Below the pieces are notes generated by a model. That model saw only the letters and a list, made by a program, of their open reading frames with translations, had not been told where the DNA came from and did not search any database. Both the position numbers and the translations under genes were made by a program. A stretch of DNA of 64,000 bases from Aggregatibacter kilianii (GTDB lineage: Bacteria; Pseudomonadota; Gammaproteobacteria; Enterobacterales; Pasteurellaceae): NCBI RefSeq assembly GCF_003130255.1, contig NZ_NRCN01000001.1, positions 1,420,501 to 1,484,500 of the forward strand. Direction: 5' to 3'. Of the stretch, positions 1 through 64,000 are shown in pieces. Within the stretch, counting starts at the first letter, position 1, and the number at the start of each line of letters is the position of its first letter.

Positions 1-1
1 T

Positions 2-1786
2 AATAAATTTGATTCAACCCAATTTTCTAAAGATTTGGAAACAATTCAAAATTACTATTTGGATCGCGGTTATGCCAAAGCCAAAATCGTCAATAGTGAT
101 GTGCAGTTAAATGATGAAAAAACCGAAGCACGCGTTACCGTGGATGTTTCCGAAGGTGAAAAATATACGGTAAAAAGCGCCCGTATCGTAGGTGATGTGG
201 GTGGCATGCGGGATGAGTTAGCACCACTGCTAAAACAAATTCGCCTTGGCGAAGAGTTCCGTCGTAGTGACATTCAAGCCGTTGAAGACCGAATTAAATC
301 AACCTTGGGTGAACGTGGTTATGGTAGTGCGCAAGTTAGTGTACAGCCGGACTTCAATGATGAAGAAAAAACCGTTGGTTTAAGTTTCGTTGTCGATGCG
401 GGTAAACGTCTTTCTGTGCGTCAAATTCGCTTTGAAGGTAACACCGTAAGCGCCGACAGTACCTTGCGCCAGGAAATGCGCCAACAAGAGGGGAGCTGGT
501 TATCTACCGATTTAGTTGAGTTAGGTAAAGTGCGGTTAGATCGTACAGGATTTTTTGATTCTGTTGAAAGCCGTACAGAGCAGGTAGAAGGCAGTAACGA
601 TGAAGTAGATGTCATTTATAAAGTAAAAGAACGCAATACCGGTAGCATCAACTTTGGTGTGGGTTATGGTACGGAAAGCGGTTTAAGTTACCAAGCCAGC
701 ATTAAACAGGACAACTTCTTAGGAATGGGCTCCTCGCTTAGCTTGGCCGGTTCCCGTAATGATTACGGAACCAGTGTTAACTTAGGTTATAACGAGCCGT
801 ACTTCACAAAAGACGGTGTGAGTTTAGGCGGCAACGTATTCTTTGAAAAATACGATAACTCCAAAAACTCAACATCAGCCTCTTATGCACGTACGACTTA
901 TGGCGGTAATTTAACGTTAGGTTTCCCGGTTAATGAAAACAACGCGTATTACATCGGTGTAGGTTATACCTATAACAAGTTAAAAAATATTACGCCTGAA
1001 TATAATCGTGCATTGTATTTAGCATCGATGAACTATAACGAATGGACTTTCAAATCTAACGATTATGATGTTTCTTTCGGTTGGAACTATAACAGTTTAA
1101 ATCGTGGTTTCTTACCGACTAAAGGTGTTAAAGCCTCTATTGGCGGTAAAGTGACCATTCCGGGTTCTAACAACAAATTCTATAAATTGAATGCCGACGT
1201 GCAAGGTTTCTATCCGCTTAATCGTGATCAAACTTGGGTCTTATCCGGTCGTTTAGGCGCAGCGTATGCTAATGGTTTCGGCGGTAAACGTTTACCGTTC
1301 TACCAAACTTATACTGCCGGCGGTATCGGTAGCTTACGCGGTTTCTCCTATGGTGCGGTTGGGCCACAAGCGATTTATATCAACCCGAATATTTGTAGTA
1401 ATACTACCGGTGTCAGCACCCAATCCTCCTGTTATAACTTAGTAAATGGTGATATCGTCGGCGGAAATGCTATGGCTACAGCTAGTGTCGAATTAATTGT
1501 ACCGACCCCATTTGTGGCGGAGAAAAACCAAAACTCCGTACGTACCTCATTCTTTGTTGATGCGGCGAGTGTTTGGGATACACACTGGAAAACCGAAAAA
1601 TCTAAATTTGCTAATTTGAATTTGCCTGATTATGGCGATCCTTCACGTGTTCGTGCTTCTGCTGGTATCGCTTTCCAATGGCAATCACCAATCGGTCCGT
1701 TAGTCTTCTCTTACGCGAAACCGGTTAAGAAATACGAAAACGACGATATCGAGCAATTCCAGTTTAGCATTGGCGGTTCTTTCTAA
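2..1786 (+). CDS. bamA: BamA outer-membrane assembly factor (3' part, cut by window start)
   Basis: BamA is the beta-barrel core of the BAM complex, which folds and inserts outer-membrane proteins. The reading frame is open from base 2, so the gene begins outside the window; about 594 residues remain of a usual length near 790-800. The fragment starts within the POTRA region. The last POTRA contains VRQIRFEGNT, and the 16-strand barrel begins near NTGSINFGVGYG. The barrel motif usually written (V/I)RGF is LRGF here, in GSLRGFSYG. The protein ends in Phe (FSIGGSF), as expected of an outer-membrane barrel. The downstream order skp-lpxD-fabZ-lpxA-lpxB is the classic envelope cluster. Any TTG or ATG codon near base 35 is internal, not a real start. 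Confidence 0.97.
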   Translation, partial: NKFDSTQFSKDLETIQNYYLDRGYAKAKIVNSDVQLNDEKTEARVTVDVSEGEKYTVKSARIVGDVGGMRDELAPLLKQIRLGEEFRRSDIQAVEDRIKSTLGERGYGSAQVSVQPDFNDEEKTVGLSFVVDAGKRLSVRQIRFEGNTVSADSTLRQEMRQQEGSWLSTDLVELGKVRLDRTGFFDSVESRTEQVEGSNDEVDVIYKVKERNTGSINFGVGYGTESGLSYQASIKQDNFLGMGSSLSLAGSRNDYGTSVNLGYNEPYFTKDGVSLGGNVFFEKYDNSKNSTSASYARTTYGGNLTLGFPVNENNAYYIGVGYTYNKLKNITPEYNRALYLASMNYNEWTFKSNDYDVSFGWNYNSLNRGFLPTKGVKASIGGKVTIPGSNNKFYKLNADVQGFYPLNRDQTWVLSGRLGAAYANGFGGKRLPFYQTYTAGGIGSLRGFSYGAVGPQAIYINPNICSNTTGVSTQSSCYNLVNGDIVGGNAMATASVELIVPTPFVAEKNQNSVRTSFFVDAASVWDTHWKTEKSKFANLNLPDYGDPSRVRASAGIAFQWQSPIGPLVFSYAKPVKKYENDDIEQFQFSIGGSF

Positions 1787-1826
1787 TTGGATGAACTTAT
1801 ATAGTCACCTATACTCTAAAAAATAT

Positions 1827-1848
1827 CTGTGCCAAGAAATTGGCACAG
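1827..1848 (+). other. bamA-skp intercistronic hairpin with GAAA loop
   Basis: A perfect 9-bp stem, CTGTGCCAA paired with TTGGCACAG, closes a GAAA tetraloop of the GNRA class. No T-tract follows, so it does not look like an intrinsic terminator. It may protect the bamA 3' end or set the relative levels of bamA and skp; that role is inference. Confidence 0.6.
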
Positions 1849-1889
1849 AAAAATTTAATATTTAACTTACCAAAAGGAAAAATAGACAC

Positions 1890-2468
1890 ATGAAAAAAGT
1901 AGTAAAATTAACCGCACTTTCTTTAGCTTTAGCATTCACTTCTTCTTTAGCCATGGCAGAAGAAAATATTGCGTTTGTAAACGCTGAGTATCTTTTCCAA
2001 AATCATCCGGATCGTAAAGCGGTCGCTGATAAATTAGAATCTGAGTTCAAACCGACCGCAGATAAACTGGCGGAAAATAAAAAACAAATTGATGCGAAAA
2101 TTGCCGATGTTCAGAAAAAAGTAGAAGCGAAAGTTGCCGCTTTACAAAAAGAAGCGCCAAAATTGCGTTCTGCCGATATTAAAAAACGTGAAGATGACAT
2201 CAATAAATTTGCTAATGACGAACAAACTGCGATTAATACATTAATTGCAGAACATGATAAAAAAGCAAAAGAATTCCAAGAAAGCTACGCAAAACGTGAA
2301 AATGAAGAGACATCAAAAATGGTTGCCAGCATTCAAACCGCAACTAACAACGTAGCAAAACAAAAAAATTACACTTTAGTGCTTGATGATCGTTCTGTAG
2401 TGTATGCTGCTGACGGCAAAAACATCACTGAAGAAGTCTTAAAAGCCATTCCGGCACAGGCGAAATAA
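1890..2468 (+). CDS. skp: Skp/OmpH periplasmic chaperone
   Basis: Skp is a periplasmic trimeric holdase that keeps unfolded outer-membrane proteins soluble on their way to BamA. Residues 1-23 form a signal peptide with an AMA cleavage site before EEN. The mature part is Lys/Glu-rich with long predicted coiled-coil arms (about residues 45-150), typical of the jellyfish-shaped fold. The length of 192 aa is slightly above the E. coli protein. An AAAGGA ribosome binding site precedes the ATG, and one uptake signal core lies within the signal-peptide codons. The stop codon overlaps the lpxD start (TAATG), which indicates coupled translation. Confidence 0.95.
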
Positions 2469-3490
2469 TGAGAACTTATTCTCTTTTGGAATTAGCTCAA
2501 CAAATCGGCGCTACCATTCGTGGTAACGCCGATGTTGTTGTAAGTAATATCGCTTCTCTCGATAAAGCCGACGAACATCAACTTACTTTCATTTCGAATG
2601 CCAAATTCCGTGAAAAATTAGCCCATTCCCGTGCGGGAATTCTTGTGGTTTCTGAGGCGGATGTGGAGTTCTGTTCGCCGGAAAGCAATTTGCTTATCGT
2701 CAAAGATCCTTATGTGGCTTATGCCAAATTAGCTCAATATATGGATACTACCCCGAAAGCGGCAGTCGGCATTGCCAAAAGTGCGGTCATTTCTGACGAT
2801 GTTTTTTTAGGTGAAAATGTTTCCATCGGTGCAAATGCTGTTATTGAAAGCGGTGTGGAATTGGGTGATAACGTGGTTATCGGGGCAAATTGCTTTGTAG
2901 GTAAAAACACCAAAATCGGCGCCCATACTCAACTTTGGGCAAATGTGTCCGTCTATCACGATGTGCAAATTGGGCAACACTGTTTAATTCAATCAGGCGC
3001 AGTAATTGGAAGCGATGGTTTTGGCTATGCTAATGAGCGTGGCAAATGGATTAAGATTCCGCAAGTCGGTCAAGTGATTATAGGTAATCATGTGGAAATT
3101 GGCGCTTGTACCTGTATCGATCGTGGTGCATTAGATGCCACAGTGATTGAAGATAATGTGATTATCGACAACCTCTGTCAAATCGCCCACAACGTGCATA
3201 TTGGCACGGGAACAGCGGTTGCCGGTGGTGTAATTATGGCGGGCAGTTTAACTGTTGGTCGTTATTGTTTAATCGGTGGCGCCAGTGTAATTAACGGGCA
3301 TATGGAAATTTGCGATCAAGTAACCATTACCGGCATGGGTATGGTGATGCGTCCAATTACCGAACCGGGTGTATATTCTTCGGGCATTCCGTTACAAACT
3401 AATAAAGAATGGCGTAAAACCGCCGCCTTGACCCTTGACATCGATGGATTAAACAAACGCGTCAAAGCCCTTGAGAAAAAATTAAAATAA
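2468..3490 (+). CDS. lpxD: UDP-3-O-(3-hydroxyacyl)glucosamine N-acyltransferase LpxD
   Basis: LpxD adds the second hydroxyacyl chain, from acyl-ACP, to UDP-3-O-acyl-glucosamine, the third step of lipid A synthesis in the cytoplasm. The 340 aa comprise an N-terminal uridine-binding domain (about 1-100), a left-handed beta helix of hexapeptide repeats (about 105-300), and a C-terminal helix. The catalytic His is residue 241 in QIAHNVHIG. The start overlaps the skp stop. Two hairpins separate it from fabZ, so the downstream genes may have a separate promoter. Confidence 0.97.
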
Positions 3491-3491
3491 G

Positions 3492-3515
3492 ATGAGCTAC
3501 GTTATGTAGTTCATT
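3492..3515 (+). other. Hairpin in lpxD-fabZ spacer
   Basis: ATGAGCTAC pairs with GTAGTTCAT across a GTTAT loop, with one G-T wobble. It lies just after lpxD and just before a stronger second hairpin. No T-tract follows directly. The role is unknown; mRNA 3'-end protection is one possibility. Confidence 0.4.
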
Positions 3516-3517
3516 TA

Positions 3518-3556
3518 ATGCGTGAAATAACGTATAATTTCACGCATATTTTTTAT
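3518..3556 (+). terminator. Terminator-like hairpin between lpxD and fabZ, overlapping a -10 box
   Basis: ATGCGTGAAAT (3518-3528) and ATTTCACGCAT (3537-3547) form a perfect 11-bp stem with an 8-nt loop, followed by ATTTTTTATT. This has the form of an intrinsic terminator. The loop and right arm contain TATAAT (3533-3538), with TTCATT 17 bp upstream, so the same DNA could also be the fabZ promoter. Confidence 0.6.
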
Positions 3557-3584
3557 TCATTATTTAGTATAAAAAGGTAACCCT

Positions 3585-4037
3585 GTGACTACACAAACCT
3601 CAAGAATTATCGAAGCCCACGAAATCATGCAATTGTTGCCACACCGCTATCCGTTTTTATTGGTGGATCGAGTCATCAATTTTGAAGAAGGTAAGTGGCT
3701 AACAGCAATTAAAAACATTAGTGTGAATGAACCTTGTTTTACCGGACATTTTCCGGAGAACCCGATTTTACCGGGCGTATTAATTCTTGAGGCGTTGGCG
3801 CAAGCCATGGGCATTTTGGCGTTTAAAACTCATGAGTTGGCAGGCGGTGAGATTTTTTATTTTGCCGGTGTTGATGAAGCCCGCTTCAAACGCCCAATCG
3901 TGCCTGGTGATCAAATGGTGTTACACGTTGAAGTGATTAAAGAACGTCGCGGCATTACTGCATTTACAGCCACAGCTACTGTTGATGGTGAAATTGCGTG
4001 CGAAGCCAAATTAATGTGCGCCCGTCGTGTCGCATAA
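3585..4037 (+). CDS. fabZ: (3R)-hydroxyacyl-ACP dehydratase FabZ
   Basis: FabZ dehydrates 3-hydroxyacyl-ACP in each round of fatty acid elongation and competes with LpxA and LpxD for hydroxymyristoyl-ACP. It has a single hot-dog domain of 150 aa, the usual length. The active-site pair is His55 (GHFPENP) and Glu69 (LILEAL). The start is GTG, preceded by AAAAAGGTAA. It is followed after 37 bp by lpxA, which balances the fatty acid and lipid A branches. Confidence 0.97.
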
Positions 4038-4074
4038 TCACGCATCGTATAAATACTAAAATAAGGGGGCTAAT

Positions 4075-4863
4075 ATGATTCACCCAACCGCAAAAATTCA
4101 CCCGCAAGCCATTGTTGAAGAAGGTGCCAAAATCGGTGAAAACGTTGTCATCGGACCATTTACTATTGTTGGTAAAGGGGTTGAGATTGGCAAAGGCACT
4201 GTAGTTCATTCTCATGTGGTGATTAACGGTAATACCAAAATCGGTGAAGATAACGAAATTTATCAATTTGCCAGCATTGGTGAAGTGAACCAAGATTTGA
4301 AATATCAAGGCGAACCAACCCGCGTCGTTATTGGTAATCGTAACCGTATTCGTGAAAGTGTGACCATTCATCGCGGTACTGTACAAGGCGGAGGCGTAAC
4401 CAAAATCGGTGATGACAACCTGTTTATGATTAACGTCCATGTGGCGCACGATTGTGTCATCAAAAACCGTTGTATTTTAGCCAACAATGCGACCCTTGCA
4501 GGTCATGTGGAATTAGATGATTTCGTTATTGTCGGCGGTATGTCGGCAATTCATCAGTTTGTCGTGGTAGGTGCGCACGTGATGCTTGGTGGCGGTTCTA
4601 TGGTGAGCCAAGATGTTCCGCCTTATGTGATGGCGCAAGGCAACCACGCGCAACCATTCGGTGTGAATATTGAAGGCTTAAAACGCCGTGGTTTTGATAA
4701 GCCAACCATGCACACTATCCGTAATGTTTACAAAATGATTTATCGTAGCGGTAAAACCTTAGAAGAAGTGATGCCGGAAATTGAACAGATTGCAGAAAGC
4801 GAATCGGCAATCAGTTTCTTCGTCGAATTCTTCAAACGTTCCAAACGCGGCATTATTCGTTAA
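4075..4863 (+). CDS. lpxA: UDP-N-acetylglucosamine acyltransferase LpxA
   Basis: LpxA transfers the 3-hydroxyacyl chain from ACP to UDP-GlcNAc, the first step of lipid A synthesis. The 262 aa form a left-handed beta helix of about ten hexapeptide coils (residues 1-190) and a C-terminal helical domain with RRGF. The catalytic His125 lies in VHVAHDC. A GGGGG-containing ribosome binding site lies just before the ATG. A strong hairpin follows the gene before lpxB. Confidence 0.97.
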
Positions 4864-4891
4864 TTGTCCGTTGGTAAAATACTAAAATTTC

Positions 4892-4932
4892 CGACCGCTC
4901 TTTTTCGCAACCAAAAGAGCGGTCGTTTTTTT
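4892..4932 (+). terminator. Intrinsic terminator between lpxA and lpxB
   Basis: CGACCGCTCTTTT (4892-4904) and AAAAGAGCGGTCG (4913-4925) form a perfect 13-bp stem with an 8-nt loop and a run of seven T. It sits inside a gene order usually read as one operon, so lpxB-rnhB may be attenuated relative to lpxA. Confidence 0.8.
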
Positions 4933-4944
4933 CAGAGTTTTTAT

Positions 4945-6129
4945 ATGTCAAATGTAATCCCGTCTAATGAATCTCCGCTTATTGCCTTGATCGCTGGCGA
5001 GGTGTCCGGTGATATTCTCGGCGCAGGTCTAATTAAAGCCCTTAAAATTCGTTATCCTCACGCCCGTTTTATTGGTATCGGCGGCGAACGTATGATTGCC
5101 GAAGGCTTTGAAAGCTTGTTTGATATGGAAGAATTGTCCGTGATGGGCTTGGTGGAAGTATTAAAACATTTGCCACGCTTGCTTAAAATCCGTCGTAGTA
5201 TTATTCAGCAGTTATTCGCATTAAAACCGGATGTTTTCATTGGAATTGACGCGCCGGATTTTAATTTAGATGTAGAACTGAAACTCAAACAACAAGGCAT
5301 TAAAACCATCCATTATGTTAGCCCATCGGTATGGGCTTGGCGTCAGAAACGGGTATATAAAATTGCGGCGGCAACGAATTTAGTGCTTGCCTTTTTGCCT
5401 TTTGAAAAAGCCTTTTATGATCGTTTCAATGTGCCTTGTCGTTTTATTGGCCACACTATGGCGGACGCAATTCCGTTAAAACCGAATCGCGCCGAAGCCT
5501 GTCAGCTGTTGAATCTTGACGAAACGCAACGTTACCTTGCCATTCTTGTAGGCAGTCGTGGTTCTGAGGTGGAATTCTTAACGGAGCCCTTCTTACAATC
5601 AGCGCAGTTATTGCGTCAGCGTTATCCGGACGTAAAATTTTTAGTGCCGTTAATTAACTCAAAACGTCGACAGCAGTTTGAGCAAATTCAACAACGTGTT
5701 GCGCCGGAGCTTGATTTGATTCTGTTAGACGGCAATGCCCGTGCTGCTATGATTGTTGCCGATGCTACCTTATTAGCCTCAGGTACGGCGGCCTTAGAAG
5801 CGATGTTGTGTAAATCACCGATGGTGGTAGGGTACCGCATGAAGCCTTTCACTTATTTCTTGGCAAAACGGTTAGTGAAAACCAAGTATGTTTCTCTGCC
5901 GAATTTGTTAGCAGATGAAATGTTGGTGCCCGAATTAATTCAAGAAGAATGCAATCCTACGAATTTGGCAGAAAAATTGGCTGCCTATCTAAGCGAAGAG
6001 GAAAGTGCGGTCAAAAATCGCAACGTTTTAATTCAACGCTTCACTGAATTACATCAGTTAATTCAATGTGATGCAGATAAACAGGCAGCGCAGGCGGTGA
6101 TTGATTTATTGGAGCAACAACATGGATAA
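4945..6129 (+). CDS. lpxB: Lipid-A-disaccharide synthase LpxB
   Basis: LpxB is the GT19 glycosyltransferase that joins UDP-diacylglucosamine and lipid X into the beta-1,6 disaccharide of lipid A at the inner face of the cytoplasmic membrane. The ATG at 4945 is chosen because it gives 394 aa starting [23 protein letters not shown], in line with the family. An upstream TTG at 4864 would place the terminator hairpin inside the coding region. Family landmarks include AGEVSGD near the N-terminus and the region [14 protein letters not shown]. The 3' end overlaps rnhB by 8 bp. Confidence 0.95.
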
Positions 6130-6709
6130 GTTTGAGTACCCACAAGGTTATGAACTCATTGCCGGCGTGGATGAAGTGGGGCGTGGACCTTTGGTCGGTG
6201 CAGTGGTGACGGCGGCGGTGATTCTCGATCCGAACAATCCTATTGAAGGGCTGGCTGATTCCAAAAAACTGTCAGAAAAGAAACGGTTATTGTTGGCGGA
6301 AGAAATTAAGCAAAAAGCCTTGGCGTGGGCGCTTGGGCGGGCTGAGCCTCACGAGATCGACGAGTTGAATATTTTGCATGCCTCCATGCTTGCAATGGAA
6401 CGGGCGGTAAAACATTTGAAAATTCGACCGCACTTTGTGTTGGTGGATGGCAATCGGATCCCACCGAATTTAGGGATGCCTGCACAGGCAGTGGTGAAGG
6501 GCGATGCGTTGGTGGCTGAAATTAGTGCCGCTTCCATTTTGGCGAAAGTCGCGCGTGATCAAGAAATGATGGAATTGGATAAAAAATATCCCCAATATGC
6601 CTTTGCTAAACACAAAGGCTACCCTACTAAATTGCATTTGGAAAAATTAGCGGAATTTGGTGTATTGCCGGAATATCGTCGTAGTTTTGCACCTATCAAA
6701 AATTATTAA
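6122..6709 (+). CDS. rnhB: Ribonuclease HII
   Basis: RNase HII cleaves RNA in RNA-DNA hybrids and removes single ribonucleotides from DNA. The start at 6122 overlaps the lpxB end and gives 195 aa, the family size; an in-frame start 21 bp upstream would add a non-family extension. The acidic metal site includes Asp17-Glu18 (GVDEVGRGP) and the Asp in LVDGN. The conserved AKVARD and HKGYPT blocks are present. It is the last gene of the lipid A cluster. Confidence 0.96.
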
Positions 6710-6759
6710 AATCGTTATAATTTAACCACTAATAACACGCCTTATTTGTAGAGGTGGCT

Positions 6760-8622
6760 ATGAGCCAATTCACTCATTTATTTGATGCTTTACATCCGGA
6801 GCCTTGGTTGTGGGTTATTTTGTTGCTCGCTGCAGCCGTTATTCTCTTCATTCGTAATACCATCCGCATGGATATTGTTGCCGTGCTGGTGATGTTAGTC
6901 TTTAGTCTCAGCGGTATCCTGACGGTGGAAGAAGTCTTCGCCGGCTTTAGTGATCCGAATATTATCTTAATCGCACTGTTGTTTATTGTCGGTGAAGGCT
7001 TGGTGCGCACCGGCGTAGCCTATCAGGTGAGTGAGTGGTTGTTGAAGGCTTCTCGTAATAGCGAGTCGCGCGTACTCATTTTCATGATGTTGGCTGTGGC
7101 GGGGTTAGGTGCGTTCATGAGTTCTACCGGTGTTGTGGCAATTTTTATTCCTGTGGTACTGATGATTTGCCAACAAATGAATATTTCTCCGAAACGCCTG
7201 ATGATGCCGTTAAGTGTGGCGGGCTTGATTAGCGGTATGTTGACATTAATTGCTACGGCGCCGAACTTGGTGGTTAATGCCGAGTTAGTCCGCGAAACCG
7301 ATATGCGCTTAAAATTATTTGATTTTACTCCTATCGGATTAGCCATTTTATTGCTTGGTATCGGTTATATGTTGGTGGCGCGACGTTGGTTGAAGTCTGA
7401 TAAAGAAAGCGAGATGCACAGCACGGATAAACGTTCTATGAACGATTTAATTTATGAATACGGCTTGCAATTGCGTGCGCAGCGTTTTGTTGTGAAAAAA
7501 GGCTCTTCGCTTATCGGTAAACATTTAGACGAATTACATTTACGTTCCAAATTCGGTTTGAATGTTTTGGCGATTGAGCGTTGGAAACGTTTTCGCCCGA
7601 TATTTATTTCAGCGCTTGGCTCCTCAGAAGTGCGTGAAAAAGATATTTTATTGATGGACAGCAGCGATCCCGAACTCAATTTGGCTGAGTTCTGTCAGGA
7701 ATATAATTTAGAACGGGCGGAAATTCGTGCACAGTCTTTTTCAGAACAAGCCAGTTCTATCGGCATGGCGGAATTGATTTTGGTGCCGGATTCCGATTGC
7801 ATCGGAAAATCTACCGAAGAACTGCACTTCCGTTCCAAATACGGTTTGAACGTTGTCGGTATTAAGCGTGACGGCGAAGTGCTTGACGGACATTTTGTGG
7901 AAATGCCTTATAAAGCGGGGGATTTACTATTAGTCGTAGGTGATTGGAAACTCATCCAGCAAATGCGTACTCACAGTAAAGACTTCTTTGTGTTGAACTA
8001 TCCGAGCGAAATTACCCGTGCCGTGCCTGCACAAAGCCAAGCACCTTATGCTTTATTAAGTATTTTAGTCATGGTGTTGTTGATGGTGACACGCCTCGTG
8101 CCAAACGTTGTTGCCGCCTTAATTGCCTGTTTAATGCTCGGTTATTTCCGTTGTGTAGACAGTAAAAGCGCCTATGAATCCATTCATTGGTCGAGTCTTG
8201 TACTGATTGTGGGCATGATGCCGTTCTCCCTCGCGTTGCAAAAAACCGGCGGGGTGGCGATGATTGTCGATTTAATGCTGGATTTGGTGGGTGGCATGGG
8301 TAAACACTGGATCTTGATTAGCCTGTTTATTCTCACGGCAGTGGTCGGTTTGTTTATTTCCAACACCGCCACGGCAATTCTTATCGCGCCGATTGCGATT
8401 ACGATGGCGAATCAGCTGAATTTATCTCCGGTGCCGTTCGCGATGGTTGTGGCTATTGCGGCTTCAGCGGCCTTTATGACACCGGTGTCTTCGCCGGTAA
8501 ACACCATGGTTTTCGGTCCCGGCGGTTATAAATTTGCTGATTTTGTCAAAGTTGGCGTGCCGTTCACTATTTTAGTGATGTTAGTGAGTATATTTCTTAT
8601 TCCTTTACTTTTTCCCTTTTAA
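6760..8622 (+). CDS. SLC13/DASS-type anion permease with two RCK_C domains
   Basis: This is a 620-residue inner-membrane transporter of the divalent anion:Na+ symporter (SLC13, ArsB/NhaD-like) family, likely for sulfate or dicarboxylates; the substrate is not readable from sequence. Two membrane halves flank two cytosolic RCK_C (TrkA-C) repeats at about 225-310 and 315-400. Each repeat carries a LRSKFGLNV-like block. Carrier motifs include TAPNLVVNAE in the first half and SNTATAILIAPIA in the second. The ATG at 6760 follows GAGG; an in-frame GTG at 6754 is less likely. A TATAAT box lies at 6716-6721. It is separate from the lipid A genes and precedes the ynbA-like gene by 17 bp. Confidence 0.88.
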   Translation: MSQFTHLFDALHPEPWLWVILLLAAAVILFIRNTIRMDIVAVLVMLVFSLSGILTVEEVFAGFSDPNIILIALLFIVGEGLVRTGVAYQVSEWLLKASRNSESRVLIFMMLAVAGLGAFMSSTGVVAIFIPVVLMICQQMNISPKRLMMPLSVAGLISGMLTLIATAPNLVVNAELVRETDMRLKLFDFTPIGLAILLLGIGYMLVARRWLKSDKESEMHSTDKRSMNDLIYEYGLQLRAQRFVVKKGSSLIGKHLDELHLRSKFGLNVLAIERWKRFRPIFISALGSSEVREKDILLMDSSDPELNLAEFCQEYNLERAEIRAQSFSEQASSIGMAELILVPDSDCIGKSTEELHFRSKYGLNVVGIKRDGEVLDGHFVEMPYKAGDLLLVVGDWKLIQQMRTHSKDFFVLNYPSEITRAVPAQSQAPYALLSILVMVLLMVTRLVPNVVAALIACLMLGYFRCVDSKSAYESIHWSSLVLIVGMMPFSLALQKTGGVAMIVDLMLDLVGGMGKHWILISLFILTAVVGLFISNTATAILIAPIAITMANQLNLSPVPFAMVVAIAASAAFMTPVSSPVNTMVFGPGGYKFADFVKVGVPFTILVMLVSIFLIPLLFPF

Positions 8623-8639
8623 CTTTTAAGGATAATGTT

Positions 8640-9248
8640 ATGAGTATTTATGAACTGAAACCCAAATTCCAAAATTTGTTGCGTCCGTTCGCGATAAAAT
8701 TGGAAGCGCGCGGTGTGACCGCCAACCAGGTGACCTTAGCCGCTTGTGCGATTTCTGTCATTTTAGGACTAATTTTGACCGCACTTTCCGACTATGAGTG
8801 GCTTTTTATTCTGATTCCTATCTGGTTGTTCGTGCGTATGGCACTTAATGCTATTGATGGTATGTTGGCGCGTGAATTTAACCAACAATCCCGTTTGGGC
8901 GGATATTTAAATGAAATTACCGATGTAGTATCCGATGCCGCATTATACCTACCTTTTGCTTTTGTCTATCCTTTTGATGGTTTGCAAATCGGCTTGATCA
9001 TTTGGTTATCGGCGTTAACGGAATTTTGTGGCGTACTTGGGCAAGTTCAAGGCAAAACCCGCCGTTATGACGGCCCATTGGGCAAAAGCGATCGGGCGTT
9101 TTTGTTCGGCGTGTTGGGCTTAGTTTATGTTTTTGCCCCAACGTTACTTGATTTTCTCTATTGGGTGGCTTGGGCTATGGTGATTTTGTTAATTATCACG
9201 TGTATAAAACGCGTGAGGTCCGGTTTGGCAGAAGTCGGCAACGAATAG
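8640..9248 (+). CDS. ynbA: YnbA-type CDP-alcohol phosphatidyltransferase
   Basis: This is an integral membrane enzyme of the CDP-alcohol phosphatidyltransferase family, expected to swap CMP on a CDP-lipid for an alcohol. The 202 aa have about five or six membrane spans. The family signature is present but altered. The usual D-x2-D-G-x2-A-R-x8-G-x3-D-x3-D reads N-x2-D-G-x2-A-R-x8-G-x3-N-x3-D, with NAIDGMLAR followed by GGYLNEITD. From memory, E. coli YnbA shows the same two Asn replacements, so this is probably a clade trait and not decay. The KSDRA block and overall length also match YnbA. It lies 10 bp before a PlsC-like gene and upstream of a YnbB-like gene. The lipid acceptor is unknown. 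Confidence 0.82.
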   Translation: MSIYELKPKFQNLLRPFAIKLEARGVTANQVTLAACAISVILGLILTALSDYEWLFILIPIWLFVRMALNAIDGMLAREFNQQSRLGGYLNEITDVVSDAALYLPFAFVYPFDGLQIGLIIWLSALTEFCGVLGQVQGKTRRYDGPLGKSDRAFLFGVLGLVYVFAPTLLDFLYWVAWAMVILLIITCIKRVRSGLAEVGNE

Positions 9249-9258
9249 GAACGCAACC

Positions 9259-9891
9259 ATGTTAGCCAAATTGATTGATTTTCTTTTGTGCCGTTTTACC
9301 TCCTTCATCACCGGCGTCCGTCCGCAAAAAAATGTGGAACAGCAATCGGCGGATAAACATCGTTTGTATTTTGCCAACCATAACAGCCACGGCGATTTTA
9401 TTTTGTTGTGGGTATCTTTGCCTTACCTGGTACGCAAAAGCACCCGTCCGGTTGCCGGTGCGGATTATTGGGCGAAGGGGCCGATTCGTCGTTTCTTAGC
9501 ATACAAAGTGTTCAATATGTTGTTGATTGAGCGGGGCGGTGATAACCCGCAAGCCATTACCAAACAAATTAGTGATGCCTTGCAACATCATTCTCTGATT
9601 ATTTTCCCTGAAGGCACCCGTAAAATGGACGATGATGTGCCACTACAACCTTTCAAAAGCGGTTTGTATTACGTAGCAAAGCAAAACCCGCAATTAGAAC
9701 TTGTGCCGGTATGGATTAGCAACATGCATAATGTTTTGCCGAAGGGCTTTGTGGTGCCGATTCCGCTGTTGTGCGATTTATATATGGGAGAGCCGTTATT
9801 CTATCGTGAAGAGGAAGATAAGGCCGATTTCTTAATCCGTGCCGAACAGGCATTATTAAGTTTAAATTTAACCGAGAAAGGAAAAGCATAA
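9259..9891 (+). CDS. PlsC-like lysophospholipid acyltransferase family protein
   Basis: This is a 210-aa member of the 1-acyl-glycerol-3-phosphate acyltransferase family, which moves an acyl chain to a lysolipid or similar acceptor. The catalytic H-x4-D motif is NHNSHGD (about residues 38-44) and the phosphate-binding EGTR motif is in FPEGTRK. A VPVWISN block corresponds to motif IV. It overlaps the following YnbB-like gene by one base (TAATG), so the two are probably coupled. Position between YnbA- and YnbB-like genes suggests that it supplies or remodels lipid for them, not general phosphatidic acid synthesis; that is inference. Confidence 0.85.
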   Translation: MLAKLIDFLLCRFTSFITGVRPQKNVEQQSADKHRLYFANHNSHGDFILLWVSLPYLVRKSTRPVAGADYWAKGPIRRFLAYKVFNMLLIERGGDNPQAITKQISDALQHHSLIIFPEGTRKMDDDVPLQPFKSGLYYVAKQNPQLELVPVWISNMHNVLPKGFVVPIPLLCDLYMGEPLFYREEEDKADFLIRAEQALLSLNLTEKGKA

Positions 9892-10820
9892 TGGAAATAT
9901 GGCAGCTGTTTGGTGGTTTAATTATCACCTTAATTATCGCGTCATCAATCGGTTATGGATTGAAATTCAAAGTCGGCTTTTCCACACCTCATGCGGTAAT
10001 TGATAATCTTAACGCGCGAATTAACGCGTGGTGGGTGATGATTTTAATTATCTTCGCCGCCGCCGCGTTGGGGTTTTACGGCGTGATCGGGTTATTTTTT
10101 GTGATTTCCTTCATGGCATTGCGTGAATTTTTATCATTGCTTTATATTCGCCGTGGCGATCATTTAGCTCTTGCCGCGTGTTTTTACGTCATCCTGCCTA
10201 TTCAATACATTTTAGTAGCGATCGACTGGTTCAGTATGTTCACCATCTTCATTCCGGTGTATGGCTTCCTGTTTTTGCCAATCCTCTCCGCCTTGTTGGG
10301 CGATACGGCGCATTTCTTAGATCGTTCCACCAAAGTGCAATGGGCATTGATGATCAGCGTCTTCTGTATTTCCCACATCCCGGCAATCCTGACATTGGAT
10401 ATTGAAGGTTTTGAAGATAAAAAACTGCTATTGATGATTTTCTTGATTTTAGTGGTGCAATCCAGTGATGTGTTGCAATACGTATGGGGCAAGTTGTTCG
10501 GCAAACACAAAATTGCGCCAAAACTCTCGCCATCCAAAACCGTAGAAGGTTTTGTGGGCGGTGTCGTCAGCGCCAGTGTGCTGGGTGGCTTGCTCTATTG
10601 GCTTACCCCGTTTAACCCGGTTCAAGCGGTGTTAATGAGCTTATTAATCTGCCTCATGGGCTTTTTAGGCGGGTTGGTGATGTCTGCTATGAAACGGAGT
10701 ATGGGCGTAAAAGACTGGGGGAATATGATTAGTGGCCACGGTGGTATGTTAGATCGTATGGATTCTCTTTGCTTCGCCGCGCCGATTTTCTTCCATGTTG
10801 TCAGATATTATTGGACCTAG
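9891..10820 (+). CDS. ynbB: YnbB-type phosphatidate cytidylyltransferase (CdsA family)
   Basis: This is a 309-aa polytopic membrane protein of the CdsA family, which makes CDP-diacylglycerol from CTP and phosphatidic acid. The C-terminal signature is clear: KLSPSKTVEG, then GHGGMLDRMDSL with the metal-binding Asp residues. Length and overall pattern resemble E. coli YnbB more than housekeeping CdsA. Start and stop overlap tightly with the PlsC-like gene. Together with YnbA it forms a CDP-lipid producer and user pair. Confidence 0.85.
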   Translation: MEIWQLFGGLIITLIIASSIGYGLKFKVGFSTPHAVIDNLNARINAWWVMILIIFAAAALGFYGVIGLFFVISFMALREFLSLLYIRRGDHLALAACFYVILPIQYILVAIDWFSMFTIFIPVYGFLFLPILSALLGDTAHFLDRSTKVQWALMISVFCISHIPAILTLDIEGFEDKKLLLMIFLILVVQSSDVLQYVWGKLFGKHKIAPKLSPSKTVEGFVGGVVSASVLGGLLYWLTPFNPVQAVLMSLLICLMGFLGGLVMSAMKRSMGVKDWGNMISGHGGMLDRMDSLCFAAPIFFHVVRYYWT

Positions 10821-10894
10821 GGCTACTGTTACGATAACGACTCCGGGTCAAATTGAATTGTTTATTCGCAAACCTTAAAAAAACGAGAGAAAAA

Positions 10895-11476
10895 ATGACC
10901 GCACTTTTAAAGATTGGTTTGGTGTCCGTTTCTGATCGGGCATCGCAAGGGGTTTATCCGGATCAAGGCATTCCGGAATTAAAAAATTGGTTGGAACAGG
11001 CGTTAGTGGATCTATTTGAGGTGGTAGAGCGCCTGATTCCGGACGAGCAAGCGGAAATCAAGCGGACGCTATGCGAGTTGGTGGATGAGGAACATTGCCA
11101 TTTAGTGCTCACTACCGGCGGTACCGGGCCGGCAAAGCGGGATGTTACGCCAGATGCAACACTTGCTGTCGCTGATCGTGAAATGCCGGGATTCGGCGAG
11201 CAAATGCGTCAAGTTAGTTTGCATTTTGTACCGACCGCTATTCTTTCCCGTCAAGTAGGCGTGATTCGCAAAGAAAGTTTGATTTTAAATTTACCGGGGC
11301 AACCGAAAGCCATCAAGGAGACGTTGGAAGGAGTGAAAGATGAAAACGGCAACGTGTTGGTGAAGGGGATTTTCAGTGCCGTGCCGTATTGTTTGCAACT
11401 CATTAACGGGTTATATATCGACACCAAACCGGAAATCATTGCCAGTTTTCGTCCGAAATCTGCGCGCCGCAGTTAA
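10895..11476 (+). CDS. mog: Molybdopterin adenylyltransferase Mog
   Basis: Mog adenylylates molybdopterin so that molybdate can be inserted to form molybdenum cofactor. The 193 aa begin LLKIGLVSVSDRAS and contain the MoaB/Mog motif TTGGTGPAKRDVTPDA. The long stretch around DREMPGFGEQMRQ is close to E. coli Mog. The ATG at 10895 follows ACGAGAGA; the upstream in-frame start at 10853 adds a basic tail foreign to the family. Faces ybhA across a bidirectional terminator. Confidence 0.95.
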   Translation: MTALLKIGLVSVSDRASQGVYPDQGIPELKNWLEQALVDLFEVVERLIPDEQAEIKRTLCELVDEEHCHLVLTTGGTGPAKRDVTPDATLAVADREMPGFGEQMRQVSLHFVPTAILSRQVGVIRKESLILNLPGQPKAIKETLEGVKDENGNVLVKGIFSAVPYCLQLINGLYIDTKPEIIASFRPKSARRS

Positions 11477-11531
11477 ATGCAGAGAAAAGTGCGGTCATTT
11501 TTGACGGTATTTTTTACAAAGCATCAAAACG

Positions 11532-11570
11532 AAAACGGTATTCATTCACCATGACTGAATACCGTTTTTT
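11532..11570. terminator. Bidirectional terminator between mog and ybhA
   Basis: AAAACGGTATTCA (11532-11544) pairs with TGAATACCGTTTT (11556-11568) in a 13-bp stem with an 11-nt loop. A T-run follows on the plus strand and an A-run precedes it, so it can end both converging transcripts. Confidence 0.8.
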
Positions 11571-11574
11571 GATC

Positions 11575-12393
11575 TTAGCCAAGCATCTCTTCAATTAATC
11601 GGGCGATGCTATCGCTGTCGTTTGAGCCGATAACCCGTTTGGCCTGGTCTTTCACCGCCTCTTCCGCATTGCCCATGGCAACGCCGAGACCAACCGCGGT
11701 GAGCATACTGATGTCGTTGTGGTTATCGCCAAAAGCAATGACATTTTGTGGTTCAACATTCCATAGCTTCAGCAAATCAAGCAGACGCGCGCCTTTGCTG
11801 TTGCCGATATTGGCGACGTCTAAGCGATCAACCCAAGACCATTCGCAACTGAATTCTGAGTCAGGTAAGGCTCTGACTGCATTTTCCATGGCTTGTCGAT
11901 CGGGTGAGCTGATGACAAATTTCCAAATGTTCTCTTTGGGATTATCAATGATTTCTCTGAAATCAGTAACTAAACGCACGTTTGGGCGCACCTCAGGCCG
12001 GCAGTTCATCACCCATTGGGTGAATTTTTCCATGTGTGGATTTAAGCGGGTATAGTTCATCGCGTCACGGCTATACATGAGCAAATGAGTGTCGAATGTG
12101 TCTGCAATATCAATGACTTTATGGCATTGTTCGGAGGAAAGCGGATTGGCAAATTTCACTTCATCTGTTTGCGGATAATAGAGGTAAGTGCCGTTGCAAC
12201 AAATAATCGGCGTATCCAAATCCACTTCATGATAATAAGGTTTTACGGCAGTGTGGTGGCGTCCGGTGACGAAAACCACGTTGATACCCTGTTCCCGAGC
12301 CCGTTGAATAGCGCGTTTGCTGGCAGGGAGAATATTTCCTTGGCTGTTTAATAATGTGCCGTCGAGATCGAAAGCGATCACTTGATATGCCAT
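11575..12393 (-). CDS. ybhA: YbhA-type Cof HAD-IIB phosphatase
   Basis: This is a 272-aa cytosolic sugar/pyridoxal phosphatase of the HAD superfamily, Cof (IIB) subclass. Motif I is FDLDGTLLNS with the nucleophile Asp, motif II is VFVTGRHH, and motif IV is AFGDNHNDISML. The CCNGTYLY and CEWSW blocks resemble E. coli YbhA, a pyridoxal-phosphate phosphatase, more than YidA. Substrate preference cannot be proved from sequence. It is divergently oriented from glnB, with a USS-pair hairpin between them. Confidence 0.85.
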   Translation of the reverse strand: MAYQVIAFDLDGTLLNSQGNILPASKRAIQRAREQGINVVFVTGRHHTAVKPYYHEVDLDTPIICCNGTYLYYPQTDEVKFANPLSSEQCHKVIDIADTFDTHLLMYSRDAMNYTRLNPHMEKFTQWVMNCRPEVRPNVRLVTDFREIIDNPKENIWKFVISSPDRQAMENAVRALPDSEFSCEWSWVDRLDVANIGNSKGARLLDLLKLWNVEPQNVIAFGDNHNDISMLTAVGLGVAMGNAEEAVKDQAKRVIGSNDSDSIARLIEEMLG

Positions 12394-12442
12394 AAGATTT
12401 CCTTTGGGTTGAGCGTGATGGGAGAAAGTTGATGTTTTGTAG

Positions 12443-12943
<501 letters not shown>

Positions 12944-12946
12944 CTT

Positions 12947-14002
12947 ATGACAAAATCCTCTTCATTATTCAAAGGCTTGGTGGCTTTAGCTGCTATCGTC
13001 ATTATTTTGGCAGGCATTAAAGCCGCATCGGAAATTGCGGTGCCGTTTCTGTTGTCCTTATTTATCGCTATTATTTGTTCGCCGTTACTGAATTATTTAA
13101 CGTCGAAAAAAGTGCCCTATTGGTTAGCCATTACATCATTGTTATTGTTAATTTTGGTGATCTTTTCTTTCCTTTTCGGGTTAATTAACAGCACAATTCA
13201 AGAATTTAGCCAATCTATTCCGCAATATCGTCAATTATTGGCTGAACGGGTAAATAGCTTGGTAGGATTGGCGCAAGAGATGAAAACTCCATTAGATATT
13301 TCAGAAAAAAGCATTATGGATAATTTTGATCCAAGTGTGATCATGAATTTTGTTCGACGTGTATTTTTGAGTTTCTCCGGCGTGGTCACTAACACTTTCG
13401 TGTTATTGTTAGTGGTGATTTTTATGTTGTTAGAAGCACCTTATGCCAAACATAAATTTGTTGTGGCGTTTAGTGATGATCCGAATAATGTGGAGCAACA
13501 AGAACGTTATTTAGATCGTATTTTAAACGGCATTATGAGTTATCTTGGCGTCAAAACCATGATGAGCTTGCTGACAGCCATTTGTGTTTGGGTGCTGTTA
13601 GAAGTGGCGGGCGTGCAATATGCGATCTTGTGGGCAACGCTCAGTTTCTTGTTAAACTACATTCCAAATATCGGTTCCATTATTGCTGCTGTGCCGATCA
13701 TTGTGCAGGCATTATTACTGAACGGTTTTATTGTCGGCTTAGGCGTGTTGGTCGGTGTGGTGGTGATTAACGTTGGTATCGGTAGCGCCCTTGAACCTCG
13801 GGTAATGGGCAAAAAACTCGGTCTTTCCACTTTGGTGGTATTTTTGTCTTTATTGTTCTGGGGGTGGTTATTGGGCACTGTAGGGATGTTGCTTTCCGTG
13901 CCGTTAACCATGGCGTTGAAAATCGCTTTAGAAGCAAGCCCTACAACGGCAAAATATGCTGTGCTGTTGAGCGATTCATCAAGCCTTCCCTCTAATAAAT
14001 AA
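12947..14002 (+). CDS. AI-2E/PerM family transporter
   Basis: This is a 351-aa polytopic membrane protein of the AI-2E transporter (PerM/YdiK, UPF0118) family, with about seven or eight hydrophobic segments. Landmarks are the N-terminal SEIAVPFLLSLFIAIIC pair of helices, the central amphipathic region (about 80-150), and the C-terminal LNYIPNIGSIIA and EPRVMGKKLGLSTLVVF blocks. Members have been linked to autoinducer-2 or ion export; the substrate here is unknown. It starts 3 bp after glnB and is closed by an intrinsic terminator. Confidence 0.85.
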   Translation: MTKSSSLFKGLVALAAIVIILAGIKAASEIAVPFLLSLFIAIICSPLLNYLTSKKVPYWLAITSLLLLILVIFSFLFGLINSTIQEFSQSIPQYRQLLAERVNSLVGLAQEMKTPLDISEKSIMDNFDPSVIMNFVRRVFLSFSGVVTNTFVLLLVVIFMLLEAPYAKHKFVVAFSDDPNNVEQQERYLDRILNGIMSYLGVKTMMSLLTAICVWVLLEVAGVQYAILWATLSFLLNYIPNIGSIIAAVPIIVQALLLNGFIVGLGVLVGVVVINVGIGSALEPRVMGKKLGLSTLVVFLSLLFWGWLLGTVGMLLSVPLTMALKIALEASPTTAKYAVLLSDSSSLPSNK

Positions 14003-14010
14003 TGTGTTGT

Positions 14011-14038
14011 AAGAGCCTTCAATTGTAAGGCTCTTTTT
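14011..14038 (+). terminator. Intrinsic terminator after the PerM-like gene
   Basis: AAGAGCCTT and AAGGCTCTT form a 9-bp stem around a 7-nt loop, followed by five T. Confidence 0.8.
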
Positions 14039-14114
14039 CTTTATATCTCAATCTTATGCTATAATTCTGCAACTTTTTATCACCTTAATAGCAAATAACT
14101 TAAGGTTTTTATTT

Positions 14115-15161
14115 ATGAAAAAATTTTGTGTATTTATTTTATTTTTGATTGTCGTTTTAGCCGGCGCAGGATTTTGGGGATTTCAGCATTTACAACAATT
14201 CGTACAACAATCGGTGAATGTGCAAAACGATCAATTATTAACCATAGAACGTGGCACAACAGGCAATAAATTGGCTAGTTTGTTGGAAAAAGAACGTATT
14301 TTGGATAATGCCGCGCTGTTGCCTTGGTTGTTAAAATTACATCCCGAACTCAACAAAGTGAAGGCAGGAACCTATTCTCTTAACGGTGTAAAAACCGTGG
14401 AAGATTTACTGAAATTGCTGAATTCGGGCAAAGAAGCGCAATTTTCACTGACCTTCGTTGAAGGCGAAACCTTCAAAACTATAAGAAAACGTCTCGAAAA
14501 TGCACCGCACTTAAAACAAACTTTGCAGGGTAAGTCCAATGACGAGGTTTTTGGTCTGCTTGCTATGGGTACCAACCTTAATAAAAATTTAACTGAAAGC
14601 CATATTATTGACGGCTGGATTTACCCCGATACTTACAATTACACGCCGAACTCCACCGATTTAGATTTGTTGCAACGTTCGGTAGAACGTATGAAAAAAG
14701 CTTTGGATAAAGCATGGAGTGGACGGGATAAAAATCTACCGTTAGCCGATCCTTACGAAATGCTTATTTTGGCCTCGATTGTGGAAAAAGAATCGGGCGT
14801 GGCGGCAGAGCGACCACAAATTGCATCGGTGTTTATCAATCGCTTAAACGCCAAAATGAAATTGCAAACCGATCCTACGGTGATCTACGGCATGGGGGAT
14901 AATTACAACGGCAATATTCGCAAAAAAGATTTAGAAACGCCGACACCTTACAATACTTATATCATTGACGGTTTGCCGCGAACGCCTATTGCAATGCCAA
15001 GTGAAGAGGCCTTGCAGGCAGTAGCTCATCCGGCGCAAACGGAATTTTATTATTTTGTGGCGGACGGTTCGGGCGGCCATAAATTTAGTCGTAATCTCAA
15101 CGAACACAATAAAGCGGTACAAGATTATTTGCGCTGGTATCGTGAACAAAACAGGAAATAA
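14115..15161 (+). CDS. mltG: Endolytic murein transglycosylase MltG
   Basis: MltG is an inner-membrane lytic transglycosylase that cuts nascent glycan strands and sets their length. A signal anchor spans about residues 4-24. A LysM-like region follows and then the YceG catalytic domain, with the active-site Glu in [10 protein letters not shown]. The [10 protein letters not shown] and [18 protein letters not shown] motifs are present. The length of 348 aa is normal. A possible -10 box TATAAT lies at 14060-14065. The stop is 1 bp before the tmk start, as in the common mltG-tmk-holB order. Confidence 0.96.
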
Positions 15162-15162
15162 T

Positions 15163-15804
15163 ATGGTCGGCAAATTTATTGTTATCGAAGGCTTGGAAGG
15201 CGCGGGCAAATCCACTGCCCATCAATGTGTAGTGGATGTTTTGAAAGAATTGGGCATTGATGATGTGGTGCTTACCCGCGAGCCCGGCGGTACGCCTTTA
15301 GCAGAAAAATTGCGCCACCTCATTAAACATGAAATGGAAGAGCCGGTAACGGACAAAGCCGAATTATTAATGTTATATGCCGCCCGTATTCAGTTAGTCG
15401 AAAATGTCATTAAACCCGCCTTGGCTCAAGGCAAATGGGTGGTAGGTGATCGTCATGATATGTCTTCCCAAGCCTATCAAGGTGGTGGTCGCCAACTCGA
15501 ACAACGTTTGCTTCAAAGCCTTAAGGAAACCATTTTGGGCGGTTTTGAACCGGATTTAACGCTGTATTTGGATATTGATCCGGCTGTGGGGTTGGCTCGC
15601 GCCCGTGGTCGTGGTGAATTGGATCGTATCGAACAGCAAAACTTAGATTTTTTCCACCGCACTCGAGCACGTTATTTGGCGTTAGTGAAAGACAACCCCA
15701 AGGCAGTGATTATCAATGCAGAACAATCTGTTGAACAGGTTCAACAGGATATTAGGCAAGCATTGCGTCGGTTTGTTGAAAATGAATCATGGATGCAATC
15801 TTAG
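15163..15804 (+). CDS. tmk: Thymidylate kinase
   Basis: Tmk phosphorylates dTMP to dTDP. The 213 aa start [18 protein letters not shown]; the P-loop lies at about residues 10-18. The DR motif is in [18 protein letters not shown] and the lid carries [10 protein letters not shown]. The ATG at 15163 is chosen because the upstream in-frame codons overlap mltG. The 3' end overlaps the next small gene by 16 bp. Confidence 0.96.
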
Positions 15805-16286
15805 TTTTTTTCATCATAGCGTCTCTTACTGTATTTGTTTCATTGATTTGGAGTGGACTACACATTTTTAAAGGTGAAATCCTCTTACAACTTCCTATAC
15901 AGTCGCAACAAGTTACACTAACCATTCCCCAAAATGGCTTTTATGGTATTTGGATTAAAGGAAAGTTATTTAAAGCTAACCCGTTGCGTGGATATAGTAT
16001 AAAACTTATAGATGAACAAGGTAAAAGCCCAATAAATTTACATATCCTTGGCTATGCACGTAAAAATTCTTTTACTGAAAGCACAGTTCTTGAAAAGTCT
16101 TACTACCTTAAACAAGGTCAATATAAACTTGTGATGGCCAATCAAGATAAGTCGGTATTGGATCAACAAGTCGTAGATCAAGGAAATTTTATTATCAAAA
16201 AGACATTACCGCTTATGGTATTGTTGGGGGCCAATATGTTGTTAGCTGTTATTCTTTCTAAAATTTTAAGATTATTTATGAACTAG
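15789..16286 (+). CDS. Unknown membrane protein between tmk and holB
   Basis: I do not recognise this 165-aa protein. It has one hydrophobic helix at each end (about residues 4-24 and 140-163), with roughly 115 polar, probably beta-rich residues between them, which would face the periplasm. There is no signal cleavage site, Cys pair or catalytic motif that I can name. It overlaps tmk by 16 bp and ends 2 bp before holB, so it is translated as part of that operon. The region looks more AT-rich than its neighbours. In most related genomes I would expect tmk and holB to be adjacent, so this looks like an insertion. Confidence 0.7.
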
Positions 16287-16288
16287 AA

Positions 16289-17278
16289 ATGATTTCCTTA
16301 TACCCTTGGCTTGCGCCTACCTATCATAAAATCACAGGGGCTTTTGATGAAGCCTTGGGGCATCATGCGTTGTTGCTCCGTGCTGATGTTGGCCTTGGCG
16401 TGGAGCAATTATGTGAGTCCTTAGCGCAGCGTTTAATGTGTCTTACGCCAAACGGTGACGAGGCTTGTGGTCAATGCCATTCTTGTCATTTAATGCAGGC
16501 CAATAGCCATCCGGATTTCCAACATATTGCGCCCATAGAGAATAAAGATATTGGCATCGATCAAATTCGTGCCATGAATGAACAGGCCACTCAGCATGCA
16601 CAACAAAATGGTAATAAGGTGATTTATATTGAGCAGGCTCATCGCCTGACAGAAGCGGCTGCCAATGCTATTTTAAAAACACTGGAAGAGCCTCGCCCAA
16701 ACACCTATTTCATTTTACATTGCGACATACAAACCGCTTTGTTACCAACCATTTATAGCCGTTGCCAAGTGTGGAATCTGTTGCCGCCGGAGACGGAAGT
16801 TGCGTTGCAGTGGTTGCAATCGCAGGTTTCTGCAGAAACACTTGAAATGTTAACTGCACTTCGCGTGAACTATGGGCGCCCGCTGTTGGCGCTTGCGATG
16901 TTGCAACAAAACCAATTAGAACAGCGACGCGAATTTTTGCGTCAATTTTGGGTATTTTATCGTCGCCGTTCACCGCTCGAATTATTCCCCTTTTTTGCCA
17001 AAGAAAAAGACATAGCATTGCAGCAACTGGATTGGTTGTTGGCTTTTTTAAGCGATGCACTAAAAGCAAAATTGCAGGTGAAAAGAGGTTGGATTTGTCA
17101 GGATATTGAACGCGGCGTGATTCAATTTGCGCAAGGGCTTTCTGCCCCCGCATTATTGCAGGCCGGCAATATCGTGCAAAAAGTGCGGTCGGATTTGCAG
17201 ACGATTAATGCGGTGAATCAGGAATTAATTTTATTGGACGGTTTGACCCGTCTCATTACCGACGTATTTGAAGGATAA
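16289..17278 (+). CDS. holB: DNA polymerase III delta' subunit
   Basis: HolB is the stator of the clamp loader that opens the beta clamp at primer ends. The 329 aa begin MISLYPWLAPTYHKITGAF. Four zinc-binding Cys are in CLTPNGDEACGQCHSC. The P-loop region is degenerate (DVGLGVEQ), as usual for delta', which does not hydrolyse ATP. The sensor block ILKTLEEPRPNTYFIL and the trailing SRC are present. A tatD-family gene follows after 3 bp. Confidence 0.95.
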   Translation: MISLYPWLAPTYHKITGAFDEALGHHALLLRADVGLGVEQLCESLAQRLMCLTPNGDEACGQCHSCHLMQANSHPDFQHIAPIENKDIGIDQIRAMNEQATQHAQQNGNKVIYIEQAHRLTEAAANAILKTLEEPRPNTYFILHCDIQTALLPTIYSRCQVWNLLPPETEVALQWLQSQVSAETLEMLTALRVNYGRPLLALAMLQQNQLEQRREFLRQFWVFYRRRSPLELFPFFAKEKDIALQQLDWLLAFLSDALKAKLQVKRGWICQDIERGVIQFAQGLSAPALLQAGNIVQKVRSDLQTINAVNQELILLDGLTRLITDVFEG

Positions 17279-17281
17279 CAA

Positions 17282-18064
17282 ATGTTTATTGTGGATTCCC
17301 ATTGCCATTTAGATGCATTGGATTATGAAAAATTACATGAAAATATTACCGATGTCGTGGCAAAAGCCCATGCCCGTGAAGTGAAACATTTACTGGCTAT
17401 CGGCGTAACACTCAGCCGCTTTGAAAAGGCTTATGACGAGTTAAGCAAATTTGATAACATTTCTTTGGCCTGTGGCGTACACCCGTTGGATTTTGAGGAA
17501 GAGCCTTTCGATGAAGAACGCCTGCTACGATTGGCGCAAGACAAAAAAGTGGTTGCCATTGGTGAAATCGGGCTGGATTATTATTACAGCTCAGAGAATA
17601 AGGTCGCGCAGCAAGCGGTGTTTGCGAGACAAATTCAAGTGGCGAATCAACTAAATAAACCTGTGATTATTCACACCCGTGAAGCGCGAGAAGATACCAT
17701 TCGTTTATTGCGCGATAACCATGCAGAAAAGTGCGGTGGCGTTTTCCATTGTTTTACCGAAAATGAAGATATGGCAAAAAAAGCCTTGGATCTTGGTTTT
17801 TATATTTCTATTTCTGGTATTGTCACTTTTAAAAATGCCGAAGAAATTCGCAATGTAGTGCGTAAGTTACCGTTAGATCGTTTATTGGTGGAAACCGACT
17901 CGCCGTATTTGGCGCCTGTGCCTTATCGTGGCAAACAAAATCAACCGGCTTACACCCGCGAAGTGTGCGAGTATGTGGCTGCTTTGAAAGGCCTTACGAT
18001 AGAAGAAATGGCGCGAATCACCACAGAAAATTTCGAGCGTTTGTTCAAAATTCATGTACAATGA
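17282..18064 (+). CDS. ycfH: TatD-family metal-dependent hydrolase (YcfH type)
   Basis: This is a 260-aa TIM-barrel metal hydrolase of the TatD DNase family. The metal ligands are all visible: H-x-H in DSHCHLD, Glu in [11 protein letters not shown], His in VIIHTREA, His in GVFHCFTE, and Asp in [11 protein letters not shown]. Its place directly after holB matches E. coli YcfH. The physiological substrate is not established for this subgroup; DNA 3' ends are one proposal. A second family member lies at 55364. Confidence 0.9.
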
Positions 18065-18092
18065 TTAAACAATCTCATTTCAATAGGACAAC

Positions 18093-18620
18093 ATGATGAG
18101 AAAATTTCTAAAGTATTTTTTTATAAGTGTGCTTTTTGTTTTTCACCTTTTTTTGGCAGCCGTAGTGAATTATTCTATGCCAAGCTATGACGTTACGAAA
18201 GTTACCGGCGTGGAAGTTAAACGGGTGGATAAAGACGGCCCGATAACCAAATCCAATCCGGCAGACGGCCCGACCCGTGACGTGTATTTTATCAACACTC
18301 AGCATCCGGACGGCAAAGTCATGGTCTATCGTAACGAAGATACCCGTTGGGGTTTCCCGTTCTATTTCAAATTCGGCTCTGCCAATTTACAGGCGCAAGC
18401 GCAAGCCTTTGGTAATGAAGATAAAACCGTCCAGATTAAATATTACGGTTGGCGCATTACGATGTTTGATGAATTCCGTAATGCTTTATCGGTAAAAGAA
18501 ATTACCGAAGCGGATTCGCCAAGCCATCCGATTTTCTCTTATATTCTCTATCTTGTTTTATTCTTTACGCTCTTTTTCTCCGTCCAATTTATTCGCGGTT
18601 GGTTTGATAGCGAAAATTAG
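18093..18620 (+). CDS. DUF1523 family membrane protein
   Basis: This is a 175-aa protein of the DUF1523 family; its function is unknown. It has a signal-anchor helix at about residues 8-28, a soluble extracytoplasmic domain of about 115 residues containing YFINTQHPDGKVMVYRNEDTRWG, and a C-terminal helix (about 148-168). Two adjacent ATG codons (18093, 18096) could both start it. It is followed by an inverted USS pair, so it probably ends the preceding transcript. Confidence 0.8.
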   Translation: MMRKFLKYFFISVLFVFHLFLAAVVNYSMPSYDVTKVTGVEVKRVDKDGPITKSNPADGPTRDVYFINTQHPDGKVMVYRNEDTRWGFPFYFKFGSANLQAQAQAFGNEDKTVQIKYYGWRITMFDEFRNALSVKEITEADSPSHPIFSYILYLVLFFTLFFSVQFIRGWFDSEN

Positions 18621-18641
18621 CCTTTCTTTTTCTTTCCTTTC

Positions 18642-18676
18642 GTGCGGTCAAAAAACACGTTAAAAATCGACCGCAC
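18642..18676. terminator. Inverted USS-like pair before paeA
   Basis: GTGCGGTC (18642-18649) pairs with GACCGCAC (18669-18676) over a 19-nt loop, and TTTTCCCCC follows. The left copy is a degenerate uptake signal (CGTGCGGTC) and the right one is perfect. Weak terminator or DNA uptake element. Confidence 0.45.
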
Positions 18677-18711
18677 TTTTCCCCCGTTTAAGCCAAGAAA
18701 TCGAGAACATT

Positions 18712-20019
18712 ATGAGTTTATTATCAGCTACTTTACTTTTGATCCTACTGATTATTATCAGTGCTATTGTGTCCTCCGCCGAAATTGCTTTGGCGGGTGC
18801 GCGTCGCATTAAATTGCAAAACATGGTGAACGAAGGTAATGCCAAGGCTGCGTTGGTATTAAAATTACAAGAACAACCGGGGCGTTTCATCACCGTGGTG
18901 CAAATCGGTTTGAACATGGTCGCCGTGCTCGGTGGGGTCATTGGAGAAGCGACGATTCGCGTGCATGTGCAAGCTTTCATTAATCAATACACAGATGCCG
19001 CTTGGGTGGAAAGTGCCTCTTCTTGGTTGGCGTTTGCGATCGTAACGGCCTCTTTTATTTTATTGGCGGATTTAATGCCAAAACGCTTGGCGCTAATAAA
19101 TCCCGAAGTGGTGGCTTTGCGTACTGTGCGCATTATGCAACTGTGCATTATTCTGTTAAAACCGATAGTGTGGATTTTCGACTCTTTGGCGAACGTGATT
19201 TTCCGTATGTTCAAGATCTCTACTGTGCGGGTAGAAAGCATGACGCCGGAAGATATTGTGGCTGTGGTGGATGCCGGTGCCGAAGCCGGTGTGCTGAAAG
19301 CGCAAGAGCATTATTTAATTGAAAATATTTTCGATATGCAACAGCGCACGGTGACATCTACGATGACCACTCGCGAAAACATTGTCTTTTTAGACCGCAC
19401 TTTTAATCGTCAACAGGTACTGGATACCTTGACGAAAAATTCTCACTCTAAATTAATTATTTGCGATCAAGGTTTAGATCATATTCTAGGCTATGTGGAG
19501 TCACACAGCTTGCTCACGTTGTTCTTGAAAGAAGAACAAGTGCAGGTAACTGATCATCGCTTATTGCGCAAACCGCTGTTTGTGCCTGACACACTATCTT
19601 TATATGAAGTGTTGGAATTGTTCAAATCTACCGGCGAAGATTTTGCCATTATTGTGAATGAATATGCCCTGGTTGTCGGCATTGTGACGTTAAATGATGT
19701 GATGAGCATTGTGATGGGAGAATTGGTTTCTAATGAAGAAGAGCAAATTATCCGCCGTGATGAAGACTCTTGGCTGATTGATGGCGCCACTCCGTTAAAC
19801 GACGTGAAACGTGCCTTGGATATTGAAGCCTTTCCGCATGACGAAAACTACGAAACTATCGCCGGTTTTATGATGTATATGCTACGCAAAATCCCAAAAA
19901 AAACGGATTTCGTGTTGTTTGACCGCTATAAATTTGAAATCATCGACACTGAGAATTTTAAAATTGACCAACTGATGGTGTCTTTTCGGAAGGATGTTGC
20001 GGAGAGTAATAAGGATTAA
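18712..20019 (+). CDS. paeA: PaeA/YtfL-type CNNM-CBS-CorC membrane protein
   Basis: This is a 435-aa membrane protein with an N-terminal CNNM (DUF21) transmembrane domain (about 1-190), two CBS domains (about 205-330) and a C-terminal CorC_HlyC domain (about 345-425). Landmarks include EIALAGARRIKLQ, SADLMPKRLALI-like LLADLMPKRLAL, MTTRENIVFLD, and the CBS end VNEYALVVGIVTLNDVM. Side by side with my memory of E. coli YtfL (PaeA), which exports cadaverine and putrescine, the match is close over the whole length. Substrate assignment is by family only. Confidence 0.88.
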   Translation: MSLLSATLLLILLIIISAIVSSAEIALAGARRIKLQNMVNEGNAKAALVLKLQEQPGRFITVVQIGLNMVAVLGGVIGEATIRVHVQAFINQYTDAAWVESASSWLAFAIVTASFILLADLMPKRLALINPEVVALRTVRIMQLCIILLKPIVWIFDSLANVIFRMFKISTVRVESMTPEDIVAVVDAGAEAGVLKAQEHYLIENIFDMQQRTVTSTMTTRENIVFLDRTFNRQQVLDTLTKNSHSKLIICDQGLDHILGYVESHSLLTLFLKEEQVQVTDHRLLRKPLFVPDTLSLYEVLELFKSTGEDFAIIVNEYALVVGIVTLNDVMSIVMGELVSNEEEQIIRRDEDSWLIDGATPLNDVKRALDIEAFPHDENYETIAGFMMYMLRKIPKKTDFVLFDRYKFEIIDTENFKIDQLMVSFRKDVAESNKD

Positions 20020-20032
20020 GGTGGTAGGGCGT

Positions 20033-20265
20033 TTAATCCGCCCTATATCTCTTCTTAACATCGTCCAATACATTTTTACCTTGAAAACCGACTTTTTAAG
20101 CCAATAGAGGGCTTTTTCATCATCTTTTTCCAAGTCGGTATAGCTTTGCACAAAAAGTGTTTTTGTTTTTTCTGCGTTTTGTTCAGCCTCTTGTTCTATT
20201 GCCGTTTGGGCTTGAAGGATTGGCACTTCAACAATTCTAAAATAGAGTGATGCTTTTTCGACTAT
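20033..20265 (-). pseudogene. Relic of a minus-strand gene, frameshifted 3' end
   Basis: Read on the minus strand, one frame gives YTDLEKDDEKALYWLKK. After a one-base slip in a run of A it continues in another frame as VGFQGKNVLDDVKKRYRAD and a stop at 20033-20035. The join reads like one ancestral C-terminus, perhaps Sel1/TPR-like (KALYWLKK). No start codon or 5' part is found; an upstream in-frame stop closes the frame near 20265. It lies between paeA and an unrelated gene, and seems to be what is left of a deleted gene. Confidence 0.45.
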
Positions 20266-20324
20266 TTATATAGATATTGTTATGCTAGTATTGAATTACT
20301 TATCACTCAATATTACGGAAATTT

Positions 20325-21170
20325 ATGCGTAAACTTTTTCTCTATATTTTATTTTTTATGTTCTCAACTTCTGCCCTTGCCTTATTCCCAATGGAAAACG
20401 ATTGGGCAAAAAATCATTTGCAGGGCAAAGTGAAATCGGTAAAGACCAAAAGCGAAGGCAACCCGGCATTGCCGGACAATGATAGTGTGAGTTATTTAGA
20501 CACTTTTTATAATGAACAAGGTTTCTTAACTCAGGAAAAGGAACAAGGAGAATTCTTTGATAAAGAAAATATAGTCATTCGACACTATAAATATGATTCA
20601 CAAAATCGTTTATTTGAAATTCAAAATGAAAATGTCACGGCATCCAACCCCGAAATGAAATTCTTTAGCGCATTCTATCGTTATTTAGAAACGAAAGAGG
20701 GAAATGGCGTGATGCAATTTGTTGAATATGTGGATAAACCTGATTTTACAAAACCATATCAAGAAAAAATTTACGATAAAGAAAGACGTCTTTTACTCAG
20801 TCAAGAATATGATCCGCAAAGTAAAACGGCATCTCGTATTAAAAAATATGAGTATAAAGATGGAAAGCTAAGTAAAGTTTGCGATGTTAAAGAAAGCGGT
20901 TCAGAAAACGAATGCGAAACCTATCATTATGCCGATGACGATAGTTTTATCGCATCTTCTTCAGGTTTTGGGGGTTATCTGGTAAAAAATACGTTTGACA
21001 AAAATCATCGTCTATTAAAAGGCGAAATATTTAATGGGAATAAACTTATTGAGTGGGTAACGATGGAATATAAATTTGACCCGCACGGTAATGTGATTGA
21101 AGAAGTGGTTTATAACAAAAATGGTGTGTGGAAAACGAAAATCACCCATCAATATAAATACTATGAGTAA
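20325..21170 (+). CDS. Secreted hypothetical protein with YD/RHS-like repeats
   Basis: The 281 aa start with a signal peptide (about residues 1-19, ending SALA). The mature part is beta-rich with repeated Tyr-Asp/Asn-x-x-x-(R/G/N) blocks such as YNEQGFLTQE, YDSQNRLFE, YDKERRLLLS, FDKNHRLLKG and FDPHGNVIEE. These are spaced about 30-50 residues apart, reminiscent of single RHS/YD repeats. There is no lipobox Cys. It has its own AT-rich upstream region and stands alone. The function is unknown; periplasmic or surface location is inferred from the signal peptide. Confidence 0.75.
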   Translation: MRKLFLYILFFMFSTSALALFPMENDWAKNHLQGKVKSVKTKSEGNPALPDNDSVSYLDTFYNEQGFLTQEKEQGEFFDKENIVIRHYKYDSQNRLFEIQNENVTASNPEMKFFSAFYRYLETKEGNGVMQFVEYVDKPDFTKPYQEKIYDKERRLLLSQEYDPQSKTASRIKKYEYKDGKLSKVCDVKESGSENECETYHYADDDSFIASSSGFGGYLVKNTFDKNHRLLKGEIFNGNKLIEWVTMEYKFDPHGNVIEEVVYNKNGVWKTKITHQYKYYE

Positions 21171-21257
21171 ATCGTGATGAGGTAGAAGAATTGAAAAAGT
21201 GCGGTCGTTTTTCCAAGCATTTTTTCTTGCTTTTCAAAAAATGTTGAATTTTCTTTC

Positions 21258-21283
21258 CCTCTCCGTAAACGGGCGAGGGGAAG
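21258..21283. other. GC-rich short hairpin between convergent genes
   Basis: Within a 157-bp spacer between the secreted hypothetical and folA, CCCTCTCCGT faces ACGGGCGAGGGG as an imperfect inverted repeat with a 3-nt loop. Two uptake signals (near 21197 and 21309) flank it in opposite orientations. Possibly a bidirectional terminator. Confidence 0.35.
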
Positions 21284-21327
21284 AATATGAAAACAATCTC
21301 CAAATCTACCGCACTTTTATACACAGA

Positions 21328-21813
21328 TTATTTCTTTTTCAGCAAAATCAAAAATCGACAATCATAAGGATTTTGCTCGTCTGCAGGGCGATATTGTTCA
21401 AATTCAATGTGCCATTCGTCCCAATTAATTGATGGGAAGAAAGTGTCGCCATCCAGCTCCGTTTGGATTTCCGTGAGGTAGAGGCGATCGGCTTGTGATA
21501 AATATTCGTTGAATAATTGACCGCCACCGATAAGCATGATCTCTTCAGAATCACGGACAAAATCCACCGCACTTTCCAGGCTGTCTTTCCAAATCACGCC
21601 GTCATACTCAAAAGGTTGGCGGGACAGAACGATGTTGGTGCGTTTCGGGAGAGGGCGACCGATGCTTTCAAAGGTTTTGCGCCCCATGATGACGGGTTTA
21701 CCGGTGGTGTTTTGGCGAAACCAAGCAAGATCCGCAGGCAAGTGCCATGGCATTTGGTTATCTTTACCGATAACGCGGTTTTGGGTCATGGCGACAATCA
21801 GGCTTAAGCTCAT
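21328..21813 (-). CDS. folA: Dihydrofolate reductase
   Basis: FolA reduces dihydrofolate to tetrahydrofolate with NADPH and is the trimethoprim target. The 161 aa start MSLSLIVAMTQNRVIGKDNQ and include MPWHLPADLAWF with the catalytic Asp, the NADPH block GRKTFESIGRPLP, and IMLIGGGQLFNEYL. Length and motifs are complete. Convergent to the secreted hypothetical and 39 bp upstream of yjjB on the same strand. Confidence 0.96.
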   Translation of the reverse strand: MSLSLIVAMTQNRVIGKDNQMPWHLPADLAWFRQNTTGKPVIMGRKTFESIGRPLPKRTNIVLSRQPFEYDGVIWKDSLESAVDFVRDSEEIMLIGGGQLFNEYLSQADRLYLTEIQTELDGDTFFPSINWDEWHIEFEQYRPADEQNPYDCRFLILLKKK

Positions 21814-21852
21814 TTATTTTCCTAATTTATTTAACAAGTTAAAGTTCGGTTA

Positions 21853-22317
21853 CTATACCACAGGTTTTTCCCGATAGAACAGTAAGCCGGGTAATGCCAA
21901 GCCGAAAACTAACGCGCCGAGAATAAAGGTGGTGTTGATAAAGGAGGCGATCATTTGTTCAAATAAAGCATCGGAGAAGCCGTAATGGTGAATTTGTACG
22001 ATGGCGATCATCGCTTTGTATGCCTGTACGCCCGGAATCATAGGGATAATGGCGGCAACAGTAAACACTTTTGGGTGTGCCAGATAACGATGAGATAAAT
22101 GCACGCCGATAAAACCGATTAATGCGGCACCCACCAAGGTGGCGAAGACAATAGGAATATCGCAATGAATGAGAATGGTGCGGGTAACGTGTCCTAGGGC
22201 GCCGAGTAGGGCGCAATATTTTAACGCTTTCGGCGGCACATTAAACACCAAGGCGAAACCCACTGCCGGAATCGCGGCAAAAAACATATCGTCCAATAAT
22301 AGAAGTAACCAATTCAT
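21853..22317 (-). CDS. yjjB: YjjB-type ThrE_2 domain membrane protein
   Basis: This 154-aa protein with four or five membrane helices is the small half of a split ThrE (threonine/serine exporter-like) transporter. E. coli YjjB works with YjjP in succinate export. The PGVQAYKAM block is typical of the ThrE C-terminal half. It begins 1 bp after the yjjP stop, so the two are co-translated and likely form one complex. The substrate here is inferred from family only. Confidence 0.85.
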   Translation of the reverse strand: MNWLLLLLDDMFFAAIPAVGFALVFNVPPKALKYCALLGALGHVTRTILIHCDIPIVFATLVGAALIGFIGVHLSHRYLAHPKVFTVAAIIPMIPGVQAYKAMIAIVQIHHYGFSDALFEQMIASFINTTFILGALVFGLALPGLLFYREKPVV

Positions 22318-22318
22318 C

Positions 22319-23104
22319 TTAGTTCCCCCAAGTGGTGATGTTGAGTACGCTTAAGGCGAAGACAATGCCGAGGCAAGCGCCGAAAGTGAGAATGGTGGCG
22401 ATTGCCCAACGACCGATTCCCATGTTCACATAACCTTTTAAAATATCCGCCAGAGAATTGATTAACGGAAAGCCGGGCACCAGCAATAACACGCTGGAAG
22501 CTAAGGCAATTTGCGGATCATTACCGAGCTGATATTTCAAGCTGACACCGGCAAGAAGGGAGGCAACGAAAGAGGTCACGGCAAAGACGATGACCGGATT
22601 ATAGTGCCGTTTAGACAATTCCTGACGCACGAACATGGCAATGGATGCTGCTATGAAGGTGATGAGCGAAATCAGTGCATCGCCGCCCGATAAATGGGCA
22701 AAAGAGGCGCAGGATAAGCCAATCATCAAGAGCACAAAATAACGGTTATATTTTAATGGTTTGAGTTGTGCAAGTTTCTTTCTGACCATGTGCAGGTTGT
22801 ATATTTTATGTTCAGCAGAAATCACGATGCGTTGAACGTCCGTCACCATTTGCATATTAATGCCTTTGTCGGTGTTTTTGCGGGCGGTGGTAATACAATG
22901 ATCGTTTGCCAATGTGGTAATAATGACGGCGTTGGCAGTGAGGGCGCATTCTACGCTTTCTACACCTAATGCCAAGCCTAGTCGTTGTGTCATTTGCGCC
23001 ACGATAGTGCTTTCCGCGCCATGTTGCAGTAATAACAGTGCCGTTTGCACGCATAACCGCGTGACTTCCCGTTGATCTTCGGGCGTGATGTTTTCCTTTT
23101 TCAT
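22319..23104 (-). CDS. yjjP: YjjP-type ThrE N-domain membrane protein
   Basis: This 261-aa protein is the large half of the split ThrE transporter. A soluble N-terminal stretch (about 1-110, with LLLQHGAESTIVAQMTQRLG) precedes five hydrophobic helices (about 118-258). The LLVPGFPLINSLADILKG block matches the ThrE family. Paired with yjjB. The upstream region shared with proB (divergent, 164 bp) holds one uptake signal. Confidence 0.87.
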   Translation of the reverse strand: MKKENITPEDQREVTRLCVQTALLLLQHGAESTIVAQMTQRLGLALGVESVECALTANAVIITTLANDHCITTARKNTDKGINMQMVTDVQRIVISAEHKIYNLHMVRKKLAQLKPLKYNRYFVLLMIGLSCASFAHLSGGDALISLITFIAASIAMFVRQELSKRHYNPVIVFAVTSFVASLLAGVSLKYQLGNDPQIALASSVLLLVPGFPLINSLADILKGYVNMGIGRWAIATILTFGACLGIVFALSVLNITTWGN

Positions 23105-23268
23105 AATGAATCTACCTAAAATTAATTAGTGTCATTATAGACCTTTCTCATGGAACAAAAAAACGCTTAATCAAATACCTCCGAAATAGGCTTAAAAGTG
23201 CGGTCTGATTTTTGGATAAATTTTGGGATTTATGCTAATTTAAACGCATTTTTCGATGAGGAGTCAGT

Positions 23269-24375
23269 ATGCAACATCATAATAAAACTATTGTAGTGAA
23301 ATTTGGCACCAGCACATTAACCCAAGGTTCCCCAAAATTGAATTTGGCTTATATGATGGAAATTGTGCGTCAACTTGCGCAATTACATCAAGCCGGTTTT
23401 CGCTTGGTGATCGTCACCTCGGGCGCTATTGCGGCAGGGCGTCATTATTTGAATCATCCGCAATTGCCACCAACAGTGGCCTCTAAGCAATTATTGGCGG
23501 CAGTAGGGCAGAGCCAGCTAATCCAAACCTGGGAAAAATTATTTGCGATTTATGACATTCACATCGGACAGATGTTGCTAACCCGCGCCGATATTGAAGA
23601 TCGCGAACGTTTTTTGAATGCCCGCGATACATTACAGGCGCTGTTAGACAATCAGATTATTCCGGTCATCAATGAAAATGACGCGGTGGCAACGGCGGAA
23701 ATTAAAGTCGGGGATAACGATAATTTATCGGCGTTGGTGGCGATTTTAGTGCAAGCAGAACAGCTTTATTTGCTCACGGATCAACAAGGGTTATTTGACA
23801 GCGACCCGCGTAAAAACCCGCAAGCGAAATTAATTCCCGTGGTGGATAAAATCACCGATCATATTCGTTCTATTGCCGGTGGTAGCGGGACGAATTTAGG
23901 CACAGGCGGAATGTCCACCAAAATTACGGCTGCGGATGTCGCGACCCGCTCCGGTATTGAAACCATTATTGCACCGGGCAACCAAGCCAATGTGATTGTG
24001 GATTTAGCGTATGAGCAGGCGATTGGTACGAAATTCACCGTGCAGGCGGATCGTCTGGAAAGTCGTAAACAGTGGTTATTTGCGGCACCATCGGCCGGGG
24101 TGTTGGTGGTGGATGACGGCGCCGAAAGTGCGGTGTTAATTCAGCATAAATCCTTATTGCCGGCAGGTATCGTCGAAGTCAGCGGACGTTTCTCCCGTGG
24201 TGAAGTGGTGCGTATTCGCACGCGATCAGGCAAGGATATTGCGCTGGGTATGCCACGTTATAATAGCGATGCGTTAGAGCTTATCAAAGGTAAACATTCG
24301 CAAGATATCGAACACATTTTAGGCTATGAGTATGGTGCGGTGGCGGTGCATCGTGATGATATGATTGTGTTGTAA
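23269..24375 (+). CDS. proB: Glutamate 5-kinase
   Basis: ProB phosphorylates glutamate, the first step of proline synthesis, and is feedback-inhibited by proline. The 368 aa hold an amino acid kinase domain (about 8-250) with [31 protein letters not shown] and GTGGMSTKI, and a C-terminal PUA domain (about 277-350). proA is not adjacent in this window. The ATG follows GAGGAG. A 10-bp terminator lies directly after it. Confidence 0.96.
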
Positions 24376-24393
24376 TAACCTCAAAAGAAACAA

Positions 24394-24426
24394 AAAACGG
24401 CGTTTGATGACGCCGTTTTTTTTTAT
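24394..24426. terminator. Bidirectional terminator between proB and fklB
   Basis: AAAACGGCGT (24394-24403) and ACGCCGTTTT (24410-24419) form a 10-bp stem with a 6-nt loop, with A-run before and T-run after. It serves both converging genes. Confidence 0.85.
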
Positions 24427-24439
24427 GGGTAAATGTCAA

Positions 24440-25072
24440 TTAAAGAATATCCAATAATTCCACTTCGAATACTAATGGGCTGAATGGCGGAATTGCTGCA
24501 CCGGCGCCACGTTCGCCATAGGCCAATTCATGTGGAATAGCCAAGCGCCATTTGGAACCGACAGGCATCATGGAAAGGGCTTCAATCCAACCTTTGATCA
24601 CGCCGTTAACCGGAAATTCAGCCGGTTGACCACGAGCGACAGAACTATCAAATACGGTGCCGTCAGGTAATGTGCCGGTGTAATGAACGCGTACGGTGTC
24701 GGTAGCGGATGGTACGTTGCCGTTGCCTTCAACCAACACTTCATATTGCAAGCCGGAATCCGTCACTTTCACGCCGTCTTTTTGTTTGTTCGCCTCTAAG
24801 AAGGCTTTGCCGGCGGCGTCGATTTCTTTAAATTGTGCTTTTTGCGCTTCATCCGCTTGTTGTTGTAACTGTTGTAACGCATGGCTGATTTCATTGAAAT
24901 CTAAGGCTGGCGCTTGTTGGTTTAAGACATCATAAATGCCTTTTGCTACGGCTTCTGCTTTCACTGCCAAGTGGCTGTCCAATAATTGTTGGCCGATTTG
25001 CAAACCGATACCGTAACTGCCTTTGGCTTCGGTATCGTCTAATTTCACTTGACTGAAGAATTCTGCTGTCAT
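24440..25072 (-). CDS. fklB: FKBP-type peptidyl-prolyl isomerase FklB
   Basis: This is a 210-aa proline isomerase. An N-terminal dimerisation domain (about 1-90) precedes the FKBP domain (about 105-205), with [27 protein letters not shown] and [26 protein letters not shown]. The start at 25072 (MTAEFFSQV) fits the family length and has GGAAAACAACATG upstream. The longer frame into psd is rejected. No signal peptide is present, so it is cytosolic, like E. coli FklB. It lies 25 bp downstream of psd. Confidence 0.93.
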
Positions 25073-25097
25073 GTTGTTTTCCTTTTTGTTGATAAAA

Positions 25098-25967
25098 CTA
25101 TTTAATGGTGGCGAGGATTTCACCCATTCTTACCGGTACTTCTACCTGCAAATGTTCCGCTAATTTCACACTATCGGCAGGAAATAGATTAATAACCGTT
25201 GAACCTAGTTGAAAGGCGCCCATTTCTTGACCTTTGCGTAATTCGATTGCGCTGTCGCCTTGATATGTCCACACTTTGACTTCTCTAGAGCGCGGCGGAT
25301 TAATGATACCCGCCCAGACAGTGCTCATGCTGGCTGTAATGGTGGCACCGACTAAAATTTGCACCATCGGGCCGAAGTCCGTATCAAATACACAAATCAC
25401 CCGTTCATTACGGGCAAATAAATTCGGCACATGTTCTGCTAAAAACGGATTGACCGAGAATAAATCCCCCGGCACATAAAGCATTTTACGCAGGGTGGCA
25501 TCGCACGGCATGTGGACACGGTGATAATCGCGCGGGGATAAATAAATCGTGGCGAATTCCCCGTTTCTAAAGGTATTGACTAATTCTTCATCACCCGCCA
25601 ATAAATCGGATAGGCTGAAAAAATGCCCTTTGGCTTGTAATAATAGATCGTCGTCAATATGGCCGATTTGGCTCACACGACCATCGGCCGGTAAGCAAAG
25701 TGCGGTCGGATTTTCATTTATTTTTCGCGCGTCTTCTTTTAGCTCTCGAATAAAAAATTGATTGAAACTTTTGTAGTCGCTGAAGTGTTCTTTTTGGGCT
25801 TCGCTCATGTCCACGTTGTATTTCTTCGCAAAAAGTTGGATCGCAAAATGTGTTATCGAGCCCCATTCTTGCTTAGCAAACCAGCCCGCCAGTTGGGTTA
25901 AATATAGTTGCGGCATAACATATTGAAAAGCAACTTTTAGACGTTGCCAATAGGTGAATTTATTCAT
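25098..25967 (-). CDS. psd: Phosphatidylserine decarboxylase proenzyme
   Basis: Psd converts phosphatidylserine to phosphatidylethanolamine at the inner membrane. The 289-aa proenzyme cleaves itself at the LGST motif ([11 protein letters not shown]), where Ser becomes the pyruvoyl group of the alpha chain. The Asp-His pair [11 protein letters not shown] of the self-processing triad is present. It is divergent from the ynbC-like gene across a 243-bp spacer, so a phospholipid head-group gene sits beside the second half of the Ynb-type lipid set. Confidence 0.96.
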
Positions 25968-26210
25968 AATGGTTATTTTTTCTACAAGATTAAATGAATG
26001 AGGGGTGATTATAACAACTTATTTAGCTTGTGCAATGACGAGCACTTTTGTGTATTTGGTGTCGCTGGAGAGAAAATTTTCCGATTTTGTGACACATCCG
26101 ACAGAAATGAATTGCATTTGCAATGTTTGATCATGGTGATGTTGAGTATAATCGAGGGAAAAAATATGCCAAATTTCTACCGCACTTTTAACCTAAAGAA
26201 GGAAGCCAAT

Positions 26211-27950
26211 ATGGAACAAGAAAAATATTTTCGTAGTGCCGATGACACCGAACTTTTTTATCGTTATCGCCCGGCAAAAGATGCTAGTTGTAATAAGGCG
26301 ATTGTGTTGTTTCATCGCGGGCATGAACATTCAGGACGCATGATGTTTGTAGCTGAGGAACTGGGTTTTGACGATTTTGCTTATTTTGCTTGGGATGCAC
26401 GCGGGCATGGTTTAAGCCCGGGCGAACGCGGTGATAGCCCGAGTTTGGGCACCTCCGTTGCCGATATTCAGGCATTTATGCAGCATATTGAACGGGAGTA
26501 TGGCATCAAGGCGGAAAATATCTGCGTGATCGCGCAAAGTGTCGGTGCAGTGTTGGTTTCTGCTTGGCTACATGATTATGCGCCCAAAATCCGTTGCGCG
26601 GTATTAGCGTCACCTGCTTTTAAAGTGAAACTTTATGTCCCTTTTGCCCGCGCAGGGTTAAAGCTGATGTATCGTCTGCGTGGCAATTTCTTTGTGAACA
26701 GCTATGTGAAAGCCCATTACCTTACCCACAATAAAGCCCGTCAAGAAAGTTACAATAACGATAAACTCATTGCTCGTGCTATTTCTGTGCGTATTTTGCT
26801 TGGTTTATATGAGGCAGCGGATCGTGTGGTGGCGGACGCTCAGGCGATTACAGTACCAATTCAGCTGTTCATTTCGGGCAGTGACTGGGTCGTACATCAT
26901 AAGCCACAGCATGATTTTTATAATCATCTAGGCAGTCATATTAAAGAACGTCATATTTTTAACGGTTTTTATCACGATACATTAGGCGAGGAAAATCGAG
27001 AAGTGGCGTTTAAAGAAATGCGCCGTTTTATTCGTCAGCGTTTTGCCGAACCGTTACAACGGGTAGATATTACCCAGGCGCATATTCATAGTGCCAGCCG
27101 TATTGAGGCCGATGAGCTGGCAACGCCGCTTTCTCCTTTTAGCCCTCGCGGTGCATTTTGGGCCGCTTATCGTCGATTGATGAAACTTGGTGCAAACTGG
27201 AGCGAAGGCCTGAAAATCGGCAAAGAAACCGGTTACGATTCCGGCAGCACGCTGGATTATGTATATCGTAACCAACCACAAGGAACCAATAAATTTGGTG
27301 TGTTAGTGGATAAAAATTATTTGAATGCTATTGGTTGGCGCGGTATTCGTCAGCGTAAGGTGAACATTGGCAAGGCGATTCAACTGGCGATGGAAAAATT
27401 ACGCACAGCAGACAAACCCGTACATGTGCTGGATATTGCCTCTGGCCATGGGCGCTATGTGCTCGATGCGTTAACAACCGACAGGCTGCCTGATTCCGTG
27501 CGGTTACGGGATTACAGCCCGATTAACGTGGAAGCAGGGCGTAAGCTAATTGAAGAGCGTCAGTTGCAGGATGTGGTGACCTTTGAACAAGTCAACGCCT
27601 ATGATCGCAATAATTACCAAAACCTTGATCCCCGCCCGACACTGGGGATTGTATCCGGTTTACATGAACTATTTGCCGACAACGATTTGATTATGAATTC
27701 CTTATATGGCTTTGGCGATGCTATTGAAGAGGGCGGTTATCTAATTTATACCGGACAACCGTGGCATCCGCAGCTGGAGCTCATTGCCCGTTGTTTAACC
27801 AGTCATAAAGAGGGTAATCCGGAGTGGGTAATGCGTCGTCGCAGTCAGCAGGAAATGGATCAGTTAGTGGAAAAAGCGGGTTTTGAGAAAATCCATCAAT
27901 GGATTGATGAAGACGGCATTTTTACCGTGAGTTTGGCATTAAAAAAATAG
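26211..27950 (+). CDS. ynbC: YnbC-type alpha/beta hydrolase-methyltransferase fusion
   Basis: This is a 579-aa two-domain enzyme. The N-terminal alpha/beta hydrolase (about 15-290) has the oxyanion strand VLFHRGHEHSGR, WDARGHGLSPGERG, and the nucleophile elbow AQSVGA with Ser110; the first Gly of the usual GxSxG is Ala. The C-terminal part (about 385-579) is an S-adenosylmethionine methyltransferase with motif I DIASGHGR at 408-415. Length and domain order match E. coli YnbC. The ATG at 26211 follows AAGAAGGAAG; the frame stays open to 25998 but that part is not family-like. ynbD starts one base after its stop. The substrate is unknown; a lipid or lipid head group is likely from context. Confidence 0.85.
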   Translation: MEQEKYFRSADDTELFYRYRPAKDASCNKAIVLFHRGHEHSGRMMFVAEELGFDDFAYFAWDARGHGLSPGERGDSPSLGTSVADIQAFMQHIEREYGIKAENICVIAQSVGAVLVSAWLHDYAPKIRCAVLASPAFKVKLYVPFARAGLKLMYRLRGNFFVNSYVKAHYLTHNKARQESYNNDKLIARAISVRILLGLYEAADRVVADAQAITVPIQLFISGSDWVVHHKPQHDFYNHLGSHIKERHIFNGFYHDTLGEENREVAFKEMRRFIRQRFAEPLQRVDITQAHIHSASRIEADELATPLSPFSPRGAFWAAYRRLMKLGANWSEGLKIGKETGYDSGSTLDYVYRNQPQGTNKFGVLVDKNYLNAIGWRGIRQRKVNIGKAIQLAMEKLRTADKPVHVLDIASGHGRYVLDALTTDRLPDSVRLRDYSPINVEAGRKLIEERQLQDVVTFEQVNAYDRNNYQNLDPRPTLGIVSGLHELFADNDLIMNSLYGFGDAIEEGGYLIYTGQPWHPQLELIARCLTSHKEGNPEWVMRRRSQQEMDQLVEKAGFEKIHQWIDEDGIFTVSLALKK

Positions 27951-27951
27951 T

Positions 27952-29247
27952 ATGCCTATGAAAAAAGCGGTGTCGCATCGTCTCGGTTATTTAATCTCTG
28001 TAGGTGTGCTGTTCTACGCAACTTACGGCTTCAGTAATTGGTTTAGTGCACAACAGGAGAATGTGGCGGAGATTGTCTTTGCTTGGGAAGAACATATTCC
28101 TTTTCTTGCATGGACAATCGTACCTTATTGGTCGCTCAATGCCATGTATGCGTTGGCGTTCTTTTTGGCTCGTGACAAGCGGGAATTACGACGTTATGTG
28201 GCACAATTATTATTGGCTCAGTTGATTGCCATCTGTTGTTTTCTTCTATTTCCGCTGCAATTTAGTTGGCAAAAACCACTTGCAGACGGGGTTTCAGCGC
28301 TGTTATTCGATTCCCTGGCGGCTTTTGATCAACCTTATAACCAAGCGCCGTCGTTACATATTATTCTGACGATCATTGTTGGTTCATTTTATTGGCGTTA
28401 TTTACCGAAAATCTGGCGTTTGCCTTTAATTATTTGGCTTGGATTAATTGCGTTATCCGTATTGACGACTTACCAACATCATTTTATTGATATCCCTACC
28501 GGTGTTCTGGTGGGCTGTTTGATTCTATGGGCGTTGCCTTATGAAGGAGCAAGTCCGTTACATGGTACAAGAGCCGATAGATTTCGTCTTAAGCTCATGC
28601 GATATTACTTAGCGGGCGCACTCATTTTCTTCCTGCCGATTTTTCTTGGCGGGGCGTATCTTTGGTTTATTTGGATTAGCATTGCATTGTTGCTGGTGGC
28701 ATATGCTTATCTATGGTCAGGGGCAAAGTTATTTCAAAAACAACAGAACGGCAGACATAGCATGGCGGCCACCCTATTGCTTTTGCCCTATCTGTTAGGT
28801 GTGAGACTGAATATTTTTTATTGGTTACGACATCAAGCGAAAGTGTCGGAAGTGTTACCTGGAGTGTTTATCGGTAGTGTCACGCAGGCGGCAAACTTTG
28901 AGGCCGTGTTAGACCTGTGTGCCGAATATCCTTGTATAAATCCGCCCAAGGATTATGTTTTCATACCAATGTTGGATATGGTTCCCCCCGAATCTACCGA
29001 GCTTGTGCGGACGGCGCAGGAAATGCAACGTTTGTACAATAACCACCAATCAGTATTTATCTGTTGTGCTTTGGGTTATGGGCGCAGTGCCGCTGCGATG
29101 CTGGTTTGGTTGGCAGTTTATGGAGGTTGTGATAATTTAACCGAAGCCCAACGACAGCTACGTGTTGCGCGTCCCAATATGATATTGCCCGCAGCTACGG
29201 AACAAAAAGTGTTGGAGGCGATCTATCTCTTGCAAAAAACGCGATAA
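27952..29247 (+). CDS. ynbD: YnbD-type PAP2/dual-specificity phosphatase membrane protein
   Basis: This is a 431-aa inner-membrane protein with two phosphatase modules. The N-terminal membrane half (about 1-270) carries PAP2-like motifs: PSLHI at 133-137 and H176-x3-D180 in TTYQHHFIDIPTG. The cytosolic C-terminal half (about 290-425) is a dual-specificity/PTP-type domain with Cys372-x5-Arg378 (CALGYGR). The His usually before that Cys is Cys here. Length and layout match E. coli YnbD (about 430 aa). It could dephosphorylate a lipid phosphate made by the YnbA/YnbB branch; that is inference. Confidence 0.83.
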   Translation: MPMKKAVSHRLGYLISVGVLFYATYGFSNWFSAQQENVAEIVFAWEEHIPFLAWTIVPYWSLNAMYALAFFLARDKRELRRYVAQLLLAQLIAICCFLLFPLQFSWQKPLADGVSALLFDSLAAFDQPYNQAPSLHIILTIIVGSFYWRYLPKIWRLPLIIWLGLIALSVLTTYQHHFIDIPTGVLVGCLILWALPYEGASPLHGTRADRFRLKLMRYYLAGALIFFLPIFLGGAYLWFIWISIALLLVAYAYLWSGAKLFQKQQNGRHSMAATLLLLPYLLGVRLNIFYWLRHQAKVSEVLPGVFIGSVTQAANFEAVLDLCAEYPCINPPKDYVFIPMLDMVPPESTELVRTAQEMQRLYNNHQSVFICCALGYGRSAAAMLVWLAVYGGCDNLTEAQRQLRVARPNMILPAATEQKVLEAIYLLQKTR

Positions 29248-29275
29248 AAACTGACCGCACTTTTAGGAGGAAATT

Positions 29276-29641
29276 ATGTCTGCACAAGCCCGTTTAACCT
29301 CTCATTTGCTTGCTACGGCACGTTACATCGGTGTATTGAATCTCGTGGTGTTTGCGTTGTCTTTCCGCCCTGATTCAGGCTTCTTCTGTTTACAGATTTT
29401 ACTTTGCGCGGCCTTACTCTATTTACATATTCGGATTTATTTTGATCAAATGCTATTTAGCGATTTGGCACATCAGCACATTACTACGGAAGAATTAGAT
29501 AAGGCACTTGGTGTGTTAAAACTGAAAATGCCACAAGGCGACCGTAATATTGCCGAACGCGTGCAAGGTGCTTTAAGGTTGTGGAAGTATGTTTTATACG
29601 GTACAGGAATACAGTTATTGTTACTTTTTTTAGCGAGTTGA
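29276..29641 (+). CDS. Small membrane protein downstream of ynbD
   Basis: I do not recognise this 121-aa protein. It has three likely membrane segments (about 15-33, 36-55 and 103-120), with a charged stretch (about 62-98) holding TTEELDKALGVLKLKMPQ. It has a strong AGGAGG ribosome binding site, 28 bp after ynbD, so it is probably co-expressed with ynbCD. An uptake signal lies in the gap. No catalytic motif is seen. Confidence 0.7.
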   Translation: MSAQARLTSHLLATARYIGVLNLVVFALSFRPDSGFFCLQILLCAALLYLHIRIYFDQMLFSDLAHQHITTEELDKALGVLKLKMPQGDRNIAERVQGALRLWKYVLYGTGIQLLLLFLAS

Positions 29642-29670
29642 TTTTATTTTTTATAGCAGAGTGCAATACA

Positions 29671-29722
29671 GTATAACCTCGAGTAACCCTATGTAATTTA
29701 GTGTAAATTCTTGTAAACGCAT
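29671..29722. repeat. Degenerate 10-bp tandem array of GTAA-starting units
   Basis: Five consecutive units read GTATAACCTC, GTAACCCTAT, GTAATTTAGT, GTAAATTCTT and GTAAACGCAT. They are spaced 10 bp apart except for two extra bases after the first. The 10-bp period would put each GTAA on the same face of the helix. It lies between the ynbCD set and the broken bioC. No known family is recognised. Confidence 0.4.
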
Positions 29723-29744
29723 GAAATAGCAAGGGATTTTACGT
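29711..29744. promoter_or_regulatory. Possible BirA-like operator
   Basis: TTGTAAACG, a 16-bp gap, then ATTTTACGT. The left half differs at one position from the BirA half-site TTGTAAACC as I recall it, and the right half shares only the central TTTAC with GGTTTACAA. The spacing is right and the site is upstream of a bioC relic. It overlaps the GTAA array, so chance is a real alternative. Confidence 0.3.
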
Positions 29745-29775
29745 TACAATAATGCCCGATTTTTCTATCACTTAT

Positions 29776-29794
29776 TTAGGTATGCGATACCTAA
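29776..29794. promoter_or_regulatory. Perfect palindrome upstream of broken bioC
   Basis: TTAGGTAT and ATACCTAA flank a GCG centre. The 8-bp arms and 3-bp centre suit a dimeric DNA-binding protein better than a terminator, and no T-tract follows. The regulator is unknown. Confidence 0.35.
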
Positions 29795-29861
29795 GGAACC
29801 TCTTATTTTGTGATGGTGTTTCTTTTAAATTCTTCCTACATTATTAGTTAAAATAATCATG

Positions 29862-30619
29862 ATGATTAATAAACGACGTGTTGCACAATTCTTTCATGCG
29901 GCATTAGAAAGTTATGAGCAAAATTCTGTGGCTCAGCAGAAAATTGGGCAGCATTTACTTCAAATATTATTAAATAATCAGTTAAGCGGTTTTCAGAATG
30001 TGCTGGAAATCGGTTGTGGGACCGGGATTTTTACCCGTCTGTTAATGCAAAATATTCACCCGAAAAGTTGGGATTTAAATGACTTGTGTGATGTTTCCAC
30101 TCAGTTAAAAAATAATCTGCCTCATCAAAATTATTTTTTTATCAAGCAGATGGCGAATATTTAGACTTCACCAATAAACAATATGATTTGATTGTTTCTT
30201 GCTCAACGGTGCAGTGGTTTGAGAACCAACAAGCATTTATTCAACGTTGTTGGGAACATTTGGCGCCAAATGGTGTGTTGCTATTTAGTACATTTACACC
30301 AAATAATTTGACGGAAGTCAGAACCTTAAGCGGTATTGGCTTGAATTACCCCCATTTATGTCAATGGTATGATTGGTTGCTTGATAATTTTCATTTAGCT
30401 CATTTGGAACAAACGGAGATTGAATTGACATTTGATTCTCCCTTGTTGGTATTGAGACATTTGAAGGAAACCGGTGTCACTTCAACGAATAATCAAATTT
30501 GGAACCGGAATAAAATTGTGCAATTTTGTGACCAATATCGTCGCCACTATGCCGATTATTCGGGCAAAGTGTCTCTAACGTATTCACCGATTTTTGTCTT
30601 GGCGAAGAAAAAGCAATAG
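29862..30619 (+). pseudogene. bioC: Frameshifted second copy of bioC
   Basis: The first part (to 30164) encodes the N-terminal third of a malonyl-ACP methyltransferase with VLEIGCGTGIFTRLL. It then shifts frame in a run of seven T at 30134-30140. Adding one T restores YFFYQADGEYLDF and joins it to the second part, which runs to the normal C-terminus at 30619. By eye it shares roughly three-fifths of residues with the intact BioC at 34045. It is a pseudogene, a phase-variable gene or a homopolymer read error; the one-base change alone cannot separate these. Confidence 0.85.
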
Positions 30620-30625
30620 TTTTCT

Positions 30626-30654
30626 TTGACTATTTAATTTTCTGAGAGTAATAC
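30626..30654 (+). promoter_or_regulatory. Relic yceD promoter now upstream of bioA
   Basis: TTGACT, a 17-bp spacer, then TAATAC. It is a copy of the intact yceD promoter at 35484-35512, with one change in the -10 box. It points towards bioA, about 310 bp downstream, with only a dead yceD fragment between. It is therefore a candidate for the biotin operon promoter. Confidence 0.6.
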
Positions 30655-30663
30655 TCACTCTCT

Positions 30664-30858
30664 ATGCAAAAGGCAAAGCTACTTCCCCTCTCACTGCCGA
30701 TCCGGTTAAAGATGTACAACGAAGATTAGATTATCAGGGTTATTACTCGGTTAATCAGTTCGGTCGTCTTCCCGAATGGGTCGGTAAAGTGCTCATCGTG
30801 CCAATACATTCATCTGAATACGGTGAAGTGTCCGTAGCTGAATAGGTTTTTTGGTAAA
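30664..30858 (+). pseudogene. yceD: Decayed partial copy of yceD
   Basis: The sequence from about 30615 to 30792 matches the intact yceD promoter and first 125 or so coding bases (from 35472), with close to nine-tenths identity by eye. After GTAAAGTGCTCA it jumps to the segment matching 35919-35985, so about 270 bp are missing. A small insertion near codon 6 and several substitutions are also present, and reading stops at GCTGAATAG. This copy cannot make YceD. With the broken bioC it marks a duplicated bioC...yceD segment lacking bioD. Confidence 0.85.
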
Positions 30859-30961
30859 TGTCTCAAAATACATAAAAAGTTGGGTGGAGGCGTGCAAAGT
30901 TTTAGGATTGCCTTATTTTCTAAGGTAAAATTGCGACCTCTCAATTTTTGAATCTAACTCT

Positions 30962-32251
30962 ATGAACCAACAACAGTTATTACAATTTGATCGTGAGCAT
31001 ATTTGGCATCCTTATGCCGCCCTTCCACCAACCACCCCGATTTATGCCGTTGAACGCGCCGAAGGTGTGATGATCACGCTGAAAGATGGTCGCCAACTGA
31101 TTGACGGAATGTCCTCTTGGTGGGCGGCGTTGCACGGCTACAATCATCCACGCTTGAATGCTGCAGCGACAAAACAGTTGGAACAAATGAGCCACATTAT
31201 GTTTGGCGGTTTAACACACGAACCCGCCGTCAAATTGGCGAAAAAATTATTGCCTTTATTGCCGCAGGGGTTGGAACAAATCTTCTTTGCCGACAGCGGC
31301 TCCATTGCCGTAGAAGTAGCGATGAAAATGGCGATTCAATATCAACACGCCAAAGGCGAAACACAACGGCATAAATTCGCCACTATTCGTTCCGGTTATC
31401 ATGGCGACACTTGGCATGCGATGTCGGTGTGCGATCCGGTGACAGGCATGCATGGGCTGTTTGCGAAAAGTTTGCCGGTGCAATATTTTCTCCCGCAGCC
31501 GCAAACGCCTTTTGGGCAGCCTTGGAACGAGGACGATATTAAACCCTTAGCAGATTTATTAGAAAAAAAAGGCACAGAACTGACCGCACTTATTTTGGAA
31601 CCGGTGGTACAAGGGGCGGGGGGAATGTATTTCTATTCGCCGATGTATTTGATGCGCGCCAAGCAGCTGTGCGAACAATACGGCGTATTGCTGATTTTTG
31701 ATGAAATTGCCACCGGTTTTGGACGCACGGGCAAATTGTTTGCCGCCGAATATGCCGGCATTTCGCCGGATATTATGTGTATCGGCAAAGCACTTACAGG
31801 CGGTTATTTAACCCTGTCCGCCACCATCACCACGCGCACCATTGCACAAACTATTTGCCAGGGCGAAGCGCATTGTTTTATGCACGGCCCGACCTTTATG
31901 GCGAATCCGTTGGCTTGTGCTATTGCCACCGAATCCATTGATGTGTTGTTGGAAAGTGATTGGCAGGGCAATGTCCAACGGATCGAAGCCCAACTGAAAG
32001 CCGAGTTACGAATCGCGGCAAGTTTTAAATCCGTCAAAGAAGTGCGCGTACTCGGTGCTATCGGCGTGTTGGAAATGCACGAACCGGTAGATTTGGCGAG
32101 TTTGCAGGCGCGTCTGGTGGCGCACGGTGTTTGGGTACGTCCTTTCGGCAAGCTCGTTTATATCATGCCGCCCTTCATTATCACTCCAACCCAATTATCT
32201 GCGTTAACGGCAGGTATGCTGGCGGCAATTAAAGAGGAATACCATGAGTAA
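30962..32251 (+). CDS. bioA: Adenosylmethionine-8-amino-7-oxononanoate aminotransferase BioA
   Basis: BioA makes 7,8-diaminopelargonic acid from KAPA, using S-adenosylmethionine as amino donor and PLP as cofactor. The 429 aa include the N-terminal [35 protein letters not shown] and the PLP Lys in [10 protein letters not shown]. It heads bioA-bioF-bioG-bioC-bioD, with overlaps throughout. Upstream lies the yceD relic with its promoter; a weaker -10-like TAAAAT is at 30926-30931. Confidence 0.97.
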
Positions 32252-33416
32252 GTCAGATTATTTTGCAGTGCAATTGGAAAAACTCCGTCAAAAAGAACAA
32301 TATCGTCGCTTTCCGCAAATTGTGCATAAGGGCAAGTTTGTGGAGCAAAACGGGCGGTCAATGCTGAATTTGGCGTCCAATGATTATTTAGGTTTAGCGA
32401 ACGACGACGCATTGCAGCAAGCCTTTCTCGAAAAACTCGCTGAAAAACGACCGCACTTTACGTCTTCTTCCTCCCGTTTATTAACCGGTAATTTTCCTGA
32501 ATACGAAAGTCTTGAGCAGCAGATGGCGGAGGCATTTCAGCGTGAAGCCTGTTTGTTGTTTAACAGCGGCTATCACGCCAACATCGGCATTTTACCGGCG
32601 GTAGCCAATAAACAAACGTTGATCGTGGCGGATAAACTGGTGCATGCCAGTATTATTGACGGCATCCGTTTAAGCGATGCGCCGTTTGTGCGTTATCGCC
32701 ACAATGATTACGCCCATTTGCACGAGATTTTGCAAAAACAGCATCTCAACTACGAACGCATTATTGTGGTGACGGAAAGTCTGTTTAGCATGGACGGCGA
32801 TTTTGCTGATTTGCCTCAATTAGTTGAATTTAAAAGGCAATTTTGGAATGTTATGTTGTATGTGGATGAAGCGCACGGCATTGGGGTTTACGGCGAACAG
32901 GGGTTAGGCGTTGCCGAGCAGATGAATTGCCTTCCGTACATTGATTTCTTGGTCGGCACATTCGGCAAAGCGTTGGCATCGATGGGGGCTTATGTGGTTT
33001 GCGATCAAGTGATCAAAGATTATTTAATTAACACCATGCGCCCGTTGATTTTTAGTACCGCGTTACCCCCGTTTAATGTGGCGTGGACAGAATTTCTCTT
33101 TGAAAAACGACCGCACTTTCAGGCGAAACGGCAACATCTTATGCAATTAAGTGCGCGCTTACGGCACATCGTGGCAGAAAAGTTAAATATGCCAATGCCA
33201 AGTGAAAGCCATATCGTGCCGTTTATTCTTGGTGACAACCAACGCACCGTGCAAACGGCGCAACGTCTGCAACAGCAAGGATATTACTGCTTGCCGATTC
33301 GCCCGCCGACAGTGCCTGTCGGCACCTCGCGTATTCGTTTGTCTCTCACCGCCGACATCACGCATGATGAACTTGAGCAATTTATAGAACAGTTATTTTT
33401 ATGCAATATCAATTAA
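32244..33416 (+). CDS. bioF: 8-amino-7-oxononanoate synthase BioF
   Basis: BioF condenses pimeloyl-ACP with alanine to give KAPA. The 390-aa PLP enzyme shows [23 protein letters not shown] and the PLP Lys in [13 protein letters not shown]. It overlaps bioA by 8 bp and bioG by 16 bp, so translation is coupled. Two uptake signals lie in the coding sequence in frames that encode RPHF, a common way these sequences are tolerated in genes. Confidence 0.97.
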
Positions 33417-34051
33417 TTAGCCAAAATCCACCAAGCCGGAATTTAATCGTTTATTTTGCCGGTTGGGGCACACCGCCTTCTGCCGTACAATATTTAGCTA
33501 TTCCACCGGCGTATGATCTGTTGTTGTGTTATGACTATCGGGATTTTTCGTTGGAGTTTGATTTTTCCCGTTATGAAAATGTGCGTTTGGTGGCGTGGTC
33601 AATGGGCGTTTGGGTAGCCGAACGTGTGATGAGACAAATCCCTTTGCTTTCTGCAACCGCGATAAATGGCACAGGCTTGCCCATGCATGATGACTACGGT
33701 ATTCCATGCGCCGTTTTTCAAGGCACGTTGGATACGCTAGATGAAATTAATCTAGGCAAATTTGAGCGTCGCATATGTGGTGACAAGCAGTTGTTGCAGC
33801 AATATCAATCTTTGGAAGGACGGCGCTCAATTGAAGAAATACACGCAGAATTGACCGCACTTTATGATGCGTTATCGGCAGAACATCAACATACGGCGTT
33901 ATCTTGGACGAAAGCGATTATTGGTACACAAGATCGTATTTTCCCTGCGCAAAATCAGCGAAATTATTGGCATGAACGCTGTGAGGTGAGTGAAATGGTT
34001 GGAGGGCATTACCTGTTCCCATTGCTACAAACTTGGGAACAGCTATGGTAA
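33401..34051 (+). CDS. bioG: Pimeloyl-ACP methyl ester esterase BioG
   Basis: BioG removes the methyl group from pimeloyl-ACP methyl ester, replacing BioH in Haemophilus-type biotin pathways. The 216 aa form an alpha/beta hydrolase of the DUF452 family. The nucleophile Ser is in AWSMGVWVA, and the expected acid and base are in the C-terminal half (GTQDRIFP and VGGHYLF). It overlaps both neighbours, between bioF and bioC, which is the usual order for BioG-type operons. Confidence 0.93.
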
Positions 34052-34809
34052 TAACGCAACAACGGGTGATGCAATGTTTCAGCGCCGCCTTACCAACCTA
34101 TGAACAAAATGCCATTGCTCAAAAGCAAATCACTGAGGATTTGTTGCAGTTGCTTTTAGAAAAGGGCGGCAATCAATTTCAGCGTGTGTTAGAGATTGGT
34201 TGTGGCACAGGCAATTTTACCCGCTTGCTCATGCAAAATATCAACGCAACACATTGGGATTGCAACGATTTATGTGATGTTGCCAACCACTTGGCACGTA
34301 ATTTGCCGCAGAAAAATTATCGTTTTTACCAAGGTTGTGGCGAGCGTCTTGATTTTGCTCATCAATATGATTTGATTGCTTCCGCCTCGACCATTCAGTG
34401 GTTTACTGAACCGTTGGCGTTTCTTCAACGTTGCGTCGGTCATTTAACGTCTTATGGCATGATTTTATTCGGTACGTTTGCCCCAACCAATTTACACGAA
34501 GTTAGGGCTTTAACGGGTGTCGGTTTGGATTACCCCGATCTAGCGCAATGGCTGGAGACATTAACGTCAGATTTTTCCGTGTTGCATTTGGAGCAAAAAG
34601 AAATTCAGTTGAAATTTGATTCGCCGTTATCGGTGCTTAAACATTTGAAAGAGACCGGTGTGACGGCCACCAATAATCAAATTTGGCACTACAAGAAAGT
34701 TGCCCAATTTTGTGAGCAATATCGACAACAGTATGCCGACGAGCAGGGTAATGTCTCGTTAACTTATGTGCCGATTTTAATGTTGGCGCAGAAAAAAGAG
34801 GAAATATGA
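34045..34809 (+). CDS. bioC: Malonyl-ACP O-methyltransferase BioC (intact)
   Basis: BioC methylates malonyl-ACP so that the fatty acid machinery can extend it to pimeloyl-ACP. The 254 aa carry SAM motif I in VLEIGCGTGNFTRLL and the conserved LTGVGLDYPD and HLKETGVTATNNQ blocks. The ATG at 34045 overlaps the bioG stop; a TTG at 34033 is possible but has no better binding site. It is the working copy compared with the frameshifted relic at 29862. Confidence 0.95.
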   Translation: MVITQQRVMQCFSAALPTYEQNAIAQKQITEDLLQLLLEKGGNQFQRVLEIGCGTGNFTRLLMQNINATHWDCNDLCDVANHLARNLPQKNYRFYQGCGERLDFAHQYDLIASASTIQWFTEPLAFLQRCVGHLTSYGMILFGTFAPTNLHEVRALTGVGLDYPDLAQWLETLTSDFSVLHLEQKEIQLKFDSPLSVLKHLKETGVTATNNQIWHYKKVAQFCEQYRQQYADEQGNVSLTYVPILMLAQKKEEI

Positions 34810-35450
34810 TGGGAAAGGTATTATTCGTTTCCGGAATTGATACGGACATTGGTAAATCTATCGCGACAGGGTATTATGCTAAGCATTTAATGCAGCAGGG
34901 ATATTCGGTGATTACACAGAAAATGGTGCAAACTGGCTGTCAGGATATATCGACGGACATTATCGTTCACCGAAAAATTCAAGGCATTGCATTAACCGAG
35001 GAAGATCGTCAGGGTGTCACATGTCCTTATTTGTTTGATTATCCTTGCTCGCCTCACATGGCTGCACGTTTGCAACAGACGTGCATTGATGAAAAAACAA
35101 TTGAAAAATCCACCGCACTTTTGGCGCAAAACTACGATTATGTTTTGCTAGAAGGCGCGGGGGGCTTGATGGTGCCTTATTCCGAGGAGAAAACCACGTT
35201 GGATTATCTGGCGGCGCATGGGTATCCGTTAATTCTGGTGACTTCCGGCAGATTGGGGAGTATTAATCACACGTTACTCAGCCTTGAGGCGTGCGCTCAG
35301 CGAAAAATTAGCGTAGAGGCATTGATTTACAATCTTTATCCGCCGGCGGATGAATTGATTACGCAAGATACACAACAATATCTGCGCGGTTACTTAGCCA
35401 AACGGTTTCCAGAGACAAAATTTATGTTGATGGATAAAATCGATTTTTAG
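34806..35450 (+). CDS. bioD: Dethiobiotin synthetase BioD
   Basis: BioD closes the ureido ring of dethiobiotin using CO2 and ATP. The 214 aa have the P-loop SGIDTDIGKS, and LLEGAGGLMVPYS for the metal/substrate site. The start overlaps the bioC stop (ATGATG; either ATG could serve). Haemophilus-type genomes often hold a second bioD elsewhere. bioB, the last step of the pathway, is not in this window. Confidence 0.94.
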   Translation: MMGKVLFVSGIDTDIGKSIATGYYAKHLMQQGYSVITQKMVQTGCQDISTDIIVHRKIQGIALTEEDRQGVTCPYLFDYPCSPHMAARLQQTCIDEKTIEKSTALLAQNYDYVLLEGAGGLMVPYSEEKTTLDYLAAHGYPLILVTSGRLGSINHTLLSLEACAQRKISVEALIYNLYPPADELITQDTQQYLRGYLAKRFPETKFMLMDKIDF

Positions 35451-35483
35451 CATTGATTTTCATGTTCTGCGCAATAATTTCCT

Positions 35484-35512
35484 TTGACTATTTAATTTTC
35501 TGAGGGTAATAT
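35484..35512 (+). promoter_or_regulatory. Near-consensus sigma-70 promoter of yceD-rpmF-plsX
   Basis: TTGACT, exactly 17 bp, then TAATAT. The expected start of transcription, about 7 nt after the -10 box, falls 2-3 nt before the yceD ATG at 35522, so the yceD message would be nearly leaderless. No Shine-Dalgarno sequence lies close to the ATG; GAGGG at 35502-35506 is too far and within the promoter. Confidence 0.75.
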
Positions 35513-35521
35513 TCACGCCCT

Positions 35522-36046
35522 ATGCAAAAGGTAAAACTACCCCTCACTGTCGATCCGGTTAAAGATGCCCAACGAAGATTGGATTATCAGGGTTATTACT
35601 CGGTTAATCAATTAAGTCGTCTTACCGAATCGGTTGGTAAAGTGCTCAGCGATGCACAGGTTACATTATCGTTCTTTATTGATCCGCAAAAATTGGTTGT
35701 CATGAAAGGCCATGCTAATGTTGATGTTGAGTTAAATTGTCAGCGTTGTGGCGAACCCTTTATTCAAACCGTTGATTGTGAATTTTGTTACAGTCCGGTG
35801 GCTAATTTGGATCAAATTGATGTATTGCCGGAAATCTATGAGCCAATTGAATTCAATGAATTCGGTGAAATAGATTTACTTGGTACGATTGAAGACGAAT
35901 TAATTTTAAGTCTGCCGATTGTGCCAATGCATTCATCTGAACACTGTGAAGTGTCCGTGGCTGAACAGGTTTTTGGCGAATTGCCTGAAGAATTGGCAAA
36001 AAAACCGAACCCGTTCGCTGTATTAGCTAATTTAAAGCAAAAATAA
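35522..36046 (+). CDS. yceD: YceD (DUF177) 23S rRNA accumulation protein
   Basis: This 174-aa protein begins [24 protein letters not shown], which fixes the start because the same N-terminus is conserved in the family. A CQRCGEPF pair of Cys is at the centre and [14 protein letters not shown] follows. YceD is reported to help 23S rRNA accumulation and is nearly always next to rpmF. It lies 16 bp before rpmF. A decayed copy lies at 30664. Confidence 0.95.
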
Positions 36047-36062
36047 TTTAGGAGTATAGCCA

Positions 36063-36233
36063 ATGGCTGTTCAACAAAATAAAAAATCCCGTTCACGTCG
36101 TGATATGCGTCGTTCTCACGATGCGTTAACAACTGCTGCAGTATCCGTTGATAAAGCAAGTGGTGAAACTCATTTACGTCACCATGTAACCGCAGACGGT
36201 TACTACCGTGGTCGTAAAGTGATTAACAAGTAA
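36063..36233 (+). CDS. rpmF: 50S ribosomal protein L32
   Basis: A 56-aa basic protein starting [20 protein letters not shown] and ending GRKVINK, typical of L32 from gamma-proteobacteria. It is preceded by TTAGGAG. It links ribosome synthesis to the fatty acid genes that follow. The usual zinc-binding Cys residues of some L32 types are absent, as in the E. coli form. Confidence 0.97.
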
Positions 36234-36259
36234 TTATCCAATTACATAAAGGTAATCAC

Positions 36260-37270
36260 TTGAGTCGTCTAACCCTTGCGTTAGATGCGATGGGCGGGGA
36301 CATTGGTCCCCGTATTACTATCCCAGCATCCATTTTAGCCTTGGAACGTGATCCAACGCTTTCTCTCTTGTTGTTTGGCGATCGCCAACAGATTCTTCCG
36401 CTTTTATCCTCAGTCCCCAATGCTCTTCGTCAGCGTTGTGAAATTATTCATTGTGCCCGTGTGATTGATAATCGACAGGGAATTTCCTACGCGTTGCGCC
36501 ATAGCAAAGATACCTCTATGCGTTTGGCAATTGAGGCCGTACAAAAAGGAGATGCACAGGCTTGCGTCAGTGCCGGGGATACGGCATCTTTAATGGGCTT
36601 ATCCAAAATTTTATTGCAACCCTTAGAGGGAATTCATCGCCCTGCGTTGATTTCCACCATTCCGACAGTGACAGGCGAGCGCACGATCATGTTGGATCTT
36701 GGGGCAAATATTGAATGTGATGCGGAGAATTTATACCAATTTGCTTTGATGGGGGCGATTTTTGCAGAAAATACCCTCAACTTGGTTTATCCACGCATTG
36801 CACTACTAAATATCGGCATTGAAGCGGTGAAGGGGTATAAATCTTTACGGGACGCAGCAGATTTACTGAAAAAAGACACCGCACTTAATTACATTGGGTT
36901 CCTTGAAGGTAATTTTTTACTTAACGGCAAAGCGGATGTGATTGTGAGTGACGGTTTTGCCGGCAATGTTGCACTGAAAACCTTGGAAGGCGCAGCGAAG
37001 AATGTGATTTCTTTACTGAAAAGTGATAAGAAAAATAGTATATTAAGTAGCGTTTTTGGTTGTTTAATTAAATACCTTTTCAAGGATAAATACCAACAAT
37101 TAAAGAAAATCAATCCGGATCAATATAATGGCGCATCGCTTATCGGTTTAACTTCAGTTGTGGTTAAAAGCCACGGTAGTGCAAATATAGAGGCATTTGC
37201 GAATGCTATTGCTGATGCGGCGTTACAAGCCCGCCGTCAAATTCCGCAAAAAATTTTGGCCGGTTTATAA
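36260..37270 (+). CDS. plsX: Phosphate acyltransferase PlsX
   Basis: PlsX makes acyl-phosphate from acyl-ACP for phospholipid synthesis by PlsY. The 336 aa begin with a TTG start, after ATAAAGGTAA, encoding LSRLTLALDAMGGDIGP. The SAGDTASLMGLSK and SDGFAGNVALKTLEG blocks are typical. It is 26 bp after rpmF and 61 bp before fabH. The TTG start may keep its expression below that of rpmF. Confidence 0.96.
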   Translation: MSRLTLALDAMGGDIGPRITIPASILALERDPTLSLLLFGDRQQILPLLSSVPNALRQRCEIIHCARVIDNRQGISYALRHSKDTSMRLAIEAVQKGDAQACVSAGDTASLMGLSKILLQPLEGIHRPALISTIPTVTGERTIMLDLGANIECDAENLYQFALMGAIFAENTLNLVYPRIALLNIGIEAVKGYKSLRDAADLLKKDTALNYIGFLEGNFLLNGKADVIVSDGFAGNVALKTLEGAAKNVISLLKSDKKNSILSSVFGCLIKYLFKDKYQQLKKINPDQYNGASLIGLTSVVVKSHGSANIEAFANAIADAALQARRQIPQKILAGL

Positions 37271-37331
37271 ATAAGAATGAAATATCAATGAATTAGTGAG
37301 CTTCCTCGCTATTGTTTTTAACGAGATGACT

Positions 37332-38282
37332 ATGTTTAGCAAAATTTTATCGACAGGTAGCTATTTACCCCAACATATTCGCACCAATGCCGACTTAGAA
37401 AAAATGGTAGATACTTCGGATGAATGGATTGTTACCCGTTCTGGTATTCGTGAACGTCGTATCGCTTCCCCTGATGAAACGGTGTCTACAATGGGTTTCG
37501 AGGCTGCCAAAAAAGCCATTGAAGCAGCAAACATTAATCCGCAGGAAATTGATCTTATTTTAGTGGCGACAACCAGCAACTCTCACGCTTATCCAAGTGC
37601 CGCCTGCCAAATTCAAGGTATGTTGGAGATTGATGATGCCATTGCTTTTGATTTAGCGGCCGCCTGTACCGGCTTTGTATATGCCTTAGGTGTTGCCGAT
37701 CAATTTATCCGTACCGGTAAAGTGAAAAAAGCGCTCGTCATCGGTTCTGATTTAAACTCACGCAAGTTAGACGAAACAGATCGTAGCACTGTCGTGTTGT
37801 TTGGTGATGGCGCAGGTGCTGTTGTTTTAGAAGCATCCGAACAAGAAGGAATTATTTCTACACATTTGCATGCGTCGGCAGATAAACATAGTGCGTTGCT
37901 ACTTCCGCAACCTGATCGCGGTGTGGCAAAATCCGGCTATATTGAAATGCAGGGTAATGAAACTTTTAAACTGGCTGTGCGTGAGCTTTCTAATGTTGTG
38001 GAAGAAACCCTTGCGGCTAACAATTTAGATAAAAAAGATATTGATTGGTTGGTGCCTCATCAAGCCAATTTACGCATTATTGCGGCTACAGCGAAAAAAT
38101 TAGATATGGATATGTCGCAAGTGGTGGTAACGTTGGATCGTTATGCCAATAATAGCGCGGCAACCGTGCCGGTTGCATTGGATGAAGCAGTGCGTGACGG
38201 ACGTATTCAACGCGGTCAATTGCTTCTTTTGGAAGCGTTTGGTGGTGGTTGGACTTGGGGTTCGGCCTTAGTGAGATTTTAG
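37332..38282 (+). CDS. fabH: 3-oxoacyl-ACP synthase III FabH
   Basis: FabH starts fatty acid synthesis by condensing acetyl-CoA with malonyl-ACP. The ATG at 37332 gives 316 aa ([13 protein letters not shown]), matching the family. An ATG two codons upstream is also possible. The active-site Cys is in [13 protein letters not shown], the His in [10 protein letters not shown], and the Asn in [14 protein letters not shown]. It is followed by a USS-pair hairpin before fabD. Confidence 0.96.
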
Positions 38283-38304
38283 ATAATCTGTTGTTATTCA
38301 TAAA

Positions 38305-38334
38305 AAAAGTGCGGTTATTTTTGACCGCACTTTT
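38305..38334. terminator. USS-pair hairpin between fabH and fabD
   Basis: AAAGTGCGGT (38306-38315) and ACCGCACTTT (38324-38333) pair over an 8-nt loop. No extended T-run follows, so termination within the fab operon may be partial. Confidence 0.6.
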
Positions 38335-38389
38335 CGACTGTAAAACATATCGGAAGGAATTGATTTATTTTTTAATATAGGTGCAACAC

Positions 38390-39328
38390 ATGAAAAAATT
38401 TGCAATGGTTTTTCCGGGACAAGGTTCACAAACCGTGGGAATGTTGGCGGAATTAGCCGGCGACTACCCGATTGTACAAGAAACCTTTAAACAAGCGTCT
38501 GAAACGTTGGGTTATGATTTGTGGCAATTAGTGCAGGAAGGTCCGGCTGAAGAGTTAAACAAAACATGGCAAACGCAGCCTGCGTTGTTAACGGCGTCTG
38601 TTGCTGTTTATCGCGTATGGCAACAAAAATACCCGGAATTAAAACCGGAGGTGATGGCCGGTCATAGTTTGGGCGAATATTCTGCGTTGGTGTGTGCCGG
38701 TGTGTTAGATTTCCAAGATGCGGTTAAATTGGTGGAATTGCGCGGTAAACTTATGCAACAAGCCGTACCGGAAGGAACGGGTGCTATGTATGCGATTATC
38801 GGTTTGGATAATGAAGCCATTATTAACGCTTGTAAACAAGCAGAACAGGGCGAAGTGGTTTCTGCGGTGAACTTTAATTCGCCGGGCCAAGTCGTGATTG
38901 CCGGTGCGAAAGCTGCGGTAGAACGTGCAGCGGCATTATGTAAAGAAGCCGGTGCCAAACGTGCATTACCGTTAGTGGTAAGTGTACCTTCCCATTGTGC
39001 ATTAATGAAACCGGCGGCAGATCAATTATCTGTTTCCTTAGAAAGCATTACATTGAAAGCCCCGACCGTTTCTGTGTTAAATAATGTGGATGTAAAAGCA
39101 GAAACCGATGCAGATGCGATTCGTAACGCACTTGTTCGTCAACTTTACAGTCCGGTACGTTGGACAGAAACTGTAGAAAAAATGTCGCATAGTGGCGTAG
39201 AAGTGTTGGTGGAAATCGGTCCGGGCAAAGTGTTAAACGGTTTAACCAAACGTATCGTTGATTCTTTACAGGCTACATCGGTCAATGATGTGAAATCATT
39301 AGACGCGGTGAATGAATTATTAGCATAA
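38390..39328 (+). CDS. fabD: Malonyl-CoA-ACP transacylase FabD
   Basis: FabD loads malonate onto ACP. The ATG at 38390 gives 312 aa starting MKKFAMVFPGQGSQTVGM; an in-frame GTG three codons earlier is less likely. The nucleophile Ser is in GHSLGEYSALVCAG and the His in SVPSHCALM. It precedes fabG by 22 bp. Confidence 0.97.
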   Translation: MKKFAMVFPGQGSQTVGMLAELAGDYPIVQETFKQASETLGYDLWQLVQEGPAEELNKTWQTQPALLTASVAVYRVWQQKYPELKPEVMAGHSLGEYSALVCAGVLDFQDAVKLVELRGKLMQQAVPEGTGAMYAIIGLDNEAIINACKQAEQGEVVSAVNFNSPGQVVIAGAKAAVERAAALCKEAGAKRALPLVVSVPSHCALMKPAADQLSVSLESITLKAPTVSVLNNVDVKAETDADAIRNALVRQLYSPVRWTETVEKMSHSGVEVLVEIGPGKVLNGLTKRIVDSLQATSVNDVKSLDAVNELLA

Positions 39329-39350
39329 CAATTGATAAAGGAGTAAACCT

Positions 39351-40079
39351 ATGCAAGGCAAAATTGCATTAGTTACAGGTGCAACCCGTGGTATCGGGCG
39401 CGCGGTAGCAGAAGAATTGGCATCAAAAGGAGCCTTTGTAATCGGCACGGCGACCTCTGAAAAAGGCGCCGAAAGCATTTCTGCCTATTTAGGTGAGAAA
39501 GGCAGAGGTTTGGTCTTAAACGTTGCTGATCAAGCTTCCATTGATGCGGTATTGGAATACATCAAACAAGAATTCGGCGACATTGATATTTTAGTTAATA
39601 ACGCCGGGATTACCCGCGATAACCTGTTAATGCGTATGAAAGATGAAGAGTGGTTTGATATTTTACAAACCAACTTAAGTTCTGTTTACCACCTTTCTAA
39701 AGCGATGTTACGCACCATGATGAAAAAACGTTTCGGGCGTATTATTAACATCGGCTCTGTGGTTGGTTCCATGGGGAACGCGGGGCAAACGAATTATTGT
39801 GCCGCAAAAGCCGGTTTAATTGGTTTTAGTAAAGCCTTGGCGAAAGAAGTCGCTTCTCGCGGTATTACCGTAAACGTAGTTGCTCCCGGTTTTATTGCCA
39901 CCGACATGACGGAAGTGTTAAGCGAAGAGTTAAAAAATAACCTATTAACCCAAATTCCGGCCGGGCGCTTAGGTGAGCCGAAAGACATCGCCAAAGCGGT
40001 GGCATTCTTGGCATCTGACGATGCAGCTTATATTAACGGTACGACGTTACACGTTAATGGCGGAATGTACATGAGCTAA
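39351..40079 (+). CDS. fabG: 3-oxoacyl-ACP reductase FabG
   Basis: FabG is the NADPH-dependent reductase of each elongation cycle. The 242-aa short-chain dehydrogenase shows GATRGIGRAVAEEL, NNAGITRDNLLMRM, the catalytic Ser in NIGSVVGSMG, and Tyr-x3-Lys in NYCAAKAG. GGAGTAAACC precedes the ATG. It is followed by a 269-bp spacer before acpP. Confidence 0.97.
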   Translation: MQGKIALVTGATRGIGRAVAEELASKGAFVIGTATSEKGAESISAYLGEKGRGLVLNVADQASIDAVLEYIKQEFGDIDILVNNAGITRDNLLMRMKDEEWFDILQTNLSSVYHLSKAMLRTMMKKRFGRIINIGSVVGSMGNAGQTNYCAAKAGLIGFSKALAKEVASRGITVNVVAPGFIATDMTEVLSEELKNNLLTQIPAGRLGEPKDIAKAVAFLASDDAAYINGTTLHVNGGMYMS

Positions 40080-40234
40080 TGTTCGGCAATTGAGGGTTGC
40101 GGATAAATTGGATTAATGCGTGCAAATTAATTTGCTTAATGTTAAAATTCCCTCCGCGACTGTCACTTGGTTACGTCATTCGGTGTCTGTGAAAGACATA
40201 ACTATTTTAAACTGTATGTAGTTGCAAAAAATTT

Positions 40235-40263
40235 GGAACTCTTTTTTGAGGTTTGACCTCTAA
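40235..40263 (+). promoter_or_regulatory. Possible sigma-E-like promoter upstream of acpP
   Basis: The fabG-acpP spacer (40080-40348) has no gene. It holds GGAACTC, a 17-bp spacer and TCTAA, which resembles the RpoE consensus GGAACTT...TC(A/T)AA, about 85 bp upstream of the acpP ATG. A short inverted repeat, GAGGT and ACCTC, lies inside the spacer. RpoE control of acpP is not something I know as established, so this is pattern matching only. Confidence 0.35.
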
Positions 40264-40348
40264 CAAGAAATCTTGCGAAATGTTTTGTAAATACATACAC
40301 TACTTAACTTATCGCAATAGGCGAAAACTTAAACATAGGAAGAAACAA

Positions 40349-40579
40349 ATGAGCATTGAAGAACGCGTAAAAAAAATCATCGTTGAACAATTAGGCGTAA
40401 AAGAAGAAGATGTAAAACCTGAAGCGTCTTTCGTTGAAGATTTAGGTGCGGATTCTTTAGATACTGTTGAATTGGTTATGGCTTTAGAAGAAGAATTCGA
40501 TATCGAAATTCCTGATGAAGAAGCTGAAAAAATCACAACTGTTCAATCAGCAATTGATTACGTGCAAAACAATCAATAA
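40349..40579 (+). CDS. acpP: Acyl carrier protein
   Basis: AcpP carries acyl chains as thioesters on a phosphopantetheine arm at Ser36 in [12 protein letters not shown]. The 76-aa acidic protein starts [16 protein letters not shown] after AGGAAG. It supplies FabH, FabZ, LpxA, LpxD, PlsX, BioC and LipB, all encoded in this window. An open frame extends upstream to 40253 but is spacer. A clear terminator follows. Confidence 0.98.
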
Positions 40580-40593
40580 TCTCTGATTCTCAA

Positions 40594-40626
40594 TTTAGGC
40601 GGTTCTTATAACCGCCTAAATTTTTT
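40594..40626 (+). terminator. Intrinsic terminator after acpP
   Basis: TTTAGGCGGTT (40594-40604) and AACCGCCTAAA (40610-40620) form an 11-bp stem with a 5-nt loop and six T. Confidence 0.9.
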
Positions 40627-40812
40627 CCTGATTTCATATTCTTACCATAAAAATATCTTAAAAATTCACCGCACTTATCTTTCTGACTTATTGAATTTTT
40701 TCCGAAAAGCAGTAAACTAGCGCACAATTTTTTAGCCTTGTTTTACGCAATCTAAAAAATCTTCTCTACTAACTTTAAATGTTACCCGTGAGTAACAGAA
40801 GGACAATTCAAA

Positions 40813-42039
40813 ATGACTACAAAAGTAAATAGCTATGGCTGGAAAGCCTTGCTAGGCTCTGCCGTCGGCTATGCGATGGACGGTTTCGATCTTCTCATTC
40901 TTGGTTTCATGTTAACGGCCATTTCTGCCGACTTAGGCTTAACCCCGGCACAAGGTGGCTCTTTAGTCACTTGGACATTGGTCGGCGCAGTTTTCGGCGG
41001 TATCGTATTTGGCGCGTTAAGTGATAAATACGGTCGTGTGCGTGTGTTGACTTGGACGATCATTCTTTTTGCCGTATTCACCGGTTTATGTGCATTGGCG
41101 CAAGGTTATTGGGATTTGCTGATTTATCGCACTATCGCCGGTATCGGTTTAGGCGGAGAATTTGGGATCGGCATGGCGTTGGCCGCGGAAGCCTGGCCTG
41201 CGCGCCATCGTGCCAAGGCCGCTTCCTATGTGGCGCTTGGTTGGCAGGTCGGCGTGTTGGGGGCAGCATTGTTAACTCCGTTACTATTGCCGCAAATCGG
41301 TTGGCGTGGCATGTTTGTGGTGGGCATCTTCCCAGCATTTGTCGCTTGGTATTTACGCGCCCATTTGCATGAACCTGAAATTTTTGTGCAAAAACAGACC
41401 GCACTTCCAAAAACAACAAGCCGTTGGTCGTCTAAATTGGAATCATTCAAGTTATTAGTGAAAGACAAAGCCACAGCCAAAGTCAGTTTGGGCGTTGTGA
41501 TCCTTACCTCCGTGCAAAACTTCGGTTATTACGGCATTATGATTTGGATGCCGAATTTTCTCTCCAAACAACTTGGCTTCAGTTTGACGAAGTCCGGCGT
41601 ATGGACGGCAGTGACCGTTTGCGGCATGATGGGCGGCATTTGGATTTTTGGGCGCTTGGCCGATTGGATTGGGCGCAAGCCTAGTTTCTTATTGTTCCAA
41701 GCAGGTGCGGTGGTCAGTATCATCGCCTATTCTCAATTAACGGAGCCGAATACCATGTTAATTGCCGGGGTATTCTTAGGGATGTTTGTTAACGGTATGA
41801 TGGGCGGCTACGGTGCTTTAATGGCAGAAGCCTACCCGACTCAAGCACGCGCTACCGCGCAAAACGTATTGTTTAACTTAGGGCGTGCTGTAGGAGGCTT
41901 TGGCCCGGTAGCCGTGGGCGCTGTGGTTTCCGCGTATTCCTTCCAAACCGCTATTGCCTTTTTAGCGGTGATTTATGTCATTGATATGCTGGCAACGGTG
42001 TGTTTGGTGCCGGAATTAAAAGGCAAAGAGCTACATTAA
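40813..42039 (+). CDS. Major facilitator superfamily transporter
   Basis: This is a 408-aa, 12-helix symporter. The family loop motif is GALSDKYGRVRVL (about 58-70), repeated in the second half as GRLADWIGRKPSF. The first helices (AMDGFDLLILGFML) and GGEFGIGMALAAEAWPARHRAKA resemble the metabolite:H+ (aromatic acid or sialate/NanT-like) branch. The substrate cannot be read from sequence. It stands alone between two terminators. ATG after GAAGGAC. Confidence 0.85.
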   Translation: MTTKVNSYGWKALLGSAVGYAMDGFDLLILGFMLTAISADLGLTPAQGGSLVTWTLVGAVFGGIVFGALSDKYGRVRVLTWTIILFAVFTGLCALAQGYWDLLIYRTIAGIGLGGEFGIGMALAAEAWPARHRAKAASYVALGWQVGVLGAALLTPLLLPQIGWRGMFVVGIFPAFVAWYLRAHLHEPEIFVQKQTALPKTTSRWSSKLESFKLLVKDKATAKVSLGVVILTSVQNFGYYGIMIWMPNFLSKQLGFSLTKSGVWTAVTVCGMMGGIWIFGRLADWIGRKPSFLLFQAGAVVSIIAYSQLTEPNTMLIAGVFLGMFVNGMMGGYGALMAEAYPTQARATAQNVLFNLGRAVGGFGPVAVGAVVSAYSFQTAIAFLAVIYVIDMLATVCLVPELKGKELH

Positions 42040-42046
42040 TGCGATG

Positions 42047-42087
42047 AAAGTGCGGTTTAAAAATAAAGTGTTTTTTCACCGCACTTT
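42047..42087. terminator. USS-pair hairpin after the MFS gene
   Basis: AAAGTGCGGT (42047-42056) pairs with ACCGCACTTT (42078-42087), with partial pairing in the 21-nt loop, and TTTC follows. Works as a possible terminator for the transporter gene. Confidence 0.6.
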
Positions 42088-42113
42088 TTCATCTTGATAA
42101 AACGGTGAAAAAC

Positions 42114-42150
42114 AAAAAGCCGCTTTTGGTATTATCAAAAGCGGCTTTTT
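42114..42150. terminator. Strong bidirectional terminator serving rho
   Basis: AAAAAGCCGCTTTTG (42114-42128) and CAAAAGCGGCTTTTT (42136-42150) form a perfect 15-bp stem with a 7-nt loop, flanked by A- and T-runs. It lies 20 bp beyond the rho stop codon. Confidence 0.9.
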
Positions 42151-42170
42151 CGTTGAAAGTGCGGTGGAAA

Positions 42171-43433
42171 TTATGAGCGTTTCATAATCTCAAAAAACTC
42201 TTCGTTGGTTTTCGCCACGGCGAGTTTGTCGATAAGGAATTCCATCGCTTCCACTTCGCCCATTGGGTTAAGGATTTTGCGTAGGATCCACATTTTTTGC
42301 AGCTCGTCAGGGGTGGTAAGCAAGTCTTCTTTACGGGTGCCTGAACGATTGAAATCGATAGCAGGGAATACGCGTTTTTCCGCAATTTTACGGGAAAGAT
42401 GCAATTCCATGTTACCGGTGCCTTTAAATTCTTCGAAGATTACCTCGTCCATTTTTGAACCGGTATCCACTAATGCAGTGGCGATAATGGTTAAGCTACC
42501 ACCTTCTTCCACATTACGTGCTGCACCGAAGAAGCGTTTCGGACGATGCAATGCGTTGGCATCCACACCGCCGGATAAGACCTTGCCGGAAGCCGGGGTG
42601 ACGGTATTGTATGCGCGGGCTAAACGGGTGATGGAGTCAAGCAAAATCACCACATCTTTTTTGTGCTCTACAGAACGTTTGGCTTTTTCGATTACCATTT
42701 CTGCCACTTGGACGTGACGGGTTGCCGGTTCGTCAAAGGTAGAAGCAATCACTTCGCCTTTTACGGAGCGCTGCATTTCCGTTACTTCTTCCGGACGTTC
42801 ATCGATCAGTAATACGATAAGTTCGACATCAGGATAGTTATGGGTAATGCTTTGCGCGATATTTTGCAACAACATGGTTTTACCCGCTTTCGGTGGCGCC
42901 ACGATCAAGCCACGCTGACCTTTCCCGATTGGGGAGGCTAAATCTAAAATACGGGCGGTTAAATCTTCGGTAGAGCCGTTGCCGCGTTCCATTCTTAAAC
43001 GGGAGTTGGCGTGTAATGGGGTTAGGTTTTCGAAAAGGATTTTGCTGCGGGAAACTTCCGGTTTGTCGTCATTGACTTGGTCAACTTTGAGGAGGGCAAA
43101 GTAGCGTTCGCCTTCTTTCGGCGGTCGAATTTTACCTTCGATTTTGTCCCCGGTTTGCAAATTGAAACGACGAATTTGGCTTGGGGAAACATAGATATCA
43201 TCAGGACCGGCTAAATAGGAACTGTCCGCCGAACGTAGAAATCCAAAACCGTCCGGTAAAATTTCCAATACGCCGCCACCGAAAATATCTTCCCCACCTT
43301 TGGCGTGCTGCTTCAAAATCGCAAAAACAATATCTTGTTTGCGTAAACGGGCTAAATTTTCTAAACCCATTTGGTCTTCGCCGAGTTTCACGAGATCGGA
43401 AACAGGCATATTTTTAAGTTCTGTAAGATGCAT
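42171..43433 (-). CDS. rho: Transcription termination factor Rho
   Basis: Rho is the hexameric RNA helicase that ends transcription. The 420 aa include the N-terminal RNA-binding domain with [12 protein letters not shown], the ATPase P-loop in [14 protein letters not shown], Walker B in [17 protein letters not shown], and the Q-loop/R-loop region [19 protein letters not shown]. Length and order are standard. It is divergent from rhlB across 301 bp holding one uptake signal (near 43590) and nothing else I could assign. Confidence 0.98.
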
Positions 43434-43734
43434 AATTTAATTTGAAGTTTGTTTAGATTTGATGTTTTAGATATAAATGAATGGGAGTGATTTTGAAATT
43501 GGTGCGTAAATTAGCATTAAATTTTCATACTGTCTAGTTTTTAGCTGATTTTTTTATTTTATCGTGCTAAATCCTTGTACTTAGGGGAAAGTGCGGTCTG
43601 ATTTCGGCGTGTTTTTAGCGTTGTTTCTTTAAGTTTTGTTTACAAAATTCTCATAATTAATCGTGTGGAGTTTTTGGGGATTTGCCCTGTTCATGCTATG
43701 CTTAGCGCTGATTTTTTATGATGAATTTATGACT

Positions 43735-44994
43735 ATGCAAGAGAATTATTTAAGTTCGGCACGTTTTGCCGATTTACCTTTACATCCTTTGGTGCTACAA
43801 GCACTAACAACGAAAGGATTTGATTTTTGTACCCCAATTCAGGCGTTATCCTTGCCGGTGACATTACAAGGCAAAGATGTGGCGGGACAGGCACAAACCG
43901 GCACCGGAAAAACAATCGCGTTTTTAACCGCACTTTTTCACCATTTATTAACCCATCCAACTGAAACTGATAAAAATCAACCGCGCGCTTTGGTGCTTGC
44001 GCCAACCCGTGAGCTGGCCGTGCAAATTGAGCATGATGCGCAGATTTTCTTAAAAACAACTCAATTTAAGACCGCACTTGCTTACGGTGGTGATGGTTAT
44101 GATAAGCAGCTTAAAGCTATTGAGAACGGGGTTGATGTGCTTATTGGTACCACAGGGCGGGTGATTGATTATGTAAAACAAGGCATTATCCGTTTGGATC
44201 GTATTCAAGTGGTGGTGTTGGATGAAGCGGATCGAATGTTCGATTTAGGCTTTATTCGCGATATCCGTTATTTATTGCGCAAATGCCCGTCGCCACAACA
44301 GCGCTTGACCATGTTGTTCTCCGCGACCTTATCTTACAAAGTGCGTGAATTGGCATTTGAGGATATGAACGATCCCGAGTATGTGGAAATTGCGCCGGAG
44401 CAGAAAACCGGCCGACAAATTAAAGAAGAACTGTTTTATCCGTCTAACCAAGACAAAATCCGCTTATTATTGACGTTATTGGAAGAGGAATGGCCGGAGC
44501 GTTGCATTATCTTCGCCAACACCAAACATCAATGTGAGGAAATTTGGGGCTATTTGGCGGCGGATGGACATCGTGTAGGTTTGTTGACCGGTGATGTGGC
44601 ACAGAAAAAACGCCTTTCTTTGTTAAAACAATTTACCGACGGGGAATTGGATATTTTAGTGGCCACAGACGTGGCGGCGCGTGGTTTGCACATTGCGGAA
44701 GTGACGCATGTCTTTAACTACGACTTGCCTGATGATCGGGAAGATTATGTGCATCGTATCGGACGTACCGGCCGTGCGGGGGAAAGCGGGATTTCCATCA
44801 GCTTTGCTTGTGAGCAATATGCCATGAATTTACCGGCTATCGAAGAATATATCGGACATAGTATTCCGGTGAGTCAATATGATCCGAATGCGTTGTTGCA
44901 GGACATTCCGAAGCCTTATCGAATAAAACGCGCCACAAGTACTCACCGTACAAGCAACAATAATCGTCGTAAGCCGTTTCAAGGTAAGCGATAA
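43735..44994 (+). CDS. rhlB: DEAD-box RNA helicase RhlB
   Basis: RhlB unwinds RNA for the degradosome. The 419 aa show the Q motif in [52 protein letters not shown], and [11 protein letters not shown]. The C-terminus is short and basic. The ATG at 43735 (MQENYLSS) is preferred, with ATG 43729 as alternative; upstream in-frame codons encode a hydrophobic tail that is not family-like. Two uptake signals lie inside the gene. Confidence 0.94.
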
Positions 44995-45008
44995 GCGGGT
45001 GATAAAGA

Positions 45009-45037
45009 TTGGCGTTGATTTTATTCAATGCTAAAAT
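45009..45037 (+). promoter_or_regulatory. Candidate sigma-70 promoter for rsfS
   Basis: TTGGCG, 17 bp, then TAAAAT, about 28 bp before the rsfS ATG, which has GAGGAGG as ribosome binding site. It would start the rsfS-rlmH-mrdA-mrdB transcript. Confidence 0.5.
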
Positions 45038-45065
45038 TCGCCGTTTTTTGAATTGAGGAGGAAGT

Positions 45066-45374
45066 ATGTCGTTAGTCGATTTTGTAGTGAATAAATTAGA
45101 CGATTTAAAAGCCACCGACATTTTACCGTTAAATGTGAAAGGAAAATCTTTCATCACCGACACCATGATTTTATGTACCGGAACGTCTTCCCGTCATGTG
45201 TCTTCATTGGCGCAAAAGCTCATTAGCGAATGCAAACTTGCCGGTATTGATGTATTTGGCGATGAAGGCAAAGAGACTGCCGATTGGGTGGTGGTAGATT
45301 TAGGCGAAGCCATTGTGCATATCATGCAGGCGGACACCCGTGAGATGTATCAATTAGAAAAACTTTGGGCGTAG
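45066..45374 (+). CDS. rsfS: Ribosomal silencing factor RsfS
   Basis: RsfS binds L14 on the large subunit and blocks subunit joining during starvation. The 102 aa have the DILPLNVKGKSFITDTMILCTGTSSRH block and DWVVVDLGEAIVHIM typical of the Iojap/RsfS family. It heads the order rsfS-rlmH-mrdA-mrdB-rlpA-dacA. An uptake signal lies in the 49-bp gap to rlmH. Confidence 0.96.
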   Translation: MSLVDFVVNKLDDLKATDILPLNVKGKSFITDTMILCTGTSSRHVSSLAQKLISECKLAGIDVFGDEGKETADWVVVDLGEAIVHIMQADTREMYQLEKLWA

Positions 45375-45423
45375 AGGCCTATAAAGTGCGGTCATTTTTC
45401 ATGACGTTTTTTGAGGAGCTAAG

Positions 45424-45891
45424 GTGAAAATTCAGTTAATTGCCGTTGGAACCAAAATGCCTTCGTGGGTAACCACAGGCTTTGAGGAATATCAACGTCG
45501 TTTTCCGAAGGAATTGCCTTTTGAGCTGATCGAAATTCCTGCCGGTAAACGAGGGAAAAACGCCGACATTAAGCGTATTTTGGAACAGGAAGGCAAAGCC
45601 ATGTTGACGGCTGCCGGAAAGGGCAAAATCGTGACGTTGGACATTCCCGGCAAACCTTGGACTACCGAACAACTGGCCCAACAATTAGAAAGTTGGAAAA
45701 ATGACGGGCGCGATCTGTGTTTGCTGATTGGTGGACCGGAAGGCCTGTCTCCCGAATGCAAAGCCGCCGCCGAGCAAAGCTGGTCGCTTTCACCGCTTAC
45801 TCTGCCACATCCTTTGGTGCGAGTGGTGGTAGCCGAAAGCCTCTATCGCGCGTGGTCATTGACGACTAATCATCCATATCATCGAGAATAA
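45424..45891 (+). CDS. rlmH: 23S rRNA pseudouridine-1915 methyltransferase RlmH
   Basis: RlmH methylates pseudouridine 1915 in 23S rRNA of the whole ribosome. The 155-aa SPOUT protein starts with GTG ([15 protein letters not shown]) after GAGGAGCTAAG. The knot region [14 protein letters not shown] and the C-terminal [18 protein letters not shown] are complete. It overlaps mrdA by one base (TAATG). Confidence 0.97.
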
Positions 45892-47840
45892 TGAATCTAA
45901 AAAAACTTCTGTCGCAACCGCAATACGATCCGATTCGTGATAAAAAAGCCGAGCGCAATTTGTTTGCCCGTCGTGCTTTGGTGTCATTTATCGGCGTTTT
46001 GGTGTTGTCTGCAGTGTTGATTCTGAATCTATATGATTTGCAGGTGGTGAATTACGACAGCTATCAAACCCGTTCTAACGGCAATCGCATTAAATTGTTG
46101 CCATTACCACCGACCCGAGGCTTGATTTACGATCGCAACGGGCAATTATTGGCAGAAAATTTAACCTTTTTCGGATTATATGTGGTGCCGGAAAAAGTGG
46201 AAAATTTAGACCGCACTTTTGAGGAATTAAAAGTGTTGGTAGGGCTGACCGATACGGATATTGGAAATTTTAAGAAAGAACGCCGTCGTTCAACCCGTTA
46301 CACACCGATTATGTTAAAACCGAATTTAACGGAAGAACAAATCGCCCGTTTTGCGGTAAATCAATACAATTTCCCAAGTTTAGATATTCGTCCTTATTTT
46401 AAACGCCATTATCTTTATGGTGAACCGCTGACCCACATCTTAGGTTATGTGTCAAAAATTAATGATCGTGATGTGGAACGCCTGAAAAAAGAGGAAAAAT
46501 TCGCGAATTATTCCGGTACTCACGATTTAGGTAAGCTCGGGATTGAGCGTTATTATGAAGATTCTCTACACGGCACCACAGGCTTTGAAGAGGTGGAAGT
46601 TAATAGCCGTGGCAAAGTAATTCGTAAGCTACGCGAACAGCCTGCCATTGCAGGAAAAAGCATTCATTTGACGATTGATTTGAATTTACAACTTTATGTC
46701 ACGGAACTATTGGCGGGACATAAAGGCGCCGTGGTTGTGCTGGATCCGAAAGATAACAGCATTTTAGCCATGGTTTCCGTACCGAGTTATGACAATAATT
46801 TATTTGTGGATGGCATTTCCGGCGAGGCCTATAGCCGTTTGTTAAATGACCCTAATCGCCCGCTTTATAGTCGTGTGACACAAGGCGCTTATCCGCCGGC
46901 ATCTACGGTGAAACCGTTCATTGCGGTGTCTGCTTTGCAGGAAAATGTGATTACCCCGAGTATGACGATTTATGATCCGGGTTATTGGAGTTTGCCAAAT
47001 AGCACCAAGCGTTTCCGTGACTGGCGAAAAGGTGGGCATGGCATGACAAATTTAAATAAAGCCATTACCGAATCTTCCGATACTTATTTTTATCAAACTG
47101 CCTATAACATGGGGATTGACCGTTTGTCCGCTTGGATGAAACGGTTTGGGTTTGGTGTGCCGACCGGTATTGATATTCAAGAAGAAACCGGTGCCAATAT
47201 GCCGACCCGTGAATGGAAACAAAAACGCTATAAAAAAGCTTGGGTGCAGGGCGATACTATTTCTGTGGGTATCGGGCAAGGCTATTGGACGGCGACGCCG
47301 TTGCAGTTGGCGAAAGCCACCAGTATTCTGGTGAATAACGGCAAGGTAAACACACCGCACTTGATGAAGAGCGTGGAAGGTTCCGTGGTAGAACCTTATA
47401 AAGATCCGTTGCCATATGAAGATATTACCGAACCGAAGCAGTATTTTTGGGATGAGGCGAAACGTGGCATGTATAACGTGGTGAATAGCGCCGGCGGAAC
47501 AGGTCGCAAGGCCTTTATCGGTACGCCTTATCGTGTCGCGGGAAAATCCGGAACGGCGCAGGTGTTTAGTTTGAAAGAGAATCAAAGTTATAATGCCGGC
47601 GCCTTGAAAAAAGAATTACACGACCATGCTTGGTTTATCGCATTTGCGCCTTATGAGACCCCGCAAATTGTTGTCTCTATGATTTTGGAGAACGCGGGTG
47701 GCGGTTCCAGTAATGCGGCGCCGATTGTTAGAAAAATTATGGATTATTATTTTAAACAAAACACGCCGTTGCCAATAGAACAAAGCTCGGAACAACCGTT
47801 AAGCGAACCGACCACAGGAGAGCCAAATGAAAATGAATGA
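45891..47840 (+). CDS. mrdA: Penicillin-binding protein 2 (MrdA)
   Basis: MrdA is the essential transpeptidase of the elongasome. The 649 aa have an N-terminal anchor helix (about 28-50), a pedestal domain, and the transpeptidase domain with the active Ser in [12 protein letters not shown] in ESSDTYFY, and KSGTAQ. The TAATG overlap with rlmH and the 14-bp overlap with mrdB show tight coupling. Slightly Ser/Glu/Pro-rich tail after residue 620. Confidence 0.97.
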
Positions 47841-48948
47841 TCGCAATATTTGGCTGGAGTTGTGGCGCCGTTTGCACATTGACTTGTGGCTGTTTATCGG
47901 ATTGGTGGTGGTTACCGGCTATGGTATGTTTGTACTATATAGCGCATCCGGTGCAAACGAAGCTATGTTTCAGAGCCGTATTATACAGGTTGCTTTAGGA
48001 TTTTTTGTTCTCTTGGTGATGGCACAGTTCCCTCCAAAATTTTATCAGCGTATTGCCCCTTATTTATTTGGTATCGGGATTATTATGTTGGTCTTGGTGG
48101 ATATGATTGGAACCACCAGTAAAGGTGCGCAACGATGGCTAGATTTGGGCATTGTGCGTTTTCAGCCATCGGAAATCGTTAAATTGGCAGTACCTTTGAT
48201 GGTGGCGGTATATTTGGGTAATTGTCCGCAACCGATTAAAATAAAAGAAACATTTATTGCGTTAATCATTATCATTGTGCCAACCTTGCTTGTGGCGATT
48301 CAGCCGGATTTGGGCACTGCAATTTTGGTTAGCGGTTCGGGCTTATTTGTGGTATTTTTAGCCGGCATGAGCTGGTGGTTGATTTTAGCGGCAATCGTCG
48401 GGCTTGCCGGGTTTATCCCCATTATGTGGTTTTATTTAATGCACGATTATCAACGCACCCGTGTATTAACCCTATTTGATCCGGAAAAAGATTTATTGGG
48501 CGCGGGATACCACATTTGGCAGTCAAAAATTGCTATCGGCTCGGGCGGTTTGTGGGGCAAGGGCTGGATGCAAGGTACGCAATCCCAATTGGAGTTTTTA
48601 CCGGAACCGCATACGGATTTTATCTTTGCCGTATTAAGTGAAGAATATGGCATGATCGGTTTCTTGATTTTATTAGCCATTTATTTGTTTATTGTTGCCC
48701 GTTGTTTGATAATCGGCGTCAGCGCACAAACTGCGTTTGGGCGTATTTTAGTCGGGGCATTAACGCTAATTTTTTTCGTTTATGTCTTTGTTAATATCGG
48801 TATGGTAAGCGGTATTTTACCTGTTGTAGGCGTGCCGTTACCGTTGGTGAGTTATGGCGGAACCTCTTATGTTGCTATCATGGCAGGTTTTGGTTTAGTG
48901 ATGTCAATTCATACTCACAGAGAACACTTTCTGAAGGGAACTAATTAA
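47827..48948 (+). CDS. mrdB: Peptidoglycan glycosyltransferase RodA (MrdB)
   Basis: RodA is the SEDS glycosyltransferase that polymerises glycan strands with MrdA during cell elongation. The 373-aa protein has about ten helices. Landmarks are [42 protein letters not shown], the [12 protein letters not shown] loop, and [12 protein letters not shown]. It overlaps mrdA by 14 bp; a second ATG at 47833 is possible. rlpA follows after 49 bp. Confidence 0.97.
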
Positions 48949-48997
48949 GTTTTCAGTTTTCTTAATTGGTAATTCGACAGAGGGGGAGAAAAACTTA

Positions 48998-49882
48998 ATG
49001 AATTTAAAGCAAACTGTAAACTATATGATAATTTTGTTTTCATTTTGCACCGCACTTTCTGTGCAAGCCGAAACAAAAAAATTATATGGAATTGAAGGAC
49101 CTTCATTAACTTATCGTCCAATGTCGGTCACCTCGCAAACCTATAACGTAAAAGGCGAAACCTATACTACAAGATCGCATCAAACAGCCAAAAACTATTC
49201 CAAACAAGGTATTGCTAGTTACTACCATCATAAGTTTAATGGACGCAAAACCTCCAACGGCGATATTTATGATTCCACGTTATACACTGCAGCGCACAAA
49301 ACCTTACCGTTGAATTCTTATGCCGTTGTCACCAATATGTATAATCAGCGCAAAGTCATTGTTCGTATTAATGACCGAGGTCCGTTTACGAAAGATCGCA
49401 TTATTGATTTATCTCATGCTGCGGCAAAAGAAATCGGTATTGTAAATTACGGTATGGGATTGGTGAAAGTCGAAGCCTTGCATGTGGATGCTAAAGGTGA
49501 ATTATCCGGTGCCGGTGCTTCAACGTTAGCGCAAATCAGCAAAACGGAAGAAGGCTTACGACGTCTAAAAGATAATTCGGAAGCCTCTACTTTTACATCG
49601 GATTCTTCAAAAAACAATACGAAATTTATTCGCGGCTCAAACGCGGCGAATGCCGAACGTTATGAAATTAAAATGGTGAATGTCGCCAGTCGTCAAAATG
49701 CCGAACAAATTATTAAAGAATTGGCATTGGAAAACGTGAAAGCGGAAATTGCCGCACATGGTAAAAAATATAATATCCATTTGGGACCGTTTAATTCAAA
49801 AGCCGAAATTACAGAATTGAAAACACAATTAAGACGTTTAAATCATCCCGAACCGCTAATTGTGTATTCTTATAATAAATAA
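48998..49882 (+). CDS. rlpA: Septal-ring lytic transglycosylase RlpA
   Basis: RlpA cleaves denuded glycan strands and binds peptidoglycan. The 294 aa have a signal peptide (about 1-24, VQA before ETKK), a double-psi barrel (about 65-155) with GIASYYHHKFNGRKTSNG and RINDRGPFTKDRIIDLS, and a C-terminal SPOR domain (about 220-290). The only Cys in the signal (FSFC) does not fit a lipobox, so it may be periplasmic instead of a lipoprotein as in E. coli. Confidence 0.93.
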   Translation: MNLKQTVNYMIILFSFCTALSVQAETKKLYGIEGPSLTYRPMSVTSQTYNVKGETYTTRSHQTAKNYSKQGIASYYHHKFNGRKTSNGDIYDSTLYTAAHKTLPLNSYAVVTNMYNQRKVIVRINDRGPFTKDRIIDLSHAAAKEIGIVNYGMGLVKVEALHVDAKGELSGAGASTLAQISKTEEGLRRLKDNSEASTFTSDSSKNNTKFIRGSNAANAERYEIKMVNVASRQNAEQIIKELALENVKAEIAAHGKKYNIHLGPFNSKAEITELKTQLRRLNHPEPLIVYSYNK

Positions 49883-49911
49883 CAATACATCATTTTAGGA
49901 TATTCACTGTT

Positions 49912-51108
49912 ATGTTTAACAAAGTCGTAAAAAACAGCAAAATTGCATTAGTTGCCGCTCTTTTCGCCATGCCTTTGGGTTCGATGGCTGAGGATGCTCA
50001 GTTTAATATTGCCGCGCCGCAAATTAACGCACAAACCTACGTTTTAATGGATTACAATTCCGGTGCCGTGTTGGCTTCGTTGAATCCCGATCAGCGTCAA
50101 TATCCTGCGTCCCTAACAAAAATGATGACCAGTTATGTGGTGGGGCAGGCGCTAAAACAAGGCAAAATCCATAACACCGATATGGTTACAATCGGGGAAA
50201 GTGCATGGGGACAAAATTTCCCGGGCTCATCTAAAATGTTCCTAAACTTAAATCAACAGGTTTCCGTGGCGGATTTAAATCGCGGGATTATTGTTGTTTC
50301 CGGTAATGATGCCTGTGTTGCTATGGCAGAACATGTTTCCGGCACAGTAATGAACTTTGTGGATGCCATGAATAAATACGTAGAACAGTTTGGTTTAAAA
50401 AACACCCGTTTTACCACCGTGCATGGTTTAGATGAAGAAGGGCAATATTCTTCTGCCCGAGACATGGCAATTATCGGTGCGCATATTATTCGTGATTTGC
50501 CGGAAGAATATAAAATTTACGCAGAAAAAGATTTTACCTTTAATAAAATTAAACAACCGAATCGCAATGGCTTGTTATGGGATAAAACCATTAATGTTGA
50601 TGGCATGAAAACCGGTCATACGGACAAAGCCGGTTATAATCTTGTAGCGTCTGCCACCAATCCGAATAATATGCGTTTGATTTCCGTGGTTATGGGCGTG
50701 CCGACTTACAAAGGCCGTGAAGTGGAAAGCAAAAAATTATTACAATGGGGCTTTGCTAATTTTGAAACCTTTAAAACCTTTGAGGCGGGCAAGACGGGCC
50801 AATCCATTTCCGAGCAACGGGTTTATTACGGTGATAAAAGCAACATTCAGTTAGGTGTATTACAGGATGCGTTTATTACCATTCCGAAAGGCAAAAGTAG
50901 CGAGCTGAAAGCCCGTTATGAATTAGAGAAAAAATATCTGGAAGCCCCGCTTGCCAAGGGCCAAGTCGTAGGTAAAGTCATTTATCAATTAGAGGGCAAA
51001 GATGTTGCCAGCGTAAACTTACAAGTTATGCAAGAAGTGAAAGAAGGCGGCATTTTCGGCAAAATTTGGGACTGGTTGGTGCTTACCATCAAAAGTTTGT
51101 TTGACTAG
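49912..51108 (+). CDS. dacA: D-alanyl-D-alanine carboxypeptidase (PBP5/6 type)
   Basis: DacA trims the terminal D-Ala from pentapeptide side chains. The 398-aa precursor has a signal peptide (about 1-26, SMA before ED), the active Ser in PASLTKMM, SGN in VVSGNDACVAM, and KTG in MKTGHTDKAGYN. A C-terminal beta domain and amphipathic helix (KIWDWLVLTIKSLFD) anchor it to the inner membrane. Its end is marked by a USS-pair hairpin before ybeD. Confidence 0.96.
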   Translation: MFNKVVKNSKIALVAALFAMPLGSMAEDAQFNIAAPQINAQTYVLMDYNSGAVLASLNPDQRQYPASLTKMMTSYVVGQALKQGKIHNTDMVTIGESAWGQNFPGSSKMFLNLNQQVSVADLNRGIIVVSGNDACVAMAEHVSGTVMNFVDAMNKYVEQFGLKNTRFTTVHGLDEEGQYSSARDMAIIGAHIIRDLPEEYKIYAEKDFTFNKIKQPNRNGLLWDKTINVDGMKTGHTDKAGYNLVASATNPNNMRLISVVMGVPTYKGREVESKKLLQWGFANFETFKTFEAGKTGQSISEQRVYYGDKSNIQLGVLQDAFITIPKGKSSELKARYELEKKYLEAPLAKGQVVGKVIYQLEGKDVASVNLQVMQEVKEGGIFGKIWDWLVLTIKSLFD

Positions 51109-51133
51109 TCTCTAAAAAACACATTTAAAACCG

Positions 51134-51159
51134 ACCGCACTTTTCTAGGAAAGTGCGGT
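51134..51159. terminator. USS-pair hairpin between dacA and ybeD
   Basis: ACCGCACTTT (51134-51143) and AAAGTGCGGT (51150-51159) form a 10-bp stem with a 6-nt loop; TTAAATTTTT follows. A likely partial terminator after dacA. Confidence 0.65.
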
Positions 51160-51179
51160 TAAATTTTTAGGAAAAAACA

Positions 51180-51482
51180 ATGACTGATAAAAAAACGGTA
51201 AATTTAACCGACCTTGCACATGATAAAAAATTAAAAGATCTACTTGAATTCCCGTGTAATTTCACTTTTAAAGTAGTAGGCGCCGCACGTTCTGATTTAG
51301 TGGACGATGTGGTTCAGACCGTTCATAAAACCATCAAAGGCGATTATACGCCGACAACCAAGGAAAGTGGTAAAGGCACCTATCATTCCGTGTCTATCAA
51401 TGTCCGTGCAGAAAATATCGAACAAATCGAAACTCTGTATAAGGAACTGGCGGAAATTAAAGGTGTGCGCATGGTGTTGTAA
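51180..51482 (+). CDS. ybeD: YbeD (DUF493) family protein
   Basis: A 100-aa alpha/beta protein of the DUF493 (YbeD) family, function unknown. The [14 protein letters not shown] and [25 protein letters not shown] blocks are typical. It lies between dacA and lipB as in E. coli. The fold resembles ACT-like regulatory domains, but no ligand is known. lipB begins 46 bp later, with an uptake signal in the gap. Confidence 0.92.
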
Positions 51483-51527
51483 TCACCAAAGTGCGGTCAA
51501 AAAACACAACGTTTTTAGGAAATTATC

Positions 51528-52166
51528 ATGCAACCCGAATTAATTGTACGCCAACTTGGTATTCGTGATTACGAGAGCGTTTGGCACGAAATGCAGGCGT
51601 TTACCGATAATCGTACGGAAGATACCACCGATGAAATTTGGTTGGTGCAACATCCGTCGGTATTTACCCAAGGCCAAGCAGGCAAGCCGGAGCATTTGTT
51701 ACAGCATACGGATATTCCGGTGGTGCAATCGGATCGTGGCGGACAAATAACCTATCATGGTTTGGGGCAGCAAATTATGTATGTGCTGATTGATGTTAAG
51801 CGGCATGAGAATTTAAATGTGCGTCAATTAGTAACCGCACTTGAACAATCAGTGGTGAAAACGCTGGCGGATTATGGCATTGAAGGCTACCCGAAACCGG
51901 ATGCGCCCGGTGTGTATATTGATGGCAGAAAAATTTGTTCTCTCGGTTTGCGTATTCGTCATGGTCGTTCTTTTCACGGTTTGGCGTTTAATATCAATAT
52001 GGATTTGGCGCCTTTCCATCAAATTAATCCTTGCGGCTATGCGGGGCTAGAAATGTGCCAACTGGCGGATTTTGTTGGCAACGAACAGGCGGATTGCCAC
52101 AAAGTTTCCCTACAATTAGTTAAGCATTTTTCCACACTGTTAGGGTATAATGTAACAAATCATTAA
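51528..52166 (+). CDS. lipB: Octanoyl-ACP:protein N-octanoyltransferase LipB
   Basis: LipB moves octanoate from ACP to the lipoyl domains of 2-oxoacid dehydrogenases and the glycine cleavage system. The 212 aa contain [13 protein letters not shown], the Lys in [14 protein letters not shown], and the catalytic Cys in [10 protein letters not shown]. It precedes lipA by 66 bp, so both lipoate steps are together. Confidence 0.97.
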
Positions 52167-52232
52167 CACTCTCAGTTAATCACAGTTTAATCTCGTTACC
52201 CTTGCCATTTACTCGCTACATAAGGAATTTCA

Positions 52233-53195
52233 ATGGGAACACCTTTTAAGATGGAGCGTGGCGTTAAATATCGTGACGCCGCGAAAACGTCTATTATTCC
52301 GGTAAAAAATATCGATCCTGAACAGGAATTACTTAAAAAACCGGAATGGATGAAAATCAAAATTCCCGCTAACGGAGCGCGAATTCAAAGTATTAAATCC
52401 GGTATGCGTCGCCACGGATTGCATTCCGTATGTGAAGAAGCCTCTTGTCCGAACCTGCACGAATGTTTTAATCACGGTACGGCAACCTTTATGATTCTTG
52501 GGGCGATTTGTACCCGCCGCTGTCCGTTCTGTGATGTCGCACACGGCAAACCGCTTGCACCGAATCCGGATGAGCCACGTCAATTGGCGGAAACTATTCA
52601 GGATATGAAGTTACGTTATGTGGTTATTACTTCCGTTGACCGTGACGACTTACCTGATCGTGGTGCCGGGCATTTTGCGGATTGCGTACGTGAAATTCGT
52701 GCGTTAAATCCGAATATTAAAATTGAGATTTTGGTGCCTGATTTCCGTGGACGCATTGAATTGGCGTTGGAAAAATTAAAAGACAATCCGCCGGATGTGT
52801 TTAACCACAACTTGGAAAATGTACCACGTTTATATCGTGAAATTCGTCCGGGCGCGGATTATCAATGGTCGTTGCGCTTGCTGAAAGAATTTAAAGCGAT
52901 GTTCCCGAATATTCCGACCAAATCGGGATTAATGGTAGGCTTAGGCGAAACCAACGAAGAAATCTTGGAAGTTATGCAGGATTTGCGTGATCACGGTGTG
53001 ACAATGCTCACTGTCGGTCAATATTTACAACCAAGTCGACACCATTTACCGGTTGCCCGCTATGTGCCGCCGACTGAATTTGATATGTTCCGCGAAAAAG
53101 CACAAGCCATGGGCTTTGAACATGCGGCTTGCGGCCCGTTCGTACGTTCTTCCTACCACGCCGATTTACAAGCGAGCGGTGGATTAGTGAAATAA
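52233..53195 (+). CDS. lipA: Lipoyl synthase LipA
   Basis: LipA inserts two sulfurs into protein-bound octanoate by radical SAM chemistry. The 320 aa hold the auxiliary cluster motif [12 protein letters not shown], the radical SAM motif CTRRCPFC, and the final RSSYHAD with the conserved Ser ligand. The ATG at 52233 is the first good start; ATG 52251 is an alternative. A long USS-pair hairpin and a terminator follow before convergent cysS. Confidence 0.97.
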
Positions 53196-53200
53196 TCTGA

Positions 53201-53265
53201 AAAGTGCGGTTGTTTTAACAGCTATTTTTCAAGGTGAAAAACGTTGCTGGAAACAACCGCACTTT
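53201..53265. other. Inverted USS pair with 35-nt loop after lipA
   Basis: AAAGTGCGGTTGTTT (53201-53215) pairs with AAACAACCGCACTTT (53251-53265), a 15-bp stem that extends beyond the 10-bp uptake core. No T-run follows directly. Confidence 0.55.
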
Positions 53266-53285
53266 ATGACACTCAATAAGAAAAA

Positions 53286-53317
53286 AAGGAAAGTTGTGAG
53301 TAACTTTCCTTTTTTTT
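53286..53317. terminator. Bidirectional terminator between lipA and cysS
   Basis: AAGGAAAGTT (53286-53295) and AACTTTCCTT (53302-53311) form a 10-bp stem with a 6-nt loop, flanked by seven A and seven T. It serves both converging genes. Confidence 0.85.
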
Positions 53318-53328
53318 AACTTATCGGC

Positions 53329-54708
53329 TTATTGTTTCCGCCAAGTGGTGCCGTTCGGGCCGTCTTCTAACACAATGCCCATTTGGGTTAAGGCGTTGCG
53401 TGCCGCATCAGCAGCCGGCCAGTCTTTGGCGGCGCGGGCTTCGTTGCGTTGTTTGATAAGTCCTTCGATTTTGGCGACTTCGTCGTCATCGGAACCGGCT
53501 TGTAGGAATTGTTCCGGATCGAGTTGAAGCAAACCGAGAATGCCGGCAAGTTCGCGTAAACGCGCGGCAAGTCCATTGGCTTTTTCCATGTCTTCGGTTT
53601 TCAGTTTGTTCAATTCACGCGCCATTTCAAATAGCACAGAAAGGGCATTTGGCGTATTGAAATCGTCGTCCATGGCTTCACGGAAGGCGTCCACAAAATT
53701 TTCACCGCCAAAAGCCACCGCACTTTTATCAGTGCCGCGCAATGCGGTGTAAAGGCGTTCCAATGCGCCATGAGCCAGATTGAGATTTTCTTCGCTGTAA
53801 TTTAATTGGCTGCGGTAATGGGCGGTGAGCAGGAAGTAGCGCACGCTTTCCGCATCGTAGTGATTTAATACATCGCGAATAGTGAAGAAGTTGCCGAGGG
53901 ATTTCGACATTTTCTCTTTATCTACCATGATCATGCCGGAATGTAGCCAGTAGTTCACATACTGATTACCGTGGGCACAGCAGGATTGGGCGATTTCGTT
54001 TTCATGGTGCGGAAACATCAGGTCGGAGCCGCCACCGTGAATGTCAAAATGTTCGCCAAGTTGTTTGCTGTTCATGGCGGAGCATTCAATGTGCCAACCC
54101 GGACGGCCTTTGCCCCAAGGTGAATCCCAACTTGGTTCATTTGGTTTGGACATTTTCCACAACACGAAATCCATTGGGTTTTTCTTGATTTCATTGATTT
54201 CAATACGAGTCCCCGCTTGTAATTGCTCTAAATCTTGGCGGGATAATTTGCCGTACTCTTTGAAGCTTTCCACATCAAACATCACATCGCCATTGTCCGC
54301 CACATAAGCATGTCCGCGTTGAATCAGTTTTTCTACAATAGCAATAATTTCAGGAATGTGATGGGTCGCACGCGGTTCAAAATCCGGACGCAAAATGTTC
54401 AGGGCGTCAAAATCCTTGTACATTTCCACGACCATGCGATCCACCAATTGCTCACAGGTTTCTTTGTTTTCCAACGCGCGTTTAATGATTTTGTCATCTA
54501 CGTCAGTGATGTTGCGCACATAGGTTAAATCGTAACCTAAATAGCGTAAGTAGCGGGCAATGACATCGAAACACACAAAGGTTCGTCCGTGCCCGATATG
54601 GCAGAGATCGTAAACGGTGACACCGCACACATACATGCCGATTTTGCCTGCGTGAATCGGTTTGAATATTTCTTTTTCGCGGGTGAGGGTATTGAAAAGT
54701 TTTAACAT
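53329..54708 (-). CDS. cysS: Cysteinyl-tRNA synthetase
   Basis: CysS charges tRNA-Cys. The start at 54708 gives 459 aa beginning [13 protein letters not shown], close to the E. coli length; ten further in-frame codons upstream are not family-like. HIGH is intact in [15 protein letters not shown] in [10 protein letters not shown], and the zinc Cys lies in YVCGVTVYD with later ligands in WHIECSAM and FPHHENE. It is divergent from ppiB with a 99-bp spacer. Confidence 0.97.
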
Positions 54709-54807
54709 ATTAGGATCCAAATCTTTTTGAAAACGCACCGCACTTTATGGCGATTTGGGGCGGATTGTGAAATAATGACGCTCTTTAATTCGTATAGGAA
54801 AAGTACA

Positions 54808-55320
54808 ATGATTACACTACACACCAATTTTGGCGACATTAAAATTGCCTTAAATCACGAAAAAGCACCGGTAACGGCGGAAAACTTCTTAACTTATTGT
54901 AAAAACGGCTTTTATGATAACACAATTTTCCACCGTGTGATTGACGGTTTTATGATTCAGGGTGGCGGCATGGAAAGCGGTATGCGCGAAAAAGCCACTA
55001 ACGCGCCGATTAAAAATGAAGCCAACAACCGTTTAAGCAACAAACGTGGCACTATCGCCATGGCACGTACTTCCGATCCGCATTCTGCTACCGCACAATT
55101 CTTTATTAACGTTGCCGATAATACTTTCTTAGATTATCGCGCGAAAGAATTGCATGGTCGTGAAGTGGTACAAGAATGGGGCTATGCGGTATTCGGCGAA
55201 GTTGTTGAAGGCATGGACGTTGTGGATAAAATCAAAGGTGTGAAAACCGGCAACAAAGGCTTCCACCAAGACGTGCCGAATGACGATGTGGTGATTACAT
55301 CCGTTACGATTGACGAATAA
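54808..55320 (+). CDS. ppiB: Cyclophilin-type peptidyl-prolyl isomerase PpiB
   Basis: PpiB is a cytosolic proline isomerase. The 170 aa contain [30 protein letters not shown] and the C-terminal [10 protein letters not shown]. No signal peptide is present, which separates it from PpiA. The start at 54808 follows ATAGGAAAAG; the open frame continues upstream but overlaps the cysS start region. A stem-loop terminator lies just after it. Confidence 0.95.
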
Positions 55321-55326
55321 TAATAT

Positions 55327-55356
55327 AGGCAACTCATTGAGTTGCCTGATTTTTTA
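55327..55356 (+). terminator. Intrinsic terminator after ppiB
   Basis: AGGCAACTCA and TGAGTTGCCT form an inverted repeat, effectively an 8-bp stem, followed by GATTTTTT. It ends 8 bp before the next start codon. Confidence 0.75.
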
Positions 55357-55363
55357 GATTGAT

Positions 55364-56155
55364 ATGTATTCCTTTTTCGACACGCATACCCACCTCGATT
55401 ATTTGCAGCAAGCCACCGGTGAGCCGTTAGCACAGCTTATGCAAAATGCACAGACGCGAGGGGTACAAAAAATGCTGATTGTGGCGGTATTACAACGTGA
55501 TTTTAAAACGATTGAAAAAATGACCGCACTTTATCCTGAACACTTGTATTACGGCTTGGGGCTACATCCGTTGTATATTAAAGAACACCAAGCGCAGGAT
55601 TTGGCGTTATTGGAGCAGGCATTGGCAACGCGTTCGGCAAATTGCACAGCAGTAGCGGAAATCGGCTTAGAGCGTGCCGTACCGGAATTGTTAAGCGAGG
55701 CATTATGGCGCAAGCAATGTGACTTTTTCGAAGCGCAACTGTATTTGGCGAAAAAGCACGATTTGCCGGTGAATATGCATTCCCGTAAGTCGCACGATCA
55801 ACTGTTTTCTTTTCTTAAACGCATTGATGTGCCGAAACGTGGTGTCGTACATGGTTTTGCAGGCAGTTATGATCAGGCGAAACGTTTTGTGGATTTAGGG
55901 TATCACATTGGTGTGGGTGGCACGATTACCTATGAACGCGCCAATAAAACCCGTCAAACCATCGCTAAATTGCCGCTTGATGCCTTGCTGTTGGAAACGG
56001 ATTCGCCCGACATGCCGGTATTTGGGTTTCAGGGGCAACCTAATCGACCTGAGCGCGTGGCGCAGGTGTTTCGCGTTTTATGTGAGTTAAGACATGAGCC
56101 TGCGGATGTGATTGCCGATACTCTTTGGCAAAACAGCATAGCAAAATTTGCTTAA
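55364..56155 (+). CDS. yjjV: TatD-family hydrolase (YjjV type)
   Basis: The second TatD-family metal hydrolase in the window, 263 aa. Metal ligands are H-x-H in DTHTHLD, Glu in AEIGLE, His in VNMHSRKSHD, His in VVHGFAG, and Asp in LETDSPDMP. The pattern GLERAVP and the region around FGFQGQPNRPE resemble E. coli YjjV. The spacing from ppiB is short (43 bp) but contains a terminator. Substrate unknown. Confidence 0.88.
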   Translation: MYSFFDTHTHLDYLQQATGEPLAQLMQNAQTRGVQKMLIVAVLQRDFKTIEKMTALYPEHLYYGLGLHPLYIKEHQAQDLALLEQALATRSANCTAVAEIGLERAVPELLSEALWRKQCDFFEAQLYLAKKHDLPVNMHSRKSHDQLFSFLKRIDVPKRGVVHGFAGSYDQAKRFVDLGYHIGVGGTITYERANKTRQTIAKLPLDALLLETDSPDMPVFGFQGQPNRPERVAQVFRVLCELRHEPADVIADTLWQNSIAKFA

Positions 56156-56289
56156 AAGCCATTTTTCCCGCATTTTAACAGCGCATGACCCGTGATAATT
56201 TTTCCGAACCTTAAAATCGTGTTAAAATCGTCCACGTTTTTGTTTGCTGTGATGGCAATTTTTATTTTTTTAAATTTAGATAACCTATC

Positions 56290-57726
56290 ATGAAACCAAT
56301 ACATCATGCCTTATTTTGGGTAGCCTTGACTTTGGCGGGGACAGCTACGGCCGAAAAGGTGGCACAGCCTAAAAATAACTTGACCGAAGAACGCATTCAA
56401 ATCGCCGAACCGCAATTACCGCAACCACCACAGGTGGACGAGGCGGCAGATAACAAACACACCCTATCTATCACCAAAGAAGAACTGGCAAAACGACCGG
56501 ATTTAATTATTCGCGGGTTGATTCCGGCATTATTGCAAAACAATTCGGAGGCCGTGGCATTATTACTTCCGTTGTATAAACAGCAGGCACAACAAGATCC
56601 TTTCTTATTGGCTTGGGGAGAGGCGGTGTTGGCAACCCGTCATGGCGATTATGCACCCGCAGTGCAACAATACCGTGAATTATTTGCCCAACGTCCTGAT
56701 ATTTTGCAATTGCGTTATCAATTAGCCCATGCGTTGTTTTTAAATAATGATAATGAGGCGGCGAAAGATCAGTTCCAAAAACTCCGTGCGGAAGTCAATG
56801 ATGTGCCATCACAACAAATGATCGATCAATATTTGATGGCAATTAACCAACGGGATCAGTGGAAAATTAATGGAGGTATCAGTTTTTTAAATGAATCCAA
56901 TATTAATAATGCGCCGAAAGCCGGCACCCGTGTCGGCGGTTGGAAAGCCTGGGAACGGGAACAGGCGCATGGTGTGTCTTACTATTTTGGCGCGGAGAAA
57001 AAATGGTCGCTGCCAAATCAGTTATTTGCGAAATTCGTTTTGGATGGACAAGGCAAATATTATTGGGATAACAAAAAATATAACGAATTTAACGCCAGAA
57101 TTGGCGCCGGTCTTGGCTATCAAACGGCAAATAGCGAATTTTCCCTTCTCCCTTTCACTGAACGACGTTGGTATTCCGGCGGGTCTTCCGGCAGTGATGC
57201 CATGAAACAATTTTCTAAAAATTCCGGTGTGCGCATTGATGTAAGTCATTGGCTTAATAAATCATGGCAAATTTCCACCGCACTTGAATATGGCGAACAG
57301 CGTTATGTCACCCGTAAGCATTTAAATGGCAATAATTATTTATGGTCGAACACCTTATTATTTTTACCTTACAGCGGGCAATATTGGTTCGCCGGCGCAG
57401 ATTATAATCGCGAAAATACGCGCGATCTTGATAATGCTTATCAGCGTAAAAATGTACGTTTAGGTTGGGTGCAAGAATGGCCGTTAGGCATTTCCAGTCG
57501 TCTTTCCGTAGCTTATGCAAGGCGAACTTATCAAGGGGTGGATTTGTTTGGTATTCGTCAAAAAAATAAGGAATACCAAACCAATGTCACTTTATGGCAT
57601 CGTAATGTTTATTTTGGGGGTATTACGCCGAAACTTACCTGGTCGTACCAAAAAAATGACAGCAATCATCCGTTTTATCGCTATGATAAAAATCGGATTT
57701 ATTTAGAAATGAGCAAAACCTTTTAA
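56290..57726 (+). CDS. Slam-like (DUF560) outer-membrane protein
   Basis: Slam proteins move surface lipoproteins across the outer membrane in Neisseria and Pasteurellaceae. The 478 aa have a signal peptide (about 1-21, TATA before EK), a periplasmic TPR-like domain (about 55-190; repeats around DPFLLAWGEAVLATRHGDYAPAVQQYRELF), and a C-terminal DUF560 beta barrel (about 200-478) ending in Phe (IYLEMSKTF). Length and domain order fit the family. No lipoprotein gene lies beside it; neighbours are yjjV and yhdT-panF. The type (Slam1, Slam2 or other) cannot be told by eye. Confidence 0.82.
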   Translation: MKPIHHALFWVALTLAGTATAEKVAQPKNNLTEERIQIAEPQLPQPPQVDEAADNKHTLSITKEELAKRPDLIIRGLIPALLQNNSEAVALLLPLYKQQAQQDPFLLAWGEAVLATRHGDYAPAVQQYRELFAQRPDILQLRYQLAHALFLNNDNEAAKDQFQKLRAEVNDVPSQQMIDQYLMAINQRDQWKINGGISFLNESNINNAPKAGTRVGGWKAWEREQAHGVSYYFGAEKKWSLPNQLFAKFVLDGQGKYYWDNKKYNEFNARIGAGLGYQTANSEFSLLPFTERRWYSGGSSGSDAMKQFSKNSGVRIDVSHWLNKSWQISTALEYGEQRYVTRKHLNGNNYLWSNTLLFLPYSGQYWFAGADYNRENTRDLDNAYQRKNVRLGWVQEWPLGISSRLSVAYARRTYQGVDLFGIRQKNKEYQTNVTLWHRNVYFGGITPKLTWSYQKNDSNHPFYRYDKNRIYLEMSKTF

Positions 57727-57749
57727 TCATGGATTAAGGCAAACATATC

Positions 57750-58025
57750 ATGAAGTTACAACAACGCTATCGACAAGCGGCTAAGGAAGCCCGTTGGACA
57801 TTGGGTTTAACCATCCTTTATGTTATTGGTTGGTGCTTATGCGCCTATTTACCAAAAGGCACACAAGGGCCAATCGGTTTTCCGCTGTGGTTTGAACTGG
57901 CCTGTATTTATCTACCTATTCTCTTTATTGTGGTGGCATATTGGCTGATTAAAATTATGTTTCAGGATATTCCACTGGATGTGGAACAGAAAAATCAAGA
58001 TATGACAATGGAGCGTCATCAATGA
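57750..58025 (+). CDS. yhdT: YhdT family membrane protein
   Basis: A 91-aa protein of the YhdT (DUF997) family with two helices (about 18-36 and 47-69). It nearly always lies just upstream of panF and may be an accessory subunit of the symporter. It overlaps panF by 4 bp (ATGA). No catalytic motif. Confidence 0.88.
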   Translation: MKLQQRYRQAAKEARWTLGLTILYVIGWCLCAYLPKGTQGPIGFPLWFELACIYLPILFIVVAYWLIKIMFQDIPLDVEQKNQDMTMERHQ

Positions 58026-59473
58026 ACCTAGGGATTATTTTTCCGCTCGTCATTTATTTGGCATTTGTATTCGGGGCGGCGATTTATGCTTATGTAAAAC
58101 GTCAAAGAGACGGCGATTTTCTTTCCGAATATTATGTGGGCAACCGTTCCATGACGGGCTTTGTGCTCGCCATGACGACCGCCTCTACTTATGCCAGCGC
58201 CAGTTCCTTTATCGGTGGCCCCGGTGCGGCGTATAAATACGGCTTAGGTTGGGTCTTGCTTGCTATGATCCAAGTGCCTGCGGTGTGGTTGGCACTCGGT
58301 GCGTTGGGGAAAAAATTTGCTTTGCTTTCCCGAGAAACTAACGCCTTGACCATCAATGATTTATTGCTTTATCGCTATAAAAACAAATATTTAGTGTGGA
58401 TTGCCTGCGTCGCGTTGTTGATTGCCTTCTTTGCGGCGATGACCGTGCAATTTATCGGAGGTGCGCGTTTGTTGGAAACGACTATTGGTATTCCTTACAC
58501 CCAAGCCTTATTAATTTTCGCTTTAACCGTGGGGATTTATACCTTTATCGGTGGTTTCCGTGCTGTGGTGTTAACGGACACGATCCAAGGTACCGTGATG
58601 ATTCTAGGCACGATAGTGTTATTGGTCGGCGTGATTTATCAGGTAGGCGGTGTGGAAAGTGCGGTCAAAAAATTAACTGAAATTGACCCTAGCCTCGTCA
58701 GTCCGTACGGACCGAATGAGATGCTGGATTTCCAATTTATGGCGTCTTTCTGGATTTTGGTTTGCTTCGGTGTGGTCGGCTTGCCACACACGGCAGTGCG
58801 TTGCATGGCGTTTAAAGACAGCAAAGCCCTGCACAACGGTATGCTAATCGGCACGATTGTGTTGACCGTTATCATGTTCGGTATGCACTTGGCAGGCGCA
58901 TTGGGGCGCGCTATCGTGCCGGATTTAACGGTGTCGGATAAAGTGATCCCGAGCCTGATGTTGCAAGTGTTGCCACCGATTGTGGCGGGGATTTTCCTCG
59001 CGGCGCCAATGTCGGCGATTATGTCCACGGTGGATGCCCAGCTCATTCAATCGTCTTCTATTTTTGTGAAGGACTTGTATTTGGCGGCAAAACCGCAGGC
59101 GGTGCAAAACCAAAAACGTATCGGTCGAATCTCTTCAGTAATTACATTAATTTTGACCGCACTTTTAATTTTCGCTTCTCTCAATCCGCCGGATATGATC
59201 ATTTGGCTGAATCTGTTTGCCTTTGGTGGTTTGGAAGCCGCATTTTTATGGGTTATCGTATTAGGACTGTATTGGGATAAAGCCAATGCTTACGGCGCGA
59301 TAAGCTCCATGTTGGTCGGTTTAATCTCCTTTATTTTACTCACCCAATTTGGCATTAAACTCTTGGGCTTCAATCCAATTGCACCGGCCTTAGTATTTGG
59401 CTTGATCGCATTTTTAGTGGGAAATAAAATCGGTGAAAAGCGCCATTCAAAGTGCGGTGAAAATGACAGGTAA
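58022..59473 (+). CDS. panF: Sodium/pantothenate symporter PanF
   Basis: PanF imports pantothenate, the coenzyme A and ACP arm precursor, with Na+. The 483-aa SSS-family protein has about 13 helices. Landmarks are [37 protein letters not shown] (start of the SSS core), [12 protein letters not shown] and [20 protein letters not shown]. Two uptake signals lie inside near the 3' end. The following gene is fic, which interrupts the usual panF-prmA pair. Confidence 0.95.
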
Positions 59474-59478
59474 AATAC

Positions 59479-60024
59479 ATGAAAAAAATAGATCAAAAAA
59501 GCTTGGAAAATGCTTACCGCTTGTTTGAAACGAATGATATTCGTCAAATTGAAGTAGGAACGACACGGGGATTACAACAAATTCACCAATATTTATTTCA
59601 ACATTTATATGATTTTGCCGGCGTGATTCGTGAACAAAATATTTCTAAAGGCAATTTTCGTTTTGTTAATTCGTTGTATTTAAAAGAAGCGTTGGGCAAA
59701 ATTGAGCAAATGCCTGAAACGACATTTGAGGAGATTATTAATAAATATGTTGAAATGAATATTGCCCATCCGTTTTTGGAAGGCAATGGACGTTCAACAA
59801 GAATTTGGTTGGATTTAATCTTAAAGAAAAATTTAAGCAAAGTTGTTAATTGGCAAAATGTAGATAAAACCTTATACCTTCAAGCGATGGAGCGTAGTCC
59901 AATTAATGATTTGGAAATTCGCTTTTTACTACAAAATAATTTAACGGATGATGTTGATAATCGTGAAATCATTTTTAAAGGCATTGAGCAATCCTACTAC
60001 TACGAAGGTTATGAAAAAGAATAA
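59479..60024 (+). CDS. fic: Class III Fic protein (protein AMP-transferase)
   Basis: Fic enzymes attach AMP, or sometimes other groups, to target proteins. The 181-aa single domain has the active-site motif [12 protein letters not shown] at residues 97-108, intact with His, Glu, Asn and both Arg. The C-terminal helix has SYYYEG at 172-177, matching the (S/T)xxxE(G/N) inhibitory motif that defines class III, as in the Neisseria NmFic type. So it probably controls itself without an antitoxin partner; no antitoxin gene is seen. It is 5 bp after panF and 12 bp before prmA, and looks more AT-rich than both. Confidence 0.9.
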
Positions 60025-60036
60025 AAGGATAAACAA

Positions 60037-60921
60037 ATGGCTTGGATTCAAATTCGCCTAAACAGTACTAACGAAAAGGCAGAGCAAATCAGTGATTTTT
60101 TAGAAGAGATCGGCTCGGTGTCGGTTACCTTCATGGACAGCCAAGACACGCCGATTTTTGAACCGCTACCGGGAGAAACACGGCTTTGGGGCAACACTGA
60201 CGTGATCGCCTTGTTTGATGCGGAAACCGATATGAATGTAATCGTGGATGCACTTAAACAAGCGAAGCATTTAGACGAAAATTCCGCCTATAAAATCGAA
60301 CAAATCGAAGACAAAGATTGGGAACGCGAGTGGATGGATAATTTCCATCCAATGCAATTCGGCAAGCGTTTGTGGATTTGTCCGAGTTGGCGTGACGTGC
60401 CGGAGCCGCATGCGGTCAATGTGATGTTGGATCCGGGCTTGGCATTTGGTACCGGAACACATCCGACCACCGCCCTTTGCTTGGAATGGCTTGATGGTTT
60501 GGATTTGAAAGATAAGACGGTGATCGATTTCGGTTGTGGTTCAGGTATCCTTGCCATTGCGTCGTTAAAGCTTGGCGCGAAAAGTGCGGTGGGCATTGAT
60601 ATTGATCCGCAAGCGATTTTAGCCAGCCGTAATAATGCGGAGCAAAACGGTGTTGCCGATCGTTTGCAGCTGTTTTTGTCGGATGAAAAACCGTCTGACT
60701 TAAAGGCTGATGTGGTGGTGGCGAATATTTTGGCCGGCCCATTAAAAGAACTTTATCCTGTGATTAGCCAATTGGTTAAACCAAATGGCGTGTTGGGGCT
60801 GTCCGGTATTTTAGCGACTCAAGCGCAGTCCGTGTGTGATGCTTACGCTGAAAGTTTTGATTTAGAGCCGGTGGCGGAACGGGAAGAGTGGTGTCGGATT
60901 ACAGGTAATCTCAAATCTTAA
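60037..60921 (+). CDS. prmA: Ribosomal protein L11 methyltransferase PrmA
   Basis: PrmA trimethylates several residues of L11. The 294 aa contain an N-terminal recognition domain (about 1-105), SAM motif I in [19 protein letters not shown], and the NILAGPL block typical of the family. It is part of the conserved panF-prmA-dusB-fis order. A USS-pair hairpin follows it. Confidence 0.96.
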
Positions 60922-60942
60922 TCGTTTTATCAATAGGTTAGT

Positions 60943-60989
60943 AAAAAAGTGCGGTGGAAAAATATTTTGTTTTTTCACCGCACTTTTTT
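60943..60989. terminator. USS-pair terminator after prmA
   Basis: AAAAAAGTGCGGTG (60943-60956) and CACCGCACTTTTTT (60976-60989) form a 14-bp stem. The intervening segment, GGAAAAA facing GTTTTTT, may extend it. The T-run is contained in the right arm. It separates prmA from dusB-fis. Confidence 0.75.
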
Positions 60990-61149
60990 GCTTTTTTATG
61001 CAAGAAAGTAACTAAAATCCATAAAAATTTTATGGATAATGTCAAGGGGTAATTTCTATTTTTTCACATAAATTTGACAAAATTAAATGAATCAAAAAAA
61101 TTTACAAATTTGTATAAAAAACACGCTTTCCAAACGCATTAAAAGTGCG

Positions 61150-61155
61150 TATGAT
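61150..61155 (+). promoter_or_regulatory. Candidate -10 box for dusB-fis with GC-rich discriminator
   Basis: The 296-bp spacer between prmA and dusB (60922-61217) contains the USS terminator, then a very AT-rich stretch (about 61020-61130), then TATGAT followed by AGCACGCC. A GC-rich discriminator after the -10 box is the mark of promoters under stringent control, known for fis in E. coli. The -35 (TTTCCA) is weak. A small stem, CCTTG with CAAGG, lies in the leader. Confidence 0.45.
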
Positions 61156-61217
61156 AGCACGCCTTGTCAGTAGGCAAGGGAGTTTGATTAAGTAATTGAA
61201 ATGTAGTGGAGTCGCGG

Positions 61218-62180
61218 GTGCATATTGGTTTTTATCAATTAAAAAATCGCATTTTGCTGGCGCCCATGGCAGGGATTACCGATCAACCTTTTCGTCGAAT
61301 TTGTGCAACTTATGGCGCAGGTTTGACTTTCTCAGAAATGATGTCAACCAACCCGCAGGTATGGCATACCGAGAAATCGAAATTGCGCTTGGCTCATCAC
61401 CAAGAAGCAGGCATAAATGCCGTACAAATTGCGGGTTCAGATCCTGATGAAATGGCGCAAGCCGCTCAAGTGAATGTCGAATATGGCGCTCAGATTATTG
61501 ATATTAATATGGGCTGCCCGGCAAAGAAGGTGAATCGTAAAATGGCGGGTTCCGCACTTTTACAATATCCCCAACTTGTCCGACAAATTCTTGAGACTGT
61601 AGTGAAATCTGTTGAGGTTCCGGTAACCTTAAAAATTCGCACAGGTTGGGATTTGGAAAATCGAAATTGTGTAGAAATTGCCAAAATCGCGGAACAAAGC
61701 GGTATTCAAGCGTTAACCATTCATGGTCGTACCCGAGCCTGTAAATTTGAAGGCGATGCGGAATATGAACATATTCGTTTGGTGAAACAGCAGGTTGCCA
61801 TTCCGGTGATTGCTAATGGCGATATTACTTCTGCCCAAAAAGCCAAAGCGGTGCTCGATTACACGGGTGCTGATGGCATTATGATCGGACGTGGAGCCTT
61901 AGGCCGACCATGGTTATTTCAATCTGTGGTTGGGCTGGTGGAGCATGATTCGATTATTCAGGAACCAAGTCCAGAAGAAAAATATTGTGTAATTTTGCAG
62001 CATATCCGTGAATTGCATCGCTTTTACGGAGAAGAAAAAGGCTACCGAATTGCGCGTAAGCATATTGCTTGGTATTTACAGGACATTCAACCCGATTCTG
62101 TTTTTAAACAAGATTTTAATGCGATAACCTCTGCTTCGGCACAATTATCCGCATTAGAACAATATTTTAGTTTAATTTGA
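61218..62180 (+). CDS. dusB: tRNA-dihydrouridine synthase B
   Basis: DusB is an FMN enzyme that reduces uridine 17 in tRNA. The 320-aa reading starts at GTG 61218 ([19 protein letters not shown]) because GGAG lies 6 bp upstream; GTG 61206 would add four residues but has no binding site. The catalytic Cys is in [12 protein letters not shown], and the FMN blocks [18 protein letters not shown] and [11 protein letters not shown] are intact. It is 20 bp before fis, as in E. coli. Confidence 0.94.
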
Positions 62181-62200
62181 TTTAATTAATGGATAGAAAA

Positions 62201-62497
62201 ATGTTAGAACAACGTAATCCGGCGGAAGCATTAACTGTTTCAGTGCTGAATTCTCAATCTCAAGTGACCAACAAACCATTGCGCGACTCTGTAAAACAAG
62301 CGTTAAGAAATTATTTATCCCAATTAGACGGTCAAGATGTGAATGATCTGTATGAATTGGTATTGGCAGAAGTCGAACACCCAATGTTGGATATGGTTAT
62401 GCAATATACTCGCGGTAATCAAACCCGCGCCGCAACAATGCTTGGCATCAACCGTGGCACTTTGCGTAAAAAATTAAAAAAATACGGTATGGGTTAG
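62201..62497 (+). CDS. fis: DNA-binding protein Fis
   Basis: Fis bends DNA and activates rRNA promoters during fast growth. The 98 aa start [19 protein letters not shown]. The C-terminal helix-turn-helix [25 protein letters not shown] is nearly the same as in E. coli. The ATG at 62201 is chosen by this alignment; ATG 62189 lies four codons earlier. It is the last gene of the dusB-fis operon. Confidence 0.97.
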
Positions 62498-62521
62498 TTT
62501 TTAACTCATTTTTGACCATCG

Positions 62522-62550
62522 CCCTTGTCGTTTTTGGCAAGGGTTTTTTT
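62522..62550 (+). terminator. Intrinsic terminator after fis
   Basis: CCCTTG (62522-62527) and CAAGGG (62538-62543) form a 6-bp GC-rich stem followed by seven T. Confidence 0.7.
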
Positions 62551-62577
62551 ATGCTTTTTTCCCGCTTGTTTTTTCTT

Positions 62578-62593
62578 GCGCAAACGTTTTCGT
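62578..62593. promoter_or_regulatory. PurR operator upstream of purL
   Basis: GCGCAAACGTTTTCGT differs at one position from the PurR consensus ACGCAAACGTTTTCGT. It overlaps the -35 region of a promoter whose -10 box is TATAAT at 62610-62615, about 66 bp before the purL start. Binding here would block transcription when hypoxanthine or guanine is plentiful. Confidence 0.8.
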
Positions 62594-62658
62594 TTATCCT
62601 GATTTCCTTTATAATAGCCCGCAATTTTTGTTTCAATTCAACCTCAAAGGTAATCCTC

Positions 62659-64000
62659 ATGTTCCAAACTTTCCGTGGCTCTCCGGCGCTTTCCGAATTC
62701 CGTATCAATGGCTTAATGCAAAAATTCCAACAGCAACAATTACCGGTAAAATCCGTGTATGCGGAGTATGTGCATTTTGTGGCATTAAACGCCGCCCTTT
62801 CTGCTGAACAGGAAGCGAAACTGAAAGCCTTGTTGCATTACGGACCGACCCTTGCCGAACACGAAGCCAAAGGGGAAAGTTTTATTGTGATCCCGCGTGT
62901 CGGTACCATTTCCTCTTGGTCGTCTAAAGCCACCGACATTGCCCACAACTGTTGCTTGAACGAAGTAGAACGCATTGAGCGCGGTTTGGCGTATTACTTT
63001 GAATTGACACAGCCGTTAGATGAAAAAACAACGGAAAAACTGACCGCACTTTTACATGACCGCATGATGGAAACCGTGGTTCGCAAGGCAGACGAGGCGG
63101 AAGTGTTGTTCCGTCAACAAGAACCGAAGCCGTTCAAAACCGTGGATATTTTAAATGGCGGACGCAGTGCCTTAGAAAGTGCCAACGTAGAACTCGGCTT
63201 GGCATTGGCGGAAGATGAAATCGATTATTTGATGGAAAATTTCACCGCACTTGGACGCAACCCGCACGACATTGAGCTTTATATGTTCGCGCAAGCCAAC
63301 TCGGAACATTGCCGCCACAAAATTTTCAATGCCGACTGGATTATCGACGGCAAAAAACAGGATAAATCCCTGTTCAAAATGATCAAAAATACCTTTGAGA
63401 AAACCCCTGATTTCGTGCTTTCTGCTTATAAAGATAATGCGGCAGTCATGGAAGGTTCCAAAGCGGGACGTTTCTTCCCGGATCAAGACGGCATTTACCG
63501 TTATCACAATGAAGACACTCACATTTTGATGAAAGTGGAAACCCACAACCACCCGACTGCCATTTCTCCGTTCCCGGGCGCGGCAACCGGCTCCGGTGGG
63601 GAAATCCGTGACGAAGGCGCGACCGGTCGTGGCGCCAAACCAAAAGCGGGTTTGGTGGGCTTCTCTGTGTCCAACTTATGCATTCCAAACTTTGAGCAAC
63701 CTTGGGAAGCGCCGCTTTCTAAACCGAATCGTATTGCTTCCGCCTTAGATATTATGTTGGAAGGCCCGTTAGGTGGCGCGGCGTTTAACAACGAATTCGG
63801 TCGCCCTGCATTGCTCGGCTATTTCCGCACTTACGAACAAAAAGTGAATAGCTTCAACGGAGAAGAAGTACGTGGGTACCACAAACCAATCATGTTGGCG
63901 GGCGGTATCGGCAACATTCGTGCCGAACACGTGCAAAAAGGCGACATTCCGGTGGGCGCAAAACTGGTTGTGCTTGGCGGCCCTGCCATGAACATCGGCT
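62659..64000 (+). CDS. purL: Phosphoribosylformylglycinamidine synthase PurL (5' part, cut by window end)
   Basis: PurL makes FGAM from FGAR, glutamine and ATP in purine synthesis. The window holds the first 447 codons of a protein of about 1,300. The frame starts [19 protein letters not shown] after TCAAAGG. Seen are the N-terminal PurS-like domain and the linker, then [48 protein letters not shown] (split here across the first synthetase domain), and [14 protein letters not shown] near the end. PurR control is suggested by the operator upstream. Confidence 0.96.

Follow-up and report, generated by a model that had tools for sequence, protein, structure and literature searches.

Two separate clusters in a Pasteurellaceae genome encode all six proteins of a proposed arc1/ynb phospholipid pathway, in modules of apparently different ancestry

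The window, meaning the whole stretch of 64,000 nucleotides analysed here, encodes in two clusters homologues of all six protein types of antagonism resistance cluster 1 (arc1A-F, PA2541-PA2536) of Pseudomonas aeruginosa. Taken together, these clusters seem to make up, at a probability of about 0.6, the arc1/ynb phospholipid pathway, composed of a core and an accessory module of different ancestry and having a role such as that of Arc1. The first cluster, A-P-B (8640-10820), consists of ynbA, an arc1A-type CDP-alcohol phosphotransferase (A, 8640..9248, 202 aa, Pfam PF01066 CDP-OH_P_transf), a PlsC-type acyltransferase (P, 9259..9891, 210 aa, PF01553 Acyltransferase) and ynbB, a second CdsA-type cytidylyltransferase (B, 9891..10820, 309 aa, PF01148 CTP_transf_1). 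The second, C-D-S (26211-29641), consists of ynbC, which combines an alpha/beta-hydrolase with a SAM methyltransferase (C, 26211..27950, 579 aa, PF12146 Hydrolase_4 and PF12147 Methyltransf_20), ynbD, which has PAP2_3 membrane phosphatase/transferase and DSP-type phosphatase domains (D, 27952..29247, 431 aa, PF14378 and a DSPc match under the Pfam cut-off), and a small membrane protein (S, 29276..29641, 121 aa), which matched no Pfam family and is identified by BLASTP to its P. aeruginosa counterpart. All six genes lie on the + strand and are intact, with open reading frames; the longest frame of ynbC begins at 25998, and 26211 was taken as the gene start. The clusters are separated by about 15.4 kb, in agreement with the distance of about 15 kb given in the first-pass annotation. 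The window contains 61 copies of AAGTGCGGT, presumably the Haemophilus-type uptake sequence of the Pasteurellaceae, against 0.51 expected, which supports the assignment of the genome to this family.

The Pfam domains and the conserved active-site motifs of PlsC, YnbB, YnbC and YnbD bear out the ynbABCD protein types assigned in that annotation. The protein sets compared omit a frame-split A (G047) and a fragment of D (G039). The PlsC motif H(x)4D is present in all 36 sequences and FPEGTR in 35 of them, the remaining one having Ser for Thr. The probable triad of YnbC, S110-D225-H255, is kept in 26, 27 and 27 of 27 sequences, respectively, and residues H136, H177, D180, D342, C372 and R378 of YnbD are found in 23/23; a literature search on PF12147 found no papers. 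YnbB has K268, R269, K274, D275, H283, D288, R289 and D291 in all 41 sequences, residues that we take to form the CdsA signature. It shares this signature and the CTP_transf_1 family with a separate gene of the same genome (G000:C1:1417645-1418499, outside the window), presumed to be the housekeeping CdsA, but falls far short of the cut-off of the NCBIfam CdsA equivalog NF008635 (100.5 against 385 bits). YnbA likewise does not reach that of the PgsA equivalog TIGR00560 (20.7 against 109.1 bits). On these scores an ordinary PgsA or CdsA identity was rejected for the two proteins, and the profile search proposed in the first-pass annotation leaves both outside those families.

YnbB could alternatively be the centre of interest by itself, as a second CdsA that would act as a reserve CDP-DAG/GlcNAc-PP-DAG synthase in making the glycolipid MPIase, its neighbours having no product in common. 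Overproduction of E. coli YnbB raises MPIase (PMC6362211), and the enzyme, although it makes CDP-DAG in vitro, does not take the place of CdsA in the synthesis of phospholipids (PMC6362211, PMC7018664). The published link of E. coli YnbB is thus to MPIase and not to a YnbA product (PMC6362211), which counts against the pathway reading. However, deletion of ynbB in E. coli causes no significant change in MPIase (PMC6362211) and ynbB has been reported to be unnecessary for ECA-PG (PMC8609368). A function centred on MPIase, which we consider quite improbable, also leaves unexplained that B is found together with P in 17 of the 18 C/D-bearing Pasteurellaceae genomes, usually with A too, and that it occurs alongside C-D-S in several proteobacteria.

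The CDP-alcohol phosphotransferase signature is D1xxD2GxxAR...GxxxD3xxxD4 (PMC4634129). Its eight residues are not all present in YnbA, which still matches PF01066 despite having Asn at the first (D1) and third (D3) conserved Asp in 42/42 sequences (Asn70 and Asn91 in the window copy); the alignment also contains a second, degenerate copy of A from G021 (L115), which is not counted among these 42. The other six residues are present in the window copy, and the second Asp, the fourth Asp (the catalytic base) and both signature Gly are invariant in the same 42 sequences, while the signature Arg is present in 36. E. coli YnbA has the same Asn/Asn motif, which suggests that the active site is a distinctive one within this much-studied superfamily. 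In NCBIfam and PDB profile comparisons the proteins closest to YnbA are archaetidylinositol/PI-phosphate synthases rather than PgsA, although YnbA does not reach the cut-offs of the NCBIfam PIP synthase models NF045883 (49.5 against 170 bits) and NF040950 (71.8 against 180 bits). The best solved-structure relatives of its profile are PIP synthases (PDB 6h53, 6h5a and 5d91, E=1.5e-13; PMC4634129). These have Asp at D1 and D3, where YnbA has Asn, but both of their phosphate-binding Arg align with Arg152 and Arg191 (window numbering), which are kept in all 42 YnbA sequences. Because the two Asn and the two Arg are both universal in this set, the product of YnbA is probably, as judged from sequence, a phosphatidyl-X-phosphate in which X is unlikely to be inositol. 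As read from the alignment, the inositol-side Ser132 and Lys135 of M. tuberculosis PIP synthase are replaced by Gly/Gly in the window YnbA and by Gly/Ala in that of E. coli. Inositol-1-phosphate made in the cell was rejected as the acceptor on the lack of any match to inositol-1-phosphate synthase (PF07994) in 6/6 genomes.

The same data bear on two other interpretations of YnbA. One is an extra route to phosphatidylglycerol (PG), in which A uses glycerol-3-phosphate, a generally available metabolite, and A-P-B forms a second, inducible PG pathway with the DSP domain of YnbD, a DSP-type phosphatase that presumably could act like PTPMT1. Such a route is at odds with the proximity of YnbA to archaetidylinositol/PI-phosphate synthases and with its lack of two signature Asp residues, both of which are retained by the PgsA-like gene of this genome, and it does not readily account for the methyltransferase/hydrolase of C. 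It gains from the absence of inositol-1-phosphate synthase in the six genomes and from a published account in which four arc1 genes are linked to the synthesis of PG (PMC8926400), and we regard it as possible though rather doubtful. The other is that YnbA is non-catalytic and merely senses or binds CDP-DAG or the acceptor, with no phosphatidyl-X being made. With Asn at two of the three metal-ligand Asp in every sequence counted, YnbA could be inactive or act differently, which weighs against the pathway; yet a dead enzyme would not usually keep the second Asp, the catalytic-base Asp, both Gly and both phosphate-binding Arg invariant, and this interpretation appears unlikely. Deletion of arc1A has a phenotype (PMC8926400, PMC12663445), which fits a catalytic and a non-catalytic YnbA alike.

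In the preferred reading, that of a common phospholipid pathway, PlsC would acylate lysophosphatidate to phosphatidate, YnbB would convert phosphatidate to CDP-diacylglycerol and YnbA would transfer the phosphatidyl group onto a phosphorylated alcohol (X-phosphate) to yield phosphatidyl-X-phosphate. The DSP domain of YnbD would remove the outer phosphate, its PAP2_3 domain may handle the head group on the other membrane face, and YnbC may trim or methylate the product. As for Arc1, the envelope would be altered to withstand rival bacteria, including phospholipase damage. The analysis shows the identity of the genes, their homology to arc1A-F, the conservation of their active sites and their distribution as modules, and from these we infer every reaction step, as well as the role in the window organism.

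Among 140 Pasteurellaceae genomes, C and D are found in the same 18, all of which also carry A and B, which supports the co-occurrence that the first-pass annotation had proposed to survey. C and D are absent from 32 of the 50 A-bearing genomes and A-P-B must therefore act alone in some way. This distribution separates A-P-B as the core from C-D-S as the accessory part, and the order of the lipid intermediates can therefore be predicted. The order A-C-D-S-P-B on one strand is found in nine of the 18 C/D-bearing genomes, with S located between D and P in all nine. Three separate split arrangements (the window genus, G039 and G112/G113) retain A, C, P and B together with the whole or a part of D, the co-occurrence among split genomes thus representing three lineages only. 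The P of G112/G113 is only 33-34% identical; in G039, D is represented by no more than a fragment, and the aligned part of A contains one stop codon. Elsewhere in the window's class, P adjoins the set in four of nine other loci and was not found in the other five, one of which is a very short contig. YnbC matched 33 plasmid records, and the three examined have P and a small gene, annotated there merely as hypothetical, in the same cluster. The acyltransferase is consequently not the added gene and new clue it was first taken for, as P and S are already present in the P. aeruginosa cluster, nine genomes of the family and three plasmids. None of 395 genomes sampled from the family to which G412 belongs matched a primer pattern, the family being possibly wrong or the species unsampled.

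The earlier description of the pathway as split into two loci is correct as to the two places but understates the difference, since trees and AU tests suggest that the clusters are of different ancestries. These careful trees and tests were made with chosen subsets from which the most distant rows were excluded, the tree input excluding L089, L098, L115 and L129-L140. The window A-P-B falls outside the cluster-type A-P-B, with 100/100 support for both groups, and a tree constrained to join it with that of the two clusters nearest to the window by C-D-S has a log-likelihood lower by 66 (AU p 7.6e-4). The window B is 56-58% identical to three cluster copies that are 76-86% identical among themselves, whereas the window C is 83-88% identical to the same three clusters. 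Five other genera (g5, g8, g21, g25 and g35) include genomes that have the same A-P-B lineage but lack C and D. Evidence for different ancestry is strong in the A-P-B AU tests and weak in those of C-D-S (AU p 0.0365), D alone not being rejected (p 0.105). The presence of all six operon genes, the same split in five of nine members of the window's genus and the weakness of the C-D-S tests would suit a single operon broken by rearrangement in that genus, but the A-P-B results, the unequal identities of B and C and the A-P-B lineage of the five other genera make this very improbable, and it was rejected. Probably, the window clusters are not one operon broken in two, A-P-B being a lineage known without C and D and C-D-S resembling that of complete clusters; they seem to occupy two locations because the halves have different evolutionary histories. 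Tentatively, and with more doubt than confidence, it may be proposed that YnbA/Arc1A founds a CDP-alcohol phosphotransferase branch that has yet to be characterised, whose metal site is modified by Asn and whose members couple CDP-DAG to a phospho-alcohol that is neither glycerol-phosphate nor inositol-phosphate. The lipid from A-P-B, optionally remodelled by C-D-S, would then be an undescribed membrane lipid that blunts rival attack, and in this family the A-P-B of an incoming six-gene operon would have been lost because a resident A-P-B could stand in for it. If the resident A-P-B did replace the incoming one, the two modules would be exchangeable parts of one pathway.

A DASS/SLC13-like transporter with TrkA_C domains, assigned by Pfam (6754..8622, + strand), ends 17 bases upstream of A. 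Such a transporter stands beside A-P-B in 23 of 34 fetched loci, a set that includes the window but not the loci of G077, G078 and G080, and also in L085, from another family. It is a possible co-transcribed neighbour and at most a putative member of the pathway. Adjoining ynbC on the opposite strand is psd (25098-25967), as had been noted. This neighbourhood is probably incidental and was rejected as a functional clue, psd being directly followed by bioA in three of the four genus-mates without C-D-S and not being seen in the stretches fetched around the nine six-gene clusters. In two scans, promoter-like sites were at or below the shuffled mean (10 against 12.4 and 3 against 9.6), which gives no sign of regulation and counts against the pathway reading, and terminator-like sites numbered 11 against 5.2 and 9 against 7.6.

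E. coli K-12 ynbABCD and P. aeruginosa arc1A-F are the known systems closest to the window set. Homologues of all four E. coli proteins are present in the window, A and C by direct alignment (55% identity for YnbC) and B and D by BLASTP grouping with the window proteins. The E. coli genes are contiguous in the order A-B-C-D, as first annotated, an order that the window does not have, and their cluster lacks plsC and the small membrane protein, so it is probably a reduced arrangement. The literature searches, in which part of the matches were examined, found no paper linking ynbABCD to Arc1 and led nowhere on related operons; 'ynb' is absent from the main text of both Arc1 papers (PMC8926400, PMC12663445). 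The analysis ties the little-studied E. coli genes to the Pseudomonas defence cluster. The lipid product remains undescribed, as had been stated, although a phenotype has been published for the P. aeruginosa cluster (PMC8926400, PMC12663445) and enzymology for YnbB of E. coli (PMC6362211, PMC7018664). In P. aeruginosa, arc1A-F is under Gac/Rsm control and protects against the T6SS of B. thailandensis; no single effector tested, including the lipase Tle3, accounted for the arc1 defect, and just one arc1 gene passed the cut-off in Tle3 defence (PMC8926400). Arc1A contributes to lipase-effector resistance, for which an auxiliary role has been suggested (PMC12663445). The window proteins are 51% (A), 58% (C), 42% (D), 53% (P, over residues 33-202) and 64% (B) identical to those of P. 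aeruginosa PA7, and S matches the product of L144:6233-6682, at the same cluster position, with 32% identity over 73 aa (BLASTP E=5e-7). The arc1 genes of PA7 form a single contiguous cluster in the order A-C-D-S-P-B, whereas the same six protein types in the window are encoded in two distant clusters apparently of different ancestry; the window set is not contiguous and is therefore termed a split variant of the arc1 gene set rather than an arc1 operon.

The six genes lie in two clusters, and all six reading frames are open where the first-pass annotation had placed them. One cluster consists of ynbA (A, 8640-9248, Pfam CDP-OH_P_transf), a plsC-like gene (P, 9259-9891, Acyltransferase) and ynbB (B, 9891-10820, CTP_transf_1). 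The other consists of ynbC (C, 26211-27950, Hydrolase_4 and Methyltransf_20), ynbD (D, 27952-29247, PAP2_3 with a DSP match below the cut-off) and a gene for a small membrane protein of 121 residues without a Pfam family (S, 29276-29641). No NCBIfam model listed against the six proteins reached its cut-off, the PgsA, PssA, PIP-synthase and CdsA equivalogs being among those that fell short, which speaks against ordinary PgsA or CdsA proteins. The genome also carries a second CTP_transf_1 gene just beyond the window edge, presumed to be the housekeeping CdsA, and a separate PgsA-like gene. The observation of a YnbABCD-type lipid pathway split in two loci is correct and its reading partly right; the genes represent a known pathway in a variant made up of two modules. 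Directly upstream of A is a DASS-type transporter with TrkA_C domains (6754-8622), found in 23 of the 34 fetched Pasteurellaceae A-P-B loci (window counted); a transporter of this type with 36% identity stands upstream of A-C-P-B in L085, a locus from another family's genome. The transporter might supply the head group.

Among 140 Pasteurellaceae genomes, C (PF12147) and D (E <= 1e-10) occur in the same 18, A in 50 (E <= 1e-10; four by distant copies only, 25-33% identity) and B in 54 (E <= 1e-40). The proposed co-occurrence of the two clusters holds in one direction, all 18 C/D genomes having A and B, and the converse fails in 32 genomes with A and without C/D. In the fetched neighbourhoods, nine genomes (G046, G047, G055, G069, G079, G117, G123, G126 and G127) have A-C-D-S-P-B on one strand; about 2.2 kb separates C from D in G046 and G047, A is frame-split in G047, and S and D are partly repeated in G069. 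G098 has A-C-D-B, with P and S not found in the fetched neighbourhood. G039 has A (one stop codon in the match), C, a D fragment and S together with P-B elsewhere, and G112 and G113 have A-C-D with B-P elsewhere, P being only 33-34% identical. The other five, all of the window's genus (G000, the window's genome, and G015-G018), have A-P-B plus C-D-S; the remaining four genus members carry A-P-B but lack C/D. P adjoins B in 17 of the 18 C/D genomes; in the eighteenth, the look for P covered the fetched neighbourhood. Across the class, PF12147 was matched in 16 of 369 genomes drawn, 10 near complete (window's counted) and 6 partial or weak. One locus (L164, G009) carries P and B as a pair, next to which neither A nor C nor D was found, so P-B may form an even smaller unit. 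Another (L129, G076), where A and B fragments remain and P was not found, is an example of loss. A distant A subfamily (~24-33% identity; L126-L128, L139 and L165-L167) is likewise paired with P and B.

The two modules appear to differ in ancestry. In a concatenated A+P+B tree of 31 rows, the window falls within 19 A-P-B loci without adjacent C/D (support 100/100), and the A-P-B genes of nine family clusters holding C form a separate group (100/99); a wider quick A-P-B tree was rooted on two distant A-P-B rows. In the C-D-S tree, G055, G039, G046 and G047 join the window's genus (91/96), and seven other rows lie apart from them. G046 and G047 fell outside in the first quick C tree, so the nearest C-D-S relative is not fixed exactly. 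Forcing A-P-B into the C-tree arrangement was rejected (AU p 7.5e-7), as was holding it with G046 and G055 (p 7.6e-4). The converse constraint, uniting all cluster-type C-D-S to the exclusion of the window's genus, gave a weaker rejection for C+D+S (p 0.0365) and none for D alone (p 0.105); all these p values flatter because the groups were named after the trees were seen. Tree-free identities between the window and three clusters (L091, L093 and L099) give a similar picture. For C, window-cluster identity is 83-88% and cluster-cluster identity 82-83% (two of three pairs computed), and for D 54-60% and 53-58%. For P the values are 51-53% versus 65-77% and for B 56-58% versus 76-86%, with a smaller gap for A (61-65% versus 69-70%). 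The window's B is closer to that of P. aeruginosa than is B of L093 (64% versus 57%), while its A (50 and 49%) and P (48 and 48%) are not clearly nearer. In the simplest history, an ancestor already having A-P-B would have received, or retained, a six-gene operon whose own A-P-B was then lost.

Between psd and bioA, the window holds C-D-S and a bioC-like gene. The genus has four other members with C-D-S; there too C-D-S adjoins psd and a bioC-like gene comes next (only part of it found in G017), beyond which bioA was not found in the fetched stretches. In G014, G019 and G020, without C-D-S, bioA follows psd at a distance of 220-230 bases; in G021, also without C-D-S, the fetched stretch showed no bioA. 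Since G014 and the G019-G021 group fall in different halves of the genus in the A-P-B tree, one gain and two losses of C-D-S are suggested. Psd was not seen in the fetched stretches around the nine six-gene clusters, and therefore its adjacency to C-D-S, remarked on in the first-pass annotation, is probably incidental. The window's bioC-like gene is spread over two reading frames (29859-30164 and 30188-30619) and shares about 60% identity with the intact bioC at 34033-34809; read by eye, 30619-30962 appears to include a remnant resembling the gene at 35522-36046. The repeat AAGTGCGGT, presumably of the uptake-sequence type, has 61 copies in the window versus 0.51 expected. None lies within C, D or S; P and B likewise have none, so this absence says little.

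The conserved residues of the other enzymes are largely intact. All 23 YnbD sequences have PAP2-type His136, His177 and Asp180 along with DSP-type Cys372, Arg378 and Asp342, YnbC has Ser110 in 26 of 27 and Asp225 and His255 in all 27, and the PlsC and CdsA motifs are complete; the YnbD and YnbC residues would have the catalytic roles usual in their families. YnbA departs from its family. Excerpts of PMC4634129 describe the CDP-alcohol phosphotransferase signature, D1xxD2GxxAR...GxxxD3xxxD4, as eight residues under absolute conservation, of which D1-D3 bind metal and D4 is the probable base. In YnbA, Asn replaces D1 and D3 in 42 of 42 sequences; D2, D4, the two Gly and the Ala never vary, and the Arg is kept in 36. 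Asn/Asn is also found in the E. coli and P. aeruginosa copies, in two Rhizobiaceae plasmid copies and in the aligned distant A copies (L126-L128 and L139). All four Asp are kept in the PgsA-like genes of the window's genome and four others and in one further P. aeruginosa member; the search pattern gave no match in the last P. aeruginosa member. A second, diverged A copy (40% identity; L115 7540-8115, G021), upstream of mog, has lost the catalytic motif.

PIP synthases are the best solved-structure relatives of YnbA. The two Arg with which they bind the phosphate group of inositol phosphate correspond in the alignment to R152 and R191, which all 42 YnbA sequences keep, while the window YnbA reads Gly and Gly where the M. 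tuberculosis enzyme has Ser132 and Lys135. Because the phosphate-binding Arg are kept, Ser132/Lys135 are replaced and inositol-1-phosphate synthase had no match in six of six genomes searched, the acceptor predicted from sequence that fits best is a phosphorylated compound other than inositol phosphate. From family chemistry, the reactions would run PlsC, YnbB, YnbA, YnbD and YnbC. A published alternative ties YnbB to synthesis of the glycolipid MPIase (excerpts of PMC6362211 and PMC7018664); however, PMC6362211, in the part consulted, reports no significant MPIase change on E. coli ynbB deletion, and an excerpt of PMC8609368 reports ynbB to be unnecessary for ECA-PG.

The acyltransferase, previously regarded as added, is a normal though not universal member of the set, as it is present in P. 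aeruginosa PA7, in class loci and in plasmid records. P stands beside the set in four of nine other class loci with C (L081, L082, L085 and L087) and was not found in L083, L084, L086, L088 and L089, the last a 4.3-kb contig. Three of 33 matching records were looked at: Shinella and Rhizobium plasmids have C-D-S-P-B with A adjoining on the opposite strand, and an unverified Roseateles record has almost the layout of Shinella. All three records annotate the gene in the S position as hypothetical.

In E. coli MG1655 the genes are contiguous, as the first reading had it, in the order A-B-C-D, without P or S in the cluster. Among 5426 E. coli genomes, 5275 show a megablast match to this region, with coverage of 80% or more in 4234. 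The PA7 locus, found via the PA2541 primer sequence printed in PMC8926400, has the order A-C-D-S-P-B (L144, A 2406-3041, C 3131-4891, D 4891-6240, S 6233-6685, P 6697-7326, B 7328-8263). Window and PA7 proteins are 51% (A), 58% (C), 42% (D), 53% (P) and 64% (B) identical; for S the figure is 32% over 73 residues (E=5e-7). According to excerpts of PMC8926400, Ting et al. named PA2541-36 arc1A-F, required for surviving B. thailandensis T6SS attack; five of the six genes are described as phospholipid-related, and no single effector among those tested explains the defect. A 2025 CRISPRi study, in the part consulted, has arc1A adding to resistance against lipase effectors, with an apparently auxiliary role (PMC12663445). 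The string 'ynb' is absent from the main texts of both papers, and no paper linking ynb and arc1 is among the matches listed in literature searches on ynb genes. Three things seem to be new here: the mosaic ancestry, the identity of ynb with arc1, and the Asn/Asn active site in YnbA. Since the homologous arc1 cluster has a measured phenotype, an Arc1-like role may be inferred for the window genes.
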